From assembly GCA_022794265.1 (NCBI GenBank), contig JAAWEK010000007.1, positions 62,001 through 126,000 on the forward strand: a DNA stretch of 64,000 nucleotides, given 5' to 3'. Position numbers and translations under genes: made by a program. The stretch comes from Lachnospiraceae bacterium (GTDB taxonomy: Bacteria > Bacillota > Clostridia > Lachnospirales > Lachnospiraceae). Of the stretch, positions 1-64,000 are shown piece after piece (position 1 is the first letter of the stretch; every line of letters starts with the position of its first letter). The notes beneath the pieces were generated by a model. It worked only from the letters and a program-made list of their open reading frames with translations. It did not search any database and was not told the DNA's origin.

Positions 1-30
1 TTGACAATATATGGTTTTGCATGGTAACAT
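1..30 (+). promoter_or_regulatory. possible sigma-A promoter at the window edge
   Basis: TTGACA lies at 1-6 and, after an 18-bp spacer, TGGTAACAT gives a weak extended -10 at 25-30. If used, it would give a leader of about 270 nt in front of the gene at 309, with a terminator-like hairpin inside that leader. The upstream context is cut off, so this is tentative. Confidence 0.3.
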
Positions 31-163
31 TTAACTATATAAAAATAAATATGTATTGTGGTAGTTTAAATTATAAGATAAGCTGGGTTATACAAAGAAT
101 TAAGATGGGTAAAAGTACATACAAAAATAAAAGGTACTGAAGAGAAAAATATAAAATAAGTAG

Positions 164-221
164 GCCTGTGGTTGTATAATTTCATCTTTCTAAGTGAAAT
201 GTGCAAGCGCAGGCATTTTTT
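164..221 (+). terminator. intrinsic terminator or attenuator before the first gene
   Basis: GCCTG at 164-168 pairs with CAGGC at 210-214, an inner ATTTCA/TGAAAT stem (179-184 with 195-200) extends it, and a run of T follows at 216-220. It lies less than 100 bp before the start codon at 309. It is therefore either the terminator of a gene outside the window or a conditional attenuator for the secreted protein downstream. The 1-160 region otherwise shows no gene I can support. Confidence 0.55.
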
Positions 222-308
222 GTTTATGTAATTTACTTTAGCGATATCTTTAGAAGGATGGCTTATAGAAGTAATTGTATTAAAAAATATAGTAAAGAGG
301 TAAAAACT

Positions 309-1361
309 ATGAAAAAAATTTATAAACGAATTGTTGCTACAATAATAATAATTTGTCTTAGCAATTGGTGTATATTACAAAATTATACCTTAAATTATGC
401 AAATGAAGATGATATAAAACAATTAGAAGATGAAATGGAAGACATAGTAGAATATTTTTATCCCTATATAACACTTAAAGTTGAAAAAATTACTCCAATT
501 TACAAGTTGGATAAAATATGCGAATATGCAATTGATATATCTGCTGATAATGTAAATTATGGTTATTTTATAGTAAATGATAGTTATGATATTACTCGGT
601 TTATAATTAAACAAAATAGTGATGGATTTATAGAATCAAATTTTGATATTTTATTGGATAAGAAAATATTAAAAGTAGACATTTTTGAGTATCAATATAG
701 TGATGAAGATATTGTACTGGGTTCTTATGATGATATATTTAATATTTGTTATGATGATTTATCTATGATGGATGCTGATCATAATTTAAAATGTCAAAAA
801 ACGCTAAAAAAATATTATGCATTTGGGGAAAATTTTATTACTGATAAACTTGGAATGGATTATGGCTGTGCAATAGTTGCTATGTTAAATGTCGCTGCAC
901 AAAATCAGTTATTTAGAGTTCGAAATGCTAGTACGAGTTCATATGATATTAGTAATATTAAAAGTGAATATAAAAGAATATGGGATATAGCAAGACCAAT
1001 AGATGGATTTATTGCAGCTGATAAAATGGGAAGTATTATGTCTGCATATGTAAAAAAATATCATAATAATTTTACTTTGACATATAAAAATTATAGTAAT
1101 CCACCAATTGGTTTTTTTACAAATGCAATTGATGCCAATTATTCAGCTATTCTTGGCGTGGTAGGAGATGTAAGCGGAGCTAAATCAGGACATGCCTTTA
1201 GTGTTATTGGATATTTAAATTATCAACATAGATATAAAAATCACAATAAGACATTTTTAAAAGTAACTACTGGTTGGGGGTATGATAATGAAATAGGATA
1301 TATAGATTATAATAATCTTAATGTACGTTCAACTTATGGGGTTAAATATATTTTCAAATAA
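309..1361 (+). CDS. secreted papain/C39-like cysteine peptidase-fold protein
   Basis: A 350-residue protein with a Sec signal (KK-rich start, hydrophobic residues about 7-25). The C-terminal half carries a papain-like pattern: GMDYGCAIVAMLNV (candidate catalytic Cys), then SGHAFSVIGY (candidate His), then TTGWGYDNEIGY near the end. This resembles C39/C70-type peptidases that act outside the cell; the substrate is unknown. I chose ATG 309 because AGAGG precedes it and the signal peptide begins there; an upstream in-frame ATG at 201 lies inside the terminator hairpin. The gene is clearly more AT-rich than the genes after 1876, which hints at separate acquisition. The N-terminal half (residues about 30-200) matches nothing I recognise and may be a prodomain. 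Confidence 0.55.
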   Translation: MKKIYKRIVATIIIICLSNWCILQNYTLNYANEDDIKQLEDEMEDIVEYFYPYITLKVEKITPIYKLDKICEYAIDISADNVNYGYFIVNDSYDITRFIIKQNSDGFIESNFDILLDKKILKVDIFEYQYSDEDIVLGSYDDIFNICYDDLSMMDADHNLKCQKTLKKYYAFGENFITDKLGMDYGCAIVAMLNVAAQNQLFRVRNASTSSYDISNIKSEYKRIWDIARPIDGFIAADKMGSIMSAYVKKYHNNFTLTYKNYSNPPIGFFTNAIDANYSAILGVVGDVSGAKSGHAFSVIGYLNYQHRYKNHNKTFLKVTTGWGYDNEIGYIDYNNLNVRSTYGVKYIFK

Positions 1362-1401
1362 TAGAATAAATTTTTTTAAAATTATTAAGGAGCGAGAAGG
1401 T

Positions 1402-1845
1402 ATGAAAAAAAAAGTTTTATTCACGGGTTTGATTTTAATCTCAATCATAATAGTAATCGGAATTATCCTGATTCCAACAAAAACAAAACTGAATCTGAAA
1501 TCTGAAAAAATTGTATGTATACGGATAGAAAATTACAACAAAAGCATTGATATTACAGAACCATCGGAAATAGAGAAAATCATTGGTTCACTCAATACAC
1601 TTTCGTATAAGAAAAAGCATCCGTATAAAAAATATTTAGATATCCTGACCGGTAAAGATAATGGCTTTATCAGCGAAAATATATATAGGATTTCATTGTT
1701 TACGGAAAAACGGGAACACTATGTTTATCGGGATGGATGGAAACGTATTTTACTAAGTATGAATGGAACGGAGCTTTGTATCGATTCTGTGGATTATCGA
1801 CTGACAAGAAAAAATACATTAAATTTTCGAAGCTATTTGAAATAA
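1402..1845 (+). CDS. small membrane-anchored protein of unknown function
   Basis: A 147-residue protein starting at ATG 1402 behind AAGGAG. One N-terminal transmembrane segment (about residues 5-25) is followed by a roughly 115-residue exported domain rich in Lys, Ile and Tyr, with no Cys-lipobox and no motif I recognise. Its plan (short anchor plus a small extracellular domain) resembles the protein at 3372, and both sit next to the carrier-protein genes. It could therefore belong to the same operon, but sequence similarity between the two is not obvious by eye. It ends 30 bp before the adenylating enzyme gene. Confidence 0.55.
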   Translation: MKKKVLFTGLILISIIIVIGIILIPTKTKLNLKSEKIVCIRIENYNKSIDITEPSEIEKIIGSLNTLSYKKKHPYKKYLDILTGKDNGFISENIYRISLFTEKREHYVYRDGWKRILLSMNGTELCIDSVDYRLTRKNTLNFRSYLK

Positions 1846-1875
1846 TAATTAACAAAAGAGAAAGGGTTATAAATT

Positions 1876-3105
1876 ATGGATTCATTAACCAAAATCATAA
1901 GTCATGCGTACAAAAATTCGCTGTTGTATCAGCAAAAGAAACCGGAGTGGTATGAGGAATCAAGAGAGCCGGATATTACGGAATTTCCGATTATTCAGAA
2001 ACAGGATTTATTTCATAACGTTCCGGCAGAAATTATGGATTATGTCATGGGACATATTCCGGAAGAGGAAGTAGTTCAAATGAGTACCTCCGGTTCCACC
2101 GGTATCTGTCTGCCTGTTTTATGGCACAAAAATGATTACCGGCGTTCCATGTTGTCTCTTTGGATGTTGCGGAAGAAATATTATCATATCAGTCCTAATG
2201 ATAAGCTTTGTTATTTCTATACCATCCGGGAGAGCGGCGACAGTGATTTGGCATATGAGTATAGTAATCAAACACTGGGTTTTTCGAAATGTTCGTTAGA
2301 TGAAAAGCGGATTTATAAAATCTATCAGATGATATTAGATTTTGGACCCAAATGGATGCTTCTGCAGCCAAGCATGGCAGAATTATTGTTGGAAACGGCG
2401 CAAAAACATGGCCTGCCTCCGGTTAATGAACTGGAATATATTGAATTTTCAGGAGAAATGCTATTTGAAGAATTAAGAGAGCGTGTGAAACAGTTTTTTG
2501 GCTGTCAAATCAGTAATCAATATGGAAGTAATGAGTTAAACTCCATTGCATTGGAATGTCCCCATGGAAATATGCACTGTATCAGCAGTAACGTATATGT
2601 TGAAATTGCAGATAAAGAAGGTCAGGTGATTGGTGATGATTCGGAAGGAGAGATTATTGTAACTTCCTTAAATAACCGGATTATGCCGTTTGTCAGATAC
2701 CGGATTGGGGATTGGGGCAGAATACGGCACAATAAAAAATGTCCCTGTGGAAACCGGAATCCCATATTAGAGCTTACAATGGGAAGAAGCAATGATTCTA
2801 TTCTTACGGAACAGGGAAGAAAAATTAATCCATATATATTTGTACATGCCGTTGAAGCTATTAACGGCAGTTACGATGATGTAATAAAACAGTTTAAGGT
2901 TATTCAGAGGGATTATAATTCTTTTCTTGTATTGTTGCGGATTGATGACAATTCTGTGAAAGAAGACATAGAAGAGCTGTTTGTGAAATATATACTGGAG
3001 CCGGACCTGAAACAGGCAGAATATAAGTTTGTATACAGTGATTCCTTTATAAATGAGGATGGCAGAAAGCTTCGATATTTTATGAATGATATGGAAAAGG
3101 AGTAA
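1876..3105 (+). CDS. PaaK/CapK-like acyl-adenylating enzyme
   Basis: A 409-residue member of the phenylacetate-CoA ligase/CapK branch of ANL adenylate-forming enzymes. Visible motifs are the phosphate-binding TSGSTGICLPV (about residues 73-83), SNQYGSNELN (the aromatic/acidic A5-type motif), PFVRYRIGDWG (the YRxGD ATP-ribose motif) and a CPCG segment typical of this branch. These enzymes activate a carboxylic acid with ATP and pass it to CoA or a carrier protein thiol. A carrier protein gene starts 5 bp downstream, so loading of that carrier is the likely role. The acid is unknown. It is the first gene of a seven-gene cluster ending at 7900. Length is normal for compact PaaK homologues (about 400-440). 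Confidence 0.8.
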   Translation: MDSLTKIISHAYKNSLLYQQKKPEWYEESREPDITEFPIIQKQDLFHNVPAEIMDYVMGHIPEEEVVQMSTSGSTGICLPVLWHKNDYRRSMLSLWMLRKKYYHISPNDKLCYFYTIRESGDSDLAYEYSNQTLGFSKCSLDEKRIYKIYQMILDFGPKWMLLQPSMAELLLETAQKHGLPPVNELEYIEFSGEMLFEELRERVKQFFGCQISNQYGSNELNSIALECPHGNMHCISSNVYVEIADKEGQVIGDDSEGEIIVTSLNNRIMPFVRYRIGDWGRIRHNKKCPCGNRNPILELTMGRSNDSILTEQGRKINPYIFVHAVEAINGSYDDVIKQFKVIQRDYNSFLVLLRIDDNSVKEDIEELFVKYILEPDLKQAEYKFVYSDSFINEDGRKLRYFMNDMEKE

Positions 3106-3109
3106 GGTA

Positions 3110-3394
3110 ATGCAATATACATATGAAGAAATCAAAGATGAAATTATTAAAATCATCAGAGAAGAGATTGGATGGAATGATAATGGCTGTACTCTTGGGG
3201 AAGAAACGAGGCTGATTGATGATTTGGAACTGGATTCCGTTATGATTGTGCAATTGATTGTAACAATTGAGGAAAAGTTTCAGATGGAATTCAGCGATTC
3301 GGAGGATTTATTAAAATGTCTGGAAACCATAGGAAGTCTAACAAAAGATATCTTAGAAAGGACAAAAGGATTTGGGAAAGAAAAAGATATATAA
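3110..3394 (+). CDS. acyl carrier protein (ACP1)
   Basis: A 94-residue carrier protein. The phosphopantetheine attachment motif is LELDSVMIVQL with Ser43 as the modified residue, preceded by the usual acidic helix and a TRLIDDLELD lead-in. Start ATG 3110 is set by AAGGAG just upstream, inside the stop region of the adenylating enzyme gene. Coupling to that gene suggests it carries the acid activated there. It is distinct in sequence from the second carrier at 7640, so the cluster uses two dedicated carriers. No ketosynthase or NRPS condensation domain is nearby, so it is unlikely to serve ordinary fatty acid or polyketide chain extension. Confidence 0.85.
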   Translation: MQYTYEEIKDEIIKIIREEIGWNDNGCTLGEETRLIDDLELDSVMIVQLIVTIEEKFQMEFSDSEDLLKCLETIGSLTKDILERTKGFGKEKDI

Positions 3395-3833
3395 AATAGC
3401 GATTGCTGTAGTCATATTAATTACAGGAATCATTATAGTTACTCTGATAGTATGGAATTCTTTTGACAGCAGTAAATCAATACAAACATGGATATCCGGG
3501 TTGGATATAGAAGATACTTCTACTAAAGTTTTTTGCAATAAGTATGAACTTCCAAAAGAAGAGAAAGCAAAATTTATTAATATTTTAAAGGAATTACCTG
3601 CAAAAAAATTGAGTAAATCCAATACATGTGATGAAACAACACCAAATTATTTTTTTGATGTTACAGATGGTGAAACAACTTACACAGTTGTAGATCAGAT
3701 TTCCAAAGGCGGTAAAGCATTTATATATAGAAAAGGAAGCAGAGGAAAGGGCTGGTATATAAAAGATAATCAAATACGGGAGTTTATGGATAAAATTTAT
3801 GAAAATGATTTAAAACAAAAAGATAGACAGTAA
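3372..3833 (+). CDS. small membrane-anchored protein in the carrier-protein operon
   Basis: A 153-residue protein with an N-terminal transmembrane helix (about residues 7-28) and a roughly 120-residue exported domain containing two Cys (about 53 and 83) that could form a disulphide. The start appears to be TTG 3372, overlapping the ACP1 gene by 23 bp, with AGAAAGGA upstream; no ATG is available in the right place. I do not recognise the family. The overlap argues that it is translated with ACP1 and may act in export, modification or self-protection linked to the product. Confidence 0.55.
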   Translation: MGKKKIYKIAIAVVILITGIIIVTLIVWNSFDSSKSIQTWISGLDIEDTSTKVFCNKYELPKEEKAKFINILKELPAKKLSKSNTCDETTPNYFFDVTDGETTYTVVDQISKGGKAFIYRKGSRGKGWYIKDNQIREFMDKIYENDLKQKDRQ

Positions 3834-3852
3834 GATAAAGGAAAGCATATAA

Positions 3853-5430
3853 ATGATTTCACAATACATAAAACAATTAAATATATATGATATTCCCTAT
3901 GATTACGATTATGATGTAATCAATTGTTTTGAGCATCCCATTGCTGCAATACTGAATTATTTTGACCGGAGGTATACAAACTACTATCTTGCACTGGCAA
4001 AATTCCGGGGCGTGTATACACAGGGAAATGTGCGGAAACAGGTGTTGCAGGAAACGGAAACATTATTCGGAATTTCAGTCCGGGAAACGGGAAAATTAAG
4101 TTATAAGCTGCTTATGAAGTCTGTTGATGAACAAACGCCTTTACTGACAGGCGTTAATCTGAAACAGTTATTTTATAGCCAACATTATAAAAATAAAAAC
4201 TGGGGACACTGGCTATTAGTAAAAGGATATAACCGGGACTGCGATTTAACGGCAGTACTGGATAATACCCAGCTGGAGCAGAGCGGACATGGATATGAAA
4301 CATTTCCTCTGCCATATGAAATCTTAAAATCAGCCAATGATGATTATAAAAAAGTATTCGGAAAAGAATATGCGGGTCTTCTGTTTCGAAAAGAGCGGGA
4401 GATAAATCCGGTTTATGTACTGAAACATTTATTAACAGAGTATGAAAGTCTGGATTTGACTGAGACAAATAATTATAAACAAATGGAGCTGCTGGCAGCG
4501 TTCCGAAACTTAATCAATGAAGAAAATAAAAATATTGATATTGATTATTATGGCAATGAGTTAAAAAAGAAACTAATCAATGTCAATAAATACAGAAAAC
4601 TATTCCACACGGAAATGGAAGGTTTTATGGAGCAATATGGATTTGAATCAGAAAAAATCCCGGAATTCAAAATCAAAAGTATGGAACTGAACAATTTATG
4701 GGAACTGTTTCTGTTAAGAAAAATTGCGGAATCCGTCCGGGGAAGGTATCTGGATATAGAGACAGACCCATTGATTATAGAGAAAGAAAGGCAGATACAA
4801 CGCTTGCTGAATCAGTTCCGGCAGTATTTGGACAATGAAATCAGCGATGATGGAAATTTCATATCACATGATGGAATATATGGCGAAAAAACAGTGGATA
4901 TATCCTACCCTGTGGAGCATAACGAAGATGGTATTATAACGGAAAGTGACTCCGGACTGGTATTTCATTTTCGGGGGAAGAAAACCTGTAACTGGTGGGA
5001 TATGGATGAAGCACCGAAAATTCTTCTGCCTGGTGCAGCAGGGGCGCAGACCTTTGAAGTCCGAACAGTGATAACCGTTGACAGGGAACAGAATGCAAAA
5101 AACTTTGAGGCCGGTATTTTTATCCGGAATTCCAACACCGGTGAGCGTCTGATTCTTGGTATGGAAAATGAAGAAAATATTGTCTTGGATGAGATAGAGG
5201 TTACCGGACATAAATTATATGTGGGAAAAATGGAAGAGTATTCCCTGTTCCTGAGATATCAGGCAGGGAGACTGGAAGGCGGTCTGTGTCTTTCAGGAAT
5301 GGATAAAGTATTATTTACTACGGAATACAGAGTATCGGGGGAGTGGGAAACAGGACTGGTATGTAAGACCTGGGGACATGGCGGTAAACTGAAAGTAATG
5401 TTCCGGAATATCAGTTATGACATAAGATAA
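3853..5430 (+). CDS. BtrH-like cysteine acyltransferase with C-terminal beta-sandwich
   Basis: A 525-residue protein. Residues about 15-170 resemble the N-terminal domain of butirosin BtrH, a papain-like fold that moves an acyl group from a carrier protein to an amine. Candidate catalytic residues are Cys in DVINCFEHPIAAIL, His in WGHWLLVKGY, and Asp in AVLDNTQ. A helical middle (about 200-330) follows. Residues about 345-525 look like an all-beta, laminin G/DUF1349-like domain (GLVFHFRGKKTCNWWDMD and later strands), an uncommon addition. No signal peptide is seen, so action in the cytoplasm is expected. In the operon it lies between ACP1 and a second BtrH-like gene. The functional call is inference from fold motifs plus neighbours. 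Confidence 0.6.
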   Translation: MISQYIKQLNIYDIPYDYDYDVINCFEHPIAAILNYFDRRYTNYYLALAKFRGVYTQGNVRKQVLQETETLFGISVRETGKLSYKLLMKSVDEQTPLLTGVNLKQLFYSQHYKNKNWGHWLLVKGYNRDCDLTAVLDNTQLEQSGHGYETFPLPYEILKSANDDYKKVFGKEYAGLLFRKEREINPVYVLKHLLTEYESLDLTETNNYKQMELLAAFRNLINEENKNIDIDYYGNELKKKLINVNKYRKLFHTEMEGFMEQYGFESEKIPEFKIKSMELNNLWELFLLRKIAESVRGRYLDIETDPLIIEKERQIQRLLNQFRQYLDNEISDDGNFISHDGIYGEKTVDISYPVEHNEDGIITESDSGLVFHFRGKKTCNWWDMDEAPKILLPGAAGAQTFEVRTVITVDREQNAKNFEAGIFIRNSNTGERLILGMENEENIVLDEIEVTGHKLYVGKMEEYSLFLRYQAGRLEGGLCLSGMDKVLFTTEYRVSGEWETGLVCKTWGHGGKLKVMFRNISYDIR

Positions 5431-5467
5431 ACGAAAAAAACTTAAGAGAAAAAGAGGATAATGATGT

Positions 5468-6466
5468 ATGGAGAAAAACAACTATCATACAAGAGCAGGA
5501 ATTGAGTGTCTGAATTCCTGTATTTATAATTATCTGGCCAATGAAAATCAGGCAATCTCCAGAAGCGATATATTTTTCTCCGGCGGAGGTTTTGAGATTG
5601 GATACTTCCGGGGGAATGGGCATAAGATAATGTCCGGTCAGAATCGTTCCAATCTGCAGTTTATACGTACATATTTAGAAGGAAGTACGGTAGATAATGT
5701 ATTGGAAACTTATGAAGGAGAAATGAAAACGTTTCTTAAAGAGACGCTTCAGAATAAAAATCGGTTAATTATAAATGTTTCCGGATCAGGGTTGCCATAT
5801 AGTAAGGCATTTGACAGTAATCAGACGGTTTCCCATTTTATTAATTTAATTGGTATCGATACGAAAAAAAATCTGGTCAGAATCAGTGACGGCTGTATGC
5901 CGGTGGTAGGAGGCGGCTGCTATGAAGATTGGATAGATATGGATGTGCTGGCGGAAAACTGGCAGATGATGAATGGAAGATATATTGAATTAAATTATAA
6001 ACATCTGGATATTCAGAAAATTAAAAAATCTGCATATGAAAATATGAGAAAAGGAATAAAAAAATATCTTCATAAAGACAGAGGCTGGTTTGGAAGCCGG
6101 ATAGGCGGACATCAGGCCATATTGAGATTGTTTGAAGATATAAAAATGATGATTGAAAGTAATACAAAAAACAGTCTGGAAATCATACGGGATATCAATC
6201 AGCAGTTGAGGGTGGAGGGATATCTCAGCTCCAAAGAATTTCTGCTGGAAAAAATGAAGGAAACGGGTTGCAGGGAGGAACTGACGGATTCCTACCAACA
6301 TATAATCCGTGAATATGATATAATCTGTTTAAATGTAATGAAATCAGTAATTAAAAAGAATCCGGAGAATATGGAAGGACTGATTAAGCAGATTCAACAT
6401 TCTGTTCAGCAGGAAAATAAAATTTTAAAAGAAGTTTTACGGAATCCATTCCCCGTTTTTAAATAA
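5468..6466 (+). CDS. BtrH-type acyltransferase/C39-like protein
   Basis: A 332-residue protein whose first 170 residues match the BtrH N-terminal pattern well: ECLNSCIYNYLANE with candidate nucleophile Cys, the glycine-rich FFSGGGFEIGYF, then SHFINLIGID (candidate His) and ISDGCMP (Asp). BtrH takes an acyl chain from its carrier protein in butirosin biosynthesis. Here two carriers and a carrier-loading ligase surround the gene, which supports the same chemistry. The C-terminal half is helical and charged, like the DUF4872 half of BtrH family members. The start ATG 5468 follows GAGGATAATGAT. No membrane segment or signal is visible. Confidence 0.65.
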   Translation: MEKNNYHTRAGIECLNSCIYNYLANENQAISRSDIFFSGGGFEIGYFRGNGHKIMSGQNRSNLQFIRTYLEGSTVDNVLETYEGEMKTFLKETLQNKNRLIINVSGSGLPYSKAFDSNQTVSHFINLIGIDTKKNLVRISDGCMPVVGGGCYEDWIDMDVLAENWQMMNGRYIELNYKHLDIQKIKKSAYENMRKGIKKYLHKDRGWFGSRIGGHQAILRLFEDIKMMIESNTKNSLEIIRDINQQLRVEGYLSSKEFLLEKMKETGCREELTDSYQHIIREYDIICLNVMKSVIKKNPENMEGLIKQIQHSVQQENKILKEVLRNPFPVFK

Positions 6467-6513
6467 ACTTTTTGATGTACCAGGGCAAAAGAGAAAAGTG
6501 AAGTGAGACGCAT

Positions 6514-7638
6514 ATGATAAAAATACCTATTACGGAAGATTTTAATATAAAAGAGTATGAAAAACAAATTAGTTTTATCAGTTCTGCCATCACCGGTTAT
6601 AAGATTCAGAACCGGACACTATTGATAGACTGTGATGAGACTTTCGAGGCGGACCTGGAGAAAACGATACGAAGTTCCATGAAAAGATTTTTGGGAACAG
6701 AAGATACAGGTACTCCGGAAGTTCTGGCAGAGAATAGAAATAACCGGTCCTTTACTTCCCATGAACAGGTATTGAACGGGGAGTATATTATATCTTATGG
6801 AGACGGAAGAATCGCTTTAAATCATGAAGCGGTATGGTTATATGAATATTTTGATTCCGTATTTCGGGGATTTGCCATGGAGCTTGGAGCAGTAGAAGAA
6901 CGATATCCGGTACTGCTGCCGGTCAAAGATTATTCCGATACCGGATATCTGAGAAATTCACCGCAATATAGCATGTTCTGTAGTGAAGTAACAGAGGATA
7001 TGAAGATAATACAGCAACTGAGAACCGTAGAGGCTCAGGCAGAAAAAGATTATATAAATCCGGCGCGATATACGTTATCTCCCTCGGCGTGTTTTTCAGT
7101 ATATGAAAGATACAGGGGACAGACTTTGACCGATAATTGTACGGTTACCCTGTGTCAGAGTGTTTTTAGAAATGAAGGGAGATTTAACTGGAAAGATTTT
7201 GGCAGGCTGCGGGATTATCATGTCAGAGAAATTGTATTTATCGGAAGCCCGGATTATGTCACCGGCTCCAGAAATAAGATTATGGACAAGACAATAGAAT
7301 ATATGAAGAAAATGGGACTGGCGGGAAGTGTGGAATCTTCGTCAGACCATTTTATTATTCCCCAAATGCAGAAATTTAAAATTATACAGATGCAGAAAAA
7401 ATTAAAATATGAGTGGCGGTTATCCGTGGGAGAAACAGAAGAGATGGCAGTGGCTTCCTTTAATCTGCATGGTTTAAATTTTACCAGACCATTTGGAATA
7501 ACCGTGAATGGAACAGAGACGGTTACCGGCTGTGTGGGATTTGGACTGGAGCGGATGGTACTGGCATTTTTAACCCAGTTTGGACTGAATGAATCCAATT
7601 GGCCGGAGGATATGAGAAAATCAGAGAGGAACAGGTAA
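6514..7638 (+). CDS. amino acid:[carrier protein] ligase (SerRS-like)
   Basis: A 374-residue class II aminoacyl-tRNA synthetase catalytic core related to atypical SerRS, without the N-terminal tRNA-binding coiled coil. Motif 2 is seen as CQSVFRNEGRFN and motif 3 as CVGFGLERMVLAFL. Family members studied in Bradyrhizobium and Agrobacterium adenylate a small amino acid and transfer it to the phosphopantetheine of a carrier protein rather than to tRNA. They hold a zinc through Cys, Glu and Cys. The equivalent positions here appear to be Cys193 (SPSACFSVYE), Glu239 (VREIVFIG) and Cys340. The carrier gene at 7640 follows after one base, which strongly supports this reading. Which amino acid is used cannot be read from sequence. 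Confidence 0.8.
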   Translation: MIKIPITEDFNIKEYEKQISFISSAITGYKIQNRTLLIDCDETFEADLEKTIRSSMKRFLGTEDTGTPEVLAENRNNRSFTSHEQVLNGEYIISYGDGRIALNHEAVWLYEYFDSVFRGFAMELGAVEERYPVLLPVKDYSDTGYLRNSPQYSMFCSEVTEDMKIIQQLRTVEAQAEKDYINPARYTLSPSACFSVYERYRGQTLTDNCTVTLCQSVFRNEGRFNWKDFGRLRDYHVREIVFIGSPDYVTGSRNKIMDKTIEYMKKMGLAGSVESSSDHFIIPQMQKFKIIQMQKKLKYEWRLSVGETEEMAVASFNLHGLNFTRPFGITVNGTETVTGCVGFGLERMVLAFLTQFGLNESNWPEDMRKSERNR

Positions 7639-7639
7639 T

Positions 7640-7900
7640 ATGACAGAAGATAAAATAATCTTAGAGGAAGAGATACTGGAGATTTGCAGAGAAGCAGTCC
7701 GGCAGGTTTCTGCAGAGGACAGGGAATTTACAATGGATACGGAACTGTCAGCAAAAGACGGAATCGATTCTTTGGCATTTATGAATATAATTATAGCATT
7801 GGAAATTCGGTTTGATGTGGTGCTGGATGAAAGGCTGGCAGCATTAAAAGAAGCGAAAAATATCAGGGAATTAATAGAGCAATTAAAACAGATTCGTTGA
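7640..7900 (+). CDS. acyl carrier protein (ACP2), probable aminoacyl carrier
   Basis: An 86-residue carrier protein with attachment motif KDGIDSLAFMNI; Ser44 is the phosphopantetheine site. It begins one base after the ligase stop with GAGAGGAACAGG as ribosome binding site, so the two are translationally coupled. By analogy with the ligase/carrier pairs known from alpha-proteobacteria it is probably loaded with an amino acid. It closes the biosynthetic operon; the next gene has its own promoter at 7947. Confidence 0.85.
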   Translation: MTEDKIILEEEILEICREAVRQVSAEDREFTMDTELSAKDGIDSLAFMNIIIALEIRFDVVLDERLAALKEAKNIRELIEQLKQIR

Positions 7901-7946
7901 CAAAAAATGGGATTGGGTTTCGGTGGAATAGTTCTTTCTATAAGCA

Positions 7947-7975
7947 TTGACAAACGGTACTGCATATGATATTCT
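7947..7975 (+). promoter_or_regulatory. promoter of the riboswitch/CDF transcript
   Basis: TTGACA at 7947-7952, a 17-bp spacer and TATTCT at 7970-7975. Transcription would begin about 30 nt before the riboswitch aptamer. Confidence 0.7.
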
Positions 7976-8013
7976 ACAGGAAACAAAAACTCTTTGCACT
8001 GCATATAAATCTA

Positions 8014-8129
8014 CAGTACAAACTGAGCAGACCGTGACAGAACGTCATGGAGTCGGGTCACAGAAGTGACAGTGGAATCTTTCATCCACGGGACAGTAGT
8101 TGCTAATACTGATTCGTGGGTGTTTTTTT
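8014..8129 (+). ncRNA. NiCo-type (czcD) riboswitch with overlapping terminator
   Basis: A four-way junction can be drawn by hand. P1 pairs CAGTA (8014-8018) and AGCA (8026-8029) with TGCT (8101-8104) and TACTG (8107-8111). P2 is TGAC/GTCA (8035-8047), P3 GTCAC/GTGAC (8057-8070) and P4 GTGGA/TCCAC (8072-8089). Purine-rich junctions with GGGACAG follow P4. ATCCACG (8084-8090) can instead pair with CGTGGGT (8115-8121) followed by seven T, giving a terminator exclusive with P4. Architecture, terminator logic and the CDF exporter downstream fit the cobalt/nickel riboswitch, which turns expression on with metal. The family assignment is from memory of the consensus. Confidence 0.8.
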
Positions 8130-8212
8130 ATTCTTTTCATAAGCAATCGCTTTGAACTCCCACAAATATTTAGTGCCATAGAGAGCTATCTTAAATTTTG
8201 GAGGTAACTGAT

Positions 8213-9112
8213 ATGGAAAAAAATGGAATAATGATTAGGAATGAATTTCAAAAAGCTGCAAGCAGGGTATCGGTTATTACGATTATCGGAAATATAATAC
8301 TGTCTGTAATTAAGCTGTTAGCAGGAATTGTGGCGCATTCCAGTGCCATGGTCAGCGATGCAGTACATTCAGCATCCGATGTATTCAGTACAGTTGTAGT
8401 TATGATTGGTATCCGTCTGGCGGCAAAGGAATCAGACAAAGAACATCCATATGGTCACGAAAGACTGGAATGTGTTGCAGCAATTATTCTGGCAATGGTT
8501 CTTTTTATTACGGGTTTTGGAATCGGTGCGGAAGCATTAAAAAACATTTTCAGCGGTCATTATGAAGATTTACAGATACCGGGGGTATTGGCCTTATTTG
8601 TAGCCGTTATTTCGATTGTAAGTAAAGAAGGTATGTACTGGTATACAAGATATTATGCCAGACAAATTGATTCCAGTGCGTTAATGGCAGATGCATGGCA
8701 TCACCGTTCAGATGCTTTTTCTTCCATAGGCGCGTTAATAGGAATCGGGGGTGCCAGGCTTGGTTATCCGATTATGGATTCTGTTGCCAGTCTGGTCATT
8801 TTTGGATTTATTGTAAAAGCGGCTTTTGATATTTTTAAGGATGCAGTAGATAAGATGGTAGATCATTCCTGCGATGAGGAAACGGAGAAACAAATATATA
8901 ATTGCGTCATGGAAAATGAAAATGTATTAGGAATAGACCTGTTACAGACCCGGATTTTTGGAAACAAAATATATGTAGATGTGGAAATTCAGGTGGATGG
9001 TTCCTATACACTGCAGGAGGCGCATAATATTGCGGAATCGGTACATGAAAAGATTGAACAAAATTTTTCTAAGGTAAAACATATTATGGTACATGTTAAT
9101 CCCAAAGCATAA
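8213..9112 (+). CDS. czcD: cation diffusion facilitator metal exporter
   Basis: A 299-residue CDF transporter with six membrane segments and a cytoplasmic C-terminal domain (about residues 205-299). The metal sites are seen as DAVHSASD in TM2 and WHHRSDAFSS in TM5, each giving an HxxxD pair. The start at ATG 8213 is fixed by GGAGG at 8200-8204. CDF proteins export divalent metals in exchange for protons. The riboswitch directly upstream suggests Co2+ and Ni2+ as substrates rather than Zn2+ alone. The gene is monocistronic: a separate promoter lies at 9165. Confidence 0.85.
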   Translation: MEKNGIMIRNEFQKAASRVSVITIIGNIILSVIKLLAGIVAHSSAMVSDAVHSASDVFSTVVVMIGIRLAAKESDKEHPYGHERLECVAAIILAMVLFITGFGIGAEALKNIFSGHYEDLQIPGVLALFVAVISIVSKEGMYWYTRYYARQIDSSALMADAWHHRSDAFSSIGALIGIGGARLGYPIMDSVASLVIFGFIVKAAFDIFKDAVDKMVDHSCDEETEKQIYNCVMENENVLGIDLLQTRIFGNKIYVDVEIQVDGSYTLQEAHNIAESVHEKIEQNFSKVKHIMVHVNPKA

Positions 9113-9164
9113 AGACATCCCAAAACGGTTGATTTTCTATATACTAAATTATTACAGAAAATAA

Positions 9165-9193
9165 TTGACACTCCCTGTCATTCCGATTACAAT
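9165..9193 (+). promoter_or_regulatory. consensus sigma-A promoter of the pot/fol operon
   Basis: TTGACA at 9165-9170, a 17-bp spacer and TACAAT at 9188-9193. It is nearly perfect and is buried in a large inverted repeat. Confidence 0.8.
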
Positions 9194-9221
9194 TCTTTTA
9201 GTAATTCGAATGACAGGGAGT
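9170..9221. repeat. long inverted repeat spanning the pot promoter
   Basis: Arms 9170-9190 and 9201-9221 are complementary at 19 of 21 positions, with 14 outer bases perfect, around a 10-nt loop. The repeat covers the promoter spacer and -10 and ends at the ribosome binding site of a small reading frame. There is no T run on either side, so it is not a simple terminator. It could be an operator, or a cruciform/read-through processing site. Confidence 0.75.
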
Positions 9222-9227
9222 ATGTAT

Positions 9228-9311
9228 ATGAAACAGGATACTGATACAGACTGTGAAAGAGACCGGAAGAATAAGGAATATTTTAAGGAACAGAAAGGAA
9301 CTGCGGAATGA
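9228..9311 (+). CDS. possible 27-residue leader peptide upstream of potA
   Basis: ATG 9228 (or in-frame ATG 9222) opens a 27-residue, strongly charged frame that ends in TGA overlapping the potA ATG as ATGA. AGGGAG, the end of the palindrome, lies at a suitable distance upstream. The exact overlap suggests translational coupling. There is no similarity evidence, and it may only reflect the spacing of the operon leader. Confidence 0.3.
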
Positions 9312-10381
9312 GTAAGAAGTTAATAGATCTGGTAAATGTGACAAAGGCTTTTGGAGATAATGTGGTATTGGATGATTTGAATTTATATATCAGGGAAAAT
9401 GAATTTCTGACGCTGCTGGGGCCCAGTGGCTGCGGAAAGACAACAACACTCCGCATTATCGGGGGATTTGAAAATCCGGATACAGGAAAGGTCATATTTG
9501 ACGGTCAGGATATTACAAAACTTCCGCCCAATAAACGCCAGTTAAATACTGTTTTCCAGAAATATGCATTATTTACCCATATGACCATTGGAGAGAATAT
9601 AGCCTTTGGATTAAAGATAAAAAAGAAAAGCAGGCAATATATAGAAGATAAGATTAAATATGCTTTAAAACTGGTGAATCTGGAGGGTTTTGAAAACCGG
9701 ATGGCTGATTCTTTAAGCGGAGGGCAGCAGCAGAGAATTGCCATTGCAAGGGCGATTGTAAACGAACCGAAAGTACTGCTGCTGGATGAACCGCTGGGAG
9801 CGTTAGATTTAAAACTGCGGCAGGAAATGCAGTACGAGCTGATCCGGTTGAAAAATGAATTAGGTATTACGTTTATTTATGTAACCCATGACCAGGAAGA
9901 GGCGCTGACCATGTCGGATACCATTGTAGTTATGAACCAGGGATATATTCAGCAGATTGGTACGCCGGAGGATATTTACAATGAGCCGGAAAATGCTTTT
10001 GTGGCGGATTTTATCGGCGAGAGCAATATCATAGCGGCTACCATGATAGAAGATAAGGTGGTGGAGATTCTGGGAACCAGATTTCCATGTGTGGATACCG
10101 GCTTCGGAACTCACAAACCAGTGGATGCGGTCATACGTCCGGAAGACGTGGAACTGGTAGAGCCGGAACAGGGAATCCTTCAGGGAGCGGTTACCCACTT
10201 AATATTTAAAGGGGTACATTATGAAATGGAAGTCATGGCAAATGGTTTTGAATGGCTGGTACACAGTACCAAGTTAGTGCCGGTGGGAACGAAAGTGGGT
10301 ATTAAAGTAGACCCGTTTAATATACAGATTATGCATAAGCCGGAATCCGAAGATGAGGAGGCGGTACCAATTGAAGAATAA
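9308..10381 (+). CDS. potA: spermidine/putrescine ABC transporter ATP-binding protein
   Basis: A 357-residue ABC ATPase. Walker [10 protein letters not shown] is near residue 39, the signature [14 protein letters not shown] near 137, Walker [12 protein letters not shown] near 157, and the switch His in [17 protein letters not shown] domain follows (about 280-350). PotA powers import of polyamines through PotB and PotC. It is the first large gene of potA-potB-potCD, overlapping potB. Length matches PotA well. Confidence 0.92.
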
Positions 10382-11192
10382 AAAATATACATTGTTTGCA
10401 GGTCCCTATATTGTCTGGATGACCGCATTTATCGTTATACCGCTGTTGTTTGTGTGCTATTACGGCTTTACCGACGGGGAAGGTAATTTTACGTTTGATA
10501 ATATAGCCGTGATAACGCAGAAAGAATATTACGGAGCGCTGGGGCTGTCCGTCCTGCTGGCAGTAATCTGCACGCTGGTCTGCCTGCTGCTGGCGTACCC
10601 GCTTGCCCTGATTCTGCGAAATATGAAAATGAAAAAGAGTTCTTTTATTGTATTTATTTTTATTCTGCCTATGTGGATGAATTTTCTGTTACGTACCTAT
10701 GCATGGCAGGCAATACTGGATATCAACGGTGTATTGGATCATATACTGGCATACCTTCATCTGCCGGCTTTTAACATTATAAACACGCCGCAGGCAATTG
10801 TACTGGGTATGGTATATGATTTTCTTCCGTTTATGGTACTGCCGATTTACAATGTATTGATTAAAATCGATGATAATATCATAAATGCTGCCAGAGATCT
10901 GGGAGCAAATTACAGACAGACTCTGATAAAAGTTATTATTCCTTTAAGTTTTCCGGGAATTGCCAGCGGAATCATAATGGTATTTGTTCCGGCACTTACC
11001 ACATTTGTGATTTCTGATATTTTAGGCGGAGGCAAACAATTATTGATTGGGAATCTGGTAGAAAATAAAGTGAAAGCCGACAACCTGAATCTGGGGGCCG
11101 GATTATCCCTGATTCTGATGATATTTATTGTATTGAATATGCTTTTCACTGCTAAATATGACAAAGGACAGGAAGGAGGCAGGGTATTATGA
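10371..11192 (+). CDS. potB: spermidine/putrescine ABC transporter permease
   Basis: A 273-residue inner-membrane permease with six predicted helices and the ABC permease loop seen in [20 protein letters not shown], the EAA-like contact with PotA. The preferred start is TTG 10371, because GAGGAGG at 10355-10361 sits at the right distance; ATG 10353 overlaps that site. The gene overlaps potA by 11 bp and the next gene by four. Confidence 0.88.
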
Positions 11193-13057
11193 TGAAGCGC
11201 CAGATAAAGAAAATATATCTCTTCCTGATTCTGCTGTTTTTGTATCTGCCAATTTTTGTATTGATTGTGGCATCCTTTAATGATTCCAGAATACTGGGAA
11301 CCTGGAAAGGATTTACATTGAAATGGTATACGCAGCTGTTTGAAAATGATGCAATTATGACGGCATTGAAGTCTACACTGGTACTGGCAGTTATGGCAGC
11401 TTTTCTTGCCACCGTGATAGGAACGTTCGCCTGCCTGACTATTCATAAAATGAAAAAACTTCCAAAAGCGTTCATTATGAGTGTTACCAATATCCCTATG
11501 CTGAATGCAGAGATTGTTACGGGACTGGCGTTTATGCTGTTGTTTATCGGAATCGGAATGTCGCTGAGTTTTTCAACGGTACTAATCGCCCATGTAACTT
11601 TTTGTATTCCATATGTGGTACTGAGCGTTATGCCAAAGGTACAGCAGATGGATCATAGTATGTATGAAGCGGCGCTGGATCTGGGTGCTTCAAAAAGTTA
11701 TGCATTTTTTAAAGTCACGCTGCCGGATATTCTTCCGGGGGTACTTTCGGGATTTTTTCTGTCCTTTACCATGTCTTTGGATGATTTTATCATCACCCAC
11801 TTTACCAGAGGTTCGGGATTTGATACTCTGTCCACAAAGATTTATACGGAAGTCCGAAAAGGAATCAAGCCGGAAATGTATGCGTTATCCACCCTGCTAT
11901 TTGTAACGGTATTTATATTATTGCTGTTGATTAACAAGGCGCCGGCGAAAAAAGAAATTATTACGAGGCAGGAGGAACGGCGGCAACGCATTTTGCGGCT
12001 GGCTGCAGGAATCATCTGTGTGACATTGATAACGGTAAGTATGGTTTATTCCATAAAAAATATATTTTTGAAACCGGTATCCGGAAATGAAATCTATGTC
12101 TATAACTGGGGCGAGTATATAGACCCGGAGGTAATCAGGCAGTTTGAAGAAGAAACCGGAATAACCGTACACTATGAAGAGTTTGAAACCAATGAAGAAA
12201 TGTATACTATTGTTGCCAGCGGCGCCAGACAGTATGATGTTATCTGTCCGTCGGATTATATGATTGAAAAGATGATAAAAAACAGTCTGCTGGCTGAACT
12301 GGATTACGAAAATATACCGAATATTCAAAATATCGGAAAACAGTATCTGGAACGTGCGGAAGGGTTTGACCCGGAAAACCGGTACAGCGTTCCGTATTGC
12401 TGGGGAACTGTAGGAATTATGTATAATAAAAAAATGGTAACAGAACCGGTGACAAGCTGGGAGATTCTTTTTGATGAGACCTACCGGAAGCAGATTCTGA
12501 TGCAGAACAGCGTCCGGGATGCCTATTGTGTGGCGTTGAGTTATCTGGGATATTCCATCAATACACTGGAAGAGGCAGAATTAAATGAAGCCACAAATCT
12601 GTTGCTTCGTCAGAAACCGCTGGTTCAGGCATATGTCATCGACCAGGTCCGGGATAAAATGATCCGGAATTCGGCTGCGCTGGGCGTGATTTATTCCGGT
12701 GAAGCCATTTTTATGCAGAAGGAAAATCCGGATTTGGAATATGTAATACCAAAGGAAGGTTCCAATGTATGGATTGACGGATGGGTAATTCCGAAAAACT
12801 GTAAAAACAAGGAAGGGGCGGAGGCATGGATTAATTTCATGTGCAGACCGGAAACAGCCTTAATGAATTTTGATTTTATTACTTATTCCACGCCAAATGA
12901 AGCGGCAAGGACATTAATAGAAGACGAGGAGATACGTAACAGCAAGATTGCGTTTCCGGATGCCGAAGATTTAAAGAGATGTGAAGTATATCACTATCTG
13001 GGCAGCGATGGGGACCTGTTGTATGATAAATATTGGACAAAAGTAGGTGCAGACTGA
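11189..13057 (+). CDS. potCD: fused permease and polyamine-binding protein (PotC-PotD)
   Basis: A 622-residue fusion. Residues about 1-255 are PotC, with membrane segments and the EAA loop EAALDLGASKSYAFFKVTLP. A short basic linker (KKEIITRQEERRQRI) and another membrane helix (about 270-288) lead into PotD from about residue 295, beginning YVYNWGEYIDPEVI, the typical polyamine-binding protein start. The binding protein is thus tethered to the permease instead of being a free lipoprotein. Similar fusions are known in some Firmicutes. The reading frame is continuous across the junction with no sign of sequencing error. GGAGG precedes ATG 11189. Confidence 0.9.
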   Translation: MMKRQIKKIYLFLILLFLYLPIFVLIVASFNDSRILGTWKGFTLKWYTQLFENDAIMTALKSTLVLAVMAAFLATVIGTFACLTIHKMKKLPKAFIMSVTNIPMLNAEIVTGLAFMLLFIGIGMSLSFSTVLIAHVTFCIPYVVLSVMPKVQQMDHSMYEAALDLGASKSYAFFKVTLPDILPGVLSGFFLSFTMSLDDFIITHFTRGSGFDTLSTKIYTEVRKGIKPEMYALSTLLFVTVFILLLLINKAPAKKEIITRQEERRQRILRLAAGIICVTLITVSMVYSIKNIFLKPVSGNEIYVYNWGEYIDPEVIRQFEEETGITVHYEEFETNEEMYTIVASGARQYDVICPSDYMIEKMIKNSLLAELDYENIPNIQNIGKQYLERAEGFDPENRYSVPYCWGTVGIMYNKKMVTEPVTSWEILFDETYRKQILMQNSVRDAYCVALSYLGYSINTLEEAELNEATNLLLRQKPLVQAYVIDQVRDKMIRNSAALGVIYSGEAIFMQKENPDLEYVIPKEGSNVWIDGWVIPKNCKNKEGAEAWINFMCRPETALMNFDFITYSTPNEAARTLIEDEEIRNSKIAFPDAEDLKRCEVYHYLGSDGDLLYDKYWTKVGAD

Positions 13058-14367
13058 TGACATATGCGGAAGCCAGAGATTATATAGAGAAGATTGGTAA
13101 AAAGGGCAGCATCCCTGGACTTGAAAATATTTGCGGTCTGATGCATATGCTTTCGGATATACAGGAGAAATTAAAAATAATCCACATAGCGGGAACCAAC
13201 GGAAAAGGCTCCACATCCGCCTATATTTCCGGGATTCTGAAACAGGCCGGTTATAAAGTGGGACGATTTTCTTCTCCGGCGGTATTTGAATATTTAGAGA
13301 TATTTACCATTAACGATGTTCCCATTTCGGAGCAGGAATATGCGGATTGTATGGAAAACGTCCGGGAGGCATCGGAGACCCTGACCGCCTCTGGAGGGGG
13401 AGAACCCACCGCTTTTGAAATGGAAACGGCGCTGGCATTTCTGTATTTTTATAGAAATGACTGTGATTTCGTCATACTGGAAACCGGTATGGGAGGGACT
13501 TTTGATTCTACCAATGTTATTTCCGCTCCGGTTTGTTCGGTTATTACATCCGTGAGTATGGACCATATGAATTTTCTGGGAAATACTTTATATGAAATAG
13601 CGGGACAGAAAGCAGGAATCATTAAACAGGGGCGTCCTGTCATTACGGCAGAGCAAAAAGAAGAGGTTCTGACTGTTATCCGGCAGCGGGCTCTACAGAA
13701 ACGGGCAGAGTTCATCCGGGTGGAAAAACCCCGGCGGATTTTCTGTCATCCTGAGGGGACGGTTATGGATTATGTTTCATCCTCTGGCATTTTTTTGAAG
13801 GATATACATACCAGAATGCTGGGAACTTTTCAGGCAGAGAATATGGCGGTGGCCATAGAGACCGTATTATGGCTGAAGAAAGCAGGACTGCCAATCTTTG
13901 AGGAAGATATCAAAAAGGGAATTGCCAATGCCCGCTGGCCCGGAAGGTTTGAACGGGTATGCAGCAGGCCCGCTGTTTATCTTGACGGTGGCCATAATCC
14001 GGGAGCGGCAGAACGAATCAGAGAAACCATGGAAATTTATTTTACAAATTCTAAAATTATATATATAATGGGAGTATTAGCAGATAAGGATTACGAGACC
14101 GTATTATCTATTACTGCACCACTGGCTGACGAGATTATTACCATTACGCCGGACCATGTGAGAGGGCTGGACGGAAAAATTCTGGCAGAAGCCGCGAAAA
14201 AGTATAATAAAAATGTATTCTGTGCAGAACATCTGGAACAGGCCATTACACAGGCTGCAGCATCAGCGGGAACCGGAGGAGTTATACTGGTTTTTGGCTC
14301 CTTATCTTATCTGGCAAAAGCGAAGGAAGGCATGAGAAAGTATGTTGATTGGAAAGAAAGAATTTGA
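13057..14367 (+). CDS. folC: folylpolyglutamate/dihydrofolate synthase
   Basis: A 436-residue Mur-ligase family enzyme that adds glutamate to folates and, in many bacteria, to dihydropteroate. Visible motifs are the P-loop HIAGTNGKGSTSAY near residue 45, the ETGMGGTFDSTN segment, SMDHMNFLG, and YLDGGHNPGA in the C-terminal domain. The start ATG 13057 overlaps the potCD stop as TGATG, so folate genes are coupled to the polyamine transporter. It overlaps folP at its end. Confidence 0.9.
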   Translation: MTYAEARDYIEKIGKKGSIPGLENICGLMHMLSDIQEKLKIIHIAGTNGKGSTSAYISGILKQAGYKVGRFSSPAVFEYLEIFTINDVPISEQEYADCMENVREASETLTASGGGEPTAFEMETALAFLYFYRNDCDFVILETGMGGTFDSTNVISAPVCSVITSVSMDHMNFLGNTLYEIAGQKAGIIKQGRPVITAEQKEEVLTVIRQRALQKRAEFIRVEKPRRIFCHPEGTVMDYVSSSGIFLKDIHTRMLGTFQAENMAVAIETVLWLKKAGLPIFEEDIKKGIANARWPGRFERVCSRPAVYLDGGHNPGAAERIRETMEIYFTNSKIIYIMGVLADKDYETVLSITAPLADEIITITPDHVRGLDGKILAEAAKKYNKNVFCAEHLEQAITQAAASAGTGGVILVFGSLSYLAKAKEGMRKYVDWKERI

Positions 14368-15181
14368 TGTAAAAAACAAAACCTATGTAATGGGCATCCT
14401 GAATGTTACGCCCGACTCTTTTTCTGATGGAGGGAAATTTAATTCCATGGACCGGGCATTAAGTCATGTAGAACAGATGATACAGGAAGGAGCAGATATC
14501 ATAGACGTGGGAGGAGAATCCACAAGACCGGGGTATACCCTGATATCTGATGACGAAGAAATCAGCCGGGTAGTACCGGTAATAGAGAGGATTAAAAAGA
14601 ATTTTGATACGGTAATTTCCATTGATACATACAAAAGCAGGGTTGCCGAAGAAAGCGCGGCGGCGGGAGCCGATTTGATTAACGATATCTGGGGCTGCAG
14701 ATATGATGACCGGATGGCGGACGTCATTGCGGAACACGGACTGGCCTGTTGCCTGATGCACAACCGGAATGTTCAAAAACAGCCGTATGAAAATCTAATG
14801 GAGGATGTGTGCAGGGATTTGCAGCAGAGTATAAATATCGCCTTGGCAGCAGGCGTTAAGCCGGAAAAAATCATTACGGATCCGGGTATTGGATTTGGAA
14901 AAAATCTGGAAGAAAATCTGTATGTCATGAATCATGTAGAACAGTTATTAGATCTGGGCTATCCGGTACTTTTAGGAACCTCCAGAAAGTCCATGATCGG
15001 ACTGACGCTGAATCTTCCGGCAGACCAGAGGACAGAGGGAACATTGGTCACTACGGTAATGGGAGTCATGAAAGGCTGCGGATTTGTACGGGTCCATGAT
15101 GTGCTGGCAAATAAACGGGCCATTGATATGACAGAAGCAATTTTAGGAAAGGGGTGTAACCATGGACAGAATAATAATTAA
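14342..15181 (+). CDS. folP: dihydropteroate synthase
   Basis: A 279-residue TIM-barrel enzyme joining p-aminobenzoate to hydroxymethyl-dihydropterin diphosphate. MGILNVTPDSFSDGG near residue 17, DVGGESTRPGY near residue 55 and DPGIGFGKN are diagnostic; LLGTSRKSMIG carries the pterin/sulfa site Lys-Arg-type residues. It overlaps folC by 26 bp and the next gene by 20. Confidence 0.93.
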   Translation: MLIGKKEFDVKNKTYVMGILNVTPDSFSDGGKFNSMDRALSHVEQMIQEGADIIDVGGESTRPGYTLISDDEEISRVVPVIERIKKNFDTVISIDTYKSRVAEESAAAGADLINDIWGCRYDDRMADVIAEHGLACCLMHNRNVQKQPYENLMEDVCRDLQQSINIALAAGVKPEKIITDPGIGFGKNLEENLYVMNHVEQLLDLGYPVLLGTSRKSMIGLTLNLPADQRTEGTLVTTVMGVMKGCGFVRVHDVLANKRAIDMTEAILGKGCNHGQNNN

Positions 15182-15968
15182 AGATTTGGAAGTATTTGCA
15201 AATCATGGTGTATTACAGGAAGAAAAAACATTAGGACAGAAATTTCTGATATGTCTGGAATTATATTTCAGTACCAGAAAAGCAGGTGTGACGGATGCCC
15301 TGCCTATGTCTGTAAATTATGCGGAGGTCTGCCAGTTTATCAATAAATTTCTTCAGAAAAATACCTTTAATCTGATAGAGGCAGCTGCGGAAAATCTGGC
15401 TCTCTCTCTGATGGTCAGATTTCCGCTGACCGATAGCCTGAAGATTACCATTGCAAAACCCTGGGCGCCGGTAGGACTGCCAGTGGATTATGTTGCAGTG
15501 GAAATAGAACGGAGCTGGCATACGGCATATATTGCTTTAGGTTCCAATATGGGAGATAAGCGGAAATATCTGGAGGATGCGGTACAAGCCATAGAGTCAG
15601 ACCCGAACTGCCGGTTGCTGCAGACCTCGGATTTTATTGTAACGAAACCCTATGGTCCGGTGAAACAGGAGGATTTTTTAAACGGATGTGTGAAAATCAG
15701 AACTTTGTATACGCCGACGGAGTTGCTGCGGTTTCTGCAGAAACTGGAACAGGAGGCAAAGCGGATCAGAGAGGTTCATTGGGGACCCAGAACTTTGGAC
15801 CTGGATATTCTGCTCTATGATAATATGGTCACATCGGAAGATGAACTGACGATACCCCATCCGGAAATGCATAAACGGAATTTTGTACTGGAACCGCTAA
15901 AGCAGATTGCACCTAATGCAGTGCATCCGATTCTGAATCAGAGAATCCGGGATATTGTAACAGAGTAG
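15162..15968 (+). CDS. folBK: dihydroneopterin aldolase/HPPK fusion
   Basis: A 268-residue bifunctional protein. Residues 1-118 are FolB (dihydroneopterin aldolase: DLEVFANHGVLQEEK, then NLIEAAAENLA). Residues about 120-268 are FolK (hydroxymethyl-dihydropterin pyrophosphokinase: YIALGSNMGDKRKYL, WGPRTLDLDILLYD, IPHPEMHKRNFVL). With FolP and FolC it covers pathway steps from dihydroneopterin to dihydrofolate. FolE and dihydrofolate reductase are not in the window. The fusion is common in Clostridia. Confidence 0.93.
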   Translation: MDRIIIKDLEVFANHGVLQEEKTLGQKFLICLELYFSTRKAGVTDALPMSVNYAEVCQFINKFLQKNTFNLIEAAAENLALSLMVRFPLTDSLKITIAKPWAPVGLPVDYVAVEIERSWHTAYIALGSNMGDKRKYLEDAVQAIESDPNCRLLQTSDFIVTKPYGPVKQEDFLNGCVKIRTLYTPTELLRFLQKLEQEAKRIREVHWGPRTLDLDILLYDNMVTSEDELTIPHPEMHKRNFVLEPLKQIAPNAVHPILNQRIRDIVTE

Positions 15969-16031
15969 TCAGGAGAGAAGAGTAACATAGGGGGAATTGA
16001 ATCAGTTGGAAACAGGAAATGAGGTAACAGC

Positions 16032-17177
16032 GTGGATAAGCAGTTGGATTTAAACGAGATAAGACAGGAAATAGATACCATAGATGCATCGATTGTGGAA
16101 TTATTTGAAGACAGGCTTGCAGTCTGTAAAGATGTGGCGCAGTTTAAAATTGATAATGGGAAAAACGTACTGGATAAAGAGCGTGAGTTACAGAAAATAC
16201 AGAAGGTGAAGTCCCAGGCAAAAAATAAATTTAACCAACAGGGAATCGAAGAATTGTTTACCCAGATTATGGCCATCAGCAGAAAACTTCAGTACCGGAT
16301 TCTGGCGGAGAACGGAAAAGGGCAGGAGATTGATTTTCAGAAAATAGAAACATTTAATCCCAAAAAGGAAGATATAACGGTGGTATACCAGGGAGTGCCG
16401 GGAGCATATAGTCATGAAGCCATGATGAATTATTTTGGTTCTGGAGTAAAAAACTTTCATGTTGCTACCTTTCGGAATGCTATGGAAGCCATTCGGGACG
16501 GAAAAGCAGACTATGGTGTTCTGCCGATTGAAAATACCACAGCAGGTATTGTAAATGATGTCTATGATTTACTGGTGGAATTTGATAATATCATTATTGA
16601 CCAGACCGATGTAGTAGTCCGTCATGCCCTGCTGGGACTACCGGGGGCAAAACTGTCCGATATACAGGTAGTGTATTCTCATCCGCAGGGATTGATGCAG
16701 TGTTCGGAATTCTTGGAAGAACATTCGGACTGGCAGCAGATTTCTCAGGAAAATACGGCCGGAAGCGCAAAAAAAGTGGTGGAGGAGAACCGGAAGTCCC
16801 AGGCGGCAATTGCCAGTGTCAATGCGGCAAAGGAATACGGACTTCAGGTATTACAGGAAAATATCAATTATAACAGTAAAAACACCACCAGATTTATTAT
16901 CATTGGAAAAAACAGAATCTATACCCCAAAAGCCTCCAAAGTGTGCGTATGCTTTGAACTGCCACATTCCAGTGGAACCCTGTATAATATGTTGTCCCAT
17001 TTTATCTATAACGGATTAAACATGACAAAGATAGAATCCAGACCAATGAAAAACAAGAGCTGGGAATACCGGTTCTTTGTGGAATTTGAGGGCAGACTGG
17101 ATGAACCGGGAACCATGAATGCAATCCGGGGAATCATGGAAGAGGCCAATGCATTTAAATTATTAGGTAACTATTAA
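16032..17177 (+). CDS. pheA: bifunctional chorismate mutase/prephenate dehydratase
   Basis: A 381-residue P-protein of phenylalanine synthesis. There is an AroQ-type chorismate mutase at about residues 5-90 (EIRQEIDTIDASIVELFEDR), prephenate dehydratase at about 110-290 (VYQGVPGAYSHEAMMNYF, and the TTRFIIIG motif), and a C-terminal ACT domain for phenylalanine feedback. The start is GTG 16032 with GAGG seven bases upstream. It follows the fol genes by 63 bp and probably shares their transcript; both pathways draw on chorismate. Confidence 0.92.
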   Translation: MDKQLDLNEIRQEIDTIDASIVELFEDRLAVCKDVAQFKIDNGKNVLDKERELQKIQKVKSQAKNKFNQQGIEELFTQIMAISRKLQYRILAENGKGQEIDFQKIETFNPKKEDITVVYQGVPGAYSHEAMMNYFGSGVKNFHVATFRNAMEAIRDGKADYGVLPIENTTAGIVNDVYDLLVEFDNIIIDQTDVVVRHALLGLPGAKLSDIQVVYSHPQGLMQCSEFLEEHSDWQQISQENTAGSAKKVVEENRKSQAAIASVNAAKEYGLQVLQENINYNSKNTTRFIIIGKNRIYTPKASKVCVCFELPHSSGTLYNMLSHFIYNGLNMTKIESRPMKNKSWEYRFFVEFEGRLDEPGTMNAIRGIMEEANAFKLLGNY

Positions 17178-17196
17178 TATAATGGAGTGATATGTT

Positions 17197-18507
17197 ATGT
17201 CAGAACGAATTAACGCCGGCAGGCTTATGCTGTATAAAAATTTTAAACATCAGGAATTGTTTGATAATTTTGTCTGGCTGATCAATCAGGCTGGCAATGA
17301 TTATTATAACAATGAAGATAAAGCCGCCTTATTATACGACTGTGTCAATGAACTGCTGGAACTGGCGGATGCATACGGGTTTGAAGGGAATTTATTTCAT
17401 TGTTTTCTGGGATTTCTTCTGGCAAACAATGAAAATGCCTTTTCTACTTCCTGTGAAATCGTCGGACCAGGGGACGGGACAATCAATCAGATTGCCATTC
17501 ATGATTTAAAGATTTTTCAGGAGCTTTTTGAATACGATATGGGTATGGTGGACAGGGAGCTTCAGACGGATGCGTTTTCCCTGCTGCAGAATTATAAAAA
17601 TGGCGGACGGACCAGCAAAGTATTTAACAAACGGGTGCGGGACAGAATCAATGAACTTACCGTTTCTCTGGAGCAGTCAGGAGATGTAACGGAATATTAC
17701 CGCCATGTGACACAGTTTTATAAAGCAAACGGAGTGGGAAAATTCGGGCTTCATAAAGCATTTCGGGTGGTAAAACAGGAAACAGAGCCTCCACAGATTG
17801 TTCCGATTACCAGCGTAGAACATATATATTTAAACGACCTGGTAGGATATGAATTGCAAAAGAAAAAGCTTACCGATAATACAGAAGCTTTTGTGGAGGG
17901 CAGGAAAGCGAATAATGTATTATTGTTTGGCGACAGCGGAACCGGTAAATCCTCCAGTATAAAGGCTATATTAAATGAATACTATGATAAAGGTCTTCGG
18001 ATGATAGAGGTGTATAAGCATCAGTTTGACTGTCTGTCGGAAATCATCGAGACTGTCAAAGACAGAAATTATAAATTTATAATTTATATGGATGATTTGT
18101 CCTTTGAAGATTTTGAGATTGAATATAAATATCTCAAGGCAATTATTGAGGGAGGTCTGGGAAAAAAGCCGGATAATGTACTAATTTATGCAACTTCTAA
18201 CCGGAGGCATCTGGTCCGGGAGAAATTCAGTGACAAGGAAGACCGGGCAGAGGATTTACATACTTCTGATACGGTACAGGAAAAGTTATCCCTGGTAGCC
18301 CGGTTTGGCGTATCCATCTATTACATTGCACCGAATAAAAAGGAATTTCAGAACATTGTCAGAACTTTGGCGGAGAGGTATCATATCCATATGCCGGAAG
18401 AAAAACTATTTTTAGAGGCGAATAAGTGGGAATTAAGTCATGGAGGTTTGTCGGGAAGAACGGCACAGCAGTTTATCAATTACCTGCTGGGGTTTGAAAC
18501 AGAGTAA
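17197..18507 (+). CDS. DUF815 family AAA+ ATPase
   Basis: A 436-residue protein of the DUF815 ATPase family. Walker A is LLFGDSGTGKSSSIKA near residue 245, Walker B is FIIYMDDLSFEDFE, and YATSNRRHLV is a sensor-1-like segment. The N-terminal 200 residues are helical. Family members are widespread but their role is unsettled. It precedes ppx and ppk with 15-bp and 18-bp gaps, so it is probably cotranscribed with polyphosphate metabolism. Confidence 0.85.
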   Translation: MSERINAGRLMLYKNFKHQELFDNFVWLINQAGNDYYNNEDKAALLYDCVNELLELADAYGFEGNLFHCFLGFLLANNENAFSTSCEIVGPGDGTINQIAIHDLKIFQELFEYDMGMVDRELQTDAFSLLQNYKNGGRTSKVFNKRVRDRINELTVSLEQSGDVTEYYRHVTQFYKANGVGKFGLHKAFRVVKQETEPPQIVPITSVEHIYLNDLVGYELQKKKLTDNTEAFVEGRKANNVLLFGDSGTGKSSSIKAILNEYYDKGLRMIEVYKHQFDCLSEIIETVKDRNYKFIIYMDDLSFEDFEIEYKYLKAIIEGGLGKKPDNVLIYATSNRRHLVREKFSDKEDRAEDLHTSDTVQEKLSLVARFGVSIYYIAPNKKEFQNIVRTLAERYHIHMPEEKLFLEANKWELSHGGLSGRTAQQFINYLLGFETE

Positions 18508-18522
18508 AGGAGGGAATCGGTT

Positions 18523-20055
18523 ATGACATACAGGATTATTGCGACGATTGATGTGGGTTCATATGAACTGGAACTGAAGATTTTTGAAATATCCCGGAAA
18601 AAAGGAATTGTCATTCTGAATCATGTGCGTCATGTCATTGAACTGGGAAAGGATACCTATACCACTGGAAAAATCCAGTTTTCCCATATCAATGAATTAT
18701 GTGATATTTTATATGACTTTACTTCCATAATGAAGGAATATAAAGTTGAGGATTATCTGGCATATACCACAAGTTCTATCCGGGAGGCAGCAAACGGAGA
18801 TATTGTGCTGGACCGGATTCGGGTGAAAACAGGACTGGTGGTACAGGTACTGAGCAATTCGGAGCAGAGATTTCTCTGTTATAAAGCCCTGGCAGCAAAA
18901 CCGGAGTTTTCGGACCTGATTCAGGAAGGAACGGCTATTGTGGATGTAGGCGCCGGCAGTATTCAGATTTCCCTGTTTGATAAAGAGGCATTGGTCACTA
19001 CCCAGAATATAAAACTTGGTTCTCTTCGGATCCGGGAACTGCTCTATAGCCTCAGCAACGACCGGCAGCATTTCAATATGCTGATTGAAGAATTGATTAA
19101 CAATGATATTGCAACGTTTAAACGAATGTTTTTAAAGGACAGAAGTATTAAAAATATCATTGCTATCGGAGATTATATTGGATATTTTACGAAAAAGACC
19201 AGCCGGCAGATTGAAGCTATGACTGGTTCCCAGTTTATAGAGCGTTTTCATTCCATAATGGGAAAAAATATCTCCCAGTTGTCTAATAAGATTGGTATCT
19301 CCGAAGAACAGGCTTCTCTGTTGCTTCCATGTGTTCTTGTTTACAAGCGGCTGATTGAAGAAACGGAAACGGAAAACATCTGGTTCCCTCAGGTGGATTT
19401 GTGTGACGGAATGGCGGCTGAATATGCTTTTTCCCGTAATATAATAAAAGGACATCATGATTTTGAAGCGGATATCCTTCATGCTGCCAGAGTTATGGCG
19501 AAACGTTACCGGGCAAACATGGCACATACCCAGATACTGGAAAAGAATGTTCTGACTATATTTGATGCCATGAAAAAATTTCACGGATTCGGAAACCGGG
19601 AGCGTATACTGCTTCAGTTAGCTGCAATTCTTCATGATTGCGGAAAATATATCAGTATGAACCAGCCGGCCCAATCCTCCTATAATATAATTCTGTCAAC
19701 GGAAATAATCGGAATTTCCCATTTTGAAAGAGAGATTATTGCAAATGTGGTCCGGTATAACACCATGGATATCTTTGAAGAGCATGATGATGTGTATGGA
19801 ATTGATAATGATACCTATCTGACAATTGTCAAGCTGGTAGCCATGCTCCGGGTGGCGAATGCGCTGGACAGGAGCCATAAGCAGAAATTTTTGGACACCA
19901 GGGCTGTGGTGAAAGATTCCCAACTGCTGATCACTACCTATACAAATGAAGACATCACACTGGAGAAAGGATTGTTCCGGAGGAAGGCGGAATTCTTCGA
20001 AGAAGTATATGGAATCAGACCGGTGCTGAAACGGAATAAAGATATCCGTAAATAG
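18523..20055 (+). CDS. ppx: exopolyphosphatase/guanosine pentaphosphatase with HD domain
   Basis: A 510-residue Ppx/GppA protein. The ASKHA-fold N-terminal half shows ATIDVGSYELELKIFE and AIVDVGAGSIQISLFD, the two phosphate-binding loops. The C-terminal third is HD-like (LAAILHDCGKYIS). Such enzymes shorten polyphosphate and may hydrolyse pppGpp. Placed directly before ppk and 2.2 kb before rel, it links polyphosphate and stringent response. Confidence 0.85.
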   Translation: MTYRIIATIDVGSYELELKIFEISRKKGIVILNHVRHVIELGKDTYTTGKIQFSHINELCDILYDFTSIMKEYKVEDYLAYTTSSIREAANGDIVLDRIRVKTGLVVQVLSNSEQRFLCYKALAAKPEFSDLIQEGTAIVDVGAGSIQISLFDKEALVTTQNIKLGSLRIRELLYSLSNDRQHFNMLIEELINNDIATFKRMFLKDRSIKNIIAIGDYIGYFTKKTSRQIEAMTGSQFIERFHSIMGKNISQLSNKIGISEEQASLLLPCVLVYKRLIEETETENIWFPQVDLCDGMAAEYAFSRNIIKGHHDFEADILHAARVMAKRYRANMAHTQILEKNVLTIFDAMKKFHGFGNRERILLQLAAILHDCGKYISMNQPAQSSYNIILSTEIIGISHFEREIIANVVRYNTMDIFEEHDDVYGIDNDTYLTIVKLVAMLRVANALDRSHKQKFLDTRAVVKDSQLLITTYTNEDITLEKGLFRRKAEFFEEVYGIRPVLKRNKDIRK

Positions 20056-20073
20056 AGAAAGGGAGGCGGAACT

Positions 20074-22188
20074 ATGGCAAATACAACAGGAACGGATTTT
20101 AATAATCCGGAATATTATACCAACCGGGAATTAAGCTGGCTGCAGTTTAATATGCGTATCTTATTGGAAGCAAGAGACAAAAATAATCCGTTGTTTGAGC
20201 GGTTAAAATTTTTAAGTATAACCAGTTCCAATCTGGATGAGTTTTTCATGGTAAGGGTGGCTTCTCTAAAAGATATGGCGGAGGCAAAGTGTACGAAACC
20301 GGATCTGGCAGGAATGAAGCCGTCGGCCCAGTTAAAGGCTGTTATGGCAGAAACCCATGAATTTGTGGCGCTGCAGAGTTCCACGTTTAACCGTTCCCTG
20401 ATGCCGGCGTTGGAAAAAGAAGGGCTTTCCATTCTGACGTCTTATGAGCAGATGAATGAGGAACAGTGCAGATATGCAGATGCTTTTTTTGATGAGGATG
20501 TTTATCCGGTGCTGACCCCCATGGCAGTGGATCCGGCCAGACCTTTTCCGTTGATTCGGAACAGATCCCTGAATCTTTGTGTATTGGTAAAAAGTGAGGA
20601 AAATGAAGAAGAACAGTTTGCAACGGTACAGGTACCCTCCGTTTTGAACCGGATTATCGAGTTGCCGTCCGACGGGAAGCGTACCGTAATCTTACTGGAA
20701 AAAATTATAGAGAGGAATCTTTTTAAATTATTTGAGAATCACAGAGTACTCTGTGCCCATCCATACAGAATTACCAGAAATGCGGACCTGTATATTGATG
20801 AGGACGATGCTTCGGACCTGCTGAAAGAGATTCAGAAACAGCTGAAACAGAGGCAGCGGGGGGAGGCCATACGGCTGGAGATTGAAGAAAAATCGGATAA
20901 GAGAATCCTGAAATTCTTAAAAAAACAGCTGAATGTGGAGCAGGAGGAAGTTTTTGACATTCAGGGACCCATTGACCTGACGTTTTTAATGAAATTATAC
21001 GGATTGGAAGGGTTTGAACATTTAAAACAGGAAAAATATATTCCCAAGCCAAGTGTAATGATTCAGGAAGAAACGGATATTTTTACGCAAATCCGGAATC
21101 ATGATATCCTGCTTCATCATCCCTATGAATCCTTTGAGCCAGTGATACGGTTTGTTGCAGAGGCGGCGGCCGATGAAAACGTGCTGGCCATTAAGCAGAC
21201 CTTATACCGGGTGAGCGGTCATTCTCCTATCGTAGCGGCGCTGGAAAAGGCAGCGGAAAACGGGAAGCAGGTAACAGTACTGGTAGAGCTGAAAGCCAGA
21301 TTTGATGAAGAGAATAATATCCAGTGGGCAAAGAAACTGGAGAAAGCCGGATGTCATGTGATTTACGGACTGATGGGACTGAAGACACACAGCAAGATTA
21401 CGCTGGTAGTACGGAAGGAAGAGGATGGCATTAGGCGTTATGTTCATCTGGGAACCGGTAATTATAACGATGCCACTGCGAAATTATATACGGATATGGG
21501 ACTTCTGACCTGCAATGAGTCCATCGGTGAAGACGCCACTGCTGCCTTTAATATGATATCAGGTTATAGCGAGCCGAAACAGTGGAATAAGCTAAGTCTT
21601 GCACCGTACTGGCTGAGAGACCGCTTTATGCGTCTGATTAAACGGGAAATCAAGCAGGTCAAAGAGGGGAACGAAGGGCTGATTATTGCAAAAATGAATT
21701 CCCTGTGTGACAGCGGAATCATTGCTGCACTGTATGAAGCATCTGCAGCGGGAGTGAATATTCATCTCATCGTCCGGGGAATCTGCTGTCTGAAGACCGG
21801 AATACCGGGGGTCAGTGATAACATTACAGTACGCTCTCTGGTAGGAACTTTTCTGGAGCACAGCCGGATTTTCTATTTCAGGAACGGCGGAAATGAAGAA
21901 GTATATATGGCTAGCGCCGACTGGATGCCGCGGAATCTGGATAAACGTGTGGAAATTATGTTTCCTGTAGAGGACGAGAACCTGAAGCAGGAAGTTCTTC
22001 AGGTGCTTGATATTCAGTTAAGGGATACCATGAAAGCCCATATTCTGAAAGGCGGTGTCTATGAAAAAGTAGACCGCAGGGGGAAAGAGCATCTGGAAGC
22101 CCAGAAATACTTCTGTACCCTTGCTGCAAGCCGTGCGGAGACAAAAAATGAAGGAGATCGGAGAACCTTTATTCCGATGAAAGGTTGA
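20074..22188 (+). CDS. ppk1: polyphosphate kinase 1
   Basis: A 704-residue PPK1 that reversibly moves the ATP gamma-phosphate onto polyphosphate. NRELSWLQFNMRIL begins the N domain, AIKQTLYRVSG and LVELKARFDEENNI belong to the C1 domain, GLKTHSKITLVVR contains the phospho-acceptor His, and HLGTGNYNDATAKLY follows. Length is typical (about 690-720). GGAGG lies upstream of ATG 20074. Confidence 0.93.
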   Translation: MANTTGTDFNNPEYYTNRELSWLQFNMRILLEARDKNNPLFERLKFLSITSSNLDEFFMVRVASLKDMAEAKCTKPDLAGMKPSAQLKAVMAETHEFVALQSSTFNRSLMPALEKEGLSILTSYEQMNEEQCRYADAFFDEDVYPVLTPMAVDPARPFPLIRNRSLNLCVLVKSEENEEEQFATVQVPSVLNRIIELPSDGKRTVILLEKIIERNLFKLFENHRVLCAHPYRITRNADLYIDEDDASDLLKEIQKQLKQRQRGEAIRLEIEEKSDKRILKFLKKQLNVEQEEVFDIQGPIDLTFLMKLYGLEGFEHLKQEKYIPKPSVMIQEETDIFTQIRNHDILLHHPYESFEPVIRFVAEAAADENVLAIKQTLYRVSGHSPIVAALEKAAENGKQVTVLVELKARFDEENNIQWAKKLEKAGCHVIYGLMGLKTHSKITLVVRKEEDGIRRYVHLGTGNYNDATAKLYTDMGLLTCNESIGEDATAAFNMISGYSEPKQWNKLSLAPYWLRDRFMRLIKREIKQVKEGNEGLIIAKMNSLCDSGIIAALYEASAAGVNIHLIVRGICCLKTGIPGVSDNITVRSLVGTFLEHSRIFYFRNGGNEEVYMASADWMPRNLDKRVEIMFPVEDENLKQEVLQVLDIQLRDTMKAHILKGGVYEKVDRRGKEHLEAQKYFCTLAASRAETKNEGDRRTFIPMKG

Positions 22189-22194
22189 AAGTAA

Positions 22195-22223
22195 TTGCAT
22201 TTTGATTAAAATGTTATTATAAT
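22195..22223 (+). promoter_or_regulatory. promoter of rel
   Basis: TTGCAT at 22195-22200, a 17-bp spacer and a perfect TATAAT at 22218-22223, 44 bp before the rel start. It gives rel expression independent of ppk. Confidence 0.7.
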
Positions 22224-22266
22224 TGAGAATTATATCATTACGTAAGTATAGAATTGAGGCGAGAAC

Positions 22267-24588
22267 ATGGGTGAAGAAAACAGAATCGAATATGAAGTGA
22301 AAATAACAGAACATAATACTGAAAAACCTCAATACATGGATGGTCATATGGTAAAACAGGAATCGGATTTTGACGACCCGGGGGAATTATATGAAAGCCT
22401 GATACGGAAAATCCGTCAGTACCATCCGTCTACCGATATCACCATGATTGAGAAGGCATATAATCTTGCTTTCGAGGCTCATAAGGAACAGAAACGGAAA
22501 TCGGGAGAGCCATATATTATCCATCCGGTAGCGGTTGCCATTATTCTGGCGGAACTGGAACTGGATAAGGAGACCATCGTGGCAGGTCTGCTGCATGATG
22601 TGGTGGAAGATACCGTTATGACCTATGAAGATGTAGAGCGGGAGTTCGGTTCTGAAGTTGCACTGTTGGTTGACGGTGTAACAAAACTTACCCAGTTATC
22701 ATATTCTCAGGACAAGATAGAACTGCAGGCGGAGAATTTAAGAAAAATGTTTCTTGCCATGGCAAAGGATATCCGCGTAATTCTGATAAAACTGGCGGAC
22801 CGGTTGCACAATATGCGGACCATGCAGTTTCAATTACCGGCAAAGCAGGTAGAGAAATCCAGGGAAACTATGGAAATATATGCGCCCATTGCCCACCGGC
22901 TTGGTATATCCAAAATTAAAATCGAACTGGATGATTTATCTCTGTGTTATCTGAAACCGGAGATTTATCAGGACCTGGTGGAAAAGATTGAGATTAAGAA
23001 ATCTTCCAGAGAGCAGTTTATTCAGGATTTGGTGGATGAAGTGCGGACGCATATCGATAATGCGGGAATCCGTGCCAAAATAGACGGCAGGGTAAAGCAT
23101 CTGTTCAGTATATACAGGAAGATGGTAAATCAGGATAAAACCTTAGACCAGATATATGATCTGTTTGCGGTGAGAATCGTTGTAGATACCGTAAAGGATT
23201 GTTATGCGGCGTTAGGCGTGATTCATGAAATGTATAAGCCGATTCCAGGAAGATTTAAAGATTATATTGCCATGCCGAAACCAAATATGTATCAGTCTCT
23301 GCATACTACACTGATTGGTCCAACAGGTTTGCCTTTTGAAATTCAGATACGGACATTTGAAATGCATAAAACGGCGGAATATGGTATTGCGGCTCATTGG
23401 AAATACAAGGAAAATGCAGACGGCAGGAATTCGGAAGAGACGGCGGAAGCTAAAATCAGCTGGCTGCGTCAGATTCTGGAATGGCAGAGGGATATGTCGG
23501 ATAACCGGGAATTTATGAGTCTGTTAAAAAGTGATTTGGACATCTTTTCTGAAAACGTATTCTGTTTTACGCCTTCCGGGGATGTATTGAATCTGACCCA
23601 CGGTTCCACGCCGATTGATTTTGCATATGCCATTCATAGTGCAGTGGGAAATAAAATGGTAGGCGCCAGAGTAAACGGCCGGATGGTTCCCATCGATTAC
23701 AGGATTCAGAACGGAGACCGAATTGAAATTATTACTTCCCAGAATTCCAAGGGACCGAGTCTGGACTGGCTCAGCGTGGTAAAGACCACACAGGCCAAAA
23801 ATAAGATTAATCAATGGTTTCGTGCGGAACTGAAGGAAGATAACATAGCCAAAGGCAGGGAACTGCTGGAAAAATACTGCAAATCCAAAAGCATTGTACT
23901 CAGTGATCTGCTGAAGCCGGAATATCTGGAAAAGGTTCTGCGAAAATACGGGTTCCGGGATTGGGATTCAGTGTTGGCGGCAGTGGGGCATGGAGGACTG
24001 AAGGAAGGCCAGATTGTCAATAAACTGCTGGAAGAATATCAGAAGAAACATAAAAAGACGCTGACGGATGCGGAGATTTTAGAGGCTGTGTCGGAGGCCA
24101 GGGAAGGAAAAGAGAGTCCTGCCGTATCCAAATCTAAGGGAGGTATTACGGTTAAAGGAATCCATGATGTAGCTGTACGTTTTTCCAAGTGCTGCAGTCC
24201 GGTGCCGGGAGATGAAATTGTGGGATTTATTACCAGAGGCCGGGGAATTTCCATTCACAGAACGGATTGTGTGAATATTATGTGTCTGCCAGAGATTGAA
24301 CGAACCCGTCTCATAGAGGCGGAGTGGGAGCGGGAGGCTGTGAAAGACGGCGAAAAATATCTTGCGGAAATCAAGATTTATGCCAACAACAGAACCGGTA
24401 TCCTGGCGGATTTATCCAAGATTACCACGGAACGCAGTATTGACGTTACCAGTATGAATGTCCGTACCAGCAAACAGGGACTGGCAACCATATCCATGGC
24501 GTTTGATATCCGGAGCGTGGAAGAATTAAACCGTCTGATTGATAAAATGCGCCAGGTGGAAAGTATTATTGATATAGAGCGAGGATAG
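22267..24588 (+). CDS. rel: bifunctional (p)ppGpp synthetase/hydrolase
   Basis: A 773-residue long RSH protein. The HD hydrolase domain has AGLLHDVVEDT near residue 113. The synthetase domain has the RFKDYIAMPKPN signature (RxKD, typical of bifunctional enzymes). TGS follows near 440 (FTPSGDVLNLTHGSTPIDFA), a conserved Cys region (RFSKCCSPVPGDEIVG) near 640 and a C-terminal ACT domain. It makes and degrades the stringent-response alarmone. Its position after ppx-ppk mirrors the known influence of (p)ppGpp on polyphosphate turnover. Confidence 0.93.
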   Translation: MGEENRIEYEVKITEHNTEKPQYMDGHMVKQESDFDDPGELYESLIRKIRQYHPSTDITMIEKAYNLAFEAHKEQKRKSGEPYIIHPVAVAIILAELELDKETIVAGLLHDVVEDTVMTYEDVEREFGSEVALLVDGVTKLTQLSYSQDKIELQAENLRKMFLAMAKDIRVILIKLADRLHNMRTMQFQLPAKQVEKSRETMEIYAPIAHRLGISKIKIELDDLSLCYLKPEIYQDLVEKIEIKKSSREQFIQDLVDEVRTHIDNAGIRAKIDGRVKHLFSIYRKMVNQDKTLDQIYDLFAVRIVVDTVKDCYAALGVIHEMYKPIPGRFKDYIAMPKPNMYQSLHTTLIGPTGLPFEIQIRTFEMHKTAEYGIAAHWKYKENADGRNSEETAEAKISWLRQILEWQRDMSDNREFMSLLKSDLDIFSENVFCFTPSGDVLNLTHGSTPIDFAYAIHSAVGNKMVGARVNGRMVPIDYRIQNGDRIEIITSQNSKGPSLDWLSVVKTTQAKNKINQWFRAELKEDNIAKGRELLEKYCKSKSIVLSDLLKPEYLEKVLRKYGFRDWDSVLAAVGHGGLKEGQIVNKLLEEYQKKHKKTLTDAEILEAVSEAREGKESPAVSKSKGGITVKGIHDVAVRFSKCCSPVPGDEIVGFITRGRGISIHRTDCVNIMCLPEIERTRLIEAEWEREAVKDGEKYLAEIKIYANNRTGILADLSKITTERSIDVTSMNVRTSKQGLATISMAFDIRSVEELNRLIDKMRQVESIIDIERG

Positions 24589-24617
24589 TAAATATCCGGA
24601 AGGGATGGAATAGAACA

Positions 24618-25244
24618 ATGAGTATCCGAGTAAAAAAAATTATAGTTGGTCCGGTACGGACCAATTGTTATATTGTATATCAGAAGGACAGAAGAGAAGC
24701 GGTTATTATTGACCCGGGAGACGAACCGGAGGAAATCAGCCGTAAAATCACGGAATACGGCGTTGTTCCCAAAGCCATACTGCTGACCCATGGTCATTTT
24801 GATCATATCGTCGCTGCAGAATCGCTGAAAGGCCAGTTTGACATTCCGGTATTTGCTTATGAAGCGGAGCGGGAAATCCTTACTACGGAACAGAATCTGG
24901 GCAGTATGGTGGGAATCAGGGGTCTGTTTCTGGAAGCGGATACGTATCTTACGGATAATCAGCTCATATCTTTGGGAGGTATGGATTTTAAGGTATTGTC
25001 CACACCAGGGCATACTGTGGGAAGCTGCTGTTATCTTCTGGAGGCAGAAGATGTATTGTTCAGTGGCGATACCTTATTTCATTATTCCCATGGCAGAACG
25101 GATTTTCCAACCGGAAGCCAGAGTGCCATTATCCGGTCCATCCGAGAACGGTTAATGACACTGAAGGATGATATCTTTGTATATCCGGGACACGAAGGAG
25201 AAACTACCATCGGGAACGAAAGGCAGCTGTATGATTATAATTAA
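24618..25244 (+). CDS. metallo-beta-lactamase fold hydrolase (glyoxalase II-like)
   Basis: A 208-residue MBL-fold protein with LTHGHFDHIVA (metal ligands), STPGHTVGSCCYLL, FSGDTLFHYSHGRTDF and YPGHEGETT. The compact size and lack of the glyoxalase II C-terminal domain fit the YcbL/YqgX group, whose physiological thioester substrate is uncertain. It overlaps hemZ by 14 bp. Confidence 0.85.
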   Translation: MSIRVKKIIVGPVRTNCYIVYQKDRREAVIIDPGDEPEEISRKITEYGVVPKAILLTHGHFDHIVAAESLKGQFDIPVFAYEAEREILTTEQNLGSMVGIRGLFLEADTYLTDNQLISLGGMDFKVLSTPGHTVGSCCYLLEAEDVLFSGDTLFHYSHGRTDFPTGSQSAIIRSIRERLMTLKDDIFVYPGHEGETTIGNERQLYDYN

Positions 25245-26787
25245 ATACACGGGCAGGGTCGATTTTGAATATGATATACAAGGGCTGTTAAGAACTTTTT
25301 TCCCTGGGGAACCCATGGTTACCAACCGGGAAACAGAAGCGGATCTCATTCTGGAAGCGGAGTTTTACGATTATTTTGAAAATAAACCCATGGTTCTCCG
25401 GCTGGAAGGAAAACCATATATGCAAGGTGAATTTAAAGGAGAAACGGAAAGAACGTTACGGCAGCAGGGCAGTTTTCTGCCGGGAAGCGTACCAGCTGGA
25501 GAAGAGGAGCAGGAAGGAAACGGTATCAGGCCGGGGGATGATTATGACCAGGTCAGAAAAGAGACAAAGAATCGTCTGAAACGTTTATTGTTCAATCTTT
25601 TAAAAGAATATACCGGAAAAACTCCGGTGTGGGGGACTCTTTCCGGAATCCGTCCCACTAAGATTACATCATCCTATCTGGAGCGGGGATATTCCGAGGC
25701 GGAAGCAAAACAAAGATTTATGCGGGAATACTATGTATCAGGGGAAAAGGCAGAGCAATGCGTGAAAATTTCCCGGAAGGAAGCAGAGATTTTAAAAGGC
25801 ATTGATTATAAAAACGGATACAGTCTTTATATCGGTATCCCTTTTTGTCCAAGTACCTGTCTGTATTGTTCCTTTACTTCCTATCCGTTGTCAAAATACC
25901 GTACAAAGACAGACGCTTATCTTGAGGCACTGGGAAAGGAACTGAAATATATTGCGGAAGTATGTGCAATGCGGAAACCGGACACTATTTACATAGGAGG
26001 AGGAACACCAACAACTCTGGAACCGTATCAGCTTGACAACTTACTGGGAATTGTTCATAAGCTTTTTGATACAAAAGCAATAAGGGAATTTACTGTAGAA
26101 GCCGGACGTCCGGATAGCATAACCCGGGAAAAACTAAAAGTGCTGGGAAGGTACGATGTGAGCAGGATTTCCATCAATCCCCAGACTATGAATCAGAAGA
26201 CTTTGGACATTATCGGACGGCATCATACCGTGGAAGATTTTCTGAATGCCTATGATATGGCAAGGAACTGTGGTTTTGATAATATTAATATGGATTTTAT
26301 TCTGGGATTGCCGGATGAAACGGAAGAAGATGTGAGAAGAAGCATGGAATGGGTGGAGCGGTTAAAGCCTGACAGTCTGACCATACACTCTCTGGCCCTG
26401 AAACGGGCGGCCCGGTTAAATATACTGAAAGAGCAGTATCGGCAGTATACTATTGAAAACAGCGATGAGATTATGGAAATCACCCGGCAGACCGCAAAAA
26501 AACTGGATTTAACTCCTTATTATCTGTACCGGCAGAAGAATATGGCCGGTAATCTGGAAAATATCGGTTATGCGAAAGACGGTAGGGCAGGAATTTATAA
26601 TATTTTAATTATGGAGGAGAAACAGACTATTCTGGCAGCAGGGGCAGGCTCTTCCACGAAGATGGTTCACCCGGACGGAAGGAAGATTACAAGAATTGAA
26701 AATGTAAAAGATGTGGATATATATATATCGGATATTGATAAGATGATAGAAAGAAAACGTTCGTTTTTTGAACAGACAGAATGTTGA
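25231..26787 (+). CDS. hemZ: radical SAM coproporphyrinogen III dehydrogenase HemZ
   Basis: A 518-residue HemZ-type radical SAM protein. The iron-sulfur motif is FCPSTCLYCSF (CxxxCxxC) near residue 207; YIGGGTPTTLEPYQL and NMDFILGLPDETEEDV are HemN/HemW family signatures. A roughly 150-residue N-terminal region precedes the radical SAM barrel, as in Clostridial HemZ. The start ATG 25231, inside the previous gene, is chosen because the frame upstream only runs through the MBL gene. HemZ is assigned to anaerobic tetrapyrrole synthesis, but its activity in heme-lacking Clostridia is unproven. Confidence 0.85.
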   Translation: MIIIKYTGRVDFEYDIQGLLRTFFPGEPMVTNRETEADLILEAEFYDYFENKPMVLRLEGKPYMQGEFKGETERTLRQQGSFLPGSVPAGEEEQEGNGIRPGDDYDQVRKETKNRLKRLLFNLLKEYTGKTPVWGTLSGIRPTKITSSYLERGYSEAEAKQRFMREYYVSGEKAEQCVKISRKEAEILKGIDYKNGYSLYIGIPFCPSTCLYCSFTSYPLSKYRTKTDAYLEALGKELKYIAEVCAMRKPDTIYIGGGTPTTLEPYQLDNLLGIVHKLFDTKAIREFTVEAGRPDSITREKLKVLGRYDVSRISINPQTMNQKTLDIIGRHHTVEDFLNAYDMARNCGFDNINMDFILGLPDETEEDVRRSMEWVERLKPDSLTIHSLALKRAARLNILKEQYRQYTIENSDEIMEITRQTAKKLDLTPYYLYRQKNMAGNLENIGYAKDGRAGIYNILIMEEKQTILAAGAGSSTKMVHPDGRKITRIENVKDVDIYISDIDKMIERKRSFFEQTEC

Positions 26788-27382
26788 CAGAAAGGAATGG
26801 ATTTGGGCAGTGTTATCGGAAGAAAATATTTGTGAATCCGTAAGGGAACCCATTATGCATGGCATCTGTGTCAGTAATCTGGCTTATATGCTTGCCATGG
26901 AGCTGGGAATGGAAGCATCCGGCTGCTATGAGCTTTCAGTAGCCGGGATGCTTCATGATATCGGTAAAATGAGACTGATTTCCTGCGTATACAGAGAGGA
27001 AGAGGAAACGCTGACTGTAGAACAAATGCGGTATATCCGGATGCATCCGAAACTTGGATTTGATATATTAAAGGACCGGGGATTTTCGGATTTTATATTG
27101 GAATCCATTTTATACCACCATGAGAATTATGACGGTTCTGGTTATCCGGAAAATCTGACCGGAGAGAATATACCGATGGGGGCAAGAATCTTAAGGGTTT
27201 GCGATGTATTTGCGGCATTGATTTCCGACCGTTCCTACCGAAGGGCATTTGACCGGGAAACGGCTGTTGAATTGATGATAGATGAAGTGAAAAATTTTGA
27301 CATGGAGATATTTTTAGCATTTATGAAAATTATAAATGATGTGAATCTCGATGTTATATTGGGAAAGGAAGAGAGACGATGA
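26768..27382 (+). CDS. stand-alone HD-GYP domain protein
   Basis: A protein of up to 204 residues, all HD-GYP domain. The HD pair is in [13 protein letters not shown], and [12 protein letters not shown] is the GYP signature, followed by [22 protein letters not shown] proteins hydrolyse c-di-GMP. The start is uncertain: TTG 26768 overlaps hemZ by 20 bp, while GTG 26810 lies downstream of AAAGGA. It overlaps hisS as ATGA. No sensor domain is attached. It is one of three putative c-di-GMP phosphodiesterases in the window. Confidence 0.8.
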
Positions 27383-28623
27383 TTACACAGGCGCCAAGAG
27401 GCACACAGGACTGGTACGGAAAAGAAATGCATAAGCGTACCGTAATTGAGAAAATCTGCCGGGAGACGGCAAAGACATATAATATAAAGGAAATTATCAC
27501 ACCAGTATTTGAACATACAGTATTATTCCAGCGGGGGGTGGGAGAGACAACAGACGTGGTGCAGAAGGAAATGTATACGTTTTTAGACAAGGGTGACAGA
27601 AGTATTACATTAAAGCCGGAAGGAACTGCCGGTGCCATCCGGGCCTATCTGGAACATAATATGTATGCGGAACCGGGGCCGGCAAAGCTGTTTTATGTTA
27701 CACCGGCCTTCCGCTATGAAAAGCCCCAGAGCGGAAGGCTGCGGCAGCATCATCAGTTCGGTGTGGAAATCGTCGGGTCGGAAAGTCCTATGGTAGAAGT
27801 AGAGCTGATAACTTTAATTTCTGATTTGATTAAAAAATTCGGACTGAAGGATGCAAAACTTCATATTAACAGTATCGGATGCACCGAATGCAGGAAGACT
27901 TATAATGAGGCGTTGTTGTCATATCTGCGGCAGCATGAGGAAGAACTGTGTCCGACCTGCCGGGAACGAATGTTAAAAAATCCGTTGCGTGTCATTGATT
28001 GTAAAGTGGATGCCTGCAAAAAAATCGTAGCCGGTGCGCCGCGGACCATCGAATATCTGGATGACGGATGCAGAGAGCATTTTGAAGAACTTAAGTCCGT
28101 ACTGGAATCTTTAAATATACCGTTTGAAGTGGATACTGGAATCGTAAGAGGTCTGGATTATTATACCAGAACGGTCTTTGAATTTGTCAATTCCGAAGGA
28201 TTTACCCTGTGCGGAGGCGGAAGATATGACGGACTGGTGCATGAAATCGATGAAAAGCAGAACATTCCGTCTGCCGGCTTTGGTATGGGACTGGAAAGAA
28301 TACTATATTTTCTGGAAAAGGAAAGAGTAGAACTGCCGGAGGAGGATAAGGTGGATTTGTATGTAGGTATTCTCGGCAAAGAAGCAAAAGCCAGAGCATA
28401 TCAGATTGTAAATCAGGTCCGGAACATGGGATTTATTGCAGAGACGGACTACATGGACCGGAGCGTAAAAGCCCAGATGAAATATGCCAATAAACTGGGA
28501 GCAAAATATACGGTTATTATTGGAGAAAATGAAATAAAGGAAAACCGGGTCATGGTAAAACGTATGGCAGACGGAGAGCAGACAAGCGTACTGCTGGATG
28601 AGATAGCAAGGCATTTGGTGTAA
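27379..28623 (+). CDS. hisS: histidyl-tRNA synthetase
   Basis: A 414-residue class II synthetase. [15 protein letters not shown] (motif 1/2 region), [18 protein letters not shown] (motif 2), [15 protein letters not shown] (the histidine A loop) and [13 protein letters not shown] (motif 3) are present. The anticodon-binding domain occupies the last 95 residues. Translationally coupled to the HD-GYP gene. Confidence 0.94.
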
Positions 28624-28706
28624 ATCAAAACAGGATTATTGTTTGAACAATTCGGGTTTCATAATGACCTATGAAGCATGAAATAAAGGAAAGGATAGTT
28701 ACGATT

Positions 28707-30497
28707 ATGGCTGAATCAATGCAGGGACTGAAAAGAAGTCACAGATGTACAGAATTATCAAATCAAAATATTGGAGAAACCGTTACGGTTATGGGGTGGG
28801 TTGGCAGAAGAAGAAATCTTGGAAGTCTGATATTTGTGGATTTAAGAGACCGTTCTGGTATTCTGCAGATTATATTTGATGAGAAAGATGTGAAGGCAGA
28901 AGGGTTTGCCAAAGCGGAAACCCTTAGAAATGAATTTGTAATAGCTGTAGAGGGCAGGGTGCAGAAACGGGAAGGTGCCATAAATGAAAATCTGGAAACG
29001 GGAGATATTGAAATACGGGCGACCTCTCTGCGGATTCTTTCGGAAGCACTGACACCGCCGTTTCCAATTGAAGACGGCGTAGCGGTAAAGGATGATTTAA
29101 GATTAAAATACCGGTATCTGGATTTGAGAAAGCCGCGTCTGCAGAAAAATCTGAAACTAAGAAGCGATGTGACTACACTGGTGCGCTCGTTTTTGGCAGA
29201 AGAGGGATTTTTGGAAATTGAAACGCCGATGCTGACCAAAAGCACACCGGAGGGAGCCAGGGATTATCTGGTGCCAAGCCGTGTCCATCCGGGCAATTAT
29301 TATGCGTTGCCCCAGTCGCCCCAGTTATTTAAGCAGTTATTGATGTGTTCGGGATATGACAGGTATATGCAGATTGCGAAATGTTTCCGGGATGAGGATT
29401 TAAGAGCGGACCGCCAGCCGGAGTTTACCCAGATAGACATGGAATTATCATTTGTCGACACTGATGACGTTATTGATGTAAATGAACGGTTACTGGCAAG
29501 GCTTTGGAAGGATATTCTGGGAATAGAGATTCAGACTCCGTTCCGGCGGATTACCTGGCAGGAAGCCATGGACCGGTATGGTTCCGATAAGCCGGATACC
29601 AGATTCGGAATGGAATTAAAAGATATTTCGGATGTGGTAAAGAACTGCGGATTTTCTGTATTTACCGGAGCCATAGAAACCGGCGGTTCCGTTCGTGCAA
29701 TAAATGCAGAAGGACAGGGCAATATGCCGAGGAAGAAGATTGATGCACTGGTGGAATTTGCCAAAACTTATGGGGCGAAAGGACTGGCATATCTGGCAGT
29801 CAATGAGGACGGAACCTATAAATCTTCGTTTGCAAAGTTTATGACCGAAGAGGAATTGTCTGAGATTGTGCAGCGTTTGGAAGGAAAGCCGGGAGATTTG
29901 CTGTTATTTGCAGCGGATAAAAATAAAGTGGTTTATGATGTGCTGGGAGCCCTGCGCTGTGAACTGGCAAAGAATCTGGAACTGCTGGACAAGGATACCT
30001 GGCATTTCCTTTGGGTAACGGAATTTCCGTTGTTGGAGTATTCAGAGGAACAGGAGAGGTATGTGGCAATGCATCATCCGTTTACCATGCCGATGGAAGA
30101 GGATCTGGAACTGCTGGATACCAATCCGGGAGCAGTCAGGGCAAAAGCTTATGATATTGTCTTAAACGGTACGGAACTTGGAGGCGGCAGTGTAAGAATC
30201 CACCAGAGCGATGTTCAGGAAAAGATGTTTGAAGTTTTGGGATTTACAAAGGAAAGTGCATATGAGCGTTTTGGATTTCTGCTGAATGCATTTAAATACG
30301 GGGTACCGCCTCATGCCGGGCTGGCATTCGGACTGGACCGTCTGGTTATGCATATGACAAAAGAGGATAGTATCCGGGATACCATAGCATTCCCGAAGGT
30401 AAAAGATGCCTCCTGTCTGATGACGGATGCACCGAATTTGGTTGATGAAAAACAGTTGGAGGAACTGTATCTGCAGTCCACATACCATGAAGAGTGA
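28707..30497 (+). CDS. aspS: aspartyl-tRNA synthetase (bacterial type)
   Basis: A 596-residue enzyme: N-terminal OB fold (GWVGRRRNLGSLIFVDLRDR), class II core with FRDEDLRADRQPEFTQID and GLAFGLDRLVMHM, and the bacterial GAD insertion in the middle. The start is taken as ATG 28707 (MAESMQGL), since AAAGGA lies 11 bp upstream and homologues begin this way; an in-frame ATG at 28671 lacks a site. Followed by a terminator. Confidence 0.94.
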   Translation: MAESMQGLKRSHRCTELSNQNIGETVTVMGWVGRRRNLGSLIFVDLRDRSGILQIIFDEKDVKAEGFAKAETLRNEFVIAVEGRVQKREGAINENLETGDIEIRATSLRILSEALTPPFPIEDGVAVKDDLRLKYRYLDLRKPRLQKNLKLRSDVTTLVRSFLAEEGFLEIETPMLTKSTPEGARDYLVPSRVHPGNYYALPQSPQLFKQLLMCSGYDRYMQIAKCFRDEDLRADRQPEFTQIDMELSFVDTDDVIDVNERLLARLWKDILGIEIQTPFRRITWQEAMDRYGSDKPDTRFGMELKDISDVVKNCGFSVFTGAIETGGSVRAINAEGQGNMPRKKIDALVEFAKTYGAKGLAYLAVNEDGTYKSSFAKFMTEEELSEIVQRLEGKPGDLLLFAADKNKVVYDVLGALRCELAKNLELLDKDTWHFLWVTEFPLLEYSEEQERYVAMHHPFTMPMEEDLELLDTNPGAVRAKAYDIVLNGTELGGGSVRIHQSDVQEKMFEVLGFTKESAYERFGFLLNAFKYGVPPHAGLAFGLDRLVMHMTKEDSIRDTIAFPKVKDASCLMTDAPNLVDEKQLEELYLQSTYHEE

Positions 30498-30510
30498 TTC
30501 ATGGCATGAA

Positions 30511-30556
30511 AACAGGGGTTCTGGCAATCTGACCTGCCGGAACCTTTGTTTTTTTA
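30511..30556 (+). terminator. intrinsic terminator after aspS
   Basis: AACAGGGGTTCTGGCA (30511-30526) pairs with TGCCGGAACCTTTGTT (30535-30550), and a T run completes it. It separates the aminoacyl-tRNA synthetase genes from the next locus. Confidence 0.85.
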
Positions 30557-30598
30557 TCAAATAAAGATTAAAATTATATTAACATAAAAAGAAAAATC

Positions 30599-30627
30599 TT
30601 GTATTATGTCGAATTTTGTTGTAAAAT
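30599..30627 (+). promoter_or_regulatory. possible promoter of the 30704-49831 locus
   Basis: TTGTAT at 30599-30604, a 17-bp spacer and TAAAAT at 30622-30627, in an AT-rich 145-bp gap after the aspS terminator. It is the only good candidate before the long co-directional run. Confidence 0.5.
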
Positions 30628-30703
30628 TATTGTAGTTTTGTAAGAATAATTAACACTATATTCACATTTTTCCCTTTTTTCATTTGAGAGGTATGGTAGT
30701 AAT

Positions 30704-31363
30704 ATGATTACGGAAGATAAAAGTAAAGTTAAATCCGGCAGAATCTATGAATATCTTACATTGGATGCAGTATATGGGCTGATACCGATAAAATTAAGAC
30801 TGCATATGCAGAGAGTTGTATCATATTGTGAGATTATGACCCAGTACATAGAGCGTGACATACGCTTTTTAAAAAGCATAGACAGAGAATTTTATCAGCA
30901 TACCCATGAGGTATTCCGGTATCATGATCTGGGTTATGCTTTTGTTCCGTGGAAACTGTATGGAACGGATGAAGAAATCAGGGAGCATGTTGATCTGGCA
31001 GAAGAGGCTTTTGAACGGGTTATTTATCACGATTGTTCGGACTTCGTATATAAAAAAGCTATGGAATGTGCCATTTACCATCACGAAAACTATGATGGAA
31101 GCGGATACCCGAAGGGACTGAAAGGAGAATCGATTCCTTTTACCGCCAGAATATGTGCAGTTGCGGACAGCTATGATCATCTGGTGACAAGGTATCCTTA
31201 TGGCAGAAGCGAAGGAAATTCGGAAATCATTAAAAGAATAGCAGAGGAATCCGGAAAACAGTTTCAGCCGGAGCTGGTAGAAGTACTGATAAACTGTGCC
31301 GGGAAATTCAGAAAACAGGACTGGCACAATGGTCTCTGCAGGAAGGAAGTTCTGCACAAATAA
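30704..31363 (+). CDS. HD-GYP domain protein heading the surface-fibre locus
   Basis: A 219-residue stand-alone HD-GYP protein. The HD pair is in FRYHDLGYAF, followed by [20 protein letters not shown] with the full GYP signature and ARICAVADSYDHL. The expected activity is c-di-GMP hydrolysis in the cytoplasm. It lies 23 bp before the first membrane-anchored protein of the fibre locus and shares its apparent promoter. That suggests it tunes c-di-GMP for that locus. Sequence differs substantially from the HD-GYP protein at 26768, so the two are not recent duplicates. Confidence 0.8.
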   Translation: MITEDKSKVKSGRIYEYLTLDAVYGLIPIKLRLHMQRVVSYCEIMTQYIERDIRFLKSIDREFYQHTHEVFRYHDLGYAFVPWKLYGTDEEIREHVDLAEEAFERVIYHDCSDFVYKKAMECAIYHHENYDGSGYPKGLKGESIPFTARICAVADSYDHLVTRYPYGRSEGNSEIIKRIAEESGKQFQPELVEVLINCAGKFRKQDWHNGLCRKEVLHK

Positions 31364-31386
31364 AATTTTAGACAGGAATGGGTGAT

Positions 31387-32268
31387 ATGATGGAGCAGGC
31401 GTTGACCATTCTGTTACGTATGAAATATTGGTTTAAGGAAGTGGGGTTGGGAATCCGGAACGTATTTCGGAGAAATTCCGTTAAGAAGATTATCCGGGTC
31501 TGTCTGGTGCTGATAGGAATATTATTTGTAATTGCAATTTTTTATCATCATTTAGGAAATTTTGTTGTTACTATAGACCCATCGCTTCAAAAGAAAGGGG
31601 TATATCTTTCCACTACGGAAAAATTTAATGATTTAAGAGTTAAACTTTTCGGTAGTGCATTGAAAGAATGCAACAATATTAATATAGCAGATATACCTTT
31701 GGATATTGACCAATATGAAGGAACGCATAACGGAAAGAATTATGTGGCTTATACATTTTACGTACGTAACGAAGGAAAAGAAACAATCAGTTATGAGTAT
31801 AATCTGACTGTGGGAGATAGTAGCAAAGGGGTGGAGGAAGCAGCATGGATTATGATGTTCAAAAATGGAAAACAGCAGGTATATGCCAAGGAGCGGGCAG
31901 ATAAAACACCGGAGCGGCAATATGCATATCTGAAGTATCCAATTATGGAGCAGGCGGATGAAACCATAAAACAAAGTGTTTTATTAAGCGAAGAGAACAG
32001 AGGATATCTGACAAATGCTGATATTGAGCGGCTGGGGATTCTGGATATTGACGGTTTGTATGAACTGCGGGCGAATCCGTTTATGTCTGATTCCCTGATT
32101 ACCAGAGGAATCGTCACAGATGTAAAGCCAAAAGAATATGACCGTTATACGGTTGTCATATGGCTGGAAGGGGAAGACCCGGACTGTGTGGATGCTATTA
32201 AGGGCGGATTCATTGAACTGAGAATGAGCTTCAGTATTATCGATGTGGAAGAAGAAACGGAAGAATAA
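31387..32268 (+). CDS. membrane-anchored protein of the fibre locus
   Basis: A 293-residue protein with one transmembrane helix (about residues 32-58) after a basic cytoplasmic start, and a roughly 235-residue outside domain. The domain has an Ig-like beta pattern (NYVAYTFYVRNEGKETISYEYNL) reminiscent of TasA/camelysin proteins. It ends with a motif, IWLEGEDPDCVDAI, that recurs in the next protein. Not identified beyond that. The start ATG 31387 is favoured over 31378 by distance to AGGA. It may be a fibre component or an anchor/minor subunit. Confidence 0.6.
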   Translation: MMEQALTILLRMKYWFKEVGLGIRNVFRRNSVKKIIRVCLVLIGILFVIAIFYHHLGNFVVTIDPSLQKKGVYLSTTEKFNDLRVKLFGSALKECNNINIADIPLDIDQYEGTHNGKNYVAYTFYVRNEGKETISYEYNLTVGDSSKGVEEAAWIMMFKNGKQQVYAKERADKTPERQYAYLKYPIMEQADETIKQSVLLSEENRGYLTNADIERLGILDIDGLYELRANPFMSDSLITRGIVTDVKPKEYDRYTVVIWLEGEDPDCVDAIKGGFIELRMSFSIIDVEEETEE

Positions 32269-32289
32269 ATAAATGGAAAGGAAATGCTT

Positions 32290-33165
32290 ATGTTCAATCG
32301 AAAATTAAAAAATGAGAATAAGAAATCAAAGAGACAGAAAATTATTACCAGTATCGTTACGGTATTGTCCAGTGTGGCGTTATTCACAACCGCTACCTAT
32401 GCATGGTTTGCGCTGACCAATTCACCGCAGGTAAGCCAGCTGACGTTAAAGGCAGGAACCAGTGGCAGTCTTCAGATATGCAATACACAGAATGGGAATT
32501 TTGGGGATACGATTACTTTGGATGTTCCGTCACAGAGTTGTCTGAAACCTATTACGACGCTGGACGGCACCCGGTTTTATAAACCGGTGTACGGACCGGA
32601 CGGCATGGTGTCAGGCATTGAACCTTCTGCGCTGTCAGGAGCGGAATTAGCTAATATAAGCAATAAGACGGAGGCAAACGGCGGTTATGTGATTCAGAAA
32701 ACTTTTTATTTAAGGGCAACAACGGAAGCATCCGTTGCTTTATCGGAGGTGGATGTAAGACTGGCAGCACCTCATGGAACCACACAGGGAACAAAGATAA
32801 CAAATGCGGATTCCAGCCGGGCGGCAGAAGCGGTTCGGATTAGTTTTACCTGTAACGGAAAAACGGTTATTCTGGAACCAAATGCAGATGCACAGGTTCC
32901 GGGAAGAACGGCACAGACTGCTTTGACCGGATTTGCAAATGTTTCCACAATGAAACAGTCGTCCTCCAATTTTATGTTTGCGGCAGCCGGAAGCGGCACT
33001 TATGATAAGGTTGCATCAGATGAGTTATTCCGGATACCGGTAAATACGGCGGTGCCGGTAACCATGACCGTGTGGCTGGAGGGTGCGGACCCGGATTGTA
33101 TCAATGCAATCATGGGAAATCTGATTAATGCACAGATACGGTTTATCAGCACGGATATGAGTTAA
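32290..33165 (+). CDS. TasA/camelysin-like secreted protein
   Basis: A 291-residue protein with a basic N-terminus, a hydrophobic segment and the boundary TTATYAWFALTN at about residues 34-45. This strongly resembles SipW-processed signal regions of camelysin/TasA proteins in Clostridia. The mature part is Thr/Ser/Ala-rich and beta-predicted, ending in VWLEGADPDCINAI, shared with the preceding protein. A SipW-like peptidase is encoded at 36377. It is probably the most abundant fibre-like candidate of the locus. ATG 32290 chosen by AAAGGA spacing. Confidence 0.65.
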   Translation: MFNRKLKNENKKSKRQKIITSIVTVLSSVALFTTATYAWFALTNSPQVSQLTLKAGTSGSLQICNTQNGNFGDTITLDVPSQSCLKPITTLDGTRFYKPVYGPDGMVSGIEPSALSGAELANISNKTEANGGYVIQKTFYLRATTEASVALSEVDVRLAAPHGTTQGTKITNADSSRAAEAVRISFTCNGKTVILEPNADAQVPGRTAQTALTGFANVSTMKQSSSNFMFAAAGSGTYDKVASDELFRIPVNTAVPVTMTVWLEGADPDCINAIMGNLINAQIRFISTDMS

Positions 33166-33202
33166 ATTACCAAATAAATACTAAGAGAAAGCAGGACAAG
33201 AT

Positions 33203-34807
33203 ATGAACGCATTTTTTAATTACTATTATGATTTGATTTGTGCGATAGGCAGAAATATCTGGTCAATCATCAGGAATCTTCTGGTTGGAATTGTGGAATT
33301 ATTCAATGTTTCATTCTATTACAAGATTTTTGTATCTTATAAAGAGAAATTTGGTGTTCCGGGATGGGTTATGTTTGTTATCGCTTCCCTGCTCATGCTT
33401 GTAGTTCTGGTTTTGCTGGGATACTTACTTTACAGGCTTATACGGAGATTTCTGAAATTTAAACAGCCGATTAAAGAAAATGAAGAATTAAAAGATGAAA
33501 TTACCAGATTAAATCATGAAATGTATAAATTGAGTTATGAAAGAGATAAGATACTGGCATTACAGGTTTCCAATCTGGGAATGGAAGTGAACCGGGATTT
33601 ATTACCGGTATCCGAAGAAGATATAAATTCCGAAAATTCTGATCCGGGTGACGGCGTACTGGTCAATCTGGATGACGATGATCCGATTAAAGTTGTGGTT
33701 GAAACTGCTGAAGATGACAGCAATATGAGATTTAACCGTCTGACGCTGGTGGATCGTTATTATCAGTCGGAGGCATATCAGAAGCCGGAGTATAATAATG
33801 ATATCAGCCTGGAAGATATGTGTAAGGATTTCAGAAACTTTTCGGCATCCAAACTGGGATTATATTACGATCTGGACCTGATTAAGTTTTTTATAGCTGC
33901 ATTGGGAGCCACAAAGATGATTATTCTACAGGGTATTTCCGGTACTGGTAAAACCTCCCTTGCATATGCGTTTGGACAATATATCTGCAGACCGTCTGTA
34001 ATCTGTCCGGTTCAGCCGGCATGGAGAGACCGTACGGAGTTATTTGGATATTTTAATGAATTTACAAAAAAATTCAATGAAACCGAATTTTTAAAAACAA
34101 TTTACGAAGCAAATTATTATGACGATATGCAGGTAATCGTACTGGATGAAATGAATATTGCCAGAGTGGAATATTACTTTGCGGAGATGCTGTCAATTTT
34201 GGAAATGCCCCGGGTGGAAGAGCGGGAAATCAGCATTGTTTCCTCTGTCTGGCCGAATGATCCGGAGAAACTGAGAGAAGGCAAACTTTTCATATCTCCG
34301 AACGTATGGTATATCGGAACTATTAATAATGATGATTCTACATTTGCTGTGGCAGATAAGGTATATGACAGAGCCATTCCGATTGATCTGGATACTAAAG
34401 CGGCAAGGTTTGATGCTCCGAATACGGAGCCGATGCGTGTAACATATCAGCATGTGGAAGAACTGTTTGAAAAAGCCAAAGTAAAATATTCAATGTCAGA
34501 GATTAACAAAGCAAAACTGGGAGAAGTGGACGACTATGTTATTAAACATTTCAGAATGACCTTTGGTAACCGTATCTTAAAACAGATCTATGATTTTGTT
34601 CCATGTTATGTTGCCTGCGGCGGTACGGAAATCGATGCTATTGATTTTATGCTGGCGAAAAAAATATTAAGGAAATTCAGTTCTCTGAATCTGGGATATA
34701 TTAGAGATGAGGTTGACGGATTTATTGCGTTTTTAAATGACACATTCGGATATGAAAATATGAACATAAGCAAGGAATATTTACTGAGGCTGAAAAAACT
34801 GGTATAA
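33203..34807 (+). CDS. membrane-anchored McrB-like AAA+ ATPase
   Basis: A 534-residue protein. A transmembrane helix (about residues 52-75) and a coiled coil (about 85-115) precede an acidic linker and the ATPase. Walker A is GISGTGKTS (residues 244-252) and Walker B is VIVLDEMNIARVEYYFAEML, the McrB-type DEMN signature. McrB is normally a GTPase in restriction systems, but here there is no DNA-recognition domain, the protein is membrane-tethered and the neighbours are secretion genes. It is paired with a McrC/DUF2357-like gene 67 bp downstream. The likely role is a remodelling ATPase for assembly or export; this is inference. Confidence 0.75.
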   Translation: MNAFFNYYYDLICAIGRNIWSIIRNLLVGIVELFNVSFYYKIFVSYKEKFGVPGWVMFVIASLLMLVVLVLLGYLLYRLIRRFLKFKQPIKENEELKDEITRLNHEMYKLSYERDKILALQVSNLGMEVNRDLLPVSEEDINSENSDPGDGVLVNLDDDDPIKVVVETAEDDSNMRFNRLTLVDRYYQSEAYQKPEYNNDISLEDMCKDFRNFSASKLGLYYDLDLIKFFIAALGATKMIILQGISGTGKTSLAYAFGQYICRPSVICPVQPAWRDRTELFGYFNEFTKKFNETEFLKTIYEANYYDDMQVIVLDEMNIARVEYYFAEMLSILEMPRVEEREISIVSSVWPNDPEKLREGKLFISPNVWYIGTINNDDSTFAVADKVYDRAIPIDLDTKAARFDAPNTEPMRVTYQHVEELFEKAKVKYSMSEINKAKLGEVDDYVIKHFRMTFGNRILKQIYDFVPCYVACGGTEIDAIDFMLAKKILRKFSSLNLGYIRDEVDGFIAFLNDTFGYENMNISKEYLLRLKKLV

Positions 34808-34874
34808 GTGAGACCCCCGGGAACAGGCCGGAAGTGTTTGTGCCGGTTTGAAATACAGACACATATAGAAAGGC

Positions 34875-36380
34875 ATGGAGATAGGCTTGGAAAATGTAAC
34901 AGAAGAACTTTATAAAAGATTTCAAGAAAATTTTGTAGCTACTGCAAAAGATAATCCGTTTTATAAATATTATTATAATCTGTTGGATACCGGAACCGTA
35001 TATAGTAAATTTTTCAATCGTAAATTACTGAAGGAAATTGATGAAGAATGGGTAACAGCAGTAGAAACGGCCCTTCCGCATATTCAGTATGTTATTGACC
35101 ATCCGAGAACATTTATAGAGGAAGACAGACAGATTGTCAGTGTAGCGGTTGCTAAAAAGTTTACAGTTGAATCCATCCGGCATATGGCGCAGCATTCGGA
35201 GATGGTTGACCGGATAAAACCCGATGGGATGGTGGAGCCCAATAAGGTCCTGAATATATTTAAGGAAGAAAGTCTGAATACCTATGAAAACCGTTTTATC
35301 AATACGCTGTTGAAGGAATTAAGGGATTTTGTCAACAAACGTGCGGAGGTAATCTTTGAGCGGAGCAAAAATGAAGACGGTGTCAGACTGGATATTGACG
35401 GAACCATTGATAATTATTCGGAAGTTGTCACCTATAAGCTGGAGATGCGTATCCGGGAAAAGCAGACGGATATGTCCAATGATAAAGAAAACCTGAATAT
35501 ATTTAACCGGGTATCTTCTCTGCACAGGCAGGTGAACGATATGGCATCTTCAGGTTTTATGCTTTCCATGATGCCTTATCCCCTTGTAAAACATCCGGTG
35601 GTAAAAACCAATGCTATAGCCAAAAATATTCATTATAAAGAATGTTATAATTTGTGGAATTTTATTCATTCCTATGAGCGCATCGGATATAAGGTGGAAC
35701 TCATCGAACAGGACCCGGTCATAAACAAAAAGTTTGAAGAAGACATTTATAATTTTATGCTTCTGAATTATGTAATTCTTCGGGAGCATATGACAAATAA
35801 GGATATTCTGAGGCTTGACAAAGGGCTGAAACCGAAGGAATATACGGTGAATTATATTCAGCAGTTTGTAAAGGAACTGGTGTATGAATATGATATATCT
35901 GAATCCGATTTAAAACAGCTGCTTCTGTCTGAGCTGGTAAAAGCCCAGTCCGAAAAGCGTGAGATTTTGAAAAAGGCAGAAGAGATTAAGACAAGGGCAG
36001 AGGGCAAGATTAAGGCAGCAGAAGAAAATTCCCTGGACAGCTGGAATACCTTCTTAAAGGCACAAAAGCAGGAAACTGATGTAAAGGAAGAAGCAGAGAT
36101 TTCAAAGAGTACGCTGACAAAACGGGAAAAAGACAGACTACGGAAAGCAAAAAACCAGAAGAAGAAACAACAGCAGAAAGAGCAGGAAGAGCAGCGCAGA
36201 CTGAAACAGCAGAAAGCGCAGGAGGAACGGATTGCGGCGGAAAAAGTTGAAGCAAAGGCTTCCGGACACGAAGAGAATGATACTGGAAACGGTGGAGCAG
36301 AAATTGAAACCGTAACGGCTCAGAATGACAGACCAGCTAAAAAAACGGGTTGGTTTGCAAGATTTAGAAATAAAACATGA
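34875..36380 (+). CDS. McrC/DUF2357-like partner of the AAA+ ATPase
   Basis: A 501-residue soluble protein. The central NTYENRFINTLLKELRDFV is the conserved stretch seen in McrC/DUF2357-type partners of McrB ATPases. Instead of a recognisable PD-(D/E)XK nuclease, the C-terminal 145 residues are a highly charged Lys/Glu/Gln coiled coil with a basic end. That argues against a nuclease and for a scaffold or adaptor. The stop overlaps the sipW start as ATGA, so ATPase partner and signal peptidase are translationally coupled. The start may be ATG 34875 or TTG 34887. Family call by eye only. Confidence 0.55.
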   Translation: MEIGLENVTEELYKRFQENFVATAKDNPFYKYYYNLLDTGTVYSKFFNRKLLKEIDEEWVTAVETALPHIQYVIDHPRTFIEEDRQIVSVAVAKKFTVESIRHMAQHSEMVDRIKPDGMVEPNKVLNIFKEESLNTYENRFINTLLKELRDFVNKRAEVIFERSKNEDGVRLDIDGTIDNYSEVVTYKLEMRIREKQTDMSNDKENLNIFNRVSSLHRQVNDMASSGFMLSMMPYPLVKHPVVKTNAIAKNIHYKECYNLWNFIHSYERIGYKVELIEQDPVINKKFEEDIYNFMLLNYVILREHMTNKDILRLDKGLKPKEYTVNYIQQFVKELVYEYDISESDLKQLLLSELVKAQSEKREILKKAEEIKTRAEGKIKAAEENSLDSWNTFLKAQKQETDVKEEAEISKSTLTKREKDRLRKAKNQKKKQQQKEQEEQRRLKQQKAQEERIAAEKVEAKASGHEENDTGNGGAEIETVTAQNDRPAKKTGWFARFRNKT

Positions 36381-36976
36381 AAAAAAATTCTTTAAAAATA
36401 TTTCATTTGTTTGTTGACATATTATTTGTCGGATTTATGCTTACATTTGGTTATATCTTTTTTACGGTATATTATGGGCAGGTTCCGAATCTGTTTGGAT
36501 ATCATTTTTTAAGGGTTATCAGTACCAGTATGACACCGGTGATTGATGAAGGCGACTGTATTGTTGTAAAAAGCATAGCTGCCCACCGGCTGGAGGTGGG
36601 GGATATTATAACCTTTCATTCGGAAGACCCGTATATATACGGATATTTAAATACCCACAGAATTGTGAGTATTGAAACGGATGAGAATGATAATCTTGTA
36701 TTTCATACCAAAGGGGATGCCAACAGCGGAGAAGATGTCTACACGGTAAAAGAAGAAAATATTATTGGAAAATACTGCGGGGAACTGGCATTTGGAGAAC
36801 TTCTGACGAAAGGGCTTTCCTTATTATCCAACCAGAAAATATATTTCATGGTAGTTATGATGCCGATTTTGCTTTGTATGATAAGCAGTATTGTTTCCAT
36901 CATCAGGATTCTGTTTGAAGATGAAACGGAAATAGAATCCATTGAGAATATAGAAGAGCAGGGAGGTCGGAAATGA
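36377..36976 (+). CDS. sipW: SipW-like signal peptidase I
   Basis: A 199-residue membrane protease of the archaeal/ER type. Catalytic Ser51 lies in ISTSMTPVIDEGDCIVVK, and His94 (LNTHRIVSI) takes the place of the Lys used by standard bacterial enzymes; the GDANSGED box follows. Transmembrane helices are at about 9-31 and near 155-178. SipW enzymes process TasA/camelysin precursors. It overlaps the genes on both sides by four bases, in the middle of five candidate substrates. Confidence 0.88.
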   Translation: MKKNSLKIFHLFVDILFVGFMLTFGYIFFTVYYGQVPNLFGYHFLRVISTSMTPVIDEGDCIVVKSIAAHRLEVGDIITFHSEDPYIYGYLNTHRIVSIETDENDNLVFHTKGDANSGEDVYTVKEENIIGKYCGELAFGELLTKGLSLLSNQKIYFMVVMMPILLCMISSIVSIIRILFEDETEIESIENIEEQGGRK

Positions 36977-37662
36977 TGCATTTAAAAGAAAAGGTAAAAA
37001 AAATATTTAACCAGAAGCATGTTATGATGCTGATATCCATGGCTATCCTTGTCATAATGTTAATTTCAGCAACGATTGCATGGTTTGTATTGTCAAGGAC
37101 TGCTTCTGTGAAAAGTTTCGGCGGAAAAATATCGGAATGGGATTTTCTTATATCTAAGACATCCGGTGGTTCACCGATTCGTCCCAATGAAACGCTGGAC
37201 TTTAAAGTAGATGATGTTTTAAATGTAAAAAAAGGAAAAATGGCGCCGGGAACTACCGGAACCATAGAATTTTACGTGAAAACCACAACGGACGTGGTAA
37301 CAGCATACAAAGTTTATGTGGATAAATCAAAGCTATCCATGAAAGTAGACGATAAGCATGACTATTCCGATATCCTGAAAAAGCATATTGTGTTTTATAC
37401 GGATGACACTTATCAGACGGAAATTTCAGAAAAGCAGCCCTTTACTGGAACATTGAAGCAGAATGAAGAAAAAAAGATTGTATTATACTGGAAATGGCCT
37501 TATGACGGCAGTGAGATTATGCCGGATACCATCGTGGATGATAAAGAAATTAAGGCATTTTTAAAACAATATGATGAAGAAGATAATCTGATCAGCAAAA
37601 ATAGAAATTATATAACAGGAAATATCAGTATTACAGCATATGGTGTTCAAAAAGAACCGTAA
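36973..37662 (+). CDS. TasA/camelysin-like SipW substrate candidate
   Basis: A 229-residue protein with a long hydrophobic signal (about residues 16-38) ending ISATIAWFVLSR, the same IAWF-type boundary as the protein at 32290. The mature domain is beta-rich, with GTTGTIEFYVKTTTDVVTAYKVYV typical of TasA-fold strands. Translationally coupled to sipW. Expected location: outer face of the membrane or fibre. Confidence 0.7.
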   Translation: MMHLKEKVKKIFNQKHVMMLISMAILVIMLISATIAWFVLSRTASVKSFGGKISEWDFLISKTSGGSPIRPNETLDFKVDDVLNVKKGKMAPGTTGTIEFYVKTTTDVVTAYKVYVDKSKLSMKVDDKHDYSDILKKHIVFYTDDTYQTEISEKQPFTGTLKQNEEKKIVLYWKWPYDGSEIMPDTIVDDKEIKAFLKQYDEEDNLISKNRNYITGNISITAYGVQKEP

Positions 37663-37705
37663 AGCAGGTAACGGCATGTTTTGAAAGGTGGGAGAAATTA
37701 TAACG

Positions 37706-38353
37706 ATGACAAAGAAAAACGGTACTAAATCAAATAGACATCGGAAGATGCTGGCTGCGTCCTTCAGTGTTATGTTAATAATATCTTTTACAGTCATTGC
37801 TGTTGCTAAATTTTATAAGGAAGAAAATGTGAAAACGGTATTGAGTGGGGATAATATCGCATCTTATCATTTGGAACTGGTGGGAACCGGTAAAGAAACG
37901 ACACTGACGCAGGAACTGTTATTGGCAGACTTAAATCCGGGGGATATCAGAACTGTAGAATTTTTTGTTACCAATGGTAATGAAGAGAAAAAGTTATACT
38001 CGGATGTGTCCATGGATTATACAATACAGATTGTACATACCAGCAATATTCCATTGATTTATGAACTTTATAATGGGGCAGGTAAGAAAATAAATCCTGT
38101 CAGTGTTACGGAAACAGGAGAAAAATATAACAATACCGGAGTTTATATTAATTATGAGAATGACAATTCGGGAAAACTGTTTACTTTAAAAACAGCTTCC
38201 GATGATTCGGACAAAGTCAGCAGTCATAAATATACATTAAAAATTATATGGCCGAAGAATGATGAATCAGCAGATTTTAAATATGTGAAGGAAATCGATT
38301 TTTTATCTATCAATATAAATGCTTACGAGCATAATCCATTAAAAAACAATTAG
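37706..38353 (+). CDS. TasA-like secreted protein
   Basis: A 215-residue protein with basic N-terminus, hydrophobic segment (about residues 15-32) and a mature beta-domain that includes LNPGDIRTVEFFVTN, matching the conserved middle of TasA/CalY proteins. The start is taken at ATG 37706 behind GGTGGGAG; GTG 37688 is possible. Third candidate substrate of the local SipW. Confidence 0.65.
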   Translation: MTKKNGTKSNRHRKMLAASFSVMLIISFTVIAVAKFYKEENVKTVLSGDNIASYHLELVGTGKETTLTQELLLADLNPGDIRTVEFFVTNGNEEKKLYSDVSMDYTIQIVHTSNIPLIYELYNGAGKKINPVSVTETGEKYNNTGVYINYENDNSGKLFTLKTASDDSDKVSSHKYTLKIIWPKNDESADFKYVKEIDFLSININAYEHNPLKNN

Positions 38354-38376
38354 TCAGACTGTAAGGCGGGATTGCA

Positions 38377-39483
38377 ATGTCAATGAAAGAAAGAATGAAG
38401 GATATTTATCACTTTATAAGAAAACATAAGAGGACAAGCATACGGATTTCGGCGGTATTTACTGCAGCTGTAGTTTTTGTGTGCATTTCGTGTTTTTATG
38501 TGGTGAATGCCAGATATGTTACAAGTGATAGTGCAGGAAATGTCATTGGTGCAAACAGTTTTTATTTTACCAGTGATTATTTGAATGAAGCCGCATATGA
38601 CGGTACTGTTTCAGAATATGTCATGCATGGCTGGGATGGAATGTTAAAGAAAAGTTTTATGTTTAATATTAGAAATTATGATAATCCGCTGTTGTTTAAT
38701 AACAAGGATCAGAAAGTTAAATATCATTTTTCGTATGAGATATTGGGAAACGACAGGAATCTGGTGGATGCCAGAGTCTACAAGATTGTAAACGGAACCG
38801 AGACCGCAGAACTGGATGGAGTGCTGGACGGAGGCGTGGATTCCTATATTGCAAATCAGTATAAGCTGTCTATCGTTAGCAGAAATCCGGCGGTTCCCAT
38901 TACTCATGACGTTACGGTTCTGCTGAAGGTAAATACGGTGGAATCTCCGTATTATGCAGAATTATCCACAAAAGTGACCCTGCAGTATTCACCGTTTACG
39001 GATTTTATTGCCGAGCAGGGATTTCAGCCGGCTTCCGATGCAAATGCGGATAACAGCAGGGCATATGGTCTGATTTATTATATTAATACAGCAAACGAAA
39101 TAAATAATGATGAATTTGAAAATACGGATATTGCATTGGCAACAGAGAAGATTCACCTGAGTTGGGATAATGCGAAACTGGAGATTAATGCGTTTGACAA
39201 AAAGCTGAAAGACAGTTTTGCAAAAAAAACGGTGGAAGAAGTATTGCAGGACTATGAGCGTATAGAGGACTGTAAAAATACTATTATTCTTGATGATAAT
39301 AATACCGGACATATGTATTTTGAAGCATTGGCATATTCCTCTTTTGAAATTGTATTTCATAAGAGGAAGGGAATTGAGGCCGGTGACGACGTATGGAAAA
39401 ATGCCAATGGTGTTTACCTTTGGGATTTAAATCCGGCGCCGCTGGAACACGGAAATCTGGTATTTGCAGAAGTAGTTGATTAG
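38377..39483 (+). CDS. membrane-anchored or secreted protein of the fibre locus
   Basis: A 368-residue protein with an N-terminal hydrophobic helix (about residues 21-43) ending VVNARYVTSDS, then a 320-residue extracellular region with beta pattern (MLKKSFMFNIRNYDNPLLF). No lipobox, sortase motif or enzyme signature. It resembles an enlarged TasA-type subunit. It sits between the small TasA-like genes and the giant surface protein, with short gaps on both sides. Confidence 0.6.
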   Translation: MSMKERMKDIYHFIRKHKRTSIRISAVFTAAVVFVCISCFYVVNARYVTSDSAGNVIGANSFYFTSDYLNEAAYDGTVSEYVMHGWDGMLKKSFMFNIRNYDNPLLFNNKDQKVKYHFSYEILGNDRNLVDARVYKIVNGTETAELDGVLDGGVDSYIANQYKLSIVSRNPAVPITHDVTVLLKVNTVESPYYAELSTKVTLQYSPFTDFIAEQGFQPASDANADNSRAYGLIYYINTANEINNDEFENTDIALATEKIHLSWDNAKLEINAFDKKLKDSFAKKTVEEVLQDYERIEDCKNTIILDDNNTGHMYFEALAYSSFEIVFHKRKGIEAGDDVWKNANGVYLWDLNPAPLEHGNLVFAEVVD

Positions 39484-39509
39484 ATGTTTGATTGTAGGAG
39501 TGAATGGAT

Positions 39510-42500
39510 ATGGTACAGAGAAGAAAAGAACAATTGAATCATTTTATTTTGAACCATGTGAAGGCGTTTATTTTACTGATGCTTATGTTGTCGGCTGTGG
39601 GTATTGTTCTGTTAAGTGACAACATCAAAGCGGAGGAAGAACCAATCAATCTGCAGTTATTGAAACCGGCGGAAGTGAATTCGGCCGATAATCCGTATAT
39701 ACTTGACAGTGAAGATGATTTTATCACGCTGCAGGAATATTCCAAAAATCACACCTGCGAAGGAATGTATTTCAGAGTAGGCGATACGATAACTGCCAAT
39801 ACCTTTTACTATTCGGAAGATGAGGAAGATGATGAAGAAGGTTCCGAGTCCGGGATTGCATATAATCTGTCACTGGTAGGAACCATTATTCTGAAGGATG
39901 AAAGCAGGACTGTATTTAAAGGTATAGGGCAGAATTTTGCTTATCCATTTAAAGGGGATATTGATTTTAAAGGTATTACCCTTCGAATGGATACTTCTTT
40001 ATTTTGTTTTCTGGGCGATGGGGCAAATATTCATCAGGTGACTTTGGTTGGAAAGTTCGGTACGTCCAAAATTGCGGAAGTTATGGGCAGCAATATATCG
40101 CTGGGAGCCCTGGCTTCTGTGGTTTATCTGAATGAAGAGAACTCCGAAACCAATATAACAAACGTCAGCGTTCTGCATGCCAACATCAGCGGCGGCAATA
40201 AATCTGCGGCAGGTATCGTTGGAACGGTAGTAGGAAATAAGCAGAACGTAACTCTGAATGTCAATACCGTAACCGTGGATGCCGCAATTCAGGCGGAAGG
40301 ATCAAGCGGTGCAAATTACGGAACGGCACTGGCCAACGGAAGGATTTTAACAAATTATCCGGGATACTCCGGCGGACTTATTGGTGATGTTGCTTCCCTG
40401 AATCAATCATTTTATATCAATGTGAATCTCAACGGAAATTGTAAAGTGGCTGGAACCATATCAAATGTCAAAATGGGATCCGGCGGACTTATTGGTCATA
40501 CGACTCACAGAGTCAAGGTCCGCATGAGTGGTAATTTCAACCTGCTGGATTTAATAAAGCTTACCGGTTCCCACGCCAATTACTACAGAGGATATCTGGT
40601 TGGCTCGGCGGCATACAGTCTGATTTATGCGACTCCGTCTACCGTTATACAGAAGCCGACGGATGTTAATATGGTCAGCTGCTCCGACCTGGATAAGGAT
40701 AATCAGATTGAATATGCAGCTCAGGTATACAAAAATACAGAGGACAGATTTTTTGAACCAGATGTTGTTATCAGCGGAAAAGGAACGGAAGCAGATCCCT
40801 ATCTTCTGACAAGTGCAGAGGATTTTCAGAGATTATCCGTGTTATTAATGACTCAGGGGCTGTTTGGAACATGGAGCGACGGAGGTGATTACCAGTCATG
40901 GTTTGATGTTTCTGAGGCTCCGGAGAGAAAAACTATTGCCAATATTATGCAGTATATAAAAGGTGCATATTTTATGGTAACCAATGATGCGAATCTGGGA
41001 GAAAAGGGAATTCTGCGCTTAAACAGAGATACTACCTGTGCATTTTACGGTTGCATGGAAGGAAAAAAAGGTACTTATGCCAATGGTGAATATCCGACTA
41101 TTACCCTGGAAACGGATACCAGACAGGGAGGAGTCGCCCTGTTTATTTATGCCACCGGCTATTTAAAAAATGGTGTTGCTCAGGAAAGAGTATTTAAAAA
41201 TTTTAATTTATACGGAAATATAACGGCCAGAAGTGGTATTTCCGGTCTTATTTATGTAATCAAAGAAGATAACAACAGTTATTCTGATTATACATTTGAA
41301 AATATTCACATGAATCTGAATCTGGACGCAACAGACCGGAACAACGGGCTGGTGACCGGACTTGTGGGTGAGGCCCAGCTTCAGAATGTTACGGCAAATG
41401 CGACGCCAGTACAGTTAAATTTCAGGGATATTACATTCAATGGAAAGTTATCTGCCAATTGTAACGGGGCATATGGCGGAGCACTGGCAGGCCGTATTTA
41501 TAATACCAGTAATAAGGCCGGGAATGCATGCGAGGTGAATATAGAAAATTTCCTGTTTGAGGGAAATATTGTAAATACGGGACAGGGGAACTGTATGCTA
41601 TCTGCAATGATTGCTTATATAGCTAACGACAATAAAGCCTTGGATGCTTATTTGATTGACGGAATAAGCGTAAATTTTGTTAACTACTTAAAAATGAATG
41701 CAGATGGGATTACCATCCGAAATACCATGTTTGATAATTCCATTAATACTAATTATTCTGAAACAGGACTTTTAGGAAATACATGGGTATTGGAAGGCTC
41801 GTTGAAGAATATCATATTTGAAAATATAGAATATAATCTGGGAGGAGGTTATGGAGCGCTGTTTCTCTATCGTTCGGATGCTATCCTGGATTTTGACGGA
41901 ATAACCTATAAAAATATTACGATGATAAAACCGTCTTCTCCAGCAAATACATGGATTTCCACAATGATGTATGAAAATTACGGACAGGTAAAAATCCGTA
42001 ATTTTTCATCAGATAACTGTGTTATGAAACTGAATAAAAGTTATCCATGGGTAACGGAAGGCGCGGTTAACTTTATGTGGTATTATGATAACCGGACACA
42101 ATATTATGGTTATCTGTGTTTTGAAGGAAATGACGAAGAAGGAAATCCATATTCAGCTGTAAATTCATATAAAAATAAGTTTAAATATACAAATCTTACC
42201 GGTACGGCCGATTATGGAATTTATCATGGAGCAAGATTATCTTATTCAACAGAAGATAATATGGGAAATTCCCTGATTCACGGAACGGGAACGGCAGCAG
42301 ACCCGTTTATTATTGATTCTGAAGCGAAGCTGGATATTATGGCAGCTTTTTATAATACAATTTATGGCAGAAGGCATTACTGGCTGAAATATTTTGCCGA
42401 TGTGGAGAGTACTCTGACGGAGGCAGAGAAAAACGGCCGTCCCGGATTACAACATTCCGCGCTGATACAGAGAGTTGGAGAAGGATATTTTGTTTTTGCA

Positions 42501-45500
42501 AAGAGTATGGATTTAACGGGATATTCTTATTATCCTGCAATCGTTAATAATGGAAAATATTACGGTTTTGATGTCTATCGGTATTATGCGGACAATGGCA
42601 ACACAAAACCGACGGAAGCACAGATAAAAGCAGCCTGTGTAAATGCTGTTTCTGCTTTGTCCGGCGGTTCATCGTCAATCAGTCTGGAAACAGCCAATGC
42701 ATATAAACCGCAGATACATTTTGCGGCGGATACCATAGCAAACGGTGCAATACATAAAGGAACATGGGATTCTCCGAACTATTACTATGGGCAGGCACAC
42801 AGAAACATGCATGCCTCGCTGTTTGGCGGAATTACCGGAGGAACTTACAACGGTTACCGGAAGGGAAATGTAATCATTAATAATATAATGCTGGATGGTA
42901 TTTTTTCTTCTGAAAGTTGGGGTGGTACCGGAGGAGGTGCGTTGATTTCCAGGTCGTATAGATATGAAGCTGTAGTGGATGCAACAGTGAGTATCAGTAA
43001 TATTGATTATGGAGATACTAATATTATTGCCAGAGCCGCAACGGCAACCACTTCCACTTATGGCATCGGCTTAATGATAGAGTCTGCAACCGGCAGTGAT
43101 ATAAATATTAATAATGTACGGATTCTGCCGGGAAGCAAAGTCAGGTGTGATGCTTTAATCGGTTATCAGGCAGGAACGAATTCAAAAACGGTATTCCGCC
43201 ATATTGATTTAAATGCCGCCATTGATAATGAACATCCGGAAAATGAAGTGGAAACCCAGTATCATGGAGATGGATATGGATTTAAGTATGGTTATTTTTT
43301 CTATTATCTGAAAGAGGGAATTGCCATATACTGGTATGACGAGGGTACCGATGTGGTGACACCGGGACTTCCGGACAGTGGAGGAGACCGCACAATGGCA
43401 AATCCTGAGGTACTGGAACATCAGAAATATGCCTATAAATTGCTGGCAGTTGATGTCAATCCTTTAACTTCCAATATTACCAAAGGAAAAGGTACAAAGG
43501 AAGACCCGTATATCATAGAAAATATTGGACAGCTTACGGCTTTGGGATTGTTTATCCGTTCCAAGGGAGATTATCCGTCATATAAGGAATGGTATGTGGG
43601 AGAAAGTACGGAGAATAATTATGTTTCATCTGACGGTTCTTTAAGCGGATATCAGGAGTATTATCCGGAGAGCTGGGCAGATAACAGTAATCTTCTATAT
43701 AAAAACAGGGATAATGTTCTGAATTCATTGTCCATCCTTATGAAATCCTACTATAAATTAGAGGCAGATCTGGATTTTGCAAACCCGCCGAAAGGATATG
43801 AGCAGGCTGCGGGAGACTTTTTCGGACTTGGAATCGTGGATTATCCGTTTGCAGGCTCCATTGATGGAAACGGTCATACCATCACCTATGGCGACCGCAA
43901 TTCCAGTTACATAAATATGTTCGGACTGATTGCTTACGGACAGGGATTTAAAGTAAGCGATATGACCATAAAATCAGGAGATAAACCATTATTAGTTAAT
44001 AATACAGGTGAAGTCTATGTAGGAATGGTAGCGGCTTATGTATATGGCGGTGATAATGTCATTGATAATGTCACCATAGAAAATAATATCAGGCTGAGAA
44101 CCAACAATGTAGGTAATAATGTGATGGTTGGCGGATATGTTGGATATTTGAGATATGGAACATTGACGGTTTCGGGAATGAAGGAAGATACGTTTAAAAA
44201 TTTCCAGATTGGATACTCGGATGCTATGAGTATTCCGACTTATAATAATACCTATGGAAAAAATATCTCGGCAATTGCAGGAAATGTTGATGGTGCATTT
44301 ATTATGTACCGGAATGAAGATAACACGGTGCCTGAAACTCAGGCATTGATTGATTCAACAGGAGTTAGAACTACAGAAGGAGATAAACAAATCTGCCGTG
44401 TGGAGGATTTGAATTATTATAACGAGTATGGAATTAGCGCCAGCAGAAACAGAGTTCTCTATAATCAGAAGTATTTTGACAGTGTCGGAAGAATAAAAGT
44501 GGTACCGGATGACGGAGACGGAGCATTAATCTGTGAACTGGAAAATGAAGGACAGCTGCTGTTATATTCTCTGGCGCTGGCCAGCGGATCCATGAGCAGT
44601 TATAATCAATATAGTACAACTGTACCATATAATATAAGAACAACATGTCAAAAGATAGACGAAGATTTTGCAGACTGGATGAAAAACGAAGGTGAAACAG
44701 TATTGTCGGATTTGTATAATTGTCCGTATGTATTCCGCTACTTTGATTTTACGGCGTTGCCAAACGGATATCTGGATACTGTACATTCCGGCTGCAGTAT
44801 GTTAAATGGATTTGTTAATACAGTAAGGACATCAAGAAATTACAGGACTACATATAAGCTGACAAAAGATACGGATATATATGATATGACCCAATTTGGT
44901 GTAGGATTCAGAGGAATCGGTGATTCAACATCTTTAGGAACCAATACAAGATCTGCCTGCAATTTTGCAGCAGATTTAGATGGAAATAGTAAAACAATCC
45001 AAATAGATATGAATGTAACATGGGATGCAGGTCTTTTTAACAATCTCAATGCAGGAGGAAATGATAATTCTAAAGTACCGTTTATTATAAAAGATTTTAC
45101 GGTTTCCGGATCTATTGAAAGTAATTATACCGGTCATCTTGGCAGTGTTGTTGGGTATTACACAAACGGATATTATACTTTTGACGGTATAAATATCAAA
45201 GATATGAAATTAACACAGAAGCATACCAGCGGCGGTCATGTGGGCGGAATTTTAGGATATGCAGTATGGAATAACGGTACAATGCTTTCTTATAAAAACT
45301 GTACGGTTGGTGATGAGACGGCATCGGATAATAAATCTGTATGTATCTATTCTGCAGGCTCTAATGCCATCGGTGGATTAGTAGGATACAGTTCCCAGAT
45401 GACCTTTAATAACTGCAGAGTTATTCACACAACCATAGAGTCTCAAAAGGGAAGCGTGGGAGGCATGCTGGGGATAACTTCAGCGTCGTATGGTGTGAAT

Positions 45501-48029
45501 ATTGCAGCAGAAAATCTTACATCTTCAGACTGTACACTGATTTCCCACAGTACATCAGGCTCCGGAGTCGGAGGTATTATTGGAAATCTGGCTACACCGG
45601 GCAGCACAAGCAGTTATTATATTGCATTACATAATGTTACGGTAAAGGATAATGAATTTCTTGGAGAAGCTGCAAATATTAATTTGGGTAAAGTCTTTGG
45701 CATTCATTCCGGATTAAGTGAGACTACAGTTCTTGCTCTGGAGGACCAGGACAGCGAAGGCTTTACAGCTTCCACTACAGATAAAATATGGAATTGTGCA
45801 AACGGTTCTGGAAGATGTTTCTATATCTATTACAATGATTTTAAGGATTTGGAAGAGGCAGAGCAGAAATATGGAATTGACCGGGAGGAAGAAGATGAAA
45901 CTGGAAGACTGATTGCCAGATATGCCGAATGTCTGGAGGAGGATGTATTCACCAGGGGAACCGGAATTATTGACAGTGAAACCGGAGAAGAAATCATGGA
46001 ATCCATAGATTTGATTCCGGATACGCCGGAAATGGATAACACAATGGTAAAATGGTCCAGCGATGCGGGAAGTATTGAGGCTGTATTAAACAGCCTGTTA
46101 TCTTCACTGACCAATGGAACCGGTAAACTGAATGACGATATCAATGATCATATATCTGTAAAAGTAACACAGATGCAGGTCAGCAATGGAGTAGTAACGG
46201 CAGTGCCGGATGCAATACCTTCCGTATCCATTGAATATAAGGGAGGAAACTTTATTGTTACCAATAATAACAAATATGATACTGTTGAGAAATATGATAT
46301 CAATGGAAACTATGTACCAGGCACATATTCTTTGATTGAAGTTACCTATGGTATTGGAAAAAACAAATATACGGACACGATTCATATTCCGTTCTTTGTT
46401 AGTAATATGATAAATGTGGATGTTTATTCAAAACTGATAATCGGAGAAGAATATAATCTGGATATTATGCGGGCAATTGAAAGAACTTCCAGTGATGTAT
46501 TAAGAACCACAAAGGATAGTTCTTACAGTGTATATGTAGAATATATGTATAGTTCAAACCGTATGGAATTTGAAGAAGATATCTATATGTATAAAGGTTT
46601 CCGGCTGTATGAATCTCCGGACCCGAATATTCCGATTGGAACCAGGCTGACGCTGCTGGATGTAACGGATGACAATAATCCAAGGGCATATTACTATGAA
46701 GTAAATTCAGTTATGGATTTTGTACCGTTAACAAGTTTTAAAGATGAGAATGGAAACAATTATAAGGAAAGAAATATCAGAAGTCTGAAGGAATTGCCGG
46801 AATATCGGACATATACTACCTTATATGTCAATGGCAGAAAATTTTTAAAATATAACAGAGGTGTGGAGCGGTATTTTATTTTTGTAGACTGTAGCGCTGT
46901 AGAGCAGATTGGTCCGGAAAGTCAGATGTCGCCGACTCTTATGAGTGGAGTGGAATCCGGCCAGACGGAGTTTGTGGAAAATAAGGAAGTATTTTATGTG
47001 AAATACAGATGTTTTAATACTCTGTCCACTTATAACGGACGTACCATAAAGTTTGTGGATGATTCTGTATCTACAACCGGTGAAATTAATAAAAACAGTC
47101 AGTTGTCTTTAACGGCATCCTTTAGTGACAGTGCATCCGACACTTATTGGTCCATTCTTCGTGAATTTGATTATATAAATCGTGATAAATTTTTGGAAGT
47201 AGCAATTTATCTGGAGAATGAAAACGGAGACAAAATAATGCTTCCTTCGGGAACCAGAATAAAGCTTGGTTCGGATGCAGATTCCGTATATGAGGCGGCT
47301 AAAAATCTGTCCTCTATTTACTATTACAAAGATGGTGCCAATACCGACGGTTTCCGTCTGATTGATATTAAGAAAAATACAATAACAGATGTAAATATGA
47401 GTTTAGACTTTACATTTGCCAAGATGGAACATATCCCGGAGGGCAGATACCGGATTTGTCTGGAACTGGTGAGAGCAAAAAATAAGGATTTTCCAATGGG
47501 TGATGATACTCTGGACCTGATTCGCTCAGACTATATACAGGTAACGCCTACCGCTGAATATGGATTTCGTCTGAATACAGATGGCATCGATACCCTGGCC
47601 TTTAACAAAAATAATCCGGATATCGTGGATGAGTCCGGCAATTTGATTGTAGATTTTGAAATCAATGCAAATTCTACACTAAGCGGCGCGCTGGCAGCGA
47701 ATAAGCAGCCGGTTATAACTTTCCAACTCTATAAGAAGGATGAAGTACTGGGGGTATATCTGCCGATGGCTTCGGATTCGGTTTCTTATCCGGTATTAAC
47801 GTTGCAGCAGAACGGAACGGAGAGTAGTCTGGTTTTAAATGATGCTTCTGCGGATTATACCATTGATAAGCTGACCGGAGCAGGAGAACCTTATATGGTA
47901 ATACCGGCAAAGCTTTCCGTTCCAGGAGATTCGGATACTGTAAATTACAGATTAACGGCCTCTATGTATGTGGACGGAGAGCGTGTGGCAACCGACTATT
48001 TCATATTTACGGTTGCAGATATAAAATAA
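39510..48029 (+). CDS. giant modular surface protein (2839 residues)
   Basis: A secreted protein with signal sequence (hydrophobic about residues 16-36). Large modules each open with a DPYxI/L-type motif: ADNPYILDSEDDF near residue 58, GKGTEADPYLLTSAEDF near 424, GTGTAADPFIIDSEAKL near 927, GKGTKEDPYIIENIGQL near 1328. Between them are Gly/Asn-rich repeats such as SGGLIGHTT, VGGIIGN and IGGLVGYS, typical of GLUG-like parallel beta-helices. The last 700 residues change to beta-sandwich-like sequence. There is no LPxTG or S-layer motif, so the mode of attachment is unknown. It fills 8.5 kb of the locus and is likely an adhesin or matrix scaffold. Start ATG 39510 fits AGGAG spacing. Confidence 0.75.
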   Translation: MVQRRKEQLNHFILNHVKAFILLMLMLSAVGIVLLSDNIKAEEEPINLQLLKPAEVNSADNPYILDSEDDFITLQEYSKNHTCEGMYFRVGDTITANTFYYSEDEEDDEEGSESGIAYNLSLVGTIILKDESRTVFKGIGQNFAYPFKGDIDFKGITLRMDTSLFCFLGDGANIHQVTLVGKFGTSKIAEVMGSNISLGALASVVYLNEENSETNITNVSVLHANISGGNKSAAGIVGTVVGNKQNVTLNVNTVTVDAAIQAEGSSGANYGTALANGRILTNYPGYSGGLIGDVASLNQSFYINVNLNGNCKVAGTISNVKMGSGGLIGHTTHRVKVRMSGNFNLLDLIKLTGSHANYYRGYLVGSAAYSLIYATPSTVIQKPTDVNMVSCSDLDKDNQIEYAAQVYKNTEDRFFEPDVVISGKGTEADPYLLTSAEDFQRLSVLLMTQGLFGTWSDGGDYQSWFDVSEAPERKTIANIMQYIKGAYFMVTNDANLGEKGILRLNRDTTCAFYGCMEGKKGTYANGEYPTITLETDTRQGGVALFIYATGYLKNGVAQERVFKNFNLYGNITARSGISGLIYVIKEDNNSYSDYTFENIHMNLNLDATDRNNGLVTGLVGEAQLQNVTANATPVQLNFRDITFNGKLSANCNGAYGGALAGRIYNTSNKAGNACEVNIENFLFEGNIVNTGQGNCMLSAMIAYIANDNKALDAYLIDGISVNFVNYLKMNADGITIRNTMFDNSINTNYSETGLLGNTWVLEGSLKNIIFENIEYNLGGGYGALFLYRSDAILDFDGITYKNITMIKPSSPANTWISTMMYENYGQVKIRNFSSDNCVMKLNKSYPWVTEGAVNFMWYYDNRTQYYGYLCFEGNDEEGNPYSAVNSYKNKFKYTNLTGTADYGIYHGARLSYSTEDNMGNSLIHGTGTAADPFIIDSEAKLDIMAAFYNTIYGRRHYWLKYFADVESTLTEAEKNGRPGLQHSALIQRVGEGYFVFAKSMDLTGYSYYPAIVNNGKYYGFDVYRYYADNGNTKPTEAQIKAACVNAVSALSGGSSSISLETANAYKPQIHFAADTIANGAIHKGTWDSPNYYYGQAHRNMHASLFGGITGGTYNGYRKGNVIINNIMLDGIFSSESWGGTGGGALISRSYRYEAVVDATVSISNIDYGDTNIIARAATATTSTYGIGLMIESATGSDININNVRILPGSKVRCDALIGYQAGTNSKTVFRHIDLNAAIDNEHPENEVETQYHGDGYGFKYGYFFYYLKEGIAIYWYDEGTDVVTPGLPDSGGDRTMANPEVLEHQKYAYKLLAVDVNPLTSNITKGKGTKEDPYIIENIGQLTALGLFIRSKGDYPSYKEWYVGESTENNYVSSDGSLSGYQEYYPESWADNSNLLYKNRDNVLNSLSILMKSYYKLEADLDFANPPKGYEQAAGDFFGLGIVDYPFAGSIDGNGHTITYGDRNSSYINMFGLIAYGQGFKVSDMTIKSGDKPLLVNNTGEVYVGMVAAYVYGGDNVIDNVTIENNIRLRTNNVGNNVMVGGYVGYLRYGTLTVSGMKEDTFKNFQIGYSDAMSIPTYNNTYGKNISAIAGNVDGAFIMYRNEDNTVPETQALIDSTGVRTTEGDKQICRVEDLNYYNEYGISASRNRVLYNQKYFDSVGRIKVVPDDGDGALICELENEGQLLLYSLALASGSMSSYNQYSTTVPYNIRTTCQKIDEDFADWMKNEGETVLSDLYNCPYVFRYFDFTALPNGYLDTVHSGCSMLNGFVNTVRTSRNYRTTYKLTKDTDIYDMTQFGVGFRGIGDSTSLGTNTRSACNFAADLDGNSKTIQIDMNVTWDAGLFNNLNAGGNDNSKVPFIIKDFTVSGSIESNYTGHLGSVVGYYTNGYYTFDGINIKDMKLTQKHTSGGHVGGILGYAVWNNGTMLSYKNCTVGDETASDNKSVCIYSAGSNAIGGLVGYSSQMTFNNCRVIHTTIESQKGSVGGMLGITSASYGVNIAAENLTSSDCTLISHSTSGSGVGGIIGNLATPGSTSSYYIALHNVTVKDNEFLGEAANINLGKVFGIHSGLSETTVLALEDQDSEGFTASTTDKIWNCANGSGRCFYIYYNDFKDLEEAEQKYGIDREEEDETGRLIARYAECLEEDVFTRGTGIIDSETGEEIMESIDLIPDTPEMDNTMVKWSSDAGSIEAVLNSLLSSLTNGTGKLNDDINDHISVKVTQMQVSNGVVTAVPDAIPSVSIEYKGGNFIVTNNNKYDTVEKYDINGNYVPGTYSLIEVTYGIGKNKYTDTIHIPFFVSNMINVDVYSKLIIGEEYNLDIMRAIERTSSDVLRTTKDSSYSVYVEYMYSSNRMEFEEDIYMYKGFRLYESPDPNIPIGTRLTLLDVTDDNNPRAYYYEVNSVMDFVPLTSFKDENGNNYKERNIRSLKELPEYRTYTTLYVNGRKFLKYNRGVERYFIFVDCSAVEQIGPESQMSPTLMSGVESGQTEFVENKEVFYVKYRCFNTLSTYNGRTIKFVDDSVSTTGEINKNSQLSLTASFSDSASDTYWSILREFDYINRDKFLEVAIYLENENGDKIMLPSGTRIKLGSDADSVYEAAKNLSSIYYYKDGANTDGFRLIDIKKNTITDVNMSLDFTFAKMEHIPEGRYRICLELVRAKNKDFPMGDDTLDLIRSDYIQVTPTAEYGFRLNTDGIDTLAFNKNNPDIVDESGNLIVDFEINANSTLSGALAANKQPVITFQLYKKDEVLGVYLPMASDSVSYPVLTLQQNGTESSLVLNDASADYTIDKLTGAGEPYMVIPAKLSVPGDSDTVNYRLTASMYVDGERVATDYFIFTVADIK

Positions 48030-48042
48030 GGGAAGGATATTT

Positions 48043-48306
48043 ATGAAATTATTTATTGTATATCTGATATTCATCAACGGAGTGGCGTTTTCCATGATGG
48101 GGATTGATAAGTATAAAGCGAAGCATAATAAATGGAGAATTTCCGAACGAAGTCTGTTTATGAGTGCCATACTGTTAGGCAGTGGGGGAGCCATACTGGG
48201 GATGAGATGTTTCAGGCATAAGACAAAGCATACAAGCTTTGTCTTAGGAATGCCGATTTTGTTAATAATACAAATTATGATTGCATGTTTCCTGTTGTGG
48301 CATTAA
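48043..48306 (+). CDS. DUF1294 small membrane protein
   Basis: An 87-residue protein with two or three membrane segments and the DUF1294 pattern MGIDKYKAKHNKWRISE and LLGSGGAILGMRCFRHK. Function is unknown in the family. It starts 13 bp after the giant protein gene behind GGAAGGA and therefore belongs to the same operon, though the link may be accidental. Confidence 0.75.
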   Translation: MKLFIVYLIFINGVAFSMMGIDKYKAKHNKWRISERSLFMSAILLGSGGAILGMRCFRHKTKHTSFVLGMPILLIIQIMIACFLLWH

Positions 48307-48352
48307 GCCATTAGGAATGAAAATGCGGTATATCAGCTAAAGGATGGTATAT

Positions 48353-49831
48353 ATGAAGATGGGCTTAAAGAAACAGAAAAAAAGAAACGAACATACAGAT
48401 ACGGGACTTAATTCCGCACAGGAATCTTTGGAGTTAAATGGTACAGAGCAGGCGGAAACAGAATTGTCGCCGGAAGAACAGATTAAGCAGTTAGAGCAGA
48501 TTGCTTATTATGATACCATTACCAAGCTGCCAAATATGGCGAAATTTTCTGAGGACTGCCGGAGTATGATTCGGGAATTTCCGGAAGCATATTTTGGTGT
48601 GATTGTATTTGAAATTGAAAATCTGGATAAAATACGTATATTATACGGACTTCAGGAATGTGACAGGGTGCGGTGTTATGTGGCGGATTCCATGCAGGAG
48701 CTTTTAAAAATGGGATATATCTATGGACGTATTCATGAGGACCTGTTCGCAGTATTTGCCAATTTCGATGAAGAAGACGAATTAACTAATCTGGTAGATT
48801 TGCTGACCAACGGAATTCGGGAATACTCCAACAATGCCAAACTGTTTTTTTCATTCGGTATCTACAAGATAGAAGATAATTCCAAGGAAATATGGGAAAT
48901 GGCCAACCTGGCAGAACTGGCAAAGAGAACTGTAAAATCGGATTCTGCCGTTAATTATGCATTTTATACGCCGGAACTGAATGCCAGACTGTTGGAAGAC
49001 AAGCAGATGGGCGCGGAGATGGATTACGCTCTGGAACATCACCAGTTTGTAATGTTTCTGCAGCCCATGGTAAATCTTAGAACCCATGAAATCATCGGGG
49101 CAGAAGCTCTGGTTCGGTGGGATCATCCGGAAAAAGGTATTTTGTCGCCTTTTAAATTTATTCCGTTGTTTGAAGCCAATAATTTCATGATCAAACTGGA
49201 TCATTATATCTGGCGGGAAGCCTTTAAGACCATCCGTCACTGGATTGACAATAAAATTGAACCGATTCCCATATCCATTAATATTTCACCGATTCACTTT
49301 GAGCATCCGAGATTTGTGGAAACCCTGTGTAATTATGCAGAACAGTTCCGGATTCCAAAGAATATGATTCAGTTGGAGATAGCGGAACGTTCCTTTTCAG
49401 ATTCCAAGGAAAATATGAAAGATGTTCTTATGGAATTAAACGAAGAGGGATTCCGGTTGTGTATCGACAATTATGGAAGTTATCAGGCTCCTCTGAACGC
49501 CATAAAAGATTATCCTGTATCTGTTATCAAAATGGACCGCTTGTTCCTGAACAAGAATCTGGATAACGAAGAAGGTCTGACACTGGTACGATATATTCAT
49601 GCCATGGCCAAGGAATTGAACCGGGATGTAATTGCCGAAGGTGTGGAAACCATTGAACAGGCCAGTAATCTCAGCGAACTTGGATGCGACTATGCCCAGG
49701 GTTTCTTTTTTGCAAAACCAATGGCATTGAGGGAATTTGACGCCTTTCATAAAAAAATACTAAAAGAAAAATATATACCGGCTGTGACGTATCCGACGTT
49801 TGAAGAGATAGAGAATGATTTGCTGCCGTAA
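48353..49831 (+). CDS. degenerate GGDEF plus EAL domain protein
   Basis: A 492-residue cytoplasmic protein. Residues about 55-205 are GGDEF-like, but the active site reads GRIHEDLFAVF, so cyclase activity is unlikely. The EAL domain starts near 220 with GAEALVRWDHP (Glu251), NISPIHF, KMDRLF, AEGVE and YAQGFFFAKP. The usual DD pair in loop 6 reads Asp372-Asn373 (IDNYGS), and the loop lacks the GTG motif, so hydrolysis may be weakened or the protein may be a c-di-GMP sensor. It closes the locus opened by an HD-GYP protein. ATG 48353 fits AAAGGATGG. Confidence 0.85.
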   Translation: MKMGLKKQKKRNEHTDTGLNSAQESLELNGTEQAETELSPEEQIKQLEQIAYYDTITKLPNMAKFSEDCRSMIREFPEAYFGVIVFEIENLDKIRILYGLQECDRVRCYVADSMQELLKMGYIYGRIHEDLFAVFANFDEEDELTNLVDLLTNGIREYSNNAKLFFSFGIYKIEDNSKEIWEMANLAELAKRTVKSDSAVNYAFYTPELNARLLEDKQMGAEMDYALEHHQFVMFLQPMVNLRTHEIIGAEALVRWDHPEKGILSPFKFIPLFEANNFMIKLDHYIWREAFKTIRHWIDNKIEPIPISINISPIHFEHPRFVETLCNYAEQFRIPKNMIQLEIAERSFSDSKENMKDVLMELNEEGFRLCIDNYGSYQAPLNAIKDYPVSVIKMDRLFLNKNLDNEEGLTLVRYIHAMAKELNRDVIAEGVETIEQASNLSELGCDYAQGFFFAKPMALREFDAFHKKILKEKYIPAVTYPTFEEIENDLLP

Positions 49832-49848
49832 AGCAGTTTATGGGAGTT

Positions 49849-50136
49849 GGCTGGCCGGACGCAGATGCGGAAGCCTTCGGGTATAGCTTGGTGACTCTCC
49901 AAAAGCCGGAAAGTTCTAAGTGTTCTGTGACAGGTGTTTTAAGACGGACGCTACCGTCAACAATTCGGCGTCCATGCCTCATTGTTGACTTTGCAAAAGT
50001 TACTCGTATGAACGAGTTACTTTTAACCTCGTGTCAGGCAATAGCTGTTTATTATAGCAGAACACTAAGAACTTCCATCTGCCTGTAGTGGAACATTCCG
50101 ACCGCCTGCACCGCGCATACCTGCGTCCGCTTAGCC
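49849..50136 (+). ncRNA. large structured RNA of unknown family, with pseudoknot
   Basis: The 433-bp gap between the EAL gene and glyA folds extensively by hand. Outer stem: GGCT (49849-49852) with AGCC (50133-50136) and GGACGCAG (49857-49864) with CTGCGTCC (50121-50128). A 15-nt stem at 49913-49927 pairs with 50058-50072 with a single mismatch. TGACA (49928-49932) pairs with TGTCA (50032-50036). Hairpin GGACGC/GCGTCC (49946-49973) has a loop containing GTCAACAAT (49956-49964) that pairs perfectly with ATTGTTGAC (49981-49989), a 9-bp pseudoknot. A CUUCGG tetraloop near 49874 favours the plus strand. It lacks the RNase P, tmRNA and SRP core motifs. Confidence 0.7.
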
Positions 50137-50207
50137 AAATTACAACCCAACTATAACAGTTCAGTCTAAACAGTTTATAAAAAACAGTTCCCTTTAGGAT
50201 TTTATTA

Positions 50208-50216
50208 TGGTATACT
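50208..50216 (+). promoter_or_regulatory. extended -10 promoter of glyA
   Basis: TGGTATACT at 50208-50216 is an extended -10 element; the -35 position (TTCCCT) is weak. It lies 49 bp before the glyA start and downstream of the structured RNA. Confidence 0.55.
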
Positions 50217-50264
50217 TATTTAGGAAAATTATAAAAATACATATATTGGAACGGAGGTACCATC

Positions 50265-51506
50265 ATGTTTTCATTTGATGAAGTAAAATCCTTTGATGCT
50301 GAAGTAGCAGCAGCAATGGAACAGGAATTGGAAAGACAGAGAACCCATATTGAACTTATTGCTTCCGAGAATCTGGTCAGCAAGGCGGTTATGGCGGCTA
50401 TGGGTAGTCATCTGACCAATAAATATGCGGAAGGATACTCAGGAAAACGTTATTACGGCGGTTGCGAATATGTAGATATTGTTGAAACGCTGGCAATTGA
50501 AAGAGCCAAGAAGCTGTTTGGCTGCGGATATGCAAATGTACAGCCTCATTCCGGCGCTCAGGCAAATCTGGCGGCATTCTTTGCAATGGTAAAGCCAGGA
50601 GATACGGTGATGGGTATGAATCTTGCCCATGGCGGACATCTGACCCATGGAAGTCCTGTTAATATTTCCGGTTCTTATTTTAATATAGTACCTTATGGCG
50701 TAAACGACGATGGATTTATAGATTATGACGAATTGAGAAAAATTGCACTGGAGTCCAGGCCGAAACTGATTGTGGCAGGCGCCAGCGCATATGCAAGAGA
50801 AATTGACTTTAAAAAGTTCAGGGAAGTTGCAGATGAGGTGGGTGCATATCTGATGGTGGATATGGCGCATATCGCAGGTCTGGTTGCAGCGGGACTTCAT
50901 ATGAATCCGGTTCCGTATGCGGATGTGGTTACCACCACCACACATAAGACACTGAGAGGTCCGCGTGGAGGTATGATTCTCTGCAGCGAAGAGAACGCCA
51001 AGAAGTTTAATTTCAATAAGGCAGTATTTCCGGGTATTCAGGGCGGACCGCTGATGCATGTAATCGCAGCGAAGGCCGTTTGCTTTAAAGAAGCACTGGA
51101 TGACAGCTTTAAAGTATATATGCAGGGTGTGAAGGATAATGCCCAGGCGCTTTCCAAAGGATTGACGGACAGAGGATTTAAAATTGTATCCGGCGGTACC
51201 GACAATCATTTAATGCTTGTGGATTTAACACCGATGAATGTAACAGGCAAAGAATGCGAAAAATTACTGGATGCGGCAAATATTACATGTAATAAAAATA
51301 CTATTCCGAATGATCCGGCATCTCCGTTTGTAACAAGCGGTATCCGTCTCGGAACACCGGCCGTTACTTCCAGAGGAATGAATACGGCAGATATGGAAAT
51401 CATTGCGGAAGCGATTTCACTGCTTGTAAAAGATGTGGAAGCAAATAAAGGAGAAGCAATGAAACTGGTTAAGGAATTAACCGATAAGTATCCATTATAC
51501 GAATAA
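50265..51506 (+). CDS. glyA: serine hydroxymethyltransferase
   Basis: A 413-residue PLP enzyme that interconverts serine and glycine with tetrahydrofolate. [15 protein letters not shown] near residue 50, [15 protein letters not shown], and [15 protein letters not shown] with the PLP-binding Lys near residue 228 are diagnostic. GGAGG precedes ATG 50265. It has its own promoter. Confidence 0.95.
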
Positions 51507-51513
51507 TAAAATG

Positions 51514-51573
51514 ATGAATCACCAGGCCTTTTGAACACAAGGATTCTTGTGCTTAAAAGGCTTGATAATTCAT
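51514..51573. repeat. long imperfect hairpin between glyA and aroC
   Basis: Nested complements ATGAAT/ATTCAT, GCCTTTT/AAAAGGC (51526-51532 with 51555-51561) and CACAAG/CTTGTG (51536-51541 with 51546-51551). No T run follows on the plus strand and the aroC ribosome site begins right after it, so it could end glyA transcripts poorly, stabilise them, or affect aroC translation. Confidence 0.6.
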
Positions 51574-51592
51574 AGGAGAGTTGGTGCAGATT

Positions 51593-52699
51593 ATGTCAGG
51601 TTCGGTTTTTGGAACCATATTTAGAATCTCTACATGGGGAGAATCCCACGGAACAGGAGTGGGAGTTGTGGTTGACGGGTGTCCGGCAGGGCTGGAACTC
51701 AGTGAACAGGATATCCAGGTATATTTAAACCGCAGAAAACCAGGGCAGTCCAGGTTTTCCACACCCCGCAGCGAAGAGGATGCCGTGGAGATATTGTCCG
51801 GGGTGTTTGAAGGCAGAACCACCGGAACGCCTATATCCATGGTTGTATATAATAAAACCCAGCGTTCCGGGGATTATTCGGAGATTGCTTCCTATTACAG
51901 ACCGGGACATGCCGATTATACCTTTGATAAGAAATACGGATTCCGGGATTACCGGGGAGGCGGCAGGTCTTCCGGACGGGAAACCATTGCACGTGTAGCG
52001 GCAGGGGCCGTTGCAGCTAAACTTTTAAAGGAACTGGGGGTTACGGTTCAGGCATATACCTATGCCATTGGCAATGTGGAAATTGATTATGGACATTTTG
52101 ATGGAAATGAAATCTATAATAATATGCTATATATGCCGGATGCCGTAGCGGCAGAACGGGCCTCGGTGCTGTTGGATGAAAAACGAGGAGAAGGCGACAG
52201 TGTGGGAGGTGTGGTAGAATGTGTGATTTCCGGTCTGAAAGCGGGAATCGGAGAACCTGTTTTTGAAAAGCTGGATGCGAATCTGGCAAAAGCCGTGGTT
52301 TCTATCGGGGCGGTAAAAGCCGTGGAAATCGGGGATGGATGTCAGGCAGCAAAGATGCTGGGTTCCTGGAACAACGATTTTTTCCGGATTGGAGAAGACG
52401 GCCAGCCTGTGAAAGCCACCAATCACGCAGGCGGTATTCTGGGCGGTATCAGCGACGGTTCCGATGTGCTGCTGAAAGCATACTTTAAACCCACGCCTTC
52501 AATCTTTAAGAAGCAGCAGACCGTGAACAGAGCTGGAGAGAATATAGAGATTCAGATAAAAGGCAGACATGATCCCATCATTGTGCCAAGGGCTGTGGTG
52601 GTGGTGGAATCTATGGCAGCTCTGACGGTACTGGATCTGATGCTGATGAGCATGACCTCAGATCTGAATCATATCAGAACATTTTTTGACAGACTATAG
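51593..52699 (+). CDS. aroC: chorismate synthase
   Basis: A 368-residue FMN-dependent enzyme of the last shikimate step. MSGSVFGTIFRISTWGESHG is the classical start and fixes ATG 51593; PGHADYTFDKKYGFRDYRGG and GRSSGRETIARVAAGAVA are family signatures, and KPTPSIFKKQQTV lies near the end. The usual length is 360-390. Confidence 0.95.
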   Translation: MSGSVFGTIFRISTWGESHGTGVGVVVDGCPAGLELSEQDIQVYLNRRKPGQSRFSTPRSEEDAVEILSGVFEGRTTGTPISMVVYNKTQRSGDYSEIASYYRPGHADYTFDKKYGFRDYRGGGRSSGRETIARVAAGAVAAKLLKELGVTVQAYTYAIGNVEIDYGHFDGNEIYNNMLYMPDAVAAERASVLLDEKRGEGDSVGGVVECVISGLKAGIGEPVFEKLDANLAKAVVSIGAVKAVEIGDGCQAAKMLGSWNNDFFRIGEDGQPVKATNHAGGILGGISDGSDVLLKAYFKPTPSIFKKQQTVNRAGENIEIQIKGRHDPIIVPRAVVVVESMAALTVLDLMLMSMTSDLNHIRTFFDRL

Positions 52700-52703
52700 T
52701 TTC

Positions 52704-53141
52704 TTAGTTTAGAATTTTTTCATATAACAGTCCCACTGCGAACCAGGCCGGTGCATAGTCAAGGCGTATCAGACCTTTGATGTTGTACCGGCTTTTACTG
52801 TAATCCCAGGGACACATTTCTTTCTTTTTCAGTGCATTGCCGGTGATAAATTCAATGGTAAAGATTAGAACAGTATAGATACTGCCGCGGAATAATACAT
52901 TTCTTTTTGATAAAAGACGGCTAATTGGTTTGATAAAGGCAGCCATACCATAAATTGGAAACATTAGAATAGATGTATTAGAGGTCATTTTTTTGTCAAA
53001 ATGGAGAAAATTCAGCATTCCGGTCCATATTACTTCCAGACACCATCCAGTGATACCGCATTTTAGAAAATCTGTTTCTGTAGTAACAATCTGATTTAAT
53101 ACCTTGTGTTCTTCCTGTAATTCATGCATATTGGTTACCAT
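52704..53141 (-). CDS. CmpB-type putative ABC transporter membrane protein
   Basis: A 145-residue integral membrane protein resembling the family annotated as putative ABC-transporter type IV (CmpB). Typical parts are FLKCGITGWCLEVIWTGM and the end WDYSKSRYNIKGLIRLDYAP. The function is unproven. Convergent with aroC with only four bases between stops. Start may be ATG 53141 or 53129; AAAGGA is too close to the first. Confidence 0.7.
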   Translation of the reverse strand: MVTNMHELQEEHKVLNQIVTTETDFLKCGITGWCLEVIWTGMLNFLHFDKKMTSNTSILMFPIYGMAAFIKPISRLLSKRNVLFRGSIYTVLIFTIEFITGNALKKKEMCPWDYSKSRYNIKGLIRLDYAPAWFAVGLLYEKILN

Positions 53142-53225
53142 ATCCTTTACTTTTTATATCAGGTGATGGATATAGTTTGTTCGGAAACAGAGCCGTTTAT
53201 ACGCAATAAAATAGAGAGAGGGATA

Positions 53226-53966
53226 TTAAATGAATATTTTTACAAGAATATTATATCTGCCTTTTTTCGTATTATTTATCACAGAATCAAAAATAAATTT
53301 TCCCATTCCCCGTACCGTAATGGTATCTTCCGGTTTTACCATATAACTGCTATTTTCACAGAGCCGGCCGTTAACAAATACTTTCCGCTCTCTTATAATC
53401 TGCTGGCTTTGACTGCGGGAATGGGCATACACTTCACCGATTATTGCATCCAGACGGAGAGAGGCGGTATTCAGTTTTTTCTCTTTGATATTATAAAGTA
53501 CGGTTTCGGGTATCTGCTCTGTTTTCTGGCATTTTATAACTGTGTGTCTGACCTTGTCCAGATTGTGGATGATAAAGTCTGTCATGGAATCCAGACAGAA
53601 GACGTAGGCCTCGTTTTCATAAACCAGAATATCTCCCAGTGTTTCCCGTTTAATGCCCAGATTAATCAGGGCGCCGAGAAAATCCCGGTGTGTTAGGGTG
53701 TCCGAAAATTTTTTTAATACCGGACTGATGTGGATACAATTGATCGGAAAGGGAAAGTTCCGGTTGCCGAAGCGGATAATCTTACGCTCACAGTACATGG
53801 CGCCGCCAAAGGTATCCGTATCTATATAGCTGAAAGAGTTTTCATGTTTATAAAATACATCCAGTTCGTTCAGATTTAAGAAATTAGTAAAAAGGCATAT
53901 ATCTCTTGCATATGCCTTTTCTGCCAATTCCTGAAAGCGTCTGGCTAATTGTTCCGTTTCATTCAT
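53226..53966 (-). CDS. ylmH: YlmH-like S4 domain RNA-binding protein
   Basis: A 246-residue protein. The C-terminal S4 domain (RLDAIIGEVYAHSRSQSQQI then KVFVNGRLCENSSYMVKPED) binds structured RNA. The N-terminal half (LNELDVFYKHENSF, FGGAMYCERKIIRFG) matches YlmH. YlmH homologues act on stalled ribosomes by binding peptidyl-tRNA complexes. In many Firmicutes it lies near divIVA; here it is isolated. ATG 53966 fits the GGAG upstream on the minus strand. Confidence 0.85.
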   Translation of the reverse strand: MNETEQLARRFQELAEKAYARDICLFTNFLNLNELDVFYKHENSFSYIDTDTFGGAMYCERKIIRFGNRNFPFPINCIHISPVLKKFSDTLTHRDFLGALINLGIKRETLGDILVYENEAYVFCLDSMTDFIIHNLDKVRHTVIKCQKTEQIPETVLYNIKEKKLNTASLRLDAIIGEVYAHSRSQSQQIIRERKVFVNGRLCENSSYMVKPEDTITVRGMGKFIFDSVINNTKKGRYNILVKIFI

Positions 53967-54014
53967 AATTGATTGCTCCAGTCTGTACACTGGTTTCCGG
54001 CAGGATATATTCTG

Positions 54015-55388
54015 TCAGGCTTCCGCCAGTTTGTCAACCACACATTTGCCGCGCCATCCACCGTGAAGCCAGCGGATATGGACGATAATGGCACGGACGA
54101 TTTCATCCAGAGCCATGGCAATCCAGATTCCGGTTAAGCCAAGATTGAACAGGATTCCCAGAATATATCCTAGCAGTACGGAGATTCCCCACATGGAAGC
54201 CATTCCAAGATAAGTTGGAAATTTAACGTCTCCAGCAGCTCTCATACTGTTAATGACCACCAGGTTTGTAGTACGTCCCATCTCCAGAAAAATGCAGATA
54301 AACATAATTTTTCGTCCCAGGCGTATGACTGCCTGTTGGCTGGTAAAGATACCAAGGGTCAGCGGACTGATTAAAAAACTGATACATGCAATGACAACCG
54401 ATATTAACAGTGCACCTTTTAATGTTTTTAAAACTTTAGAATAAGCATATTCTTCTTCGTTTGCCCCTACGGCATGCCCAACAATGATGGCAGTTGCCAT
54501 GGCGGCGGAAATGGAATACAGATATGCAAAATTACTTAATATATTACAATAGATTTTTGTGTTTGTAAATACGGTGGAATTGAAAGAATTAACGAATACC
54601 ATTATAATAAGCTGCGCAATATTATAAGATATATTTTCTCCGGCTGTAGGGAGCCCCAGTTTTAACAGTTTTTTCAGTATTTCCTTTGGAAACGGTACCA
54701 GATATTTTGGTGAAACCGTTCCATCAATTTTCACGATAAAGAATATGATTGCTGCGATTACGGCAAAGACCCGGCTTAAAGTAGTGGAAACGGCAACGCC
54801 TTTGACACCGAAATCCAGAAATTTTAACGGACCATACAGAAAACAGTAATTACCGGCAATATTTACAAGATTCATGATGATAGCAATTATCATACCAATC
54901 TGGGTTTTGCCATTGCTTCTGAAAATCTGGGAAAATGTATCAAATATAGCCTGTAAGAACATGAATCCGCCAACAATCATCATATAGTCCCGGGCATAAG
55001 GAGCCATCGCATCCGGGACTCTCATAAGTTTTACAATGCCGTTGCATCCAAGCAGAATAATCAGGCTGATTACACCGCTTAACACCAGATTAAATGTAAT
55101 GGAAACCGTATATATTTCACTGAGTTTTTCTTTTACCTTCGCACCGATATACTGGGCTACGATAACGCCGGTGGCGCTGGCAATTATGGAAAAGGCGAGA
55201 GTCAGGAACCCCATAATCTGATTGGCGTTGCCAATGCCGCCGACGGCCTCATCGGAAAATTTACTGAGCATTATGGTATCAATGTATCCCAGACACATTG
55301 ACAGCAGGGACTGGACAAAAATCGGCCATCCCAGTTTAAATAAGGACATATTTTTTATTTCTGTATTTTGAGATATTGCTGCAGACAT
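54015..55388 (-). CDS. MATE family multidrug exporter
   Basis: A 457-residue MATE transporter with 12 predicted helices. The start has FKLGWPIFVQSLLSMCLGYIDTIMLS, and the second half repeats the plan. Exports cationic compounds with Na+ or H+. It is divergent from the AraC regulator at 55697, which may control it. It ends 49 bp before ylmH on the same strand. Confidence 0.88.
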   Translation of the reverse strand: MSAAISQNTEIKNMSLFKLGWPIFVQSLLSMCLGYIDTIMLSKFSDEAVGGIGNANQIMGFLTLAFSIIASATGVIVAQYIGAKVKEKLSEIYTVSITFNLVLSGVISLIILLGCNGIVKLMRVPDAMAPYARDYMMIVGGFMFLQAIFDTFSQIFRSNGKTQIGMIIAIIMNLVNIAGNYCFLYGPLKFLDFGVKGVAVSTTLSRVFAVIAAIIFFIVKIDGTVSPKYLVPFPKEILKKLLKLGLPTAGENISYNIAQLIIMVFVNSFNSTVFTNTKIYCNILSNFAYLYSISAAMATAIIVGHAVGANEEEYAYSKVLKTLKGALLISVVIACISFLISPLTLGIFTSQQAVIRLGRKIMFICIFLEMGRTTNLVVINSMRAAGDVKFPTYLGMASMWGISVLLGYILGILFNLGLTGIWIAMALDEIVRAIIVHIRWLHGGWRGKCVVDKLAEA

Positions 55389-55581
55389 TATTATCCTTCC
55401 TCCTCAATATATATTCGATATTTTATATGGACTTTTTATACTGATAACATTATAATTAGTATAATATGAAATTTCTACCACTAAATTCATGGAAATATTG
55501 TACAATCTTGCTGTTTTTATATAATTTAAAAATTCAGGCGGCCTGCAGTTTGTTCAGAGGACTGGAAAAGCCGCCATTCAA

Positions 55582-55610
55582 AGGTCAGAAGCTTTTCAAT
55601 TGTCTGACCT
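55582..55610. repeat. inverted repeat in the MATE/AraC divergent region
   Basis: AGGTCAGA (55582-55589) and TCTGACCT (55603-55610) are perfect complements around 13 nt. The 308-bp gap holds no gene I can support. The repeat could be an operator for the adjacent AraC protein or a transcript hairpin. Confidence 0.5.
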
Positions 55611-55696
55611 GATTTTGAAAAGAAAGGAAAATGCAGGATAAGAGAGAGCAGACATGTAATCGGAACATGGATGCCCGGACTGTATGAGGCGTTTAA

Positions 55697-56572
55697 ATGA
55701 GAAAACAGAATATACAGCAATATGAAAAAAAGCAGCATGGTACGGAATTGCTGCCTTATGATATATATGGAACAAAGATTCCGGAATATTATACTGTTTA
55801 TCCGGTTCACTGGCATGAGGAAATGGAAATTGTGGCTGCCGTCAGCGGAACCTGTCTGTACAATGTAGATTTTAAACAGTATGAGGTGAAAGAAGGGGAT
55901 ATCCTGATTATTCCTCCGGCTTCCCTGCATTCCTTTGAACAGCAGGGCGAAGCCTCATTTATTGGCTTTGTGATTTTGTTTCATGCAGCCATGATAAGCA
56001 ATAATACTCTGGATATCTGTTCTGTCAGGTATATCAATCCGATTTTTAACAATGAAATGTATCTTCCCTGTCATATTCCTTTTGACAGTGAACACAATCA
56101 GCCGCTTCATGGAATCATCAGAGAAATCCTGAAAGGTCATTTCGAAAAAGCCGGGGGGTATGAACTGCAGATGAAGATTTCACTGATGAAATTCATTCAT
56201 TATTTTATCGGAAACAATTTGTGGGTGAAAGGAGAACAGAAGGTTTCCACAGATAAAAGCATGTTGCAGATGAAAAAGATCATACATTATATTGAAGAGC
56301 ACTACAATGAGAAAATCACACTGGAAATATTAGCGGACTATGCCGGGCTGAGCCAGTATCATCTGGCACATACATTTAAGAAATGCACAGGGCAGAGTCC
56401 AATTGAATTTATTAACCATTACAGGTTATCTGTGGCGGCTGCGCGACTAATCGAGACGGAAGAGCAGATTATAGATATTGCCATAGATACTGGGTTTAAT
56501 AATATATCGTATTTTAACCGGATATTTAAAAAGAGATTTGGGGTAACACCGAAGGAATACAGGAATAAGTAA
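55697..56572 (+). CDS. AraC-family regulator with cupin sensor
   Basis: A 291-residue regulator. The cupin domain (about residues 15-130) shows VHWHEEMEIVAAVSGTC and GDILIIPPASLHSFE. The C-terminal pair of helix-turn-helix motifs includes LEILADYAGLSQYHLAHTFK and DIAIDTGFNNISYFNRIFKK. Cupin/AraC proteins usually sense sugars. Candidate targets are the divergent MATE gene and the araD-like gene downstream. Confidence 0.87.
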   Translation: MRKQNIQQYEKKQHGTELLPYDIYGTKIPEYYTVYPVHWHEEMEIVAAVSGTCLYNVDFKQYEVKEGDILIIPPASLHSFEQQGEASFIGFVILFHAAMISNNTLDICSVRYINPIFNNEMYLPCHIPFDSEHNQPLHGIIREILKGHFEKAGGYELQMKISLMKFIHYFIGNNLWVKGEQKVSTDKSMLQMKKIIHYIEEHYNEKITLEILADYAGLSQYHLAHTFKKCTGQSPIEFINHYRLSVAAARLIETEEQIIDIAIDTGFNNISYFNRIFKKRFGVTPKEYRNK

Positions 56573-56577
56573 ATATT

Positions 56578-56755
56578 CAGGCAGAGTGGTTGCGGGAGAG
56601 TTGTGATTTGGCAAACGGACGCAGCTTTGCCCGGTGAAATCGGTCAAAGCTGCTGTGCGTTGAAAGAATTTATAATAGACAATCGCAACAATCCACATCT
56701 GTGTCCGGTTGGCAAAATTCCAAAAAAAGAAAATTATTTGCATTCACTCTGCCTG
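56578..56755 (+). ncRNA. candidate rod-like structured RNA (6S-like plan)
   Basis: CAGGCAGAGTG (56578-56588) pairs perfectly with CACTCTGCCTG (56745-56755), closing 178 nt. Inside, GTTGTGAT (56601-56608) pairs with ATCGCAAC (56682-56689, one GU) and GCAGCTTTG (56621-56629) with CAAAGCTGC (56645-56653). The result is a rod with wide internal bubbles, roughly the plan and size of 6S RNA. No promoter or terminator was found for it, and the strand is uncertain; it may be an araC-transcript 3' structure. Confidence 0.4.
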
Positions 56756-56793
56756 GATTATTACAAACATTGTAATAATGGATAGTATTGCGC

Positions 56794-56822
56794 TTGTGAT
56801 TCATAGTAATTTGTATTATACT
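56794..56822 (+). promoter_or_regulatory. promoter of the araD-like gene
   Basis: TTGTGA at 56794-56799, a 17-bp spacer and TATACT at 56817-56822, 53 bp before the start codon. Confidence 0.65.
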
Positions 56823-56875
56823 GGACAGAGAATCTTAGAAAGGATAACAGGCAGCTCAGCCTGCGGTTTAATATA

Positions 56876-57574
56876 ATGCTGGAAAAATTAAAACAGGAAG
56901 TGTACGAGGCAAATATGCTTCTTCCAAAATACGGTCTGGTTACATTTACATGGGGAAATGTCAGTGGAATTGATAGGGAACAGGGATTGTTTGTAATCAA
57001 ACCCAGCGGAGTGGAGTATGACCAGCTGACGCCGGATGACATGGTGGTGGTTGATCTGGAAGGTAATCAGGTGGAAGGCAGATTTCGCCCTTCTTCGGAT
57101 ACAGCTACCCATAGGATACTCTATACCCGCTTTAAAAATATAGGAGGTATTGTCCATACACATTCTTCCTGGGCAACCAGCTGGGCGCAGGCAGGAAGAG
57201 ATATTCCGTGCTATGGTACTACACATGCAGATTATATTTATGGAGCAGTGCCATGTACAGGAAATCTGACAAAAGAAGAAATTGATGAGGCATATGAGCG
57301 GAATACCGGGATACGGATTGCTGATGAATTTGATCATCGAAATCTGGATTATATGGCAACACCGGCGGTTCTGTGTAAGAATCATGGTCCGTTTACCTGG
57401 GGAAAGGATGCGGCAGAGGCCGTTCATAATTCGGTGGTGTTGGAGGAAGTTGCAAAAATGGCGGCAAGATGTGAATGGATAAATCCGGAGAATCAGCCGG
57501 CGCCAAAGAATCTGCAGGATAAACATTATTTCAGAAAACATGGGGCAAACGCATATTATGGTCAGCCGGATTAA
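56876..57574 (+). CDS. araD: L-ribulose-5-phosphate 4-epimerase-like class II aldolase
   Basis: A 232-residue class II aldolase fold. [41 protein letters not shown] and [14 protein letters not shown] hold the zinc His residues; [19 protein letters not shown] follows. The pattern is that of AraD/UlaF/SgbE epimerases; no other pentose gene is nearby, so the exact substrate is open. The ribosome site before ATG 56876 is weak, and a small CAGGC/GCCTG hairpin covers the leader. Confidence 0.88.
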
Positions 57575-57649
57575 GGTTAAATGACATAAATCATATATAA
57601 CGGAATAGAATTATAATCAGAGGAGCAGGCAGTAATTAAGGGGGATATC

Positions 57650-59410
57650 ATGAGCAGCCAGAAGTATGAAAATATGCTGAATCTTGCATTGGAAACACCA
57701 GAGGGGGAACGGGCCTTATCGGAAAGTCTGAATGTAGGTTATAATATAGATGAGGATACCTGGCAGGTAATTGTACGATATAACGGAAGCATTGAATTCT
57801 TAAAGGATTACGGTGCTTCCATTACTTATCTTATAGCTAATTATGCGATTCTTACAGTACCGGAGGGATTACTGGAACGGTTAAGTACATTTAATGAAAT
57901 CATTTATGTGGAATTGCCTAAAAGTCTGTATCTTTCGGTGGTGAATGGCATACGGGTGTCCTGTATCAATCCGGTACAGGTAAGCTATTTTTCCGCAGGG
58001 GTCCAGTCGGGAGGGTTGTTTGGTTCCGGTGTGATTTGTGCGGTCATTGATTCCGGAATCGACTATGCCCACAGTGCGTTTCGTAATTTGGACGGTACCA
58101 CCCGGATTCTGGAATTATGGGACCAGACAGTACCAGGAAATCCGCCGGAAGGATATGGGCTTGGAAGCGTATATACTTCAGATGTCATTAATGAAGCGCT
58201 GGCAGTGGAAAATGAGGCTGAGAGGTATGCAATCGTTCCCAGCAGAGATTTGTCGGGACACGGGACCCATGTGGCCGGAATAATGGCTGGAAATTTTGCC
58301 GTTAATAAGAATAATAATCTGGGTATTGCTACGAAAAGTCCGCTGCTTATTGTAAAACTTAATACAAATACCAACAATGGGTTTCCGAGGACCACGGAAC
58401 TGATGCAGGCATTGGATTATATTTACCGGGCGGCTGTCCGGTATCAGATGCCGGTATCCGTGAATTTAAGCTTTGGAAATTCCTATGGTTCCCATGATGG
58501 CACTTCACTATTGGAAACCTTTATTGATGATATGGCAAATCTTTGGAAGATGAGTATCAGTATCGGCACTGGAAATGAAGGTAGCGGTTCTGGTCATTCG
58601 GAAGAATATTTTCTGAATGGGGAAACCAAAGATATAGAATTTAGCGTAGCCGGTTATGAATCTGCTTTGAATATCCAGATATGGAAGGCATATCAGGACA
58701 CATTTGGCTTTGTTTTATATGCTCCGGGAAGCAATTACGGAATTGTTATCAATGACATTCTGGGAAAGCAGACGGCGGAGGCGGGAAATACCAGAATTCT
58801 GATTTATTATGGAGAACCCTCTCCTTACAGTATGTATCAGGAAATTTATTTTGAGTTTATACCAGTGTCGAAAGATATGCCTTATATCAATGATGGCATA
58901 TGGAGGATAGAAGTGACTGCACGTAAGGTGGAAAGCGGTAGGATTGATATGTGGATGCCGGATTCGGCAGTGTTAAACAATAATACATTTTTTCTACGTC
59001 CAAGTCCCGAGGTAACACTGACCATTCCGTCCACCACAGTATCTGCTATATCCGTAGGAGGATACAATGCAGCAAATACGGCATATGCAGACTTTTCGGG
59101 AAGGGGATTTACCAGACTGACGAATCAGGTCCGGCCGGATATTGTGGCGCCGGCGGTGGATATATCATCGGCAGCCGTGGGAGGCGGAATGACCGTAAAG
59201 TCAGGAACATCCATGGCAACGCCGTTTGTTTCGGGAAGTGCGGCTTTACTGATGGAATGGGGGATTATAAGGGGGAATGACAGTTATCTGTATGGCGAGA
59301 AATTAAAGGCATATCTGATTAGGGGAGCGAAACCGATACCGGGAGAAAGCGTGCCTTCATCAAAGACGGGTTGGGGGGCGTTGTGTGTGAGGGACAGTTT
59401 GCCGGTTTAA
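57650..59410 (+). CDS. S8 family subtilisin-like serine protease
   Basis: A 586-residue subtilase with complete triad: Asp134 (AVIDSGIDYAHS), His204 (SGHGTHVAGIMAG) and Ser521 (SGTSMATPFVSG), plus the oxyanion Asn region GTGNEGSGSGHS. A roughly 100-residue N-terminal prodomain-like region precedes it, without a signal peptide or membrane helix, similar to Csp-type germination and related Clostridial proteases. A large insertion lies between His and Ser. The last 14 codons lie in the 59-bp sequence repeated at 61897. Confidence 0.88.
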   Translation: MSSQKYENMLNLALETPEGERALSESLNVGYNIDEDTWQVIVRYNGSIEFLKDYGASITYLIANYAILTVPEGLLERLSTFNEIIYVELPKSLYLSVVNGIRVSCINPVQVSYFSAGVQSGGLFGSGVICAVIDSGIDYAHSAFRNLDGTTRILELWDQTVPGNPPEGYGLGSVYTSDVINEALAVENEAERYAIVPSRDLSGHGTHVAGIMAGNFAVNKNNNLGIATKSPLLIVKLNTNTNNGFPRTTELMQALDYIYRAAVRYQMPVSVNLSFGNSYGSHDGTSLLETFIDDMANLWKMSISIGTGNEGSGSGHSEEYFLNGETKDIEFSVAGYESALNIQIWKAYQDTFGFVLYAPGSNYGIVINDILGKQTAEAGNTRILIYYGEPSPYSMYQEIYFEFIPVSKDMPYINDGIWRIEVTARKVESGRIDMWMPDSAVLNNNTFFLRPSPEVTLTIPSTTVSAISVGGYNAANTAYADFSGRGFTRLTNQVRPDIVAPAVDISSAAVGGGMTVKSGTSMATPFVSGSAALLMEWGIIRGNDSYLYGEKLKAYLIRGAKPIPGESVPSSKTGWGALCVRDSLPV

Positions 59411-59424
59411 GGATGAAGATCAAT
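59366..59424 (+). repeat. left 59-bp direct repeat (att-like)
   Basis: Identical over all 59 bases to 61897-61955. It covers the end of the subtilase gene including its stop codon and 14 bp beyond. The two copies bracket the two-gene AAA/TOPRIM cassette. Confidence 0.92.
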
Positions 59425-59489
59425 GGGGATTCTGTCCTTTTTAGTAAGAAAGCAAAAAGTGTTGTTTCGTAAAAAAATTACGGATAATA

Positions 59490-59518
59490 TTGTTGTTTGG
59501 GAATAAAAATGGTATACT
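59490..59518 (+). promoter_or_regulatory. promoter of the AAA15/TOPRIM-like cassette
   Basis: TTGTTG at 59490-59495, a 17-bp spacer and TGG-TATACT (59513-59518), an extended -10. It lies just inside the left repeat, so the cassette carries its own promoter. Confidence 0.65.
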
Positions 59519-59552
59519 GAGTAAAAAAGAAGATTTAAGGAGAGAGTCTATT

Positions 59553-60707
59553 ATGCTAAAACGATTTGAGGTAAGTAATTATAGGAATTTCAAAGATAAA
59601 GTAAAAGTTGATTTTAGTAAAGTAGGAGGATATCAATTTAATTCAGAGTGTATTACAAATAATAAGATAAGTAAAATGCTTATCTATGGAAGGAATGCGA
59701 CCGGAAAAACAAATCTAGGGAAAGCATTACTTGATATTTCAAATAATATGGCAAGGATTCGTTTTTTTTCAAGTCAGGCGGTTGCATATTTAAATGCAGA
59801 TTCAAATGAAAAGATGGCATTATTCAAGTATGTATTTCAATTTGATGATAATGAAATTGTATATATGTATCATAAAATATCTGAATATCAGTTATTTGAC
59901 GAAGAATTGTTAGTTGATGGCAATAGGGTATTTTATTTTAATTTTGAAACAAAAGAGAATGATTTTGAGGGGCTTGAAGAGCTGGAAGCTGAAACTGTTA
60001 TCACAGATCGTTTTTTGCAGGCAATGAATTCAAATAAAGGGGACGATGATGAAGCTCCAACATTACCATTTCTTCGATGGGTAATAAATAATACGGCTTT
60101 AAAAGAAAATTCAATACTTTTAAAATTAGATGATTTTATAAACCGCATGGCAATGGTCACTGTAGGAAGTGGTGGTGGAGTATACAGACCTCGAAAATTT
60201 TATGATACATTTTTTGATGCACTGGATGAAAAGGATAATTTAAAAGATTTTGAAGATTTCTTAAACATAATGGGAATAGAATGTAGTCTGGTAATGAAAC
60301 ATTTGCCTGATGGACAAAAAGAATTATATTTTCAACATGAAAAGTTGGTTCCTTTTATGGAAACAGCATCAAGCGGAACTATTTCCTTGTTGAATTTATA
60401 TCGGCGCCTTTTTATGGGAAAAAACTCTTCGTTACTTTACATGGATGAATTTGATGCATTTTATCATTATGAAATGTCAGAAAATGTAATTCGTTTTTTG
60501 AAAGCCAAATATCCTGAATGTCAGATTATTATGACTACTCATAATACAAATTTAATGACTAATAGATTGATGAGGCCAGACTCTTTGTTTATTTTATCAA
60601 GAAGAGGTACACTTACTGCATTATGTGATGCAACAGAGAGGGAATTGCGCGAGGGACATAATTTAGAAAAGATGTATATAAGTGGGGAATTTGATAAATA
60701 TGAATAA
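59553..60707 (+). CDS. AAA15/RloA-like ATPase, probable phage-defence component
   Basis: A 384-residue SMC-like ATPase. It begins LKRFEVSNYRNFKDKVKVDF, the standard start of this class. Walker A is GRNATGKTNLGKALLD (from residue 46), and SLLYMDEFDAFYH is Walker B, followed by MTTHNTNLMTNR. Such ATPases are the sensor half of many two-gene defence systems (RloAB, AbiL, PARIS-like). Base composition is more AT-rich than the chromosome around it. It overlaps the downstream partner by eight bases. ATG 59553 follows AAGGAGAGAG. Confidence 0.75.
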   Translation: MLKRFEVSNYRNFKDKVKVDFSKVGGYQFNSECITNNKISKMLIYGRNATGKTNLGKALLDISNNMARIRFFSSQAVAYLNADSNEKMALFKYVFQFDDNEIVYMYHKISEYQLFDEELLVDGNRVFYFNFETKENDFEGLEELEAETVITDRFLQAMNSNKGDDDEAPTLPFLRWVINNTALKENSILLKLDDFINRMAMVTVGSGGGVYRPRKFYDTFFDALDEKDNLKDFEDFLNIMGIECSLVMKHLPDGQKELYFQHEKLVPFMETASSGTISLLNLYRRLFMGKNSSLLYMDEFDAFYHYEMSENVIRFLKAKYPECQIIMTTHNTNLMTNRLMRPDSLFILSRRGTLTALCDATERELREGHNLEKMYISGEFDKYE

Positions 60708-61731
60708 TTATGATTGGTTAAAGCCAAGAAGGCGACGACGAAATCTGTTTATTGTAGAGGGAAACCATGAAAAAAATGAACTTATGAGCTTACTCTTGAA
60801 AATCTATCCAGAAGTAGACATAAAGTTAGAAGATATTATCATATATACCACAAATATATATCAGCTTTACAAAATGATAGCGGATAAGTATGGTGATGAG
60901 TGGTTTGATATAGATGTAGATTTACCATTTATCGTTGGTGAGAAGTTAAAGGTAGGAGAGGCTTTGCATAAAGTTGATTTTATGAATATCCTTCTTATTT
61001 TTGACTATGAAAGACACGATCCTCTTTTTTCGGAAGAAAAAATTAATCATCTCCAGCAATATTTTTGTGATCCAACCGATGTTGGAAAGCTTTATATTAA
61101 TTATCCGATGGTTGAATCATATCAACACTTATTTTCGATTCCAGATTCAGGCTATGCAGAAAGAAGTATTTTGGTATCGTTACAGCCAGGTGATAAATAT
61201 AAAAATTTGGTTAAAGATACGTTCATTGCGCATTTGATTGATTTGCCAAGGAAGATGGAAGAAATACTTTCAAAAAGATTTATGATACAAGATAAGGAAA
61301 AATGTGCAGAATATGTTGAGAAGATTTTATTCATCCACTCTGACGAAAATGATCTTGCAATACAGGTAAGAGAAATACTCTGTGGAGATCTTGATGAACA
61401 GGCTTTATTAACAGCGCAGTTTCAGATGAAGAATTTAATAGAGAAAAATCGGTATGCCAGTTTAGGAAAAACATATTATGAATACATGAGAGGTATTTTC
61501 AACGAAATTATTGCTCATAATATACGGAAAGGTAAGATGATTCAAAGTGGTGAATATAATTTCCCCAAATATGATTTGGAAAAATGTTATGAGGACCTTT
61601 CTTTTTTAGATATCTTGGATAGACAAAATATTAGAAGCAGAGATCTTGAGGCGGGGATGATTTGGGTAATAAATACAAGTGTGCTTTTTATTCCAGATTA
61701 TAATTTCAATCTGATTGAAAGTGGAGAATAA
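60700..61731 (+). CDS. TOPRIM/RloB-like partner, probable defence effector
   Basis: A 343-residue protein. Its start, RRRRRNLFIVEGNHEKNELM, carries an acidic residue in the IVEG context, and NILLIFDYERHDPLF supplies acidic residues later. Together these resemble the Glu and DxD-like positions of TOPRIM nucleases found in RloB/AbiLii/DUF4435 effectors. It has no membrane helix. It overlaps the ATPase gene, so the two are coupled. The family cannot be fixed by eye; nuclease activity is inferred. ATG 60700 is chosen over GTG 60682. Confidence 0.6.
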   Translation: MNNYDWLKPRRRRRNLFIVEGNHEKNELMSLLLKIYPEVDIKLEDIIIYTTNIYQLYKMIADKYGDEWFDIDVDLPFIVGEKLKVGEALHKVDFMNILLIFDYERHDPLFSEEKINHLQQYFCDPTDVGKLYINYPMVESYQHLFSIPDSGYAERSILVSLQPGDKYKNLVKDTFIAHLIDLPRKMEEILSKRFMIQDKEKCAEYVEKILFIHSDENDLAIQVREILCGDLDEQALLTAQFQMKNLIEKNRYASLGKTYYEYMRGIFNEIIAHNIRKGKMIQSGEYNFPKYDLEKCYEDLSFLDILDRQNIRSRDLEAGMIWVINTSVLFIPDYNFNLIESGE

Positions 61732-61768
61732 GAAGATGAGAAGGTTTATTCGGGTTAAAACAACTTAG

Positions 61769-61897
61769 CAATAACTTCCCATCAATTTTCATGGTAATTA
61801 GCAATTATTTATCATCAGCGGTGAGGAGTTATGCGGGGTTGCGGGCTTTTGATATGAAAATAAGTGAAAAAAGTTCGTGACAATAACTTGACATCAA
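61769..61897 (+). repeat. short direct repeats next to the right att-like site
   Basis: A 17-base element at 61769-61785 recurs at 61881-61897 with two changes, and a weaker copy lies at 61802-61818 (12 of 17). The last copy abuts the right 59-bp repeat. The 61732-61896 stretch has no gene. The repeats could be arm-type recombinase sites. Confidence 0.5.
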
Positions 61898-61955
61898 CGG
61901 GTTGGGGGGCGTTGTGTGTGAGGGACAGTTTGCCGGTTTAAGGATGAAGATCAAT
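61897..61955 (+). repeat. right 59-bp direct repeat (att-like)
   Basis: Perfect copy of 59366-59424. Here it has no upstream subtilase coding sequence, so it is an orphan gene end. It marks the right boundary of the 2.5-kb cassette. Confidence 0.92.
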
Positions 61956-62043
61956 TTCTTTATATCATAATTATGTTCATATTTTGCTCTTTTTTCTGGA
62001 CGGAATAGTAATCATAACCTTTGACGGACATCATTCATTCATA

Positions 62044-62072
62044 TTGCAAATAGCACATTTCAATGGTATAAT
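62044..62072 (+). promoter_or_regulatory. promoter of the binding-protein gene
   Basis: TTGCAA at 62044-62049, a 17-bp spacer and TGG-TATAAT (62067-62072), an extended consensus -10. Confidence 0.7.
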
Positions 62073-62112
62073 GGTTGCTGAAAAAAACGGGAACATAAAG
62101 GATGGAATATAT

Positions 62113-63345
62113 ATGAGAAAAAGAATATATGGATTGTTTTTTAGCATTTTATGTACCGTAGCACTTACGGGATGTGGTGTAGCAGAGAAAACGGATATGG
62201 AGGAAACAGAACCCCAAAAAGTTGAACTGGTTGTCTGGGGAGCCGAGGAAGACACGGAACTGATGAACCGGATTATTCAGAGTTTTCAGATGAACTATCA
62301 GGGACAGGCAGATTTCCATATCATATTCGAGGTACAGGGAGAATCCCAGTGTAAAGATGTATTGATTAGCGGATTGGAGGATGGTGCGGATGTATTTACC
62401 TTTGCGGACGATCAGCTAAATGCTCTGGCAGCTGCCGGGGCATTGGATCCTATTGGGAATGAGGATGAAATCAGGAGTAAAAATCTTTCAAGTGCTGTGG
62501 AGGCAGCCACAGTAAATAATCGGCTATATGCATATCCATTGACTGCAGATAATGGATATTTCTTATATTATAATAAGCAATATATCACAGAAGAACAGGT
62601 GAAGACTCTGGATGGTATATTAGAAGCTGCCGATGCAAATGGCAGGTTATTTACCATGGACTGGTCTTCGGCATGGTATGTATATTCTTTTTTTGGAAAT
62701 ACAGGGCTTAAAGTTGGACTTAATGATGACGGCATTACTAACTACTGTACATGGAATCAGACAGACGGGGATATCCGGGGGATTGATGTAGCCCAGGCAA
62801 TGTTGCAGATTGCGGGAAATTCAGGTTTTGCCAGTCGTACAGATGAAGAATTTATCGAAGGAGTAAGAAACGGATCGGTAATTGCAGGAGTTAGCGGTGC
62901 ATGGAATTCCGTTTCGGTAAAGGAAGCATGGGGAGAGAATGCCGGAGCTGTCAAGCTGCCAACTTATAGCTGTAACGGCCGACAGGTACAGATGGCTTCT
63001 TTTTCTGGCTGTAAACTGATTGGTGTAAATGCTTATTCCAAACATCCGGAATGGGCAGCCAGGCTTGCCGAATGGATTACTGATGAAGAGAACCAGCGGC
63101 TCCGTTTCGAAATGCGTGGTCAGGGTCCGTCAAACATTGTGGTAGCGGATTCACCAGAAATCAAGCAATCACCAGAGATTACCGCTCTCATAGAACAGTC
63201 TGAATTTTCTCAGCTTCAGCGGGTAGGCGGTAAGTTTTGGGATCCTGTTTCAAAATTTGCAGGAAGTATGGCAGCAGGAAATCCTTCCGGCCAGAACTTA
63301 CAGGAGCAGTTAGATGAGATGGCAGAAGGTGTTTCTGCCAGATAG
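62113..63345 (+). CDS. extracellular solute-binding lipoprotein (sugar type)
   Basis: A 410-residue lipoprotein. The signal ends in CTVALTGCGV, with the lipobox Cys near residue 20. The mature part begins VELVVWGAEEDTELMNRIIQ and has the mixed alpha/beta pattern of family 1 (maltose-type) binding proteins, with conserved end QRLRFEMRGQGPSNI. No permease or ATPase genes follow; a chemoreceptor gene does, 29 bp later. That suggests the protein may also deliver ligand to the receptor. ATG 62113 fits AAAGGATGG. Confidence 0.85.
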   Translation: MRKRIYGLFFSILCTVALTGCGVAEKTDMEETEPQKVELVVWGAEEDTELMNRIIQSFQMNYQGQADFHIIFEVQGESQCKDVLISGLEDGADVFTFADDQLNALAAAGALDPIGNEDEIRSKNLSSAVEAATVNNRLYAYPLTADNGYFLYYNKQYITEEQVKTLDGILEAADANGRLFTMDWSSAWYVYSFFGNTGLKVGLNDDGITNYCTWNQTDGDIRGIDVAQAMLQIAGNSGFASRTDEEFIEGVRNGSVIAGVSGAWNSVSVKEAWGENAGAVKLPTYSCNGRQVQMASFSGCKLIGVNAYSKHPEWAARLAEWITDEENQRLRFEMRGQGPSNIVVADSPEIKQSPEITALIEQSEFSQLQRVGGKFWDPVSKFAGSMAAGNPSGQNLQEQLDEMAEGVSAR

Positions 63346-63374
63346 ATATATATGTCGAAAGGATTTGATAATGT

Positions 63375-64000
63375 ATGATGAAGAAAAAACTTACCATACA
63401 GCAACGTCTGATTCTTCCAATCATCCTTTTGGGAGTTGTGGCTTTGATTTCAAATGTTCTGTCAGGCTTCAGTATTAACAACGTAAATTCCAATGCATCG
63501 AAAATTGTAGATAACTATATGGTAGGATCGGAAACACTACATAACATCCGTCGCACGACGACAAATATTCATAAGATGGCTCTGTCCCATATCGTCGCAA
63601 CGGACTATAATACTATGATTACTGTGGTGGCACAGATTAAAGAAGAAGAAAAAACATTGGAATCGTATTTAAAAGAATATAAAAATTATGTCACGGAAGA
63701 TGAAGAAGTAATATATGCGCAGCTTTTGGATAACTATGATTCTTTTAAGCATGCTTTGGTCTATCTTGTATGTGCGAGTGCGGACAGCAAGACTCAGGAT
63801 GCCTATACTTATGCCAATGGTGATGTTGCACGCTTTGGCTCTGCAATAGAAAGTAATACCGATGAATTATATGCAGCAATAAGCACAAGGACAACCGGTG
63901 CAAGACAGAAGCTTTCATTTGTCTATATTATTTCGCTGATTATTGCTGTCGTATCTATTACATTATGTTTGATATTAGTACCTGCAGCCATTCGGATTAT
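63375..64000 (+). CDS. methyl-accepting chemotaxis-type receptor, N-terminal part
   Basis: Open to the window end (208 codons seen). MKKKLTIQQRLILPIILLGV forms the first membrane helix, then an approximately 145-residue helical periplasmic-side domain of four-helix-bundle type (NIRRTTTNIHKMALSHIVA), and a second membrane helix from about residue 185. HAMP and signalling domains would lie beyond the edge. The overlapping ATG at 63371 leads to a short frame only. Close placement behind a binding lipoprotein suggests coupled sensing; a sensor kinase is the alternative. Confidence 0.65.
   Translation, partial: MMKKKLTIQQRLILPIILLGVVALISNVLSGFSINNVNSNASKIVDNYMVGSETLHNIRRTTTNIHKMALSHIVATDYNTMITVVAQIKEEEKTLESYLKEYKNYVTEDEEVIYAQLLDNYDSFKHALVYLVCASADSKTQDAYTYANGDVARFGSAIESNTDELYAAISTRTTGARQKLSFVYIISLIIAVVSITLCLILVPAAIRI

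Follow-up and report, generated by a model that had tools for sequence, protein, structure and literature searches.

What would a McrB-like AAA+ NTPase and a DUF2357 protein be doing next to a SipW-type signal peptidase and a series of secreted proteins? This arrangement occurs in a 19-kb locus of a Lachnospiraceae bacterium, within the 64,000-nucleotide stretch of contig JAAWEK010000007.1 that we analyzed (here called the window). The original prediction read the locus as a new, c-di-GMP-controlled fibre or adhesin assembly system of gut Clostridia. Its synteny, SipW peptidase with substrates, McrB-like/DUF2357 pair, giant protein, and c-di-GMP association stood up; its claims of novelty, of two c-di-GMP enzymes, of DUF1294 as a component, and of a limit to Clostridia did not.

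Organization of the locus

Positions 30704-49831 form the tightly packed, same-strand locus that was predicted: twelve ORFs, all on the + strand and all recovered at the coordinates in Table 1, are separated by 13-67 bp or, in two cases, overlap by 4 bp. (Gene calling simply took the longest ORF; one listed ATPase, that of locus L183, escaped it.) The locus lies behind a strong terminator: aspS ends at 30497, and the hairpin between it and the first gene separates the locus from hisS-aspS; a simple terminator scan did not list this hairpin. Promoter-like sites are no more common in the region than in shuffled sequence (63 versus 67.9, SD 7.1), so that a single promoter for the whole locus is plausible but unproven.

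Table 1. Features of the locus and its upstream boundary (window coordinates)
Feature	Coordinates	Strand	Evidence
Intrinsic terminator after aspS	30508..30553	+	hairpin -27.6 kcal/mol, z -6.34, with U-run
Promoter-like site TTAACA-17-TATTAT, 5' of first gene	30579..30607	+	weak evidence
HD-GYP-type c-di-GMP module, 219 aa, before S1	30704..31363	+	HD_5 1.4e-18
S1, membrane-anchored; basic N-terminal tail, one TM, ectodomain homologous to S2	31378..32268	+	hydrophobic segment from residue 38
S2, SipW-type secreted subunit (ATYA|WF); N-terminal helix and beta-rich domain, motif WLEGxDPxC	32284..33165	+	model pLDDT 79, pTM 0.76
Membrane-anchored McrB-like AAA+ NTPase with coiled-coil-like linker	33203..34807	+	GISGTGKTS, LDEMN, NNDD motifs; hydrophobic segment from residue 58; McrB matches
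DUF2357 (McrC N-domain) partner; no recognizable nuclease, charged C-terminal tail	34875..36380	+	Pfam 7e-8; alignment
SipW/archaeal-type signal peptidase	36377..36976	+	TIGR02228 1.3e-24, above cut-off
S3, SipW-type secreted protein (A|WF)	36973..37662	+	
S4, SipW-type secreted protein (A|KF); predicted N-terminal helix and beta-sandwich	37688..38353	+	model pLDDT 80.6, pTM 0.69
S5, SipW-type secreted protein (A|RY)	38377..39483	+	
Giant secreted protein, 2841 aa, without SipW-type site; three GxGTxxDP[YF] segments	39504..48029	+	homologues in relatives' loci
DUF1294 protein	48043..48306	+	Pfam 1e-24
Degenerate GGDEF-EAL, second c-di-GMP element	48344..49831	+	EAL 3e-65

A membrane-anchored AAA+/DUF2357 pair

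The window ATPase matches the McrB family at 3.7e-5, far below the model cut-off, and a PDB search with its profile brought up chains of McrB, the best at 3.2e-6. The NxD motif appears as NNDD in the window and in all 12 aligned relatives. In 80 collected loci it reads ...NND in 71 and ...NID in one, with no pattern match in 8, a count to be read knowing that the loci were collected with peptide patterns, one of which contains NNDD. All 80 ATPases have a strong hydrophobic segment within the first 140 residues; the heptad-like linker was judged by eye. As for the DUF2357 partner, coiled-coil-type families match the protein of one relative (L074), below their cut-offs.

Such a pair could be a defence module, akin to Type IV restriction, that sits within a surface locus and is coregulated with it, for example as protection from phages whose receptor is the fibre. 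The ATPase does match a PADLOC defence candidate, PDC-M26A (2e-39), the motif NxDE occurs in five of eight weak McrB-like relatives, and the NxD branch is described as largely restriction-related in the relevant passage of Bell et al. (PMC11090510). However, a family scan found no nuclease in the DUF2357 protein of the window or in six relatives, and 24 of 78 DUF2357 proteins are only 361-394 aa long; no nuclease or methyltransferase family appeared among the window proteins scanned; DUF2357 is fused to SipW in six loci; and the family's eight weak McrB-like loci, our control, contain no surface gene (zero SipW, S1, S2, HD-GYP, or EAL matches). We consider the defence explanation very unlikely, and dropped the notion of a pure defence island because no nuclease was found, because of the SipW fusion, and because of the surface context.

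The SipW peptidase and its putative substrates

Substrates of SipW are described as carrying an aromatic residue at P2' (part of PMC10269814). The window peptidase belongs to the ER/archaeal-type S26 family, as its TIGR02228 match and the substrate sites indicate; against the SipW model itself it scores 4e-24, with 85 bits where the equivalog cut-off is 190. It is the only match in its own assembly. Among proteins scoring >50 bits and having a hydrophobic segment, the A-x-aromatic site is found in 114 of 133 S2-S5 proteins, compared with 7 of 45 S1 proteins and, of the other proteins with a hydrophobic N terminus, 66 of 234; this crude pattern also matches inside the window S1. Six Ruminococcus-clade loci, including that of Ruminococcus albus KH2T6, encode DUF2357 and SipW as a fusion. 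Our SipW motif pattern was too narrow, passing in just 31 of 80 loci, and SipW counts are therefore based on profile scores of ≥60 bits.

Family profiles show that S1, which is anchored, is homologous to S2, the SipW-type subunit (98.6%, E 1.2e-15, 121 columns). The original prediction had joined SipW to TasA/camelysin proteins, and only the first half held: a SipW-type peptidase is accompanied by proteins with SipW-type sites, but S2 and S4 fall outside the TasA/camelysin families by sequence profile. Neither of the two window proteins matches M73 or the TasA/TapA NCBIfam models, and their profiles retrieved nothing meaningful from the PDB, with no relation to TasA chains. Across their families, Pfam M73 picks up one of 22 S4 proteins, at E 0.06, and the TapA model gives weak hits to 5 of 26 S2 proteins, the best at 1e-4. 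Fold searches with the predicted models gave similarly weak matches: S4 to TasA (5of2, E 0.018, TM 0.36/0.41) and an Ena fibre, and S2 most closely to FimA (E 0.0028, TM 0.30/0.50), with none at E ≤1e-3.

The predicted giant surface protein is indeed present as a giant secreted protein, two residues longer than the 2839 aa first given; it has no Pfam match. DUF1294, in turn, had been counted as a component, but no homologue is labelled in the relatives' loci; we dropped it from the system and regard it as probably a passenger outside the conserved set.

Conservation and distribution

Conserved synteny, on which the original prediction had staked itself, was looked for in relatives and is present across genera: the gene set recurs with much of its order kept, which argues that the locus is more than chance. 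Nor is it confined to gut Clostridia, since records titled Erysipelotrichaceae and Bacilli also carry it. In the family, a close ATPase relative and a DUF2357 protein occur in the same 12 of 150 genomes, the window's own included. The 80 loci, which were collected by ATPase alone, contain DUF2357 in 77, SipW in 75 (74 stand-alone, one fused only), an S2-type protein in 60, and an S1-type protein in 56, as scored with neighbour profiles built from window homologues; DUF2357, S2, S1, and stand-alone SipW each have a copy on the ATPase strand, the nearest lying 1-5122 bp away. SipW is absent from one locus (L055) that is otherwise complete and has the entire 10 kb on either side, and its draft genome did not yield one either. 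The 93 loci do not count as independent observations (L086, L087, and L104 hardly differ), and the Fisher test (2e-48) ignores kinship.

A class search with the ATPase profile yielded 21 of 391 genomes, again including the window's own. Given this result, a phylum-wide DUF2357 search at 1e-10, which returned the window's own genome only among 398, probably lacked the sensitivity for remote forms or drew an unlucky sample. No relative was confirmed in viral contigs. Of the 20 other genomes matched in the class search, 17 gave us 19 further stretches; of 17 previously unseen loci, 11 have SipW, 9 of these with S1. The remaining six, with paired or divergent ATPases, lack SipW, S1, S2, and a c-di-GMP gene, so the ATPase pair can exist without the surface genes; sorting into single versus paired or divergent was done partly before and partly after the neighbourhoods were known.

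AAA+ proteins are often unfoldases, and the surface proteins and SipW might make fibres unaided, in the manner of TasA and BsaA, with the AAA+ pair acting as a quality-control unfoldase or extractor that pulls stalled SipW substrates out of the membrane instead of driving assembly. BsaA made in Escherichia coli polymerizes without bsaB and bsaC (portions of PMC7395162), and TasA polymerizes by donor-strand exchange (portions of PMC9674648). Against this, DUF2357 so regularly accompanies the ATPase, and is joined to SipW in the six fusions, that a core role is indicated, albeit one still compatible with an unfoldase. We judge the quality-control explanation unlikely.

c-di-GMP-type modules

The predicted c-di-GMP association extends well beyond the window, but "two c-di-GMP enzymes" overstated the case, and we dropped the reading of two active enzymes because of losses at their active sites. 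In the window HD-GYP the metal ligands and GYP are intact and the HDxGK lysine is replaced by tyrosine, so that the full phosphodiesterase motif set (metal ligands, HDxGK, and GYP together) is absent. The downstream GGDEF-EAL keeps seven of eight checked EAL residues, with DD changed to DN, and its GGDEF domain is degenerate. Nor is it a fixed bracket: homologues adjoin 5 of 11 family loci, and the element is present in some of the Lachnospiraceae-type loci.

A c-di-GMP-type gene lies directly upstream of S1 in 41 of 66 loci (counting L109, whose EAL label comes from a Pfam match of 6e-4, below the cut-off), and a Pfam c-di-GMP-type domain does so in 7 of 9 later-collected loci, one of them PilZ at 1.6e-10. 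Depending on the clade, the gene encodes an HD-GYP, a degenerate EAL, an HD-EAL fusion, or a PilZ protein, and the label changes at least nine times on the tree. Our own profile set contained no PilZ; the PilZ labels of loci G102 and L177 and the HD-EAL labels of L058, L066, and L100 come from Pfam, and L078 is HD-EAL by our own profiles only. Such a gene is missing in 25 loci, above all those of the S2-S1 Ruminococcus clade and those that show the Bacilli-type gene order; in the latter, the gene of unknown function before the ATPase has no Pfam match above cut-off. The window's genome contains 14 GGDEF and 3 PilZ matches.

Do these modules degrade c-di-GMP or read it? HD-GYP and GGDEF-EAL could be ordinary phosphodiesterases that lower local c-di-GMP, with the fibre machine itself sensing none. 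All 15 short HD-GYPs keep the metal ligands and GYP, those of the Lachnospiraceae-type loci could be active enzymes, and the window EAL retains most of its checked residues. However, the HDxGK lysine is replaced in the same 15 (tyrosine in the window and L052, arginine in the other 13), none of the 19 aligned EAL-only proteins retains more than three of the eight checked residues, and PilZ, a receptor domain, occupies the same position in G102 and L177. From their sequences the EAL-type modules look catalytically dead, and reading c-di-GMP therefore fits better than degrading it. We think the phosphodiesterase explanation quite unlikely.

Comparison with known systems

The arrangement had been called undescribed, but the pairing of AAA+ and DUF2357 proteins beside a signal peptidase already has a name, CoCoPALM, given in a short passage that then defers the subject (Bell et al., eLife 2024, PMC11090510). 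The features given there are an NxD McrB-like NTPase, an FtsB-like TM and coiled-coil domain, a DUF2357 (McrC) partner, "usually" with a coiled coil, and a signal-peptidase neighbour. The window locus has the shortened NxD motif, the DUF2357 partner, and the signal peptidase family neighbour; its N-terminal membrane segment and coiled-coil-like linker may correspond to the FtsB-like domain. To that passage it adds the c-di-GMP-type gene before S1, the six DUF2357-SipW fusions, the anatomy of S1 (an anchored S2 homologue) and S2-S5, and the giant protein; the terms c-di-GMP, EAL, diguanylate, and SipW do not occur in the main text of PMC11090510, to which our term search applied. Our literature search found no paper assigning CoCoPALMs a tested function; searches joining SipW, McrB, and TasA returned only unrelated work, and those joining SipW with AAA and MoxR returned nothing.

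Bacillus subtilis tapA-sipW-tasA resembles the locus in its dedicated SipW, aromatic-P2' substrates, accessory or base protein plus subunit, and the weak S4-TasA fold match; it differs in having, as far as the consulted portion of PMC9674648 describes it, three genes and neither an AAA+ pair nor a c-di-GMP gene, and in a subunit to which S2 and S4 show no profile relation. Also similar is sipW-bsaABCRSD of Clostridium perfringens, a clostridial SipW operon that makes filamentous surface polymers; as a difference, the relevant part of PMC7395162 gives that operon two-component control and no McrB or DUF2357 gene. McrBC and CoCoNuT systems share the McrB-like NTPase and DUF2357 protein, CoCoNuTs also the NxD motif. 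In contrast to these, the present ATPase is membrane anchored, its context is one of surface proteins, no methyltransferase family was found among the window proteins scanned, and the nuclease expected of Type IV systems, in McrC or a neighbour, was found neither there nor in the six DUF2357 relatives.

A model for the locus

The explanation we prefer, and hold about as likely as not, is that the locus is a Lachnospiraceae-type CoCoPALM in the full sense of a c-di-GMP-gated, NTP-driven, nuclease-free McrBC-like machine that is coupled to SipW and builds surface fibres. The DNA itself shows the anatomy of the locus, its conservation, the fusions, the homology of S1 and S2, the SipW-type sites, and the active-site losses; to these the model adds polymerization, NTP use, c-di-GMP binding, and partner contacts, all of which we infer. 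A McrB-like AAA+ ring would be tethered to the membrane by its N terminus and stimulated by DUF2357, and the pair would share one assembly with SipW, the physical link being only the fusion in six relatives. SipW would free exported S2-S5 from their membrane anchors, and these may polymerize starting at S1, the anchored subunit homologue serving as fibre base; the giant protein may be a fibre tip or a cross-linking adhesin. The protein encoded before S1 (HD-GYP here; EAL, HD-EAL, or PilZ elsewhere) would read c-di-GMP and gate the machine, most simply via the cytoplasmic tail of S1.

We advance more tentatively, as a possibility, a general reading: that such loci constitute an unrecognized Bacillota class of fibre assembly, in which a membrane-tied McrB/McrC motor of the restriction type, having lost its nuclease, is joined to a signal peptidase, and a c-di-GMP receptor on the anchored fibre base directly gates NTP-driven subunit release and polymerization.

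The motor-peptidase pairing was thus named earlier, in the passage cited above, and not studied there; the c-di-GMP link and the gene fusions are what we add, and they suggest how such a system could be built and controlled. Together with the S1/S2 pair, they turn the CoCoPALM label into a testable machine. If the model is true, cell-surface construction has taken over a defence-type motor, a kind of fibre believed to form without energy input would turn out to use it, and Bacillota of the gut and rumen would possess a direct switch from c-di-GMP to the fibre.

Locus structure and conservation

Reexamination of the ORFs in the window placed all twelve genes on the forward strand at their predicted positions; the giant surface protein is present, at 2,841 rather than 2,839 residues. 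The locus lies between aspS and glyA, and a strong terminator after aspS insulates it at the upstream end. Family searches matched HD_5, DUF2357, DUF1294, and EAL with a degenerate GGDEF, and confirmed the SipW/archaeal-type signal peptidase and the McrB-like ATPase. No Pfam family matched the giant protein, S1 (a membrane-anchored S2 homologue), or the secreted proteins S2 to S5; an NCBIfam scan of S1 to S5 gave no match for S1 to S4 and a single one for S5 (E = 0.06).

Features in and around the locus and in related loci
Feature	Location	Strand	Remarks
NiCo riboswitch	window 8013-8098	+	RF02683
Extra HD_5-domain gene	window 26768-27382	+	1e-32; between radical-SAM gene and hisS, outside locus
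aspS	window, ends 30497		flank
Twelve-gene locus	window 30704-49831	+	
TwoAYGGAY RNA	window 49894-50087	-	Rfam RF01731, E 1.8e-11; between EAL gene and glyA
glyA	window, starts 50265		flank
325-351 aa protein	L108:9014-9991		immediately 5' of ATPase
325-351 aa protein	L083:8944-9999		immediately 5' of ATPase

Conserved synteny, on which the original prediction depended, is present. A close ATPase relative occurs in 12 of 150 family genomes, the window's own included, as does a DUF2357 protein in the same 12, and 5 of the 11 others (G056, G064, G125, G014, and G131) keep the ten-gene order HD-GYP-S1-S2-AAA+-DUF2357-SipW-S3-S4 position-S5 position-giant. Proteins without a label fill some S4 and S5 positions in these five loci, S2 is duplicated in three, and the presumed giant gene of G064 runs into the contig end. 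Loci are rearranged or cut in G009 and G101, split across contigs in G147, and divergent in G089, G102, and G073. Eight further genomes of the 150 have only weak McrB-like relatives, whose loci yielded no SipW, S1, S2, HD-GYP, or EAL match and one very weak DUF2357 match. Within the genus, the DUF2357 protein is encoded in 5 of 9 genomes, counting the window's own; the other four of these five have full or nearly full loci, with EAL replacing HD-GYP in one. Across the class, the ATPase was found at 1e-60 in 21 of 391 genomes, own included.

A scan with the ATPase alignment, one genome per species, returned at least 546 coding relatives; the best 80 were kept and labeled with profiles derived from the window homologues. 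These best 80 of at least 546 are recorded under the names Lachnospiraceae, Oscillospiraceae, Ruminococcus, Erysipelotrichaceae, other Bacilli, and Christensenellaceae, and contain AAA+ (80), DUF2357 (77), SipW (74), S2 (60), S1 (56), S5 (23), S4 (22), S3 (22), EAL (21), and HD-GYP (11). The 74 SipW matches (≥60 bits) lie on the ATPase strand, the nearest match 1 to 5,122 bp off; L117, where SipW is present solely as a fusion, brings the total to 75. A contig end lies ≤1.4 kb from the ATPase on one side in four of the five SipW-less loci; L055 has no SipW in its 10-kb flanks, nor in its draft genome by a search run without a positive control.

A membrane McrB-like NTPase, DUF2357 protein, and signal peptidase neighbor are features of the CoCoPALM type, named in a short passage and then deferred by Bell et al. 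in 2024 (PMC11090510), and the window locus is very probably a CoCoPALM surface-structure locus. The claim that this arrangement had never been described thus fails for the AAA+/DUF2357/signal peptidase type. On the c-di-GMP link and the DUF2357-SipW fusions we found no paper in the openly accessible literature, although supplements to Bell et al. may list these loci.

A c-di-GMP-type gene upstream of S1

In the 56 S1 loci of the best 80, our own profiles placed EAL (20) or HD-GYP (10) immediately 5' of S1, and two S1 genes lay at an edge. The set was enlarged by 13 loci to 93 (L052, on the same contig as G547, was counted once). With Pfam-aided labels, 41 of the 66 loci having an upstream gene carry a c-di-GMP-type gene there (HD-GYP, 16; EAL, 20; HD-EAL, 4; PilZ, 1); the remaining 25 are S2-type (12), opposite-strand (8), unassigned (4), or SipW (1). 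HD/EAL genes are rare elsewhere in the loci: 51 stand against 1,306 called genes of ≥100 aa, and about 40 of the 51 sit 5' of S1.

A set fetched later as a check comprised 19 stretches found by the class search; two of them repeat L071 and L066, leaving 17. SipW is present in 11 and S1 in 9 of those; a Pfam c-di-GMP-type domain lies immediately 5' of S1 in seven of the nine (EAL in L170, L175, and L176; HD-EAL in L171 and L173; PilZ in L177; GGDEF-EAL in L188). In the remaining two, L178 and L179, the gene order is of the Bacilli type. Loci of that order without the module before S1 (L108, L083, and others) encode an unassigned 325- to 351-aa protein immediately 5' of the ATPase, possibly their own regulator. 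L175, L176, and L181 have a second large EAL protein (752 to 763 aa) 3' of SipW, reminiscent of the window locus, which is likewise flanked by c-di-GMP genes at its two ends. The CoCoPALM-type locus of G102 (L049-L050), with PilZ 5' of S1, is followed after ∼0.6 kb by a GGDEF gene and after ∼5 to 9 kb by a pel-like exopolysaccharide cluster (DUF3492 glycosyltransferase and PelG); DUF2194 and CotH genes also lie downstream.

Alignments were inspected at the residues that matter in HD-GYP and EAL domains. All 15 short HD-GYPs, window included, have intact metal ligands and GYP, with the HDxGK lysine replaced (R in 13, Y in 2); the 504-aa HD-GYP of L062 has lost one ligand. EAL-only proteins (n = 19) keep ≤3 of 8 checked residues, and HD-EAL proteins (n = 4) keep 1 to 2 of 7 HD ligands and, in the three EAL parts aligned, 1 to 4 of 8. 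The two predicted bracketing enzymes are present as domains, but with the lysine lost upstream and, downstream, a degenerate GGDEF and an EAL keeping 7 of 8 residues. Given these losses, the module outside the short HD-GYPs, where checkable, is predicted to be unable to act as a normal phosphodiesterase. Because these sites are lost and a pure receptor domain (PilZ) occupies the position in two loci (G102 and L177), the simplest common reading of the module is a "reader," with putative c-di-GMP binding.

Secreted proteins, fusions, and a proposed mechanism

TasA, a SipW substrate, is marked by an aromatic P2' residue according to published work (PMC10269814). An A-x-aromatic site occurs in 114 of 133 S2 to S5 proteins, in 66 of 234 other proteins whose N-terminal region includes a hydrophobic segment, and in 7 of 45 S1 proteins, though these have a transmembrane segment; this crude pattern also matches inside that segment of the window S1 and, in the window S2, settled on a position ahead of the ATYA|WF site read by eye. 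S1 and S2 have a common domain ending in WLEGxDPxC. In AlphaFold2 models of moderate confidence, S2 and S4 each combine a beta-rich domain with a long helix at the N terminus. Foldseek gave neither a strong match; the best were FimA for S2 (E = 0.0028) and PliG for S4 (E = 6e-4), and S4 also matched Bacillus Ena2A fibers (E ∼0.004) and TasA (E = 0.018). The models are compatible with a beta-sandwich fiber subunit, proving none.

Six loci, five titled Ruminococcus and one Oscillospiraceae (L088, L095, L097, L117, L119, and L126), encode DUF2357, a linker, and an intact SipW domain in one protein, tying the McrC-like part to the peptidase.

CoCoPALM is thus known but uncharacterized, and within the open literature the c-di-GMP link and the fusions are new here. 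In the mechanism we propose, a McrB-like ring anchored in the membrane, its DUF2357 partner, and SipW would form the machine core, with S1 as anchored base, S2 to S5 as cleaved subunits, and the giant protein as adhesin; the c-di-GMP-type module adjoining S1 would gate NTP-driven fiber assembly. We give this reading of the locus an even chance. Six of the 17 later-fetched loci (L182 to L187) lack SipW, S1, S2, and a c-di-GMP gene; these sister loci have a membrane AAA+, DUF2357, and usually a second AAA+, so that most have two ATPases around DUF2357. They adjoin large membrane-anchored proteins, and three of the six such proteins scanned, one each in L182, L184, and L185, have a transglutaminase-like domain. 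The ATPase pair may serve surface proteins generally.
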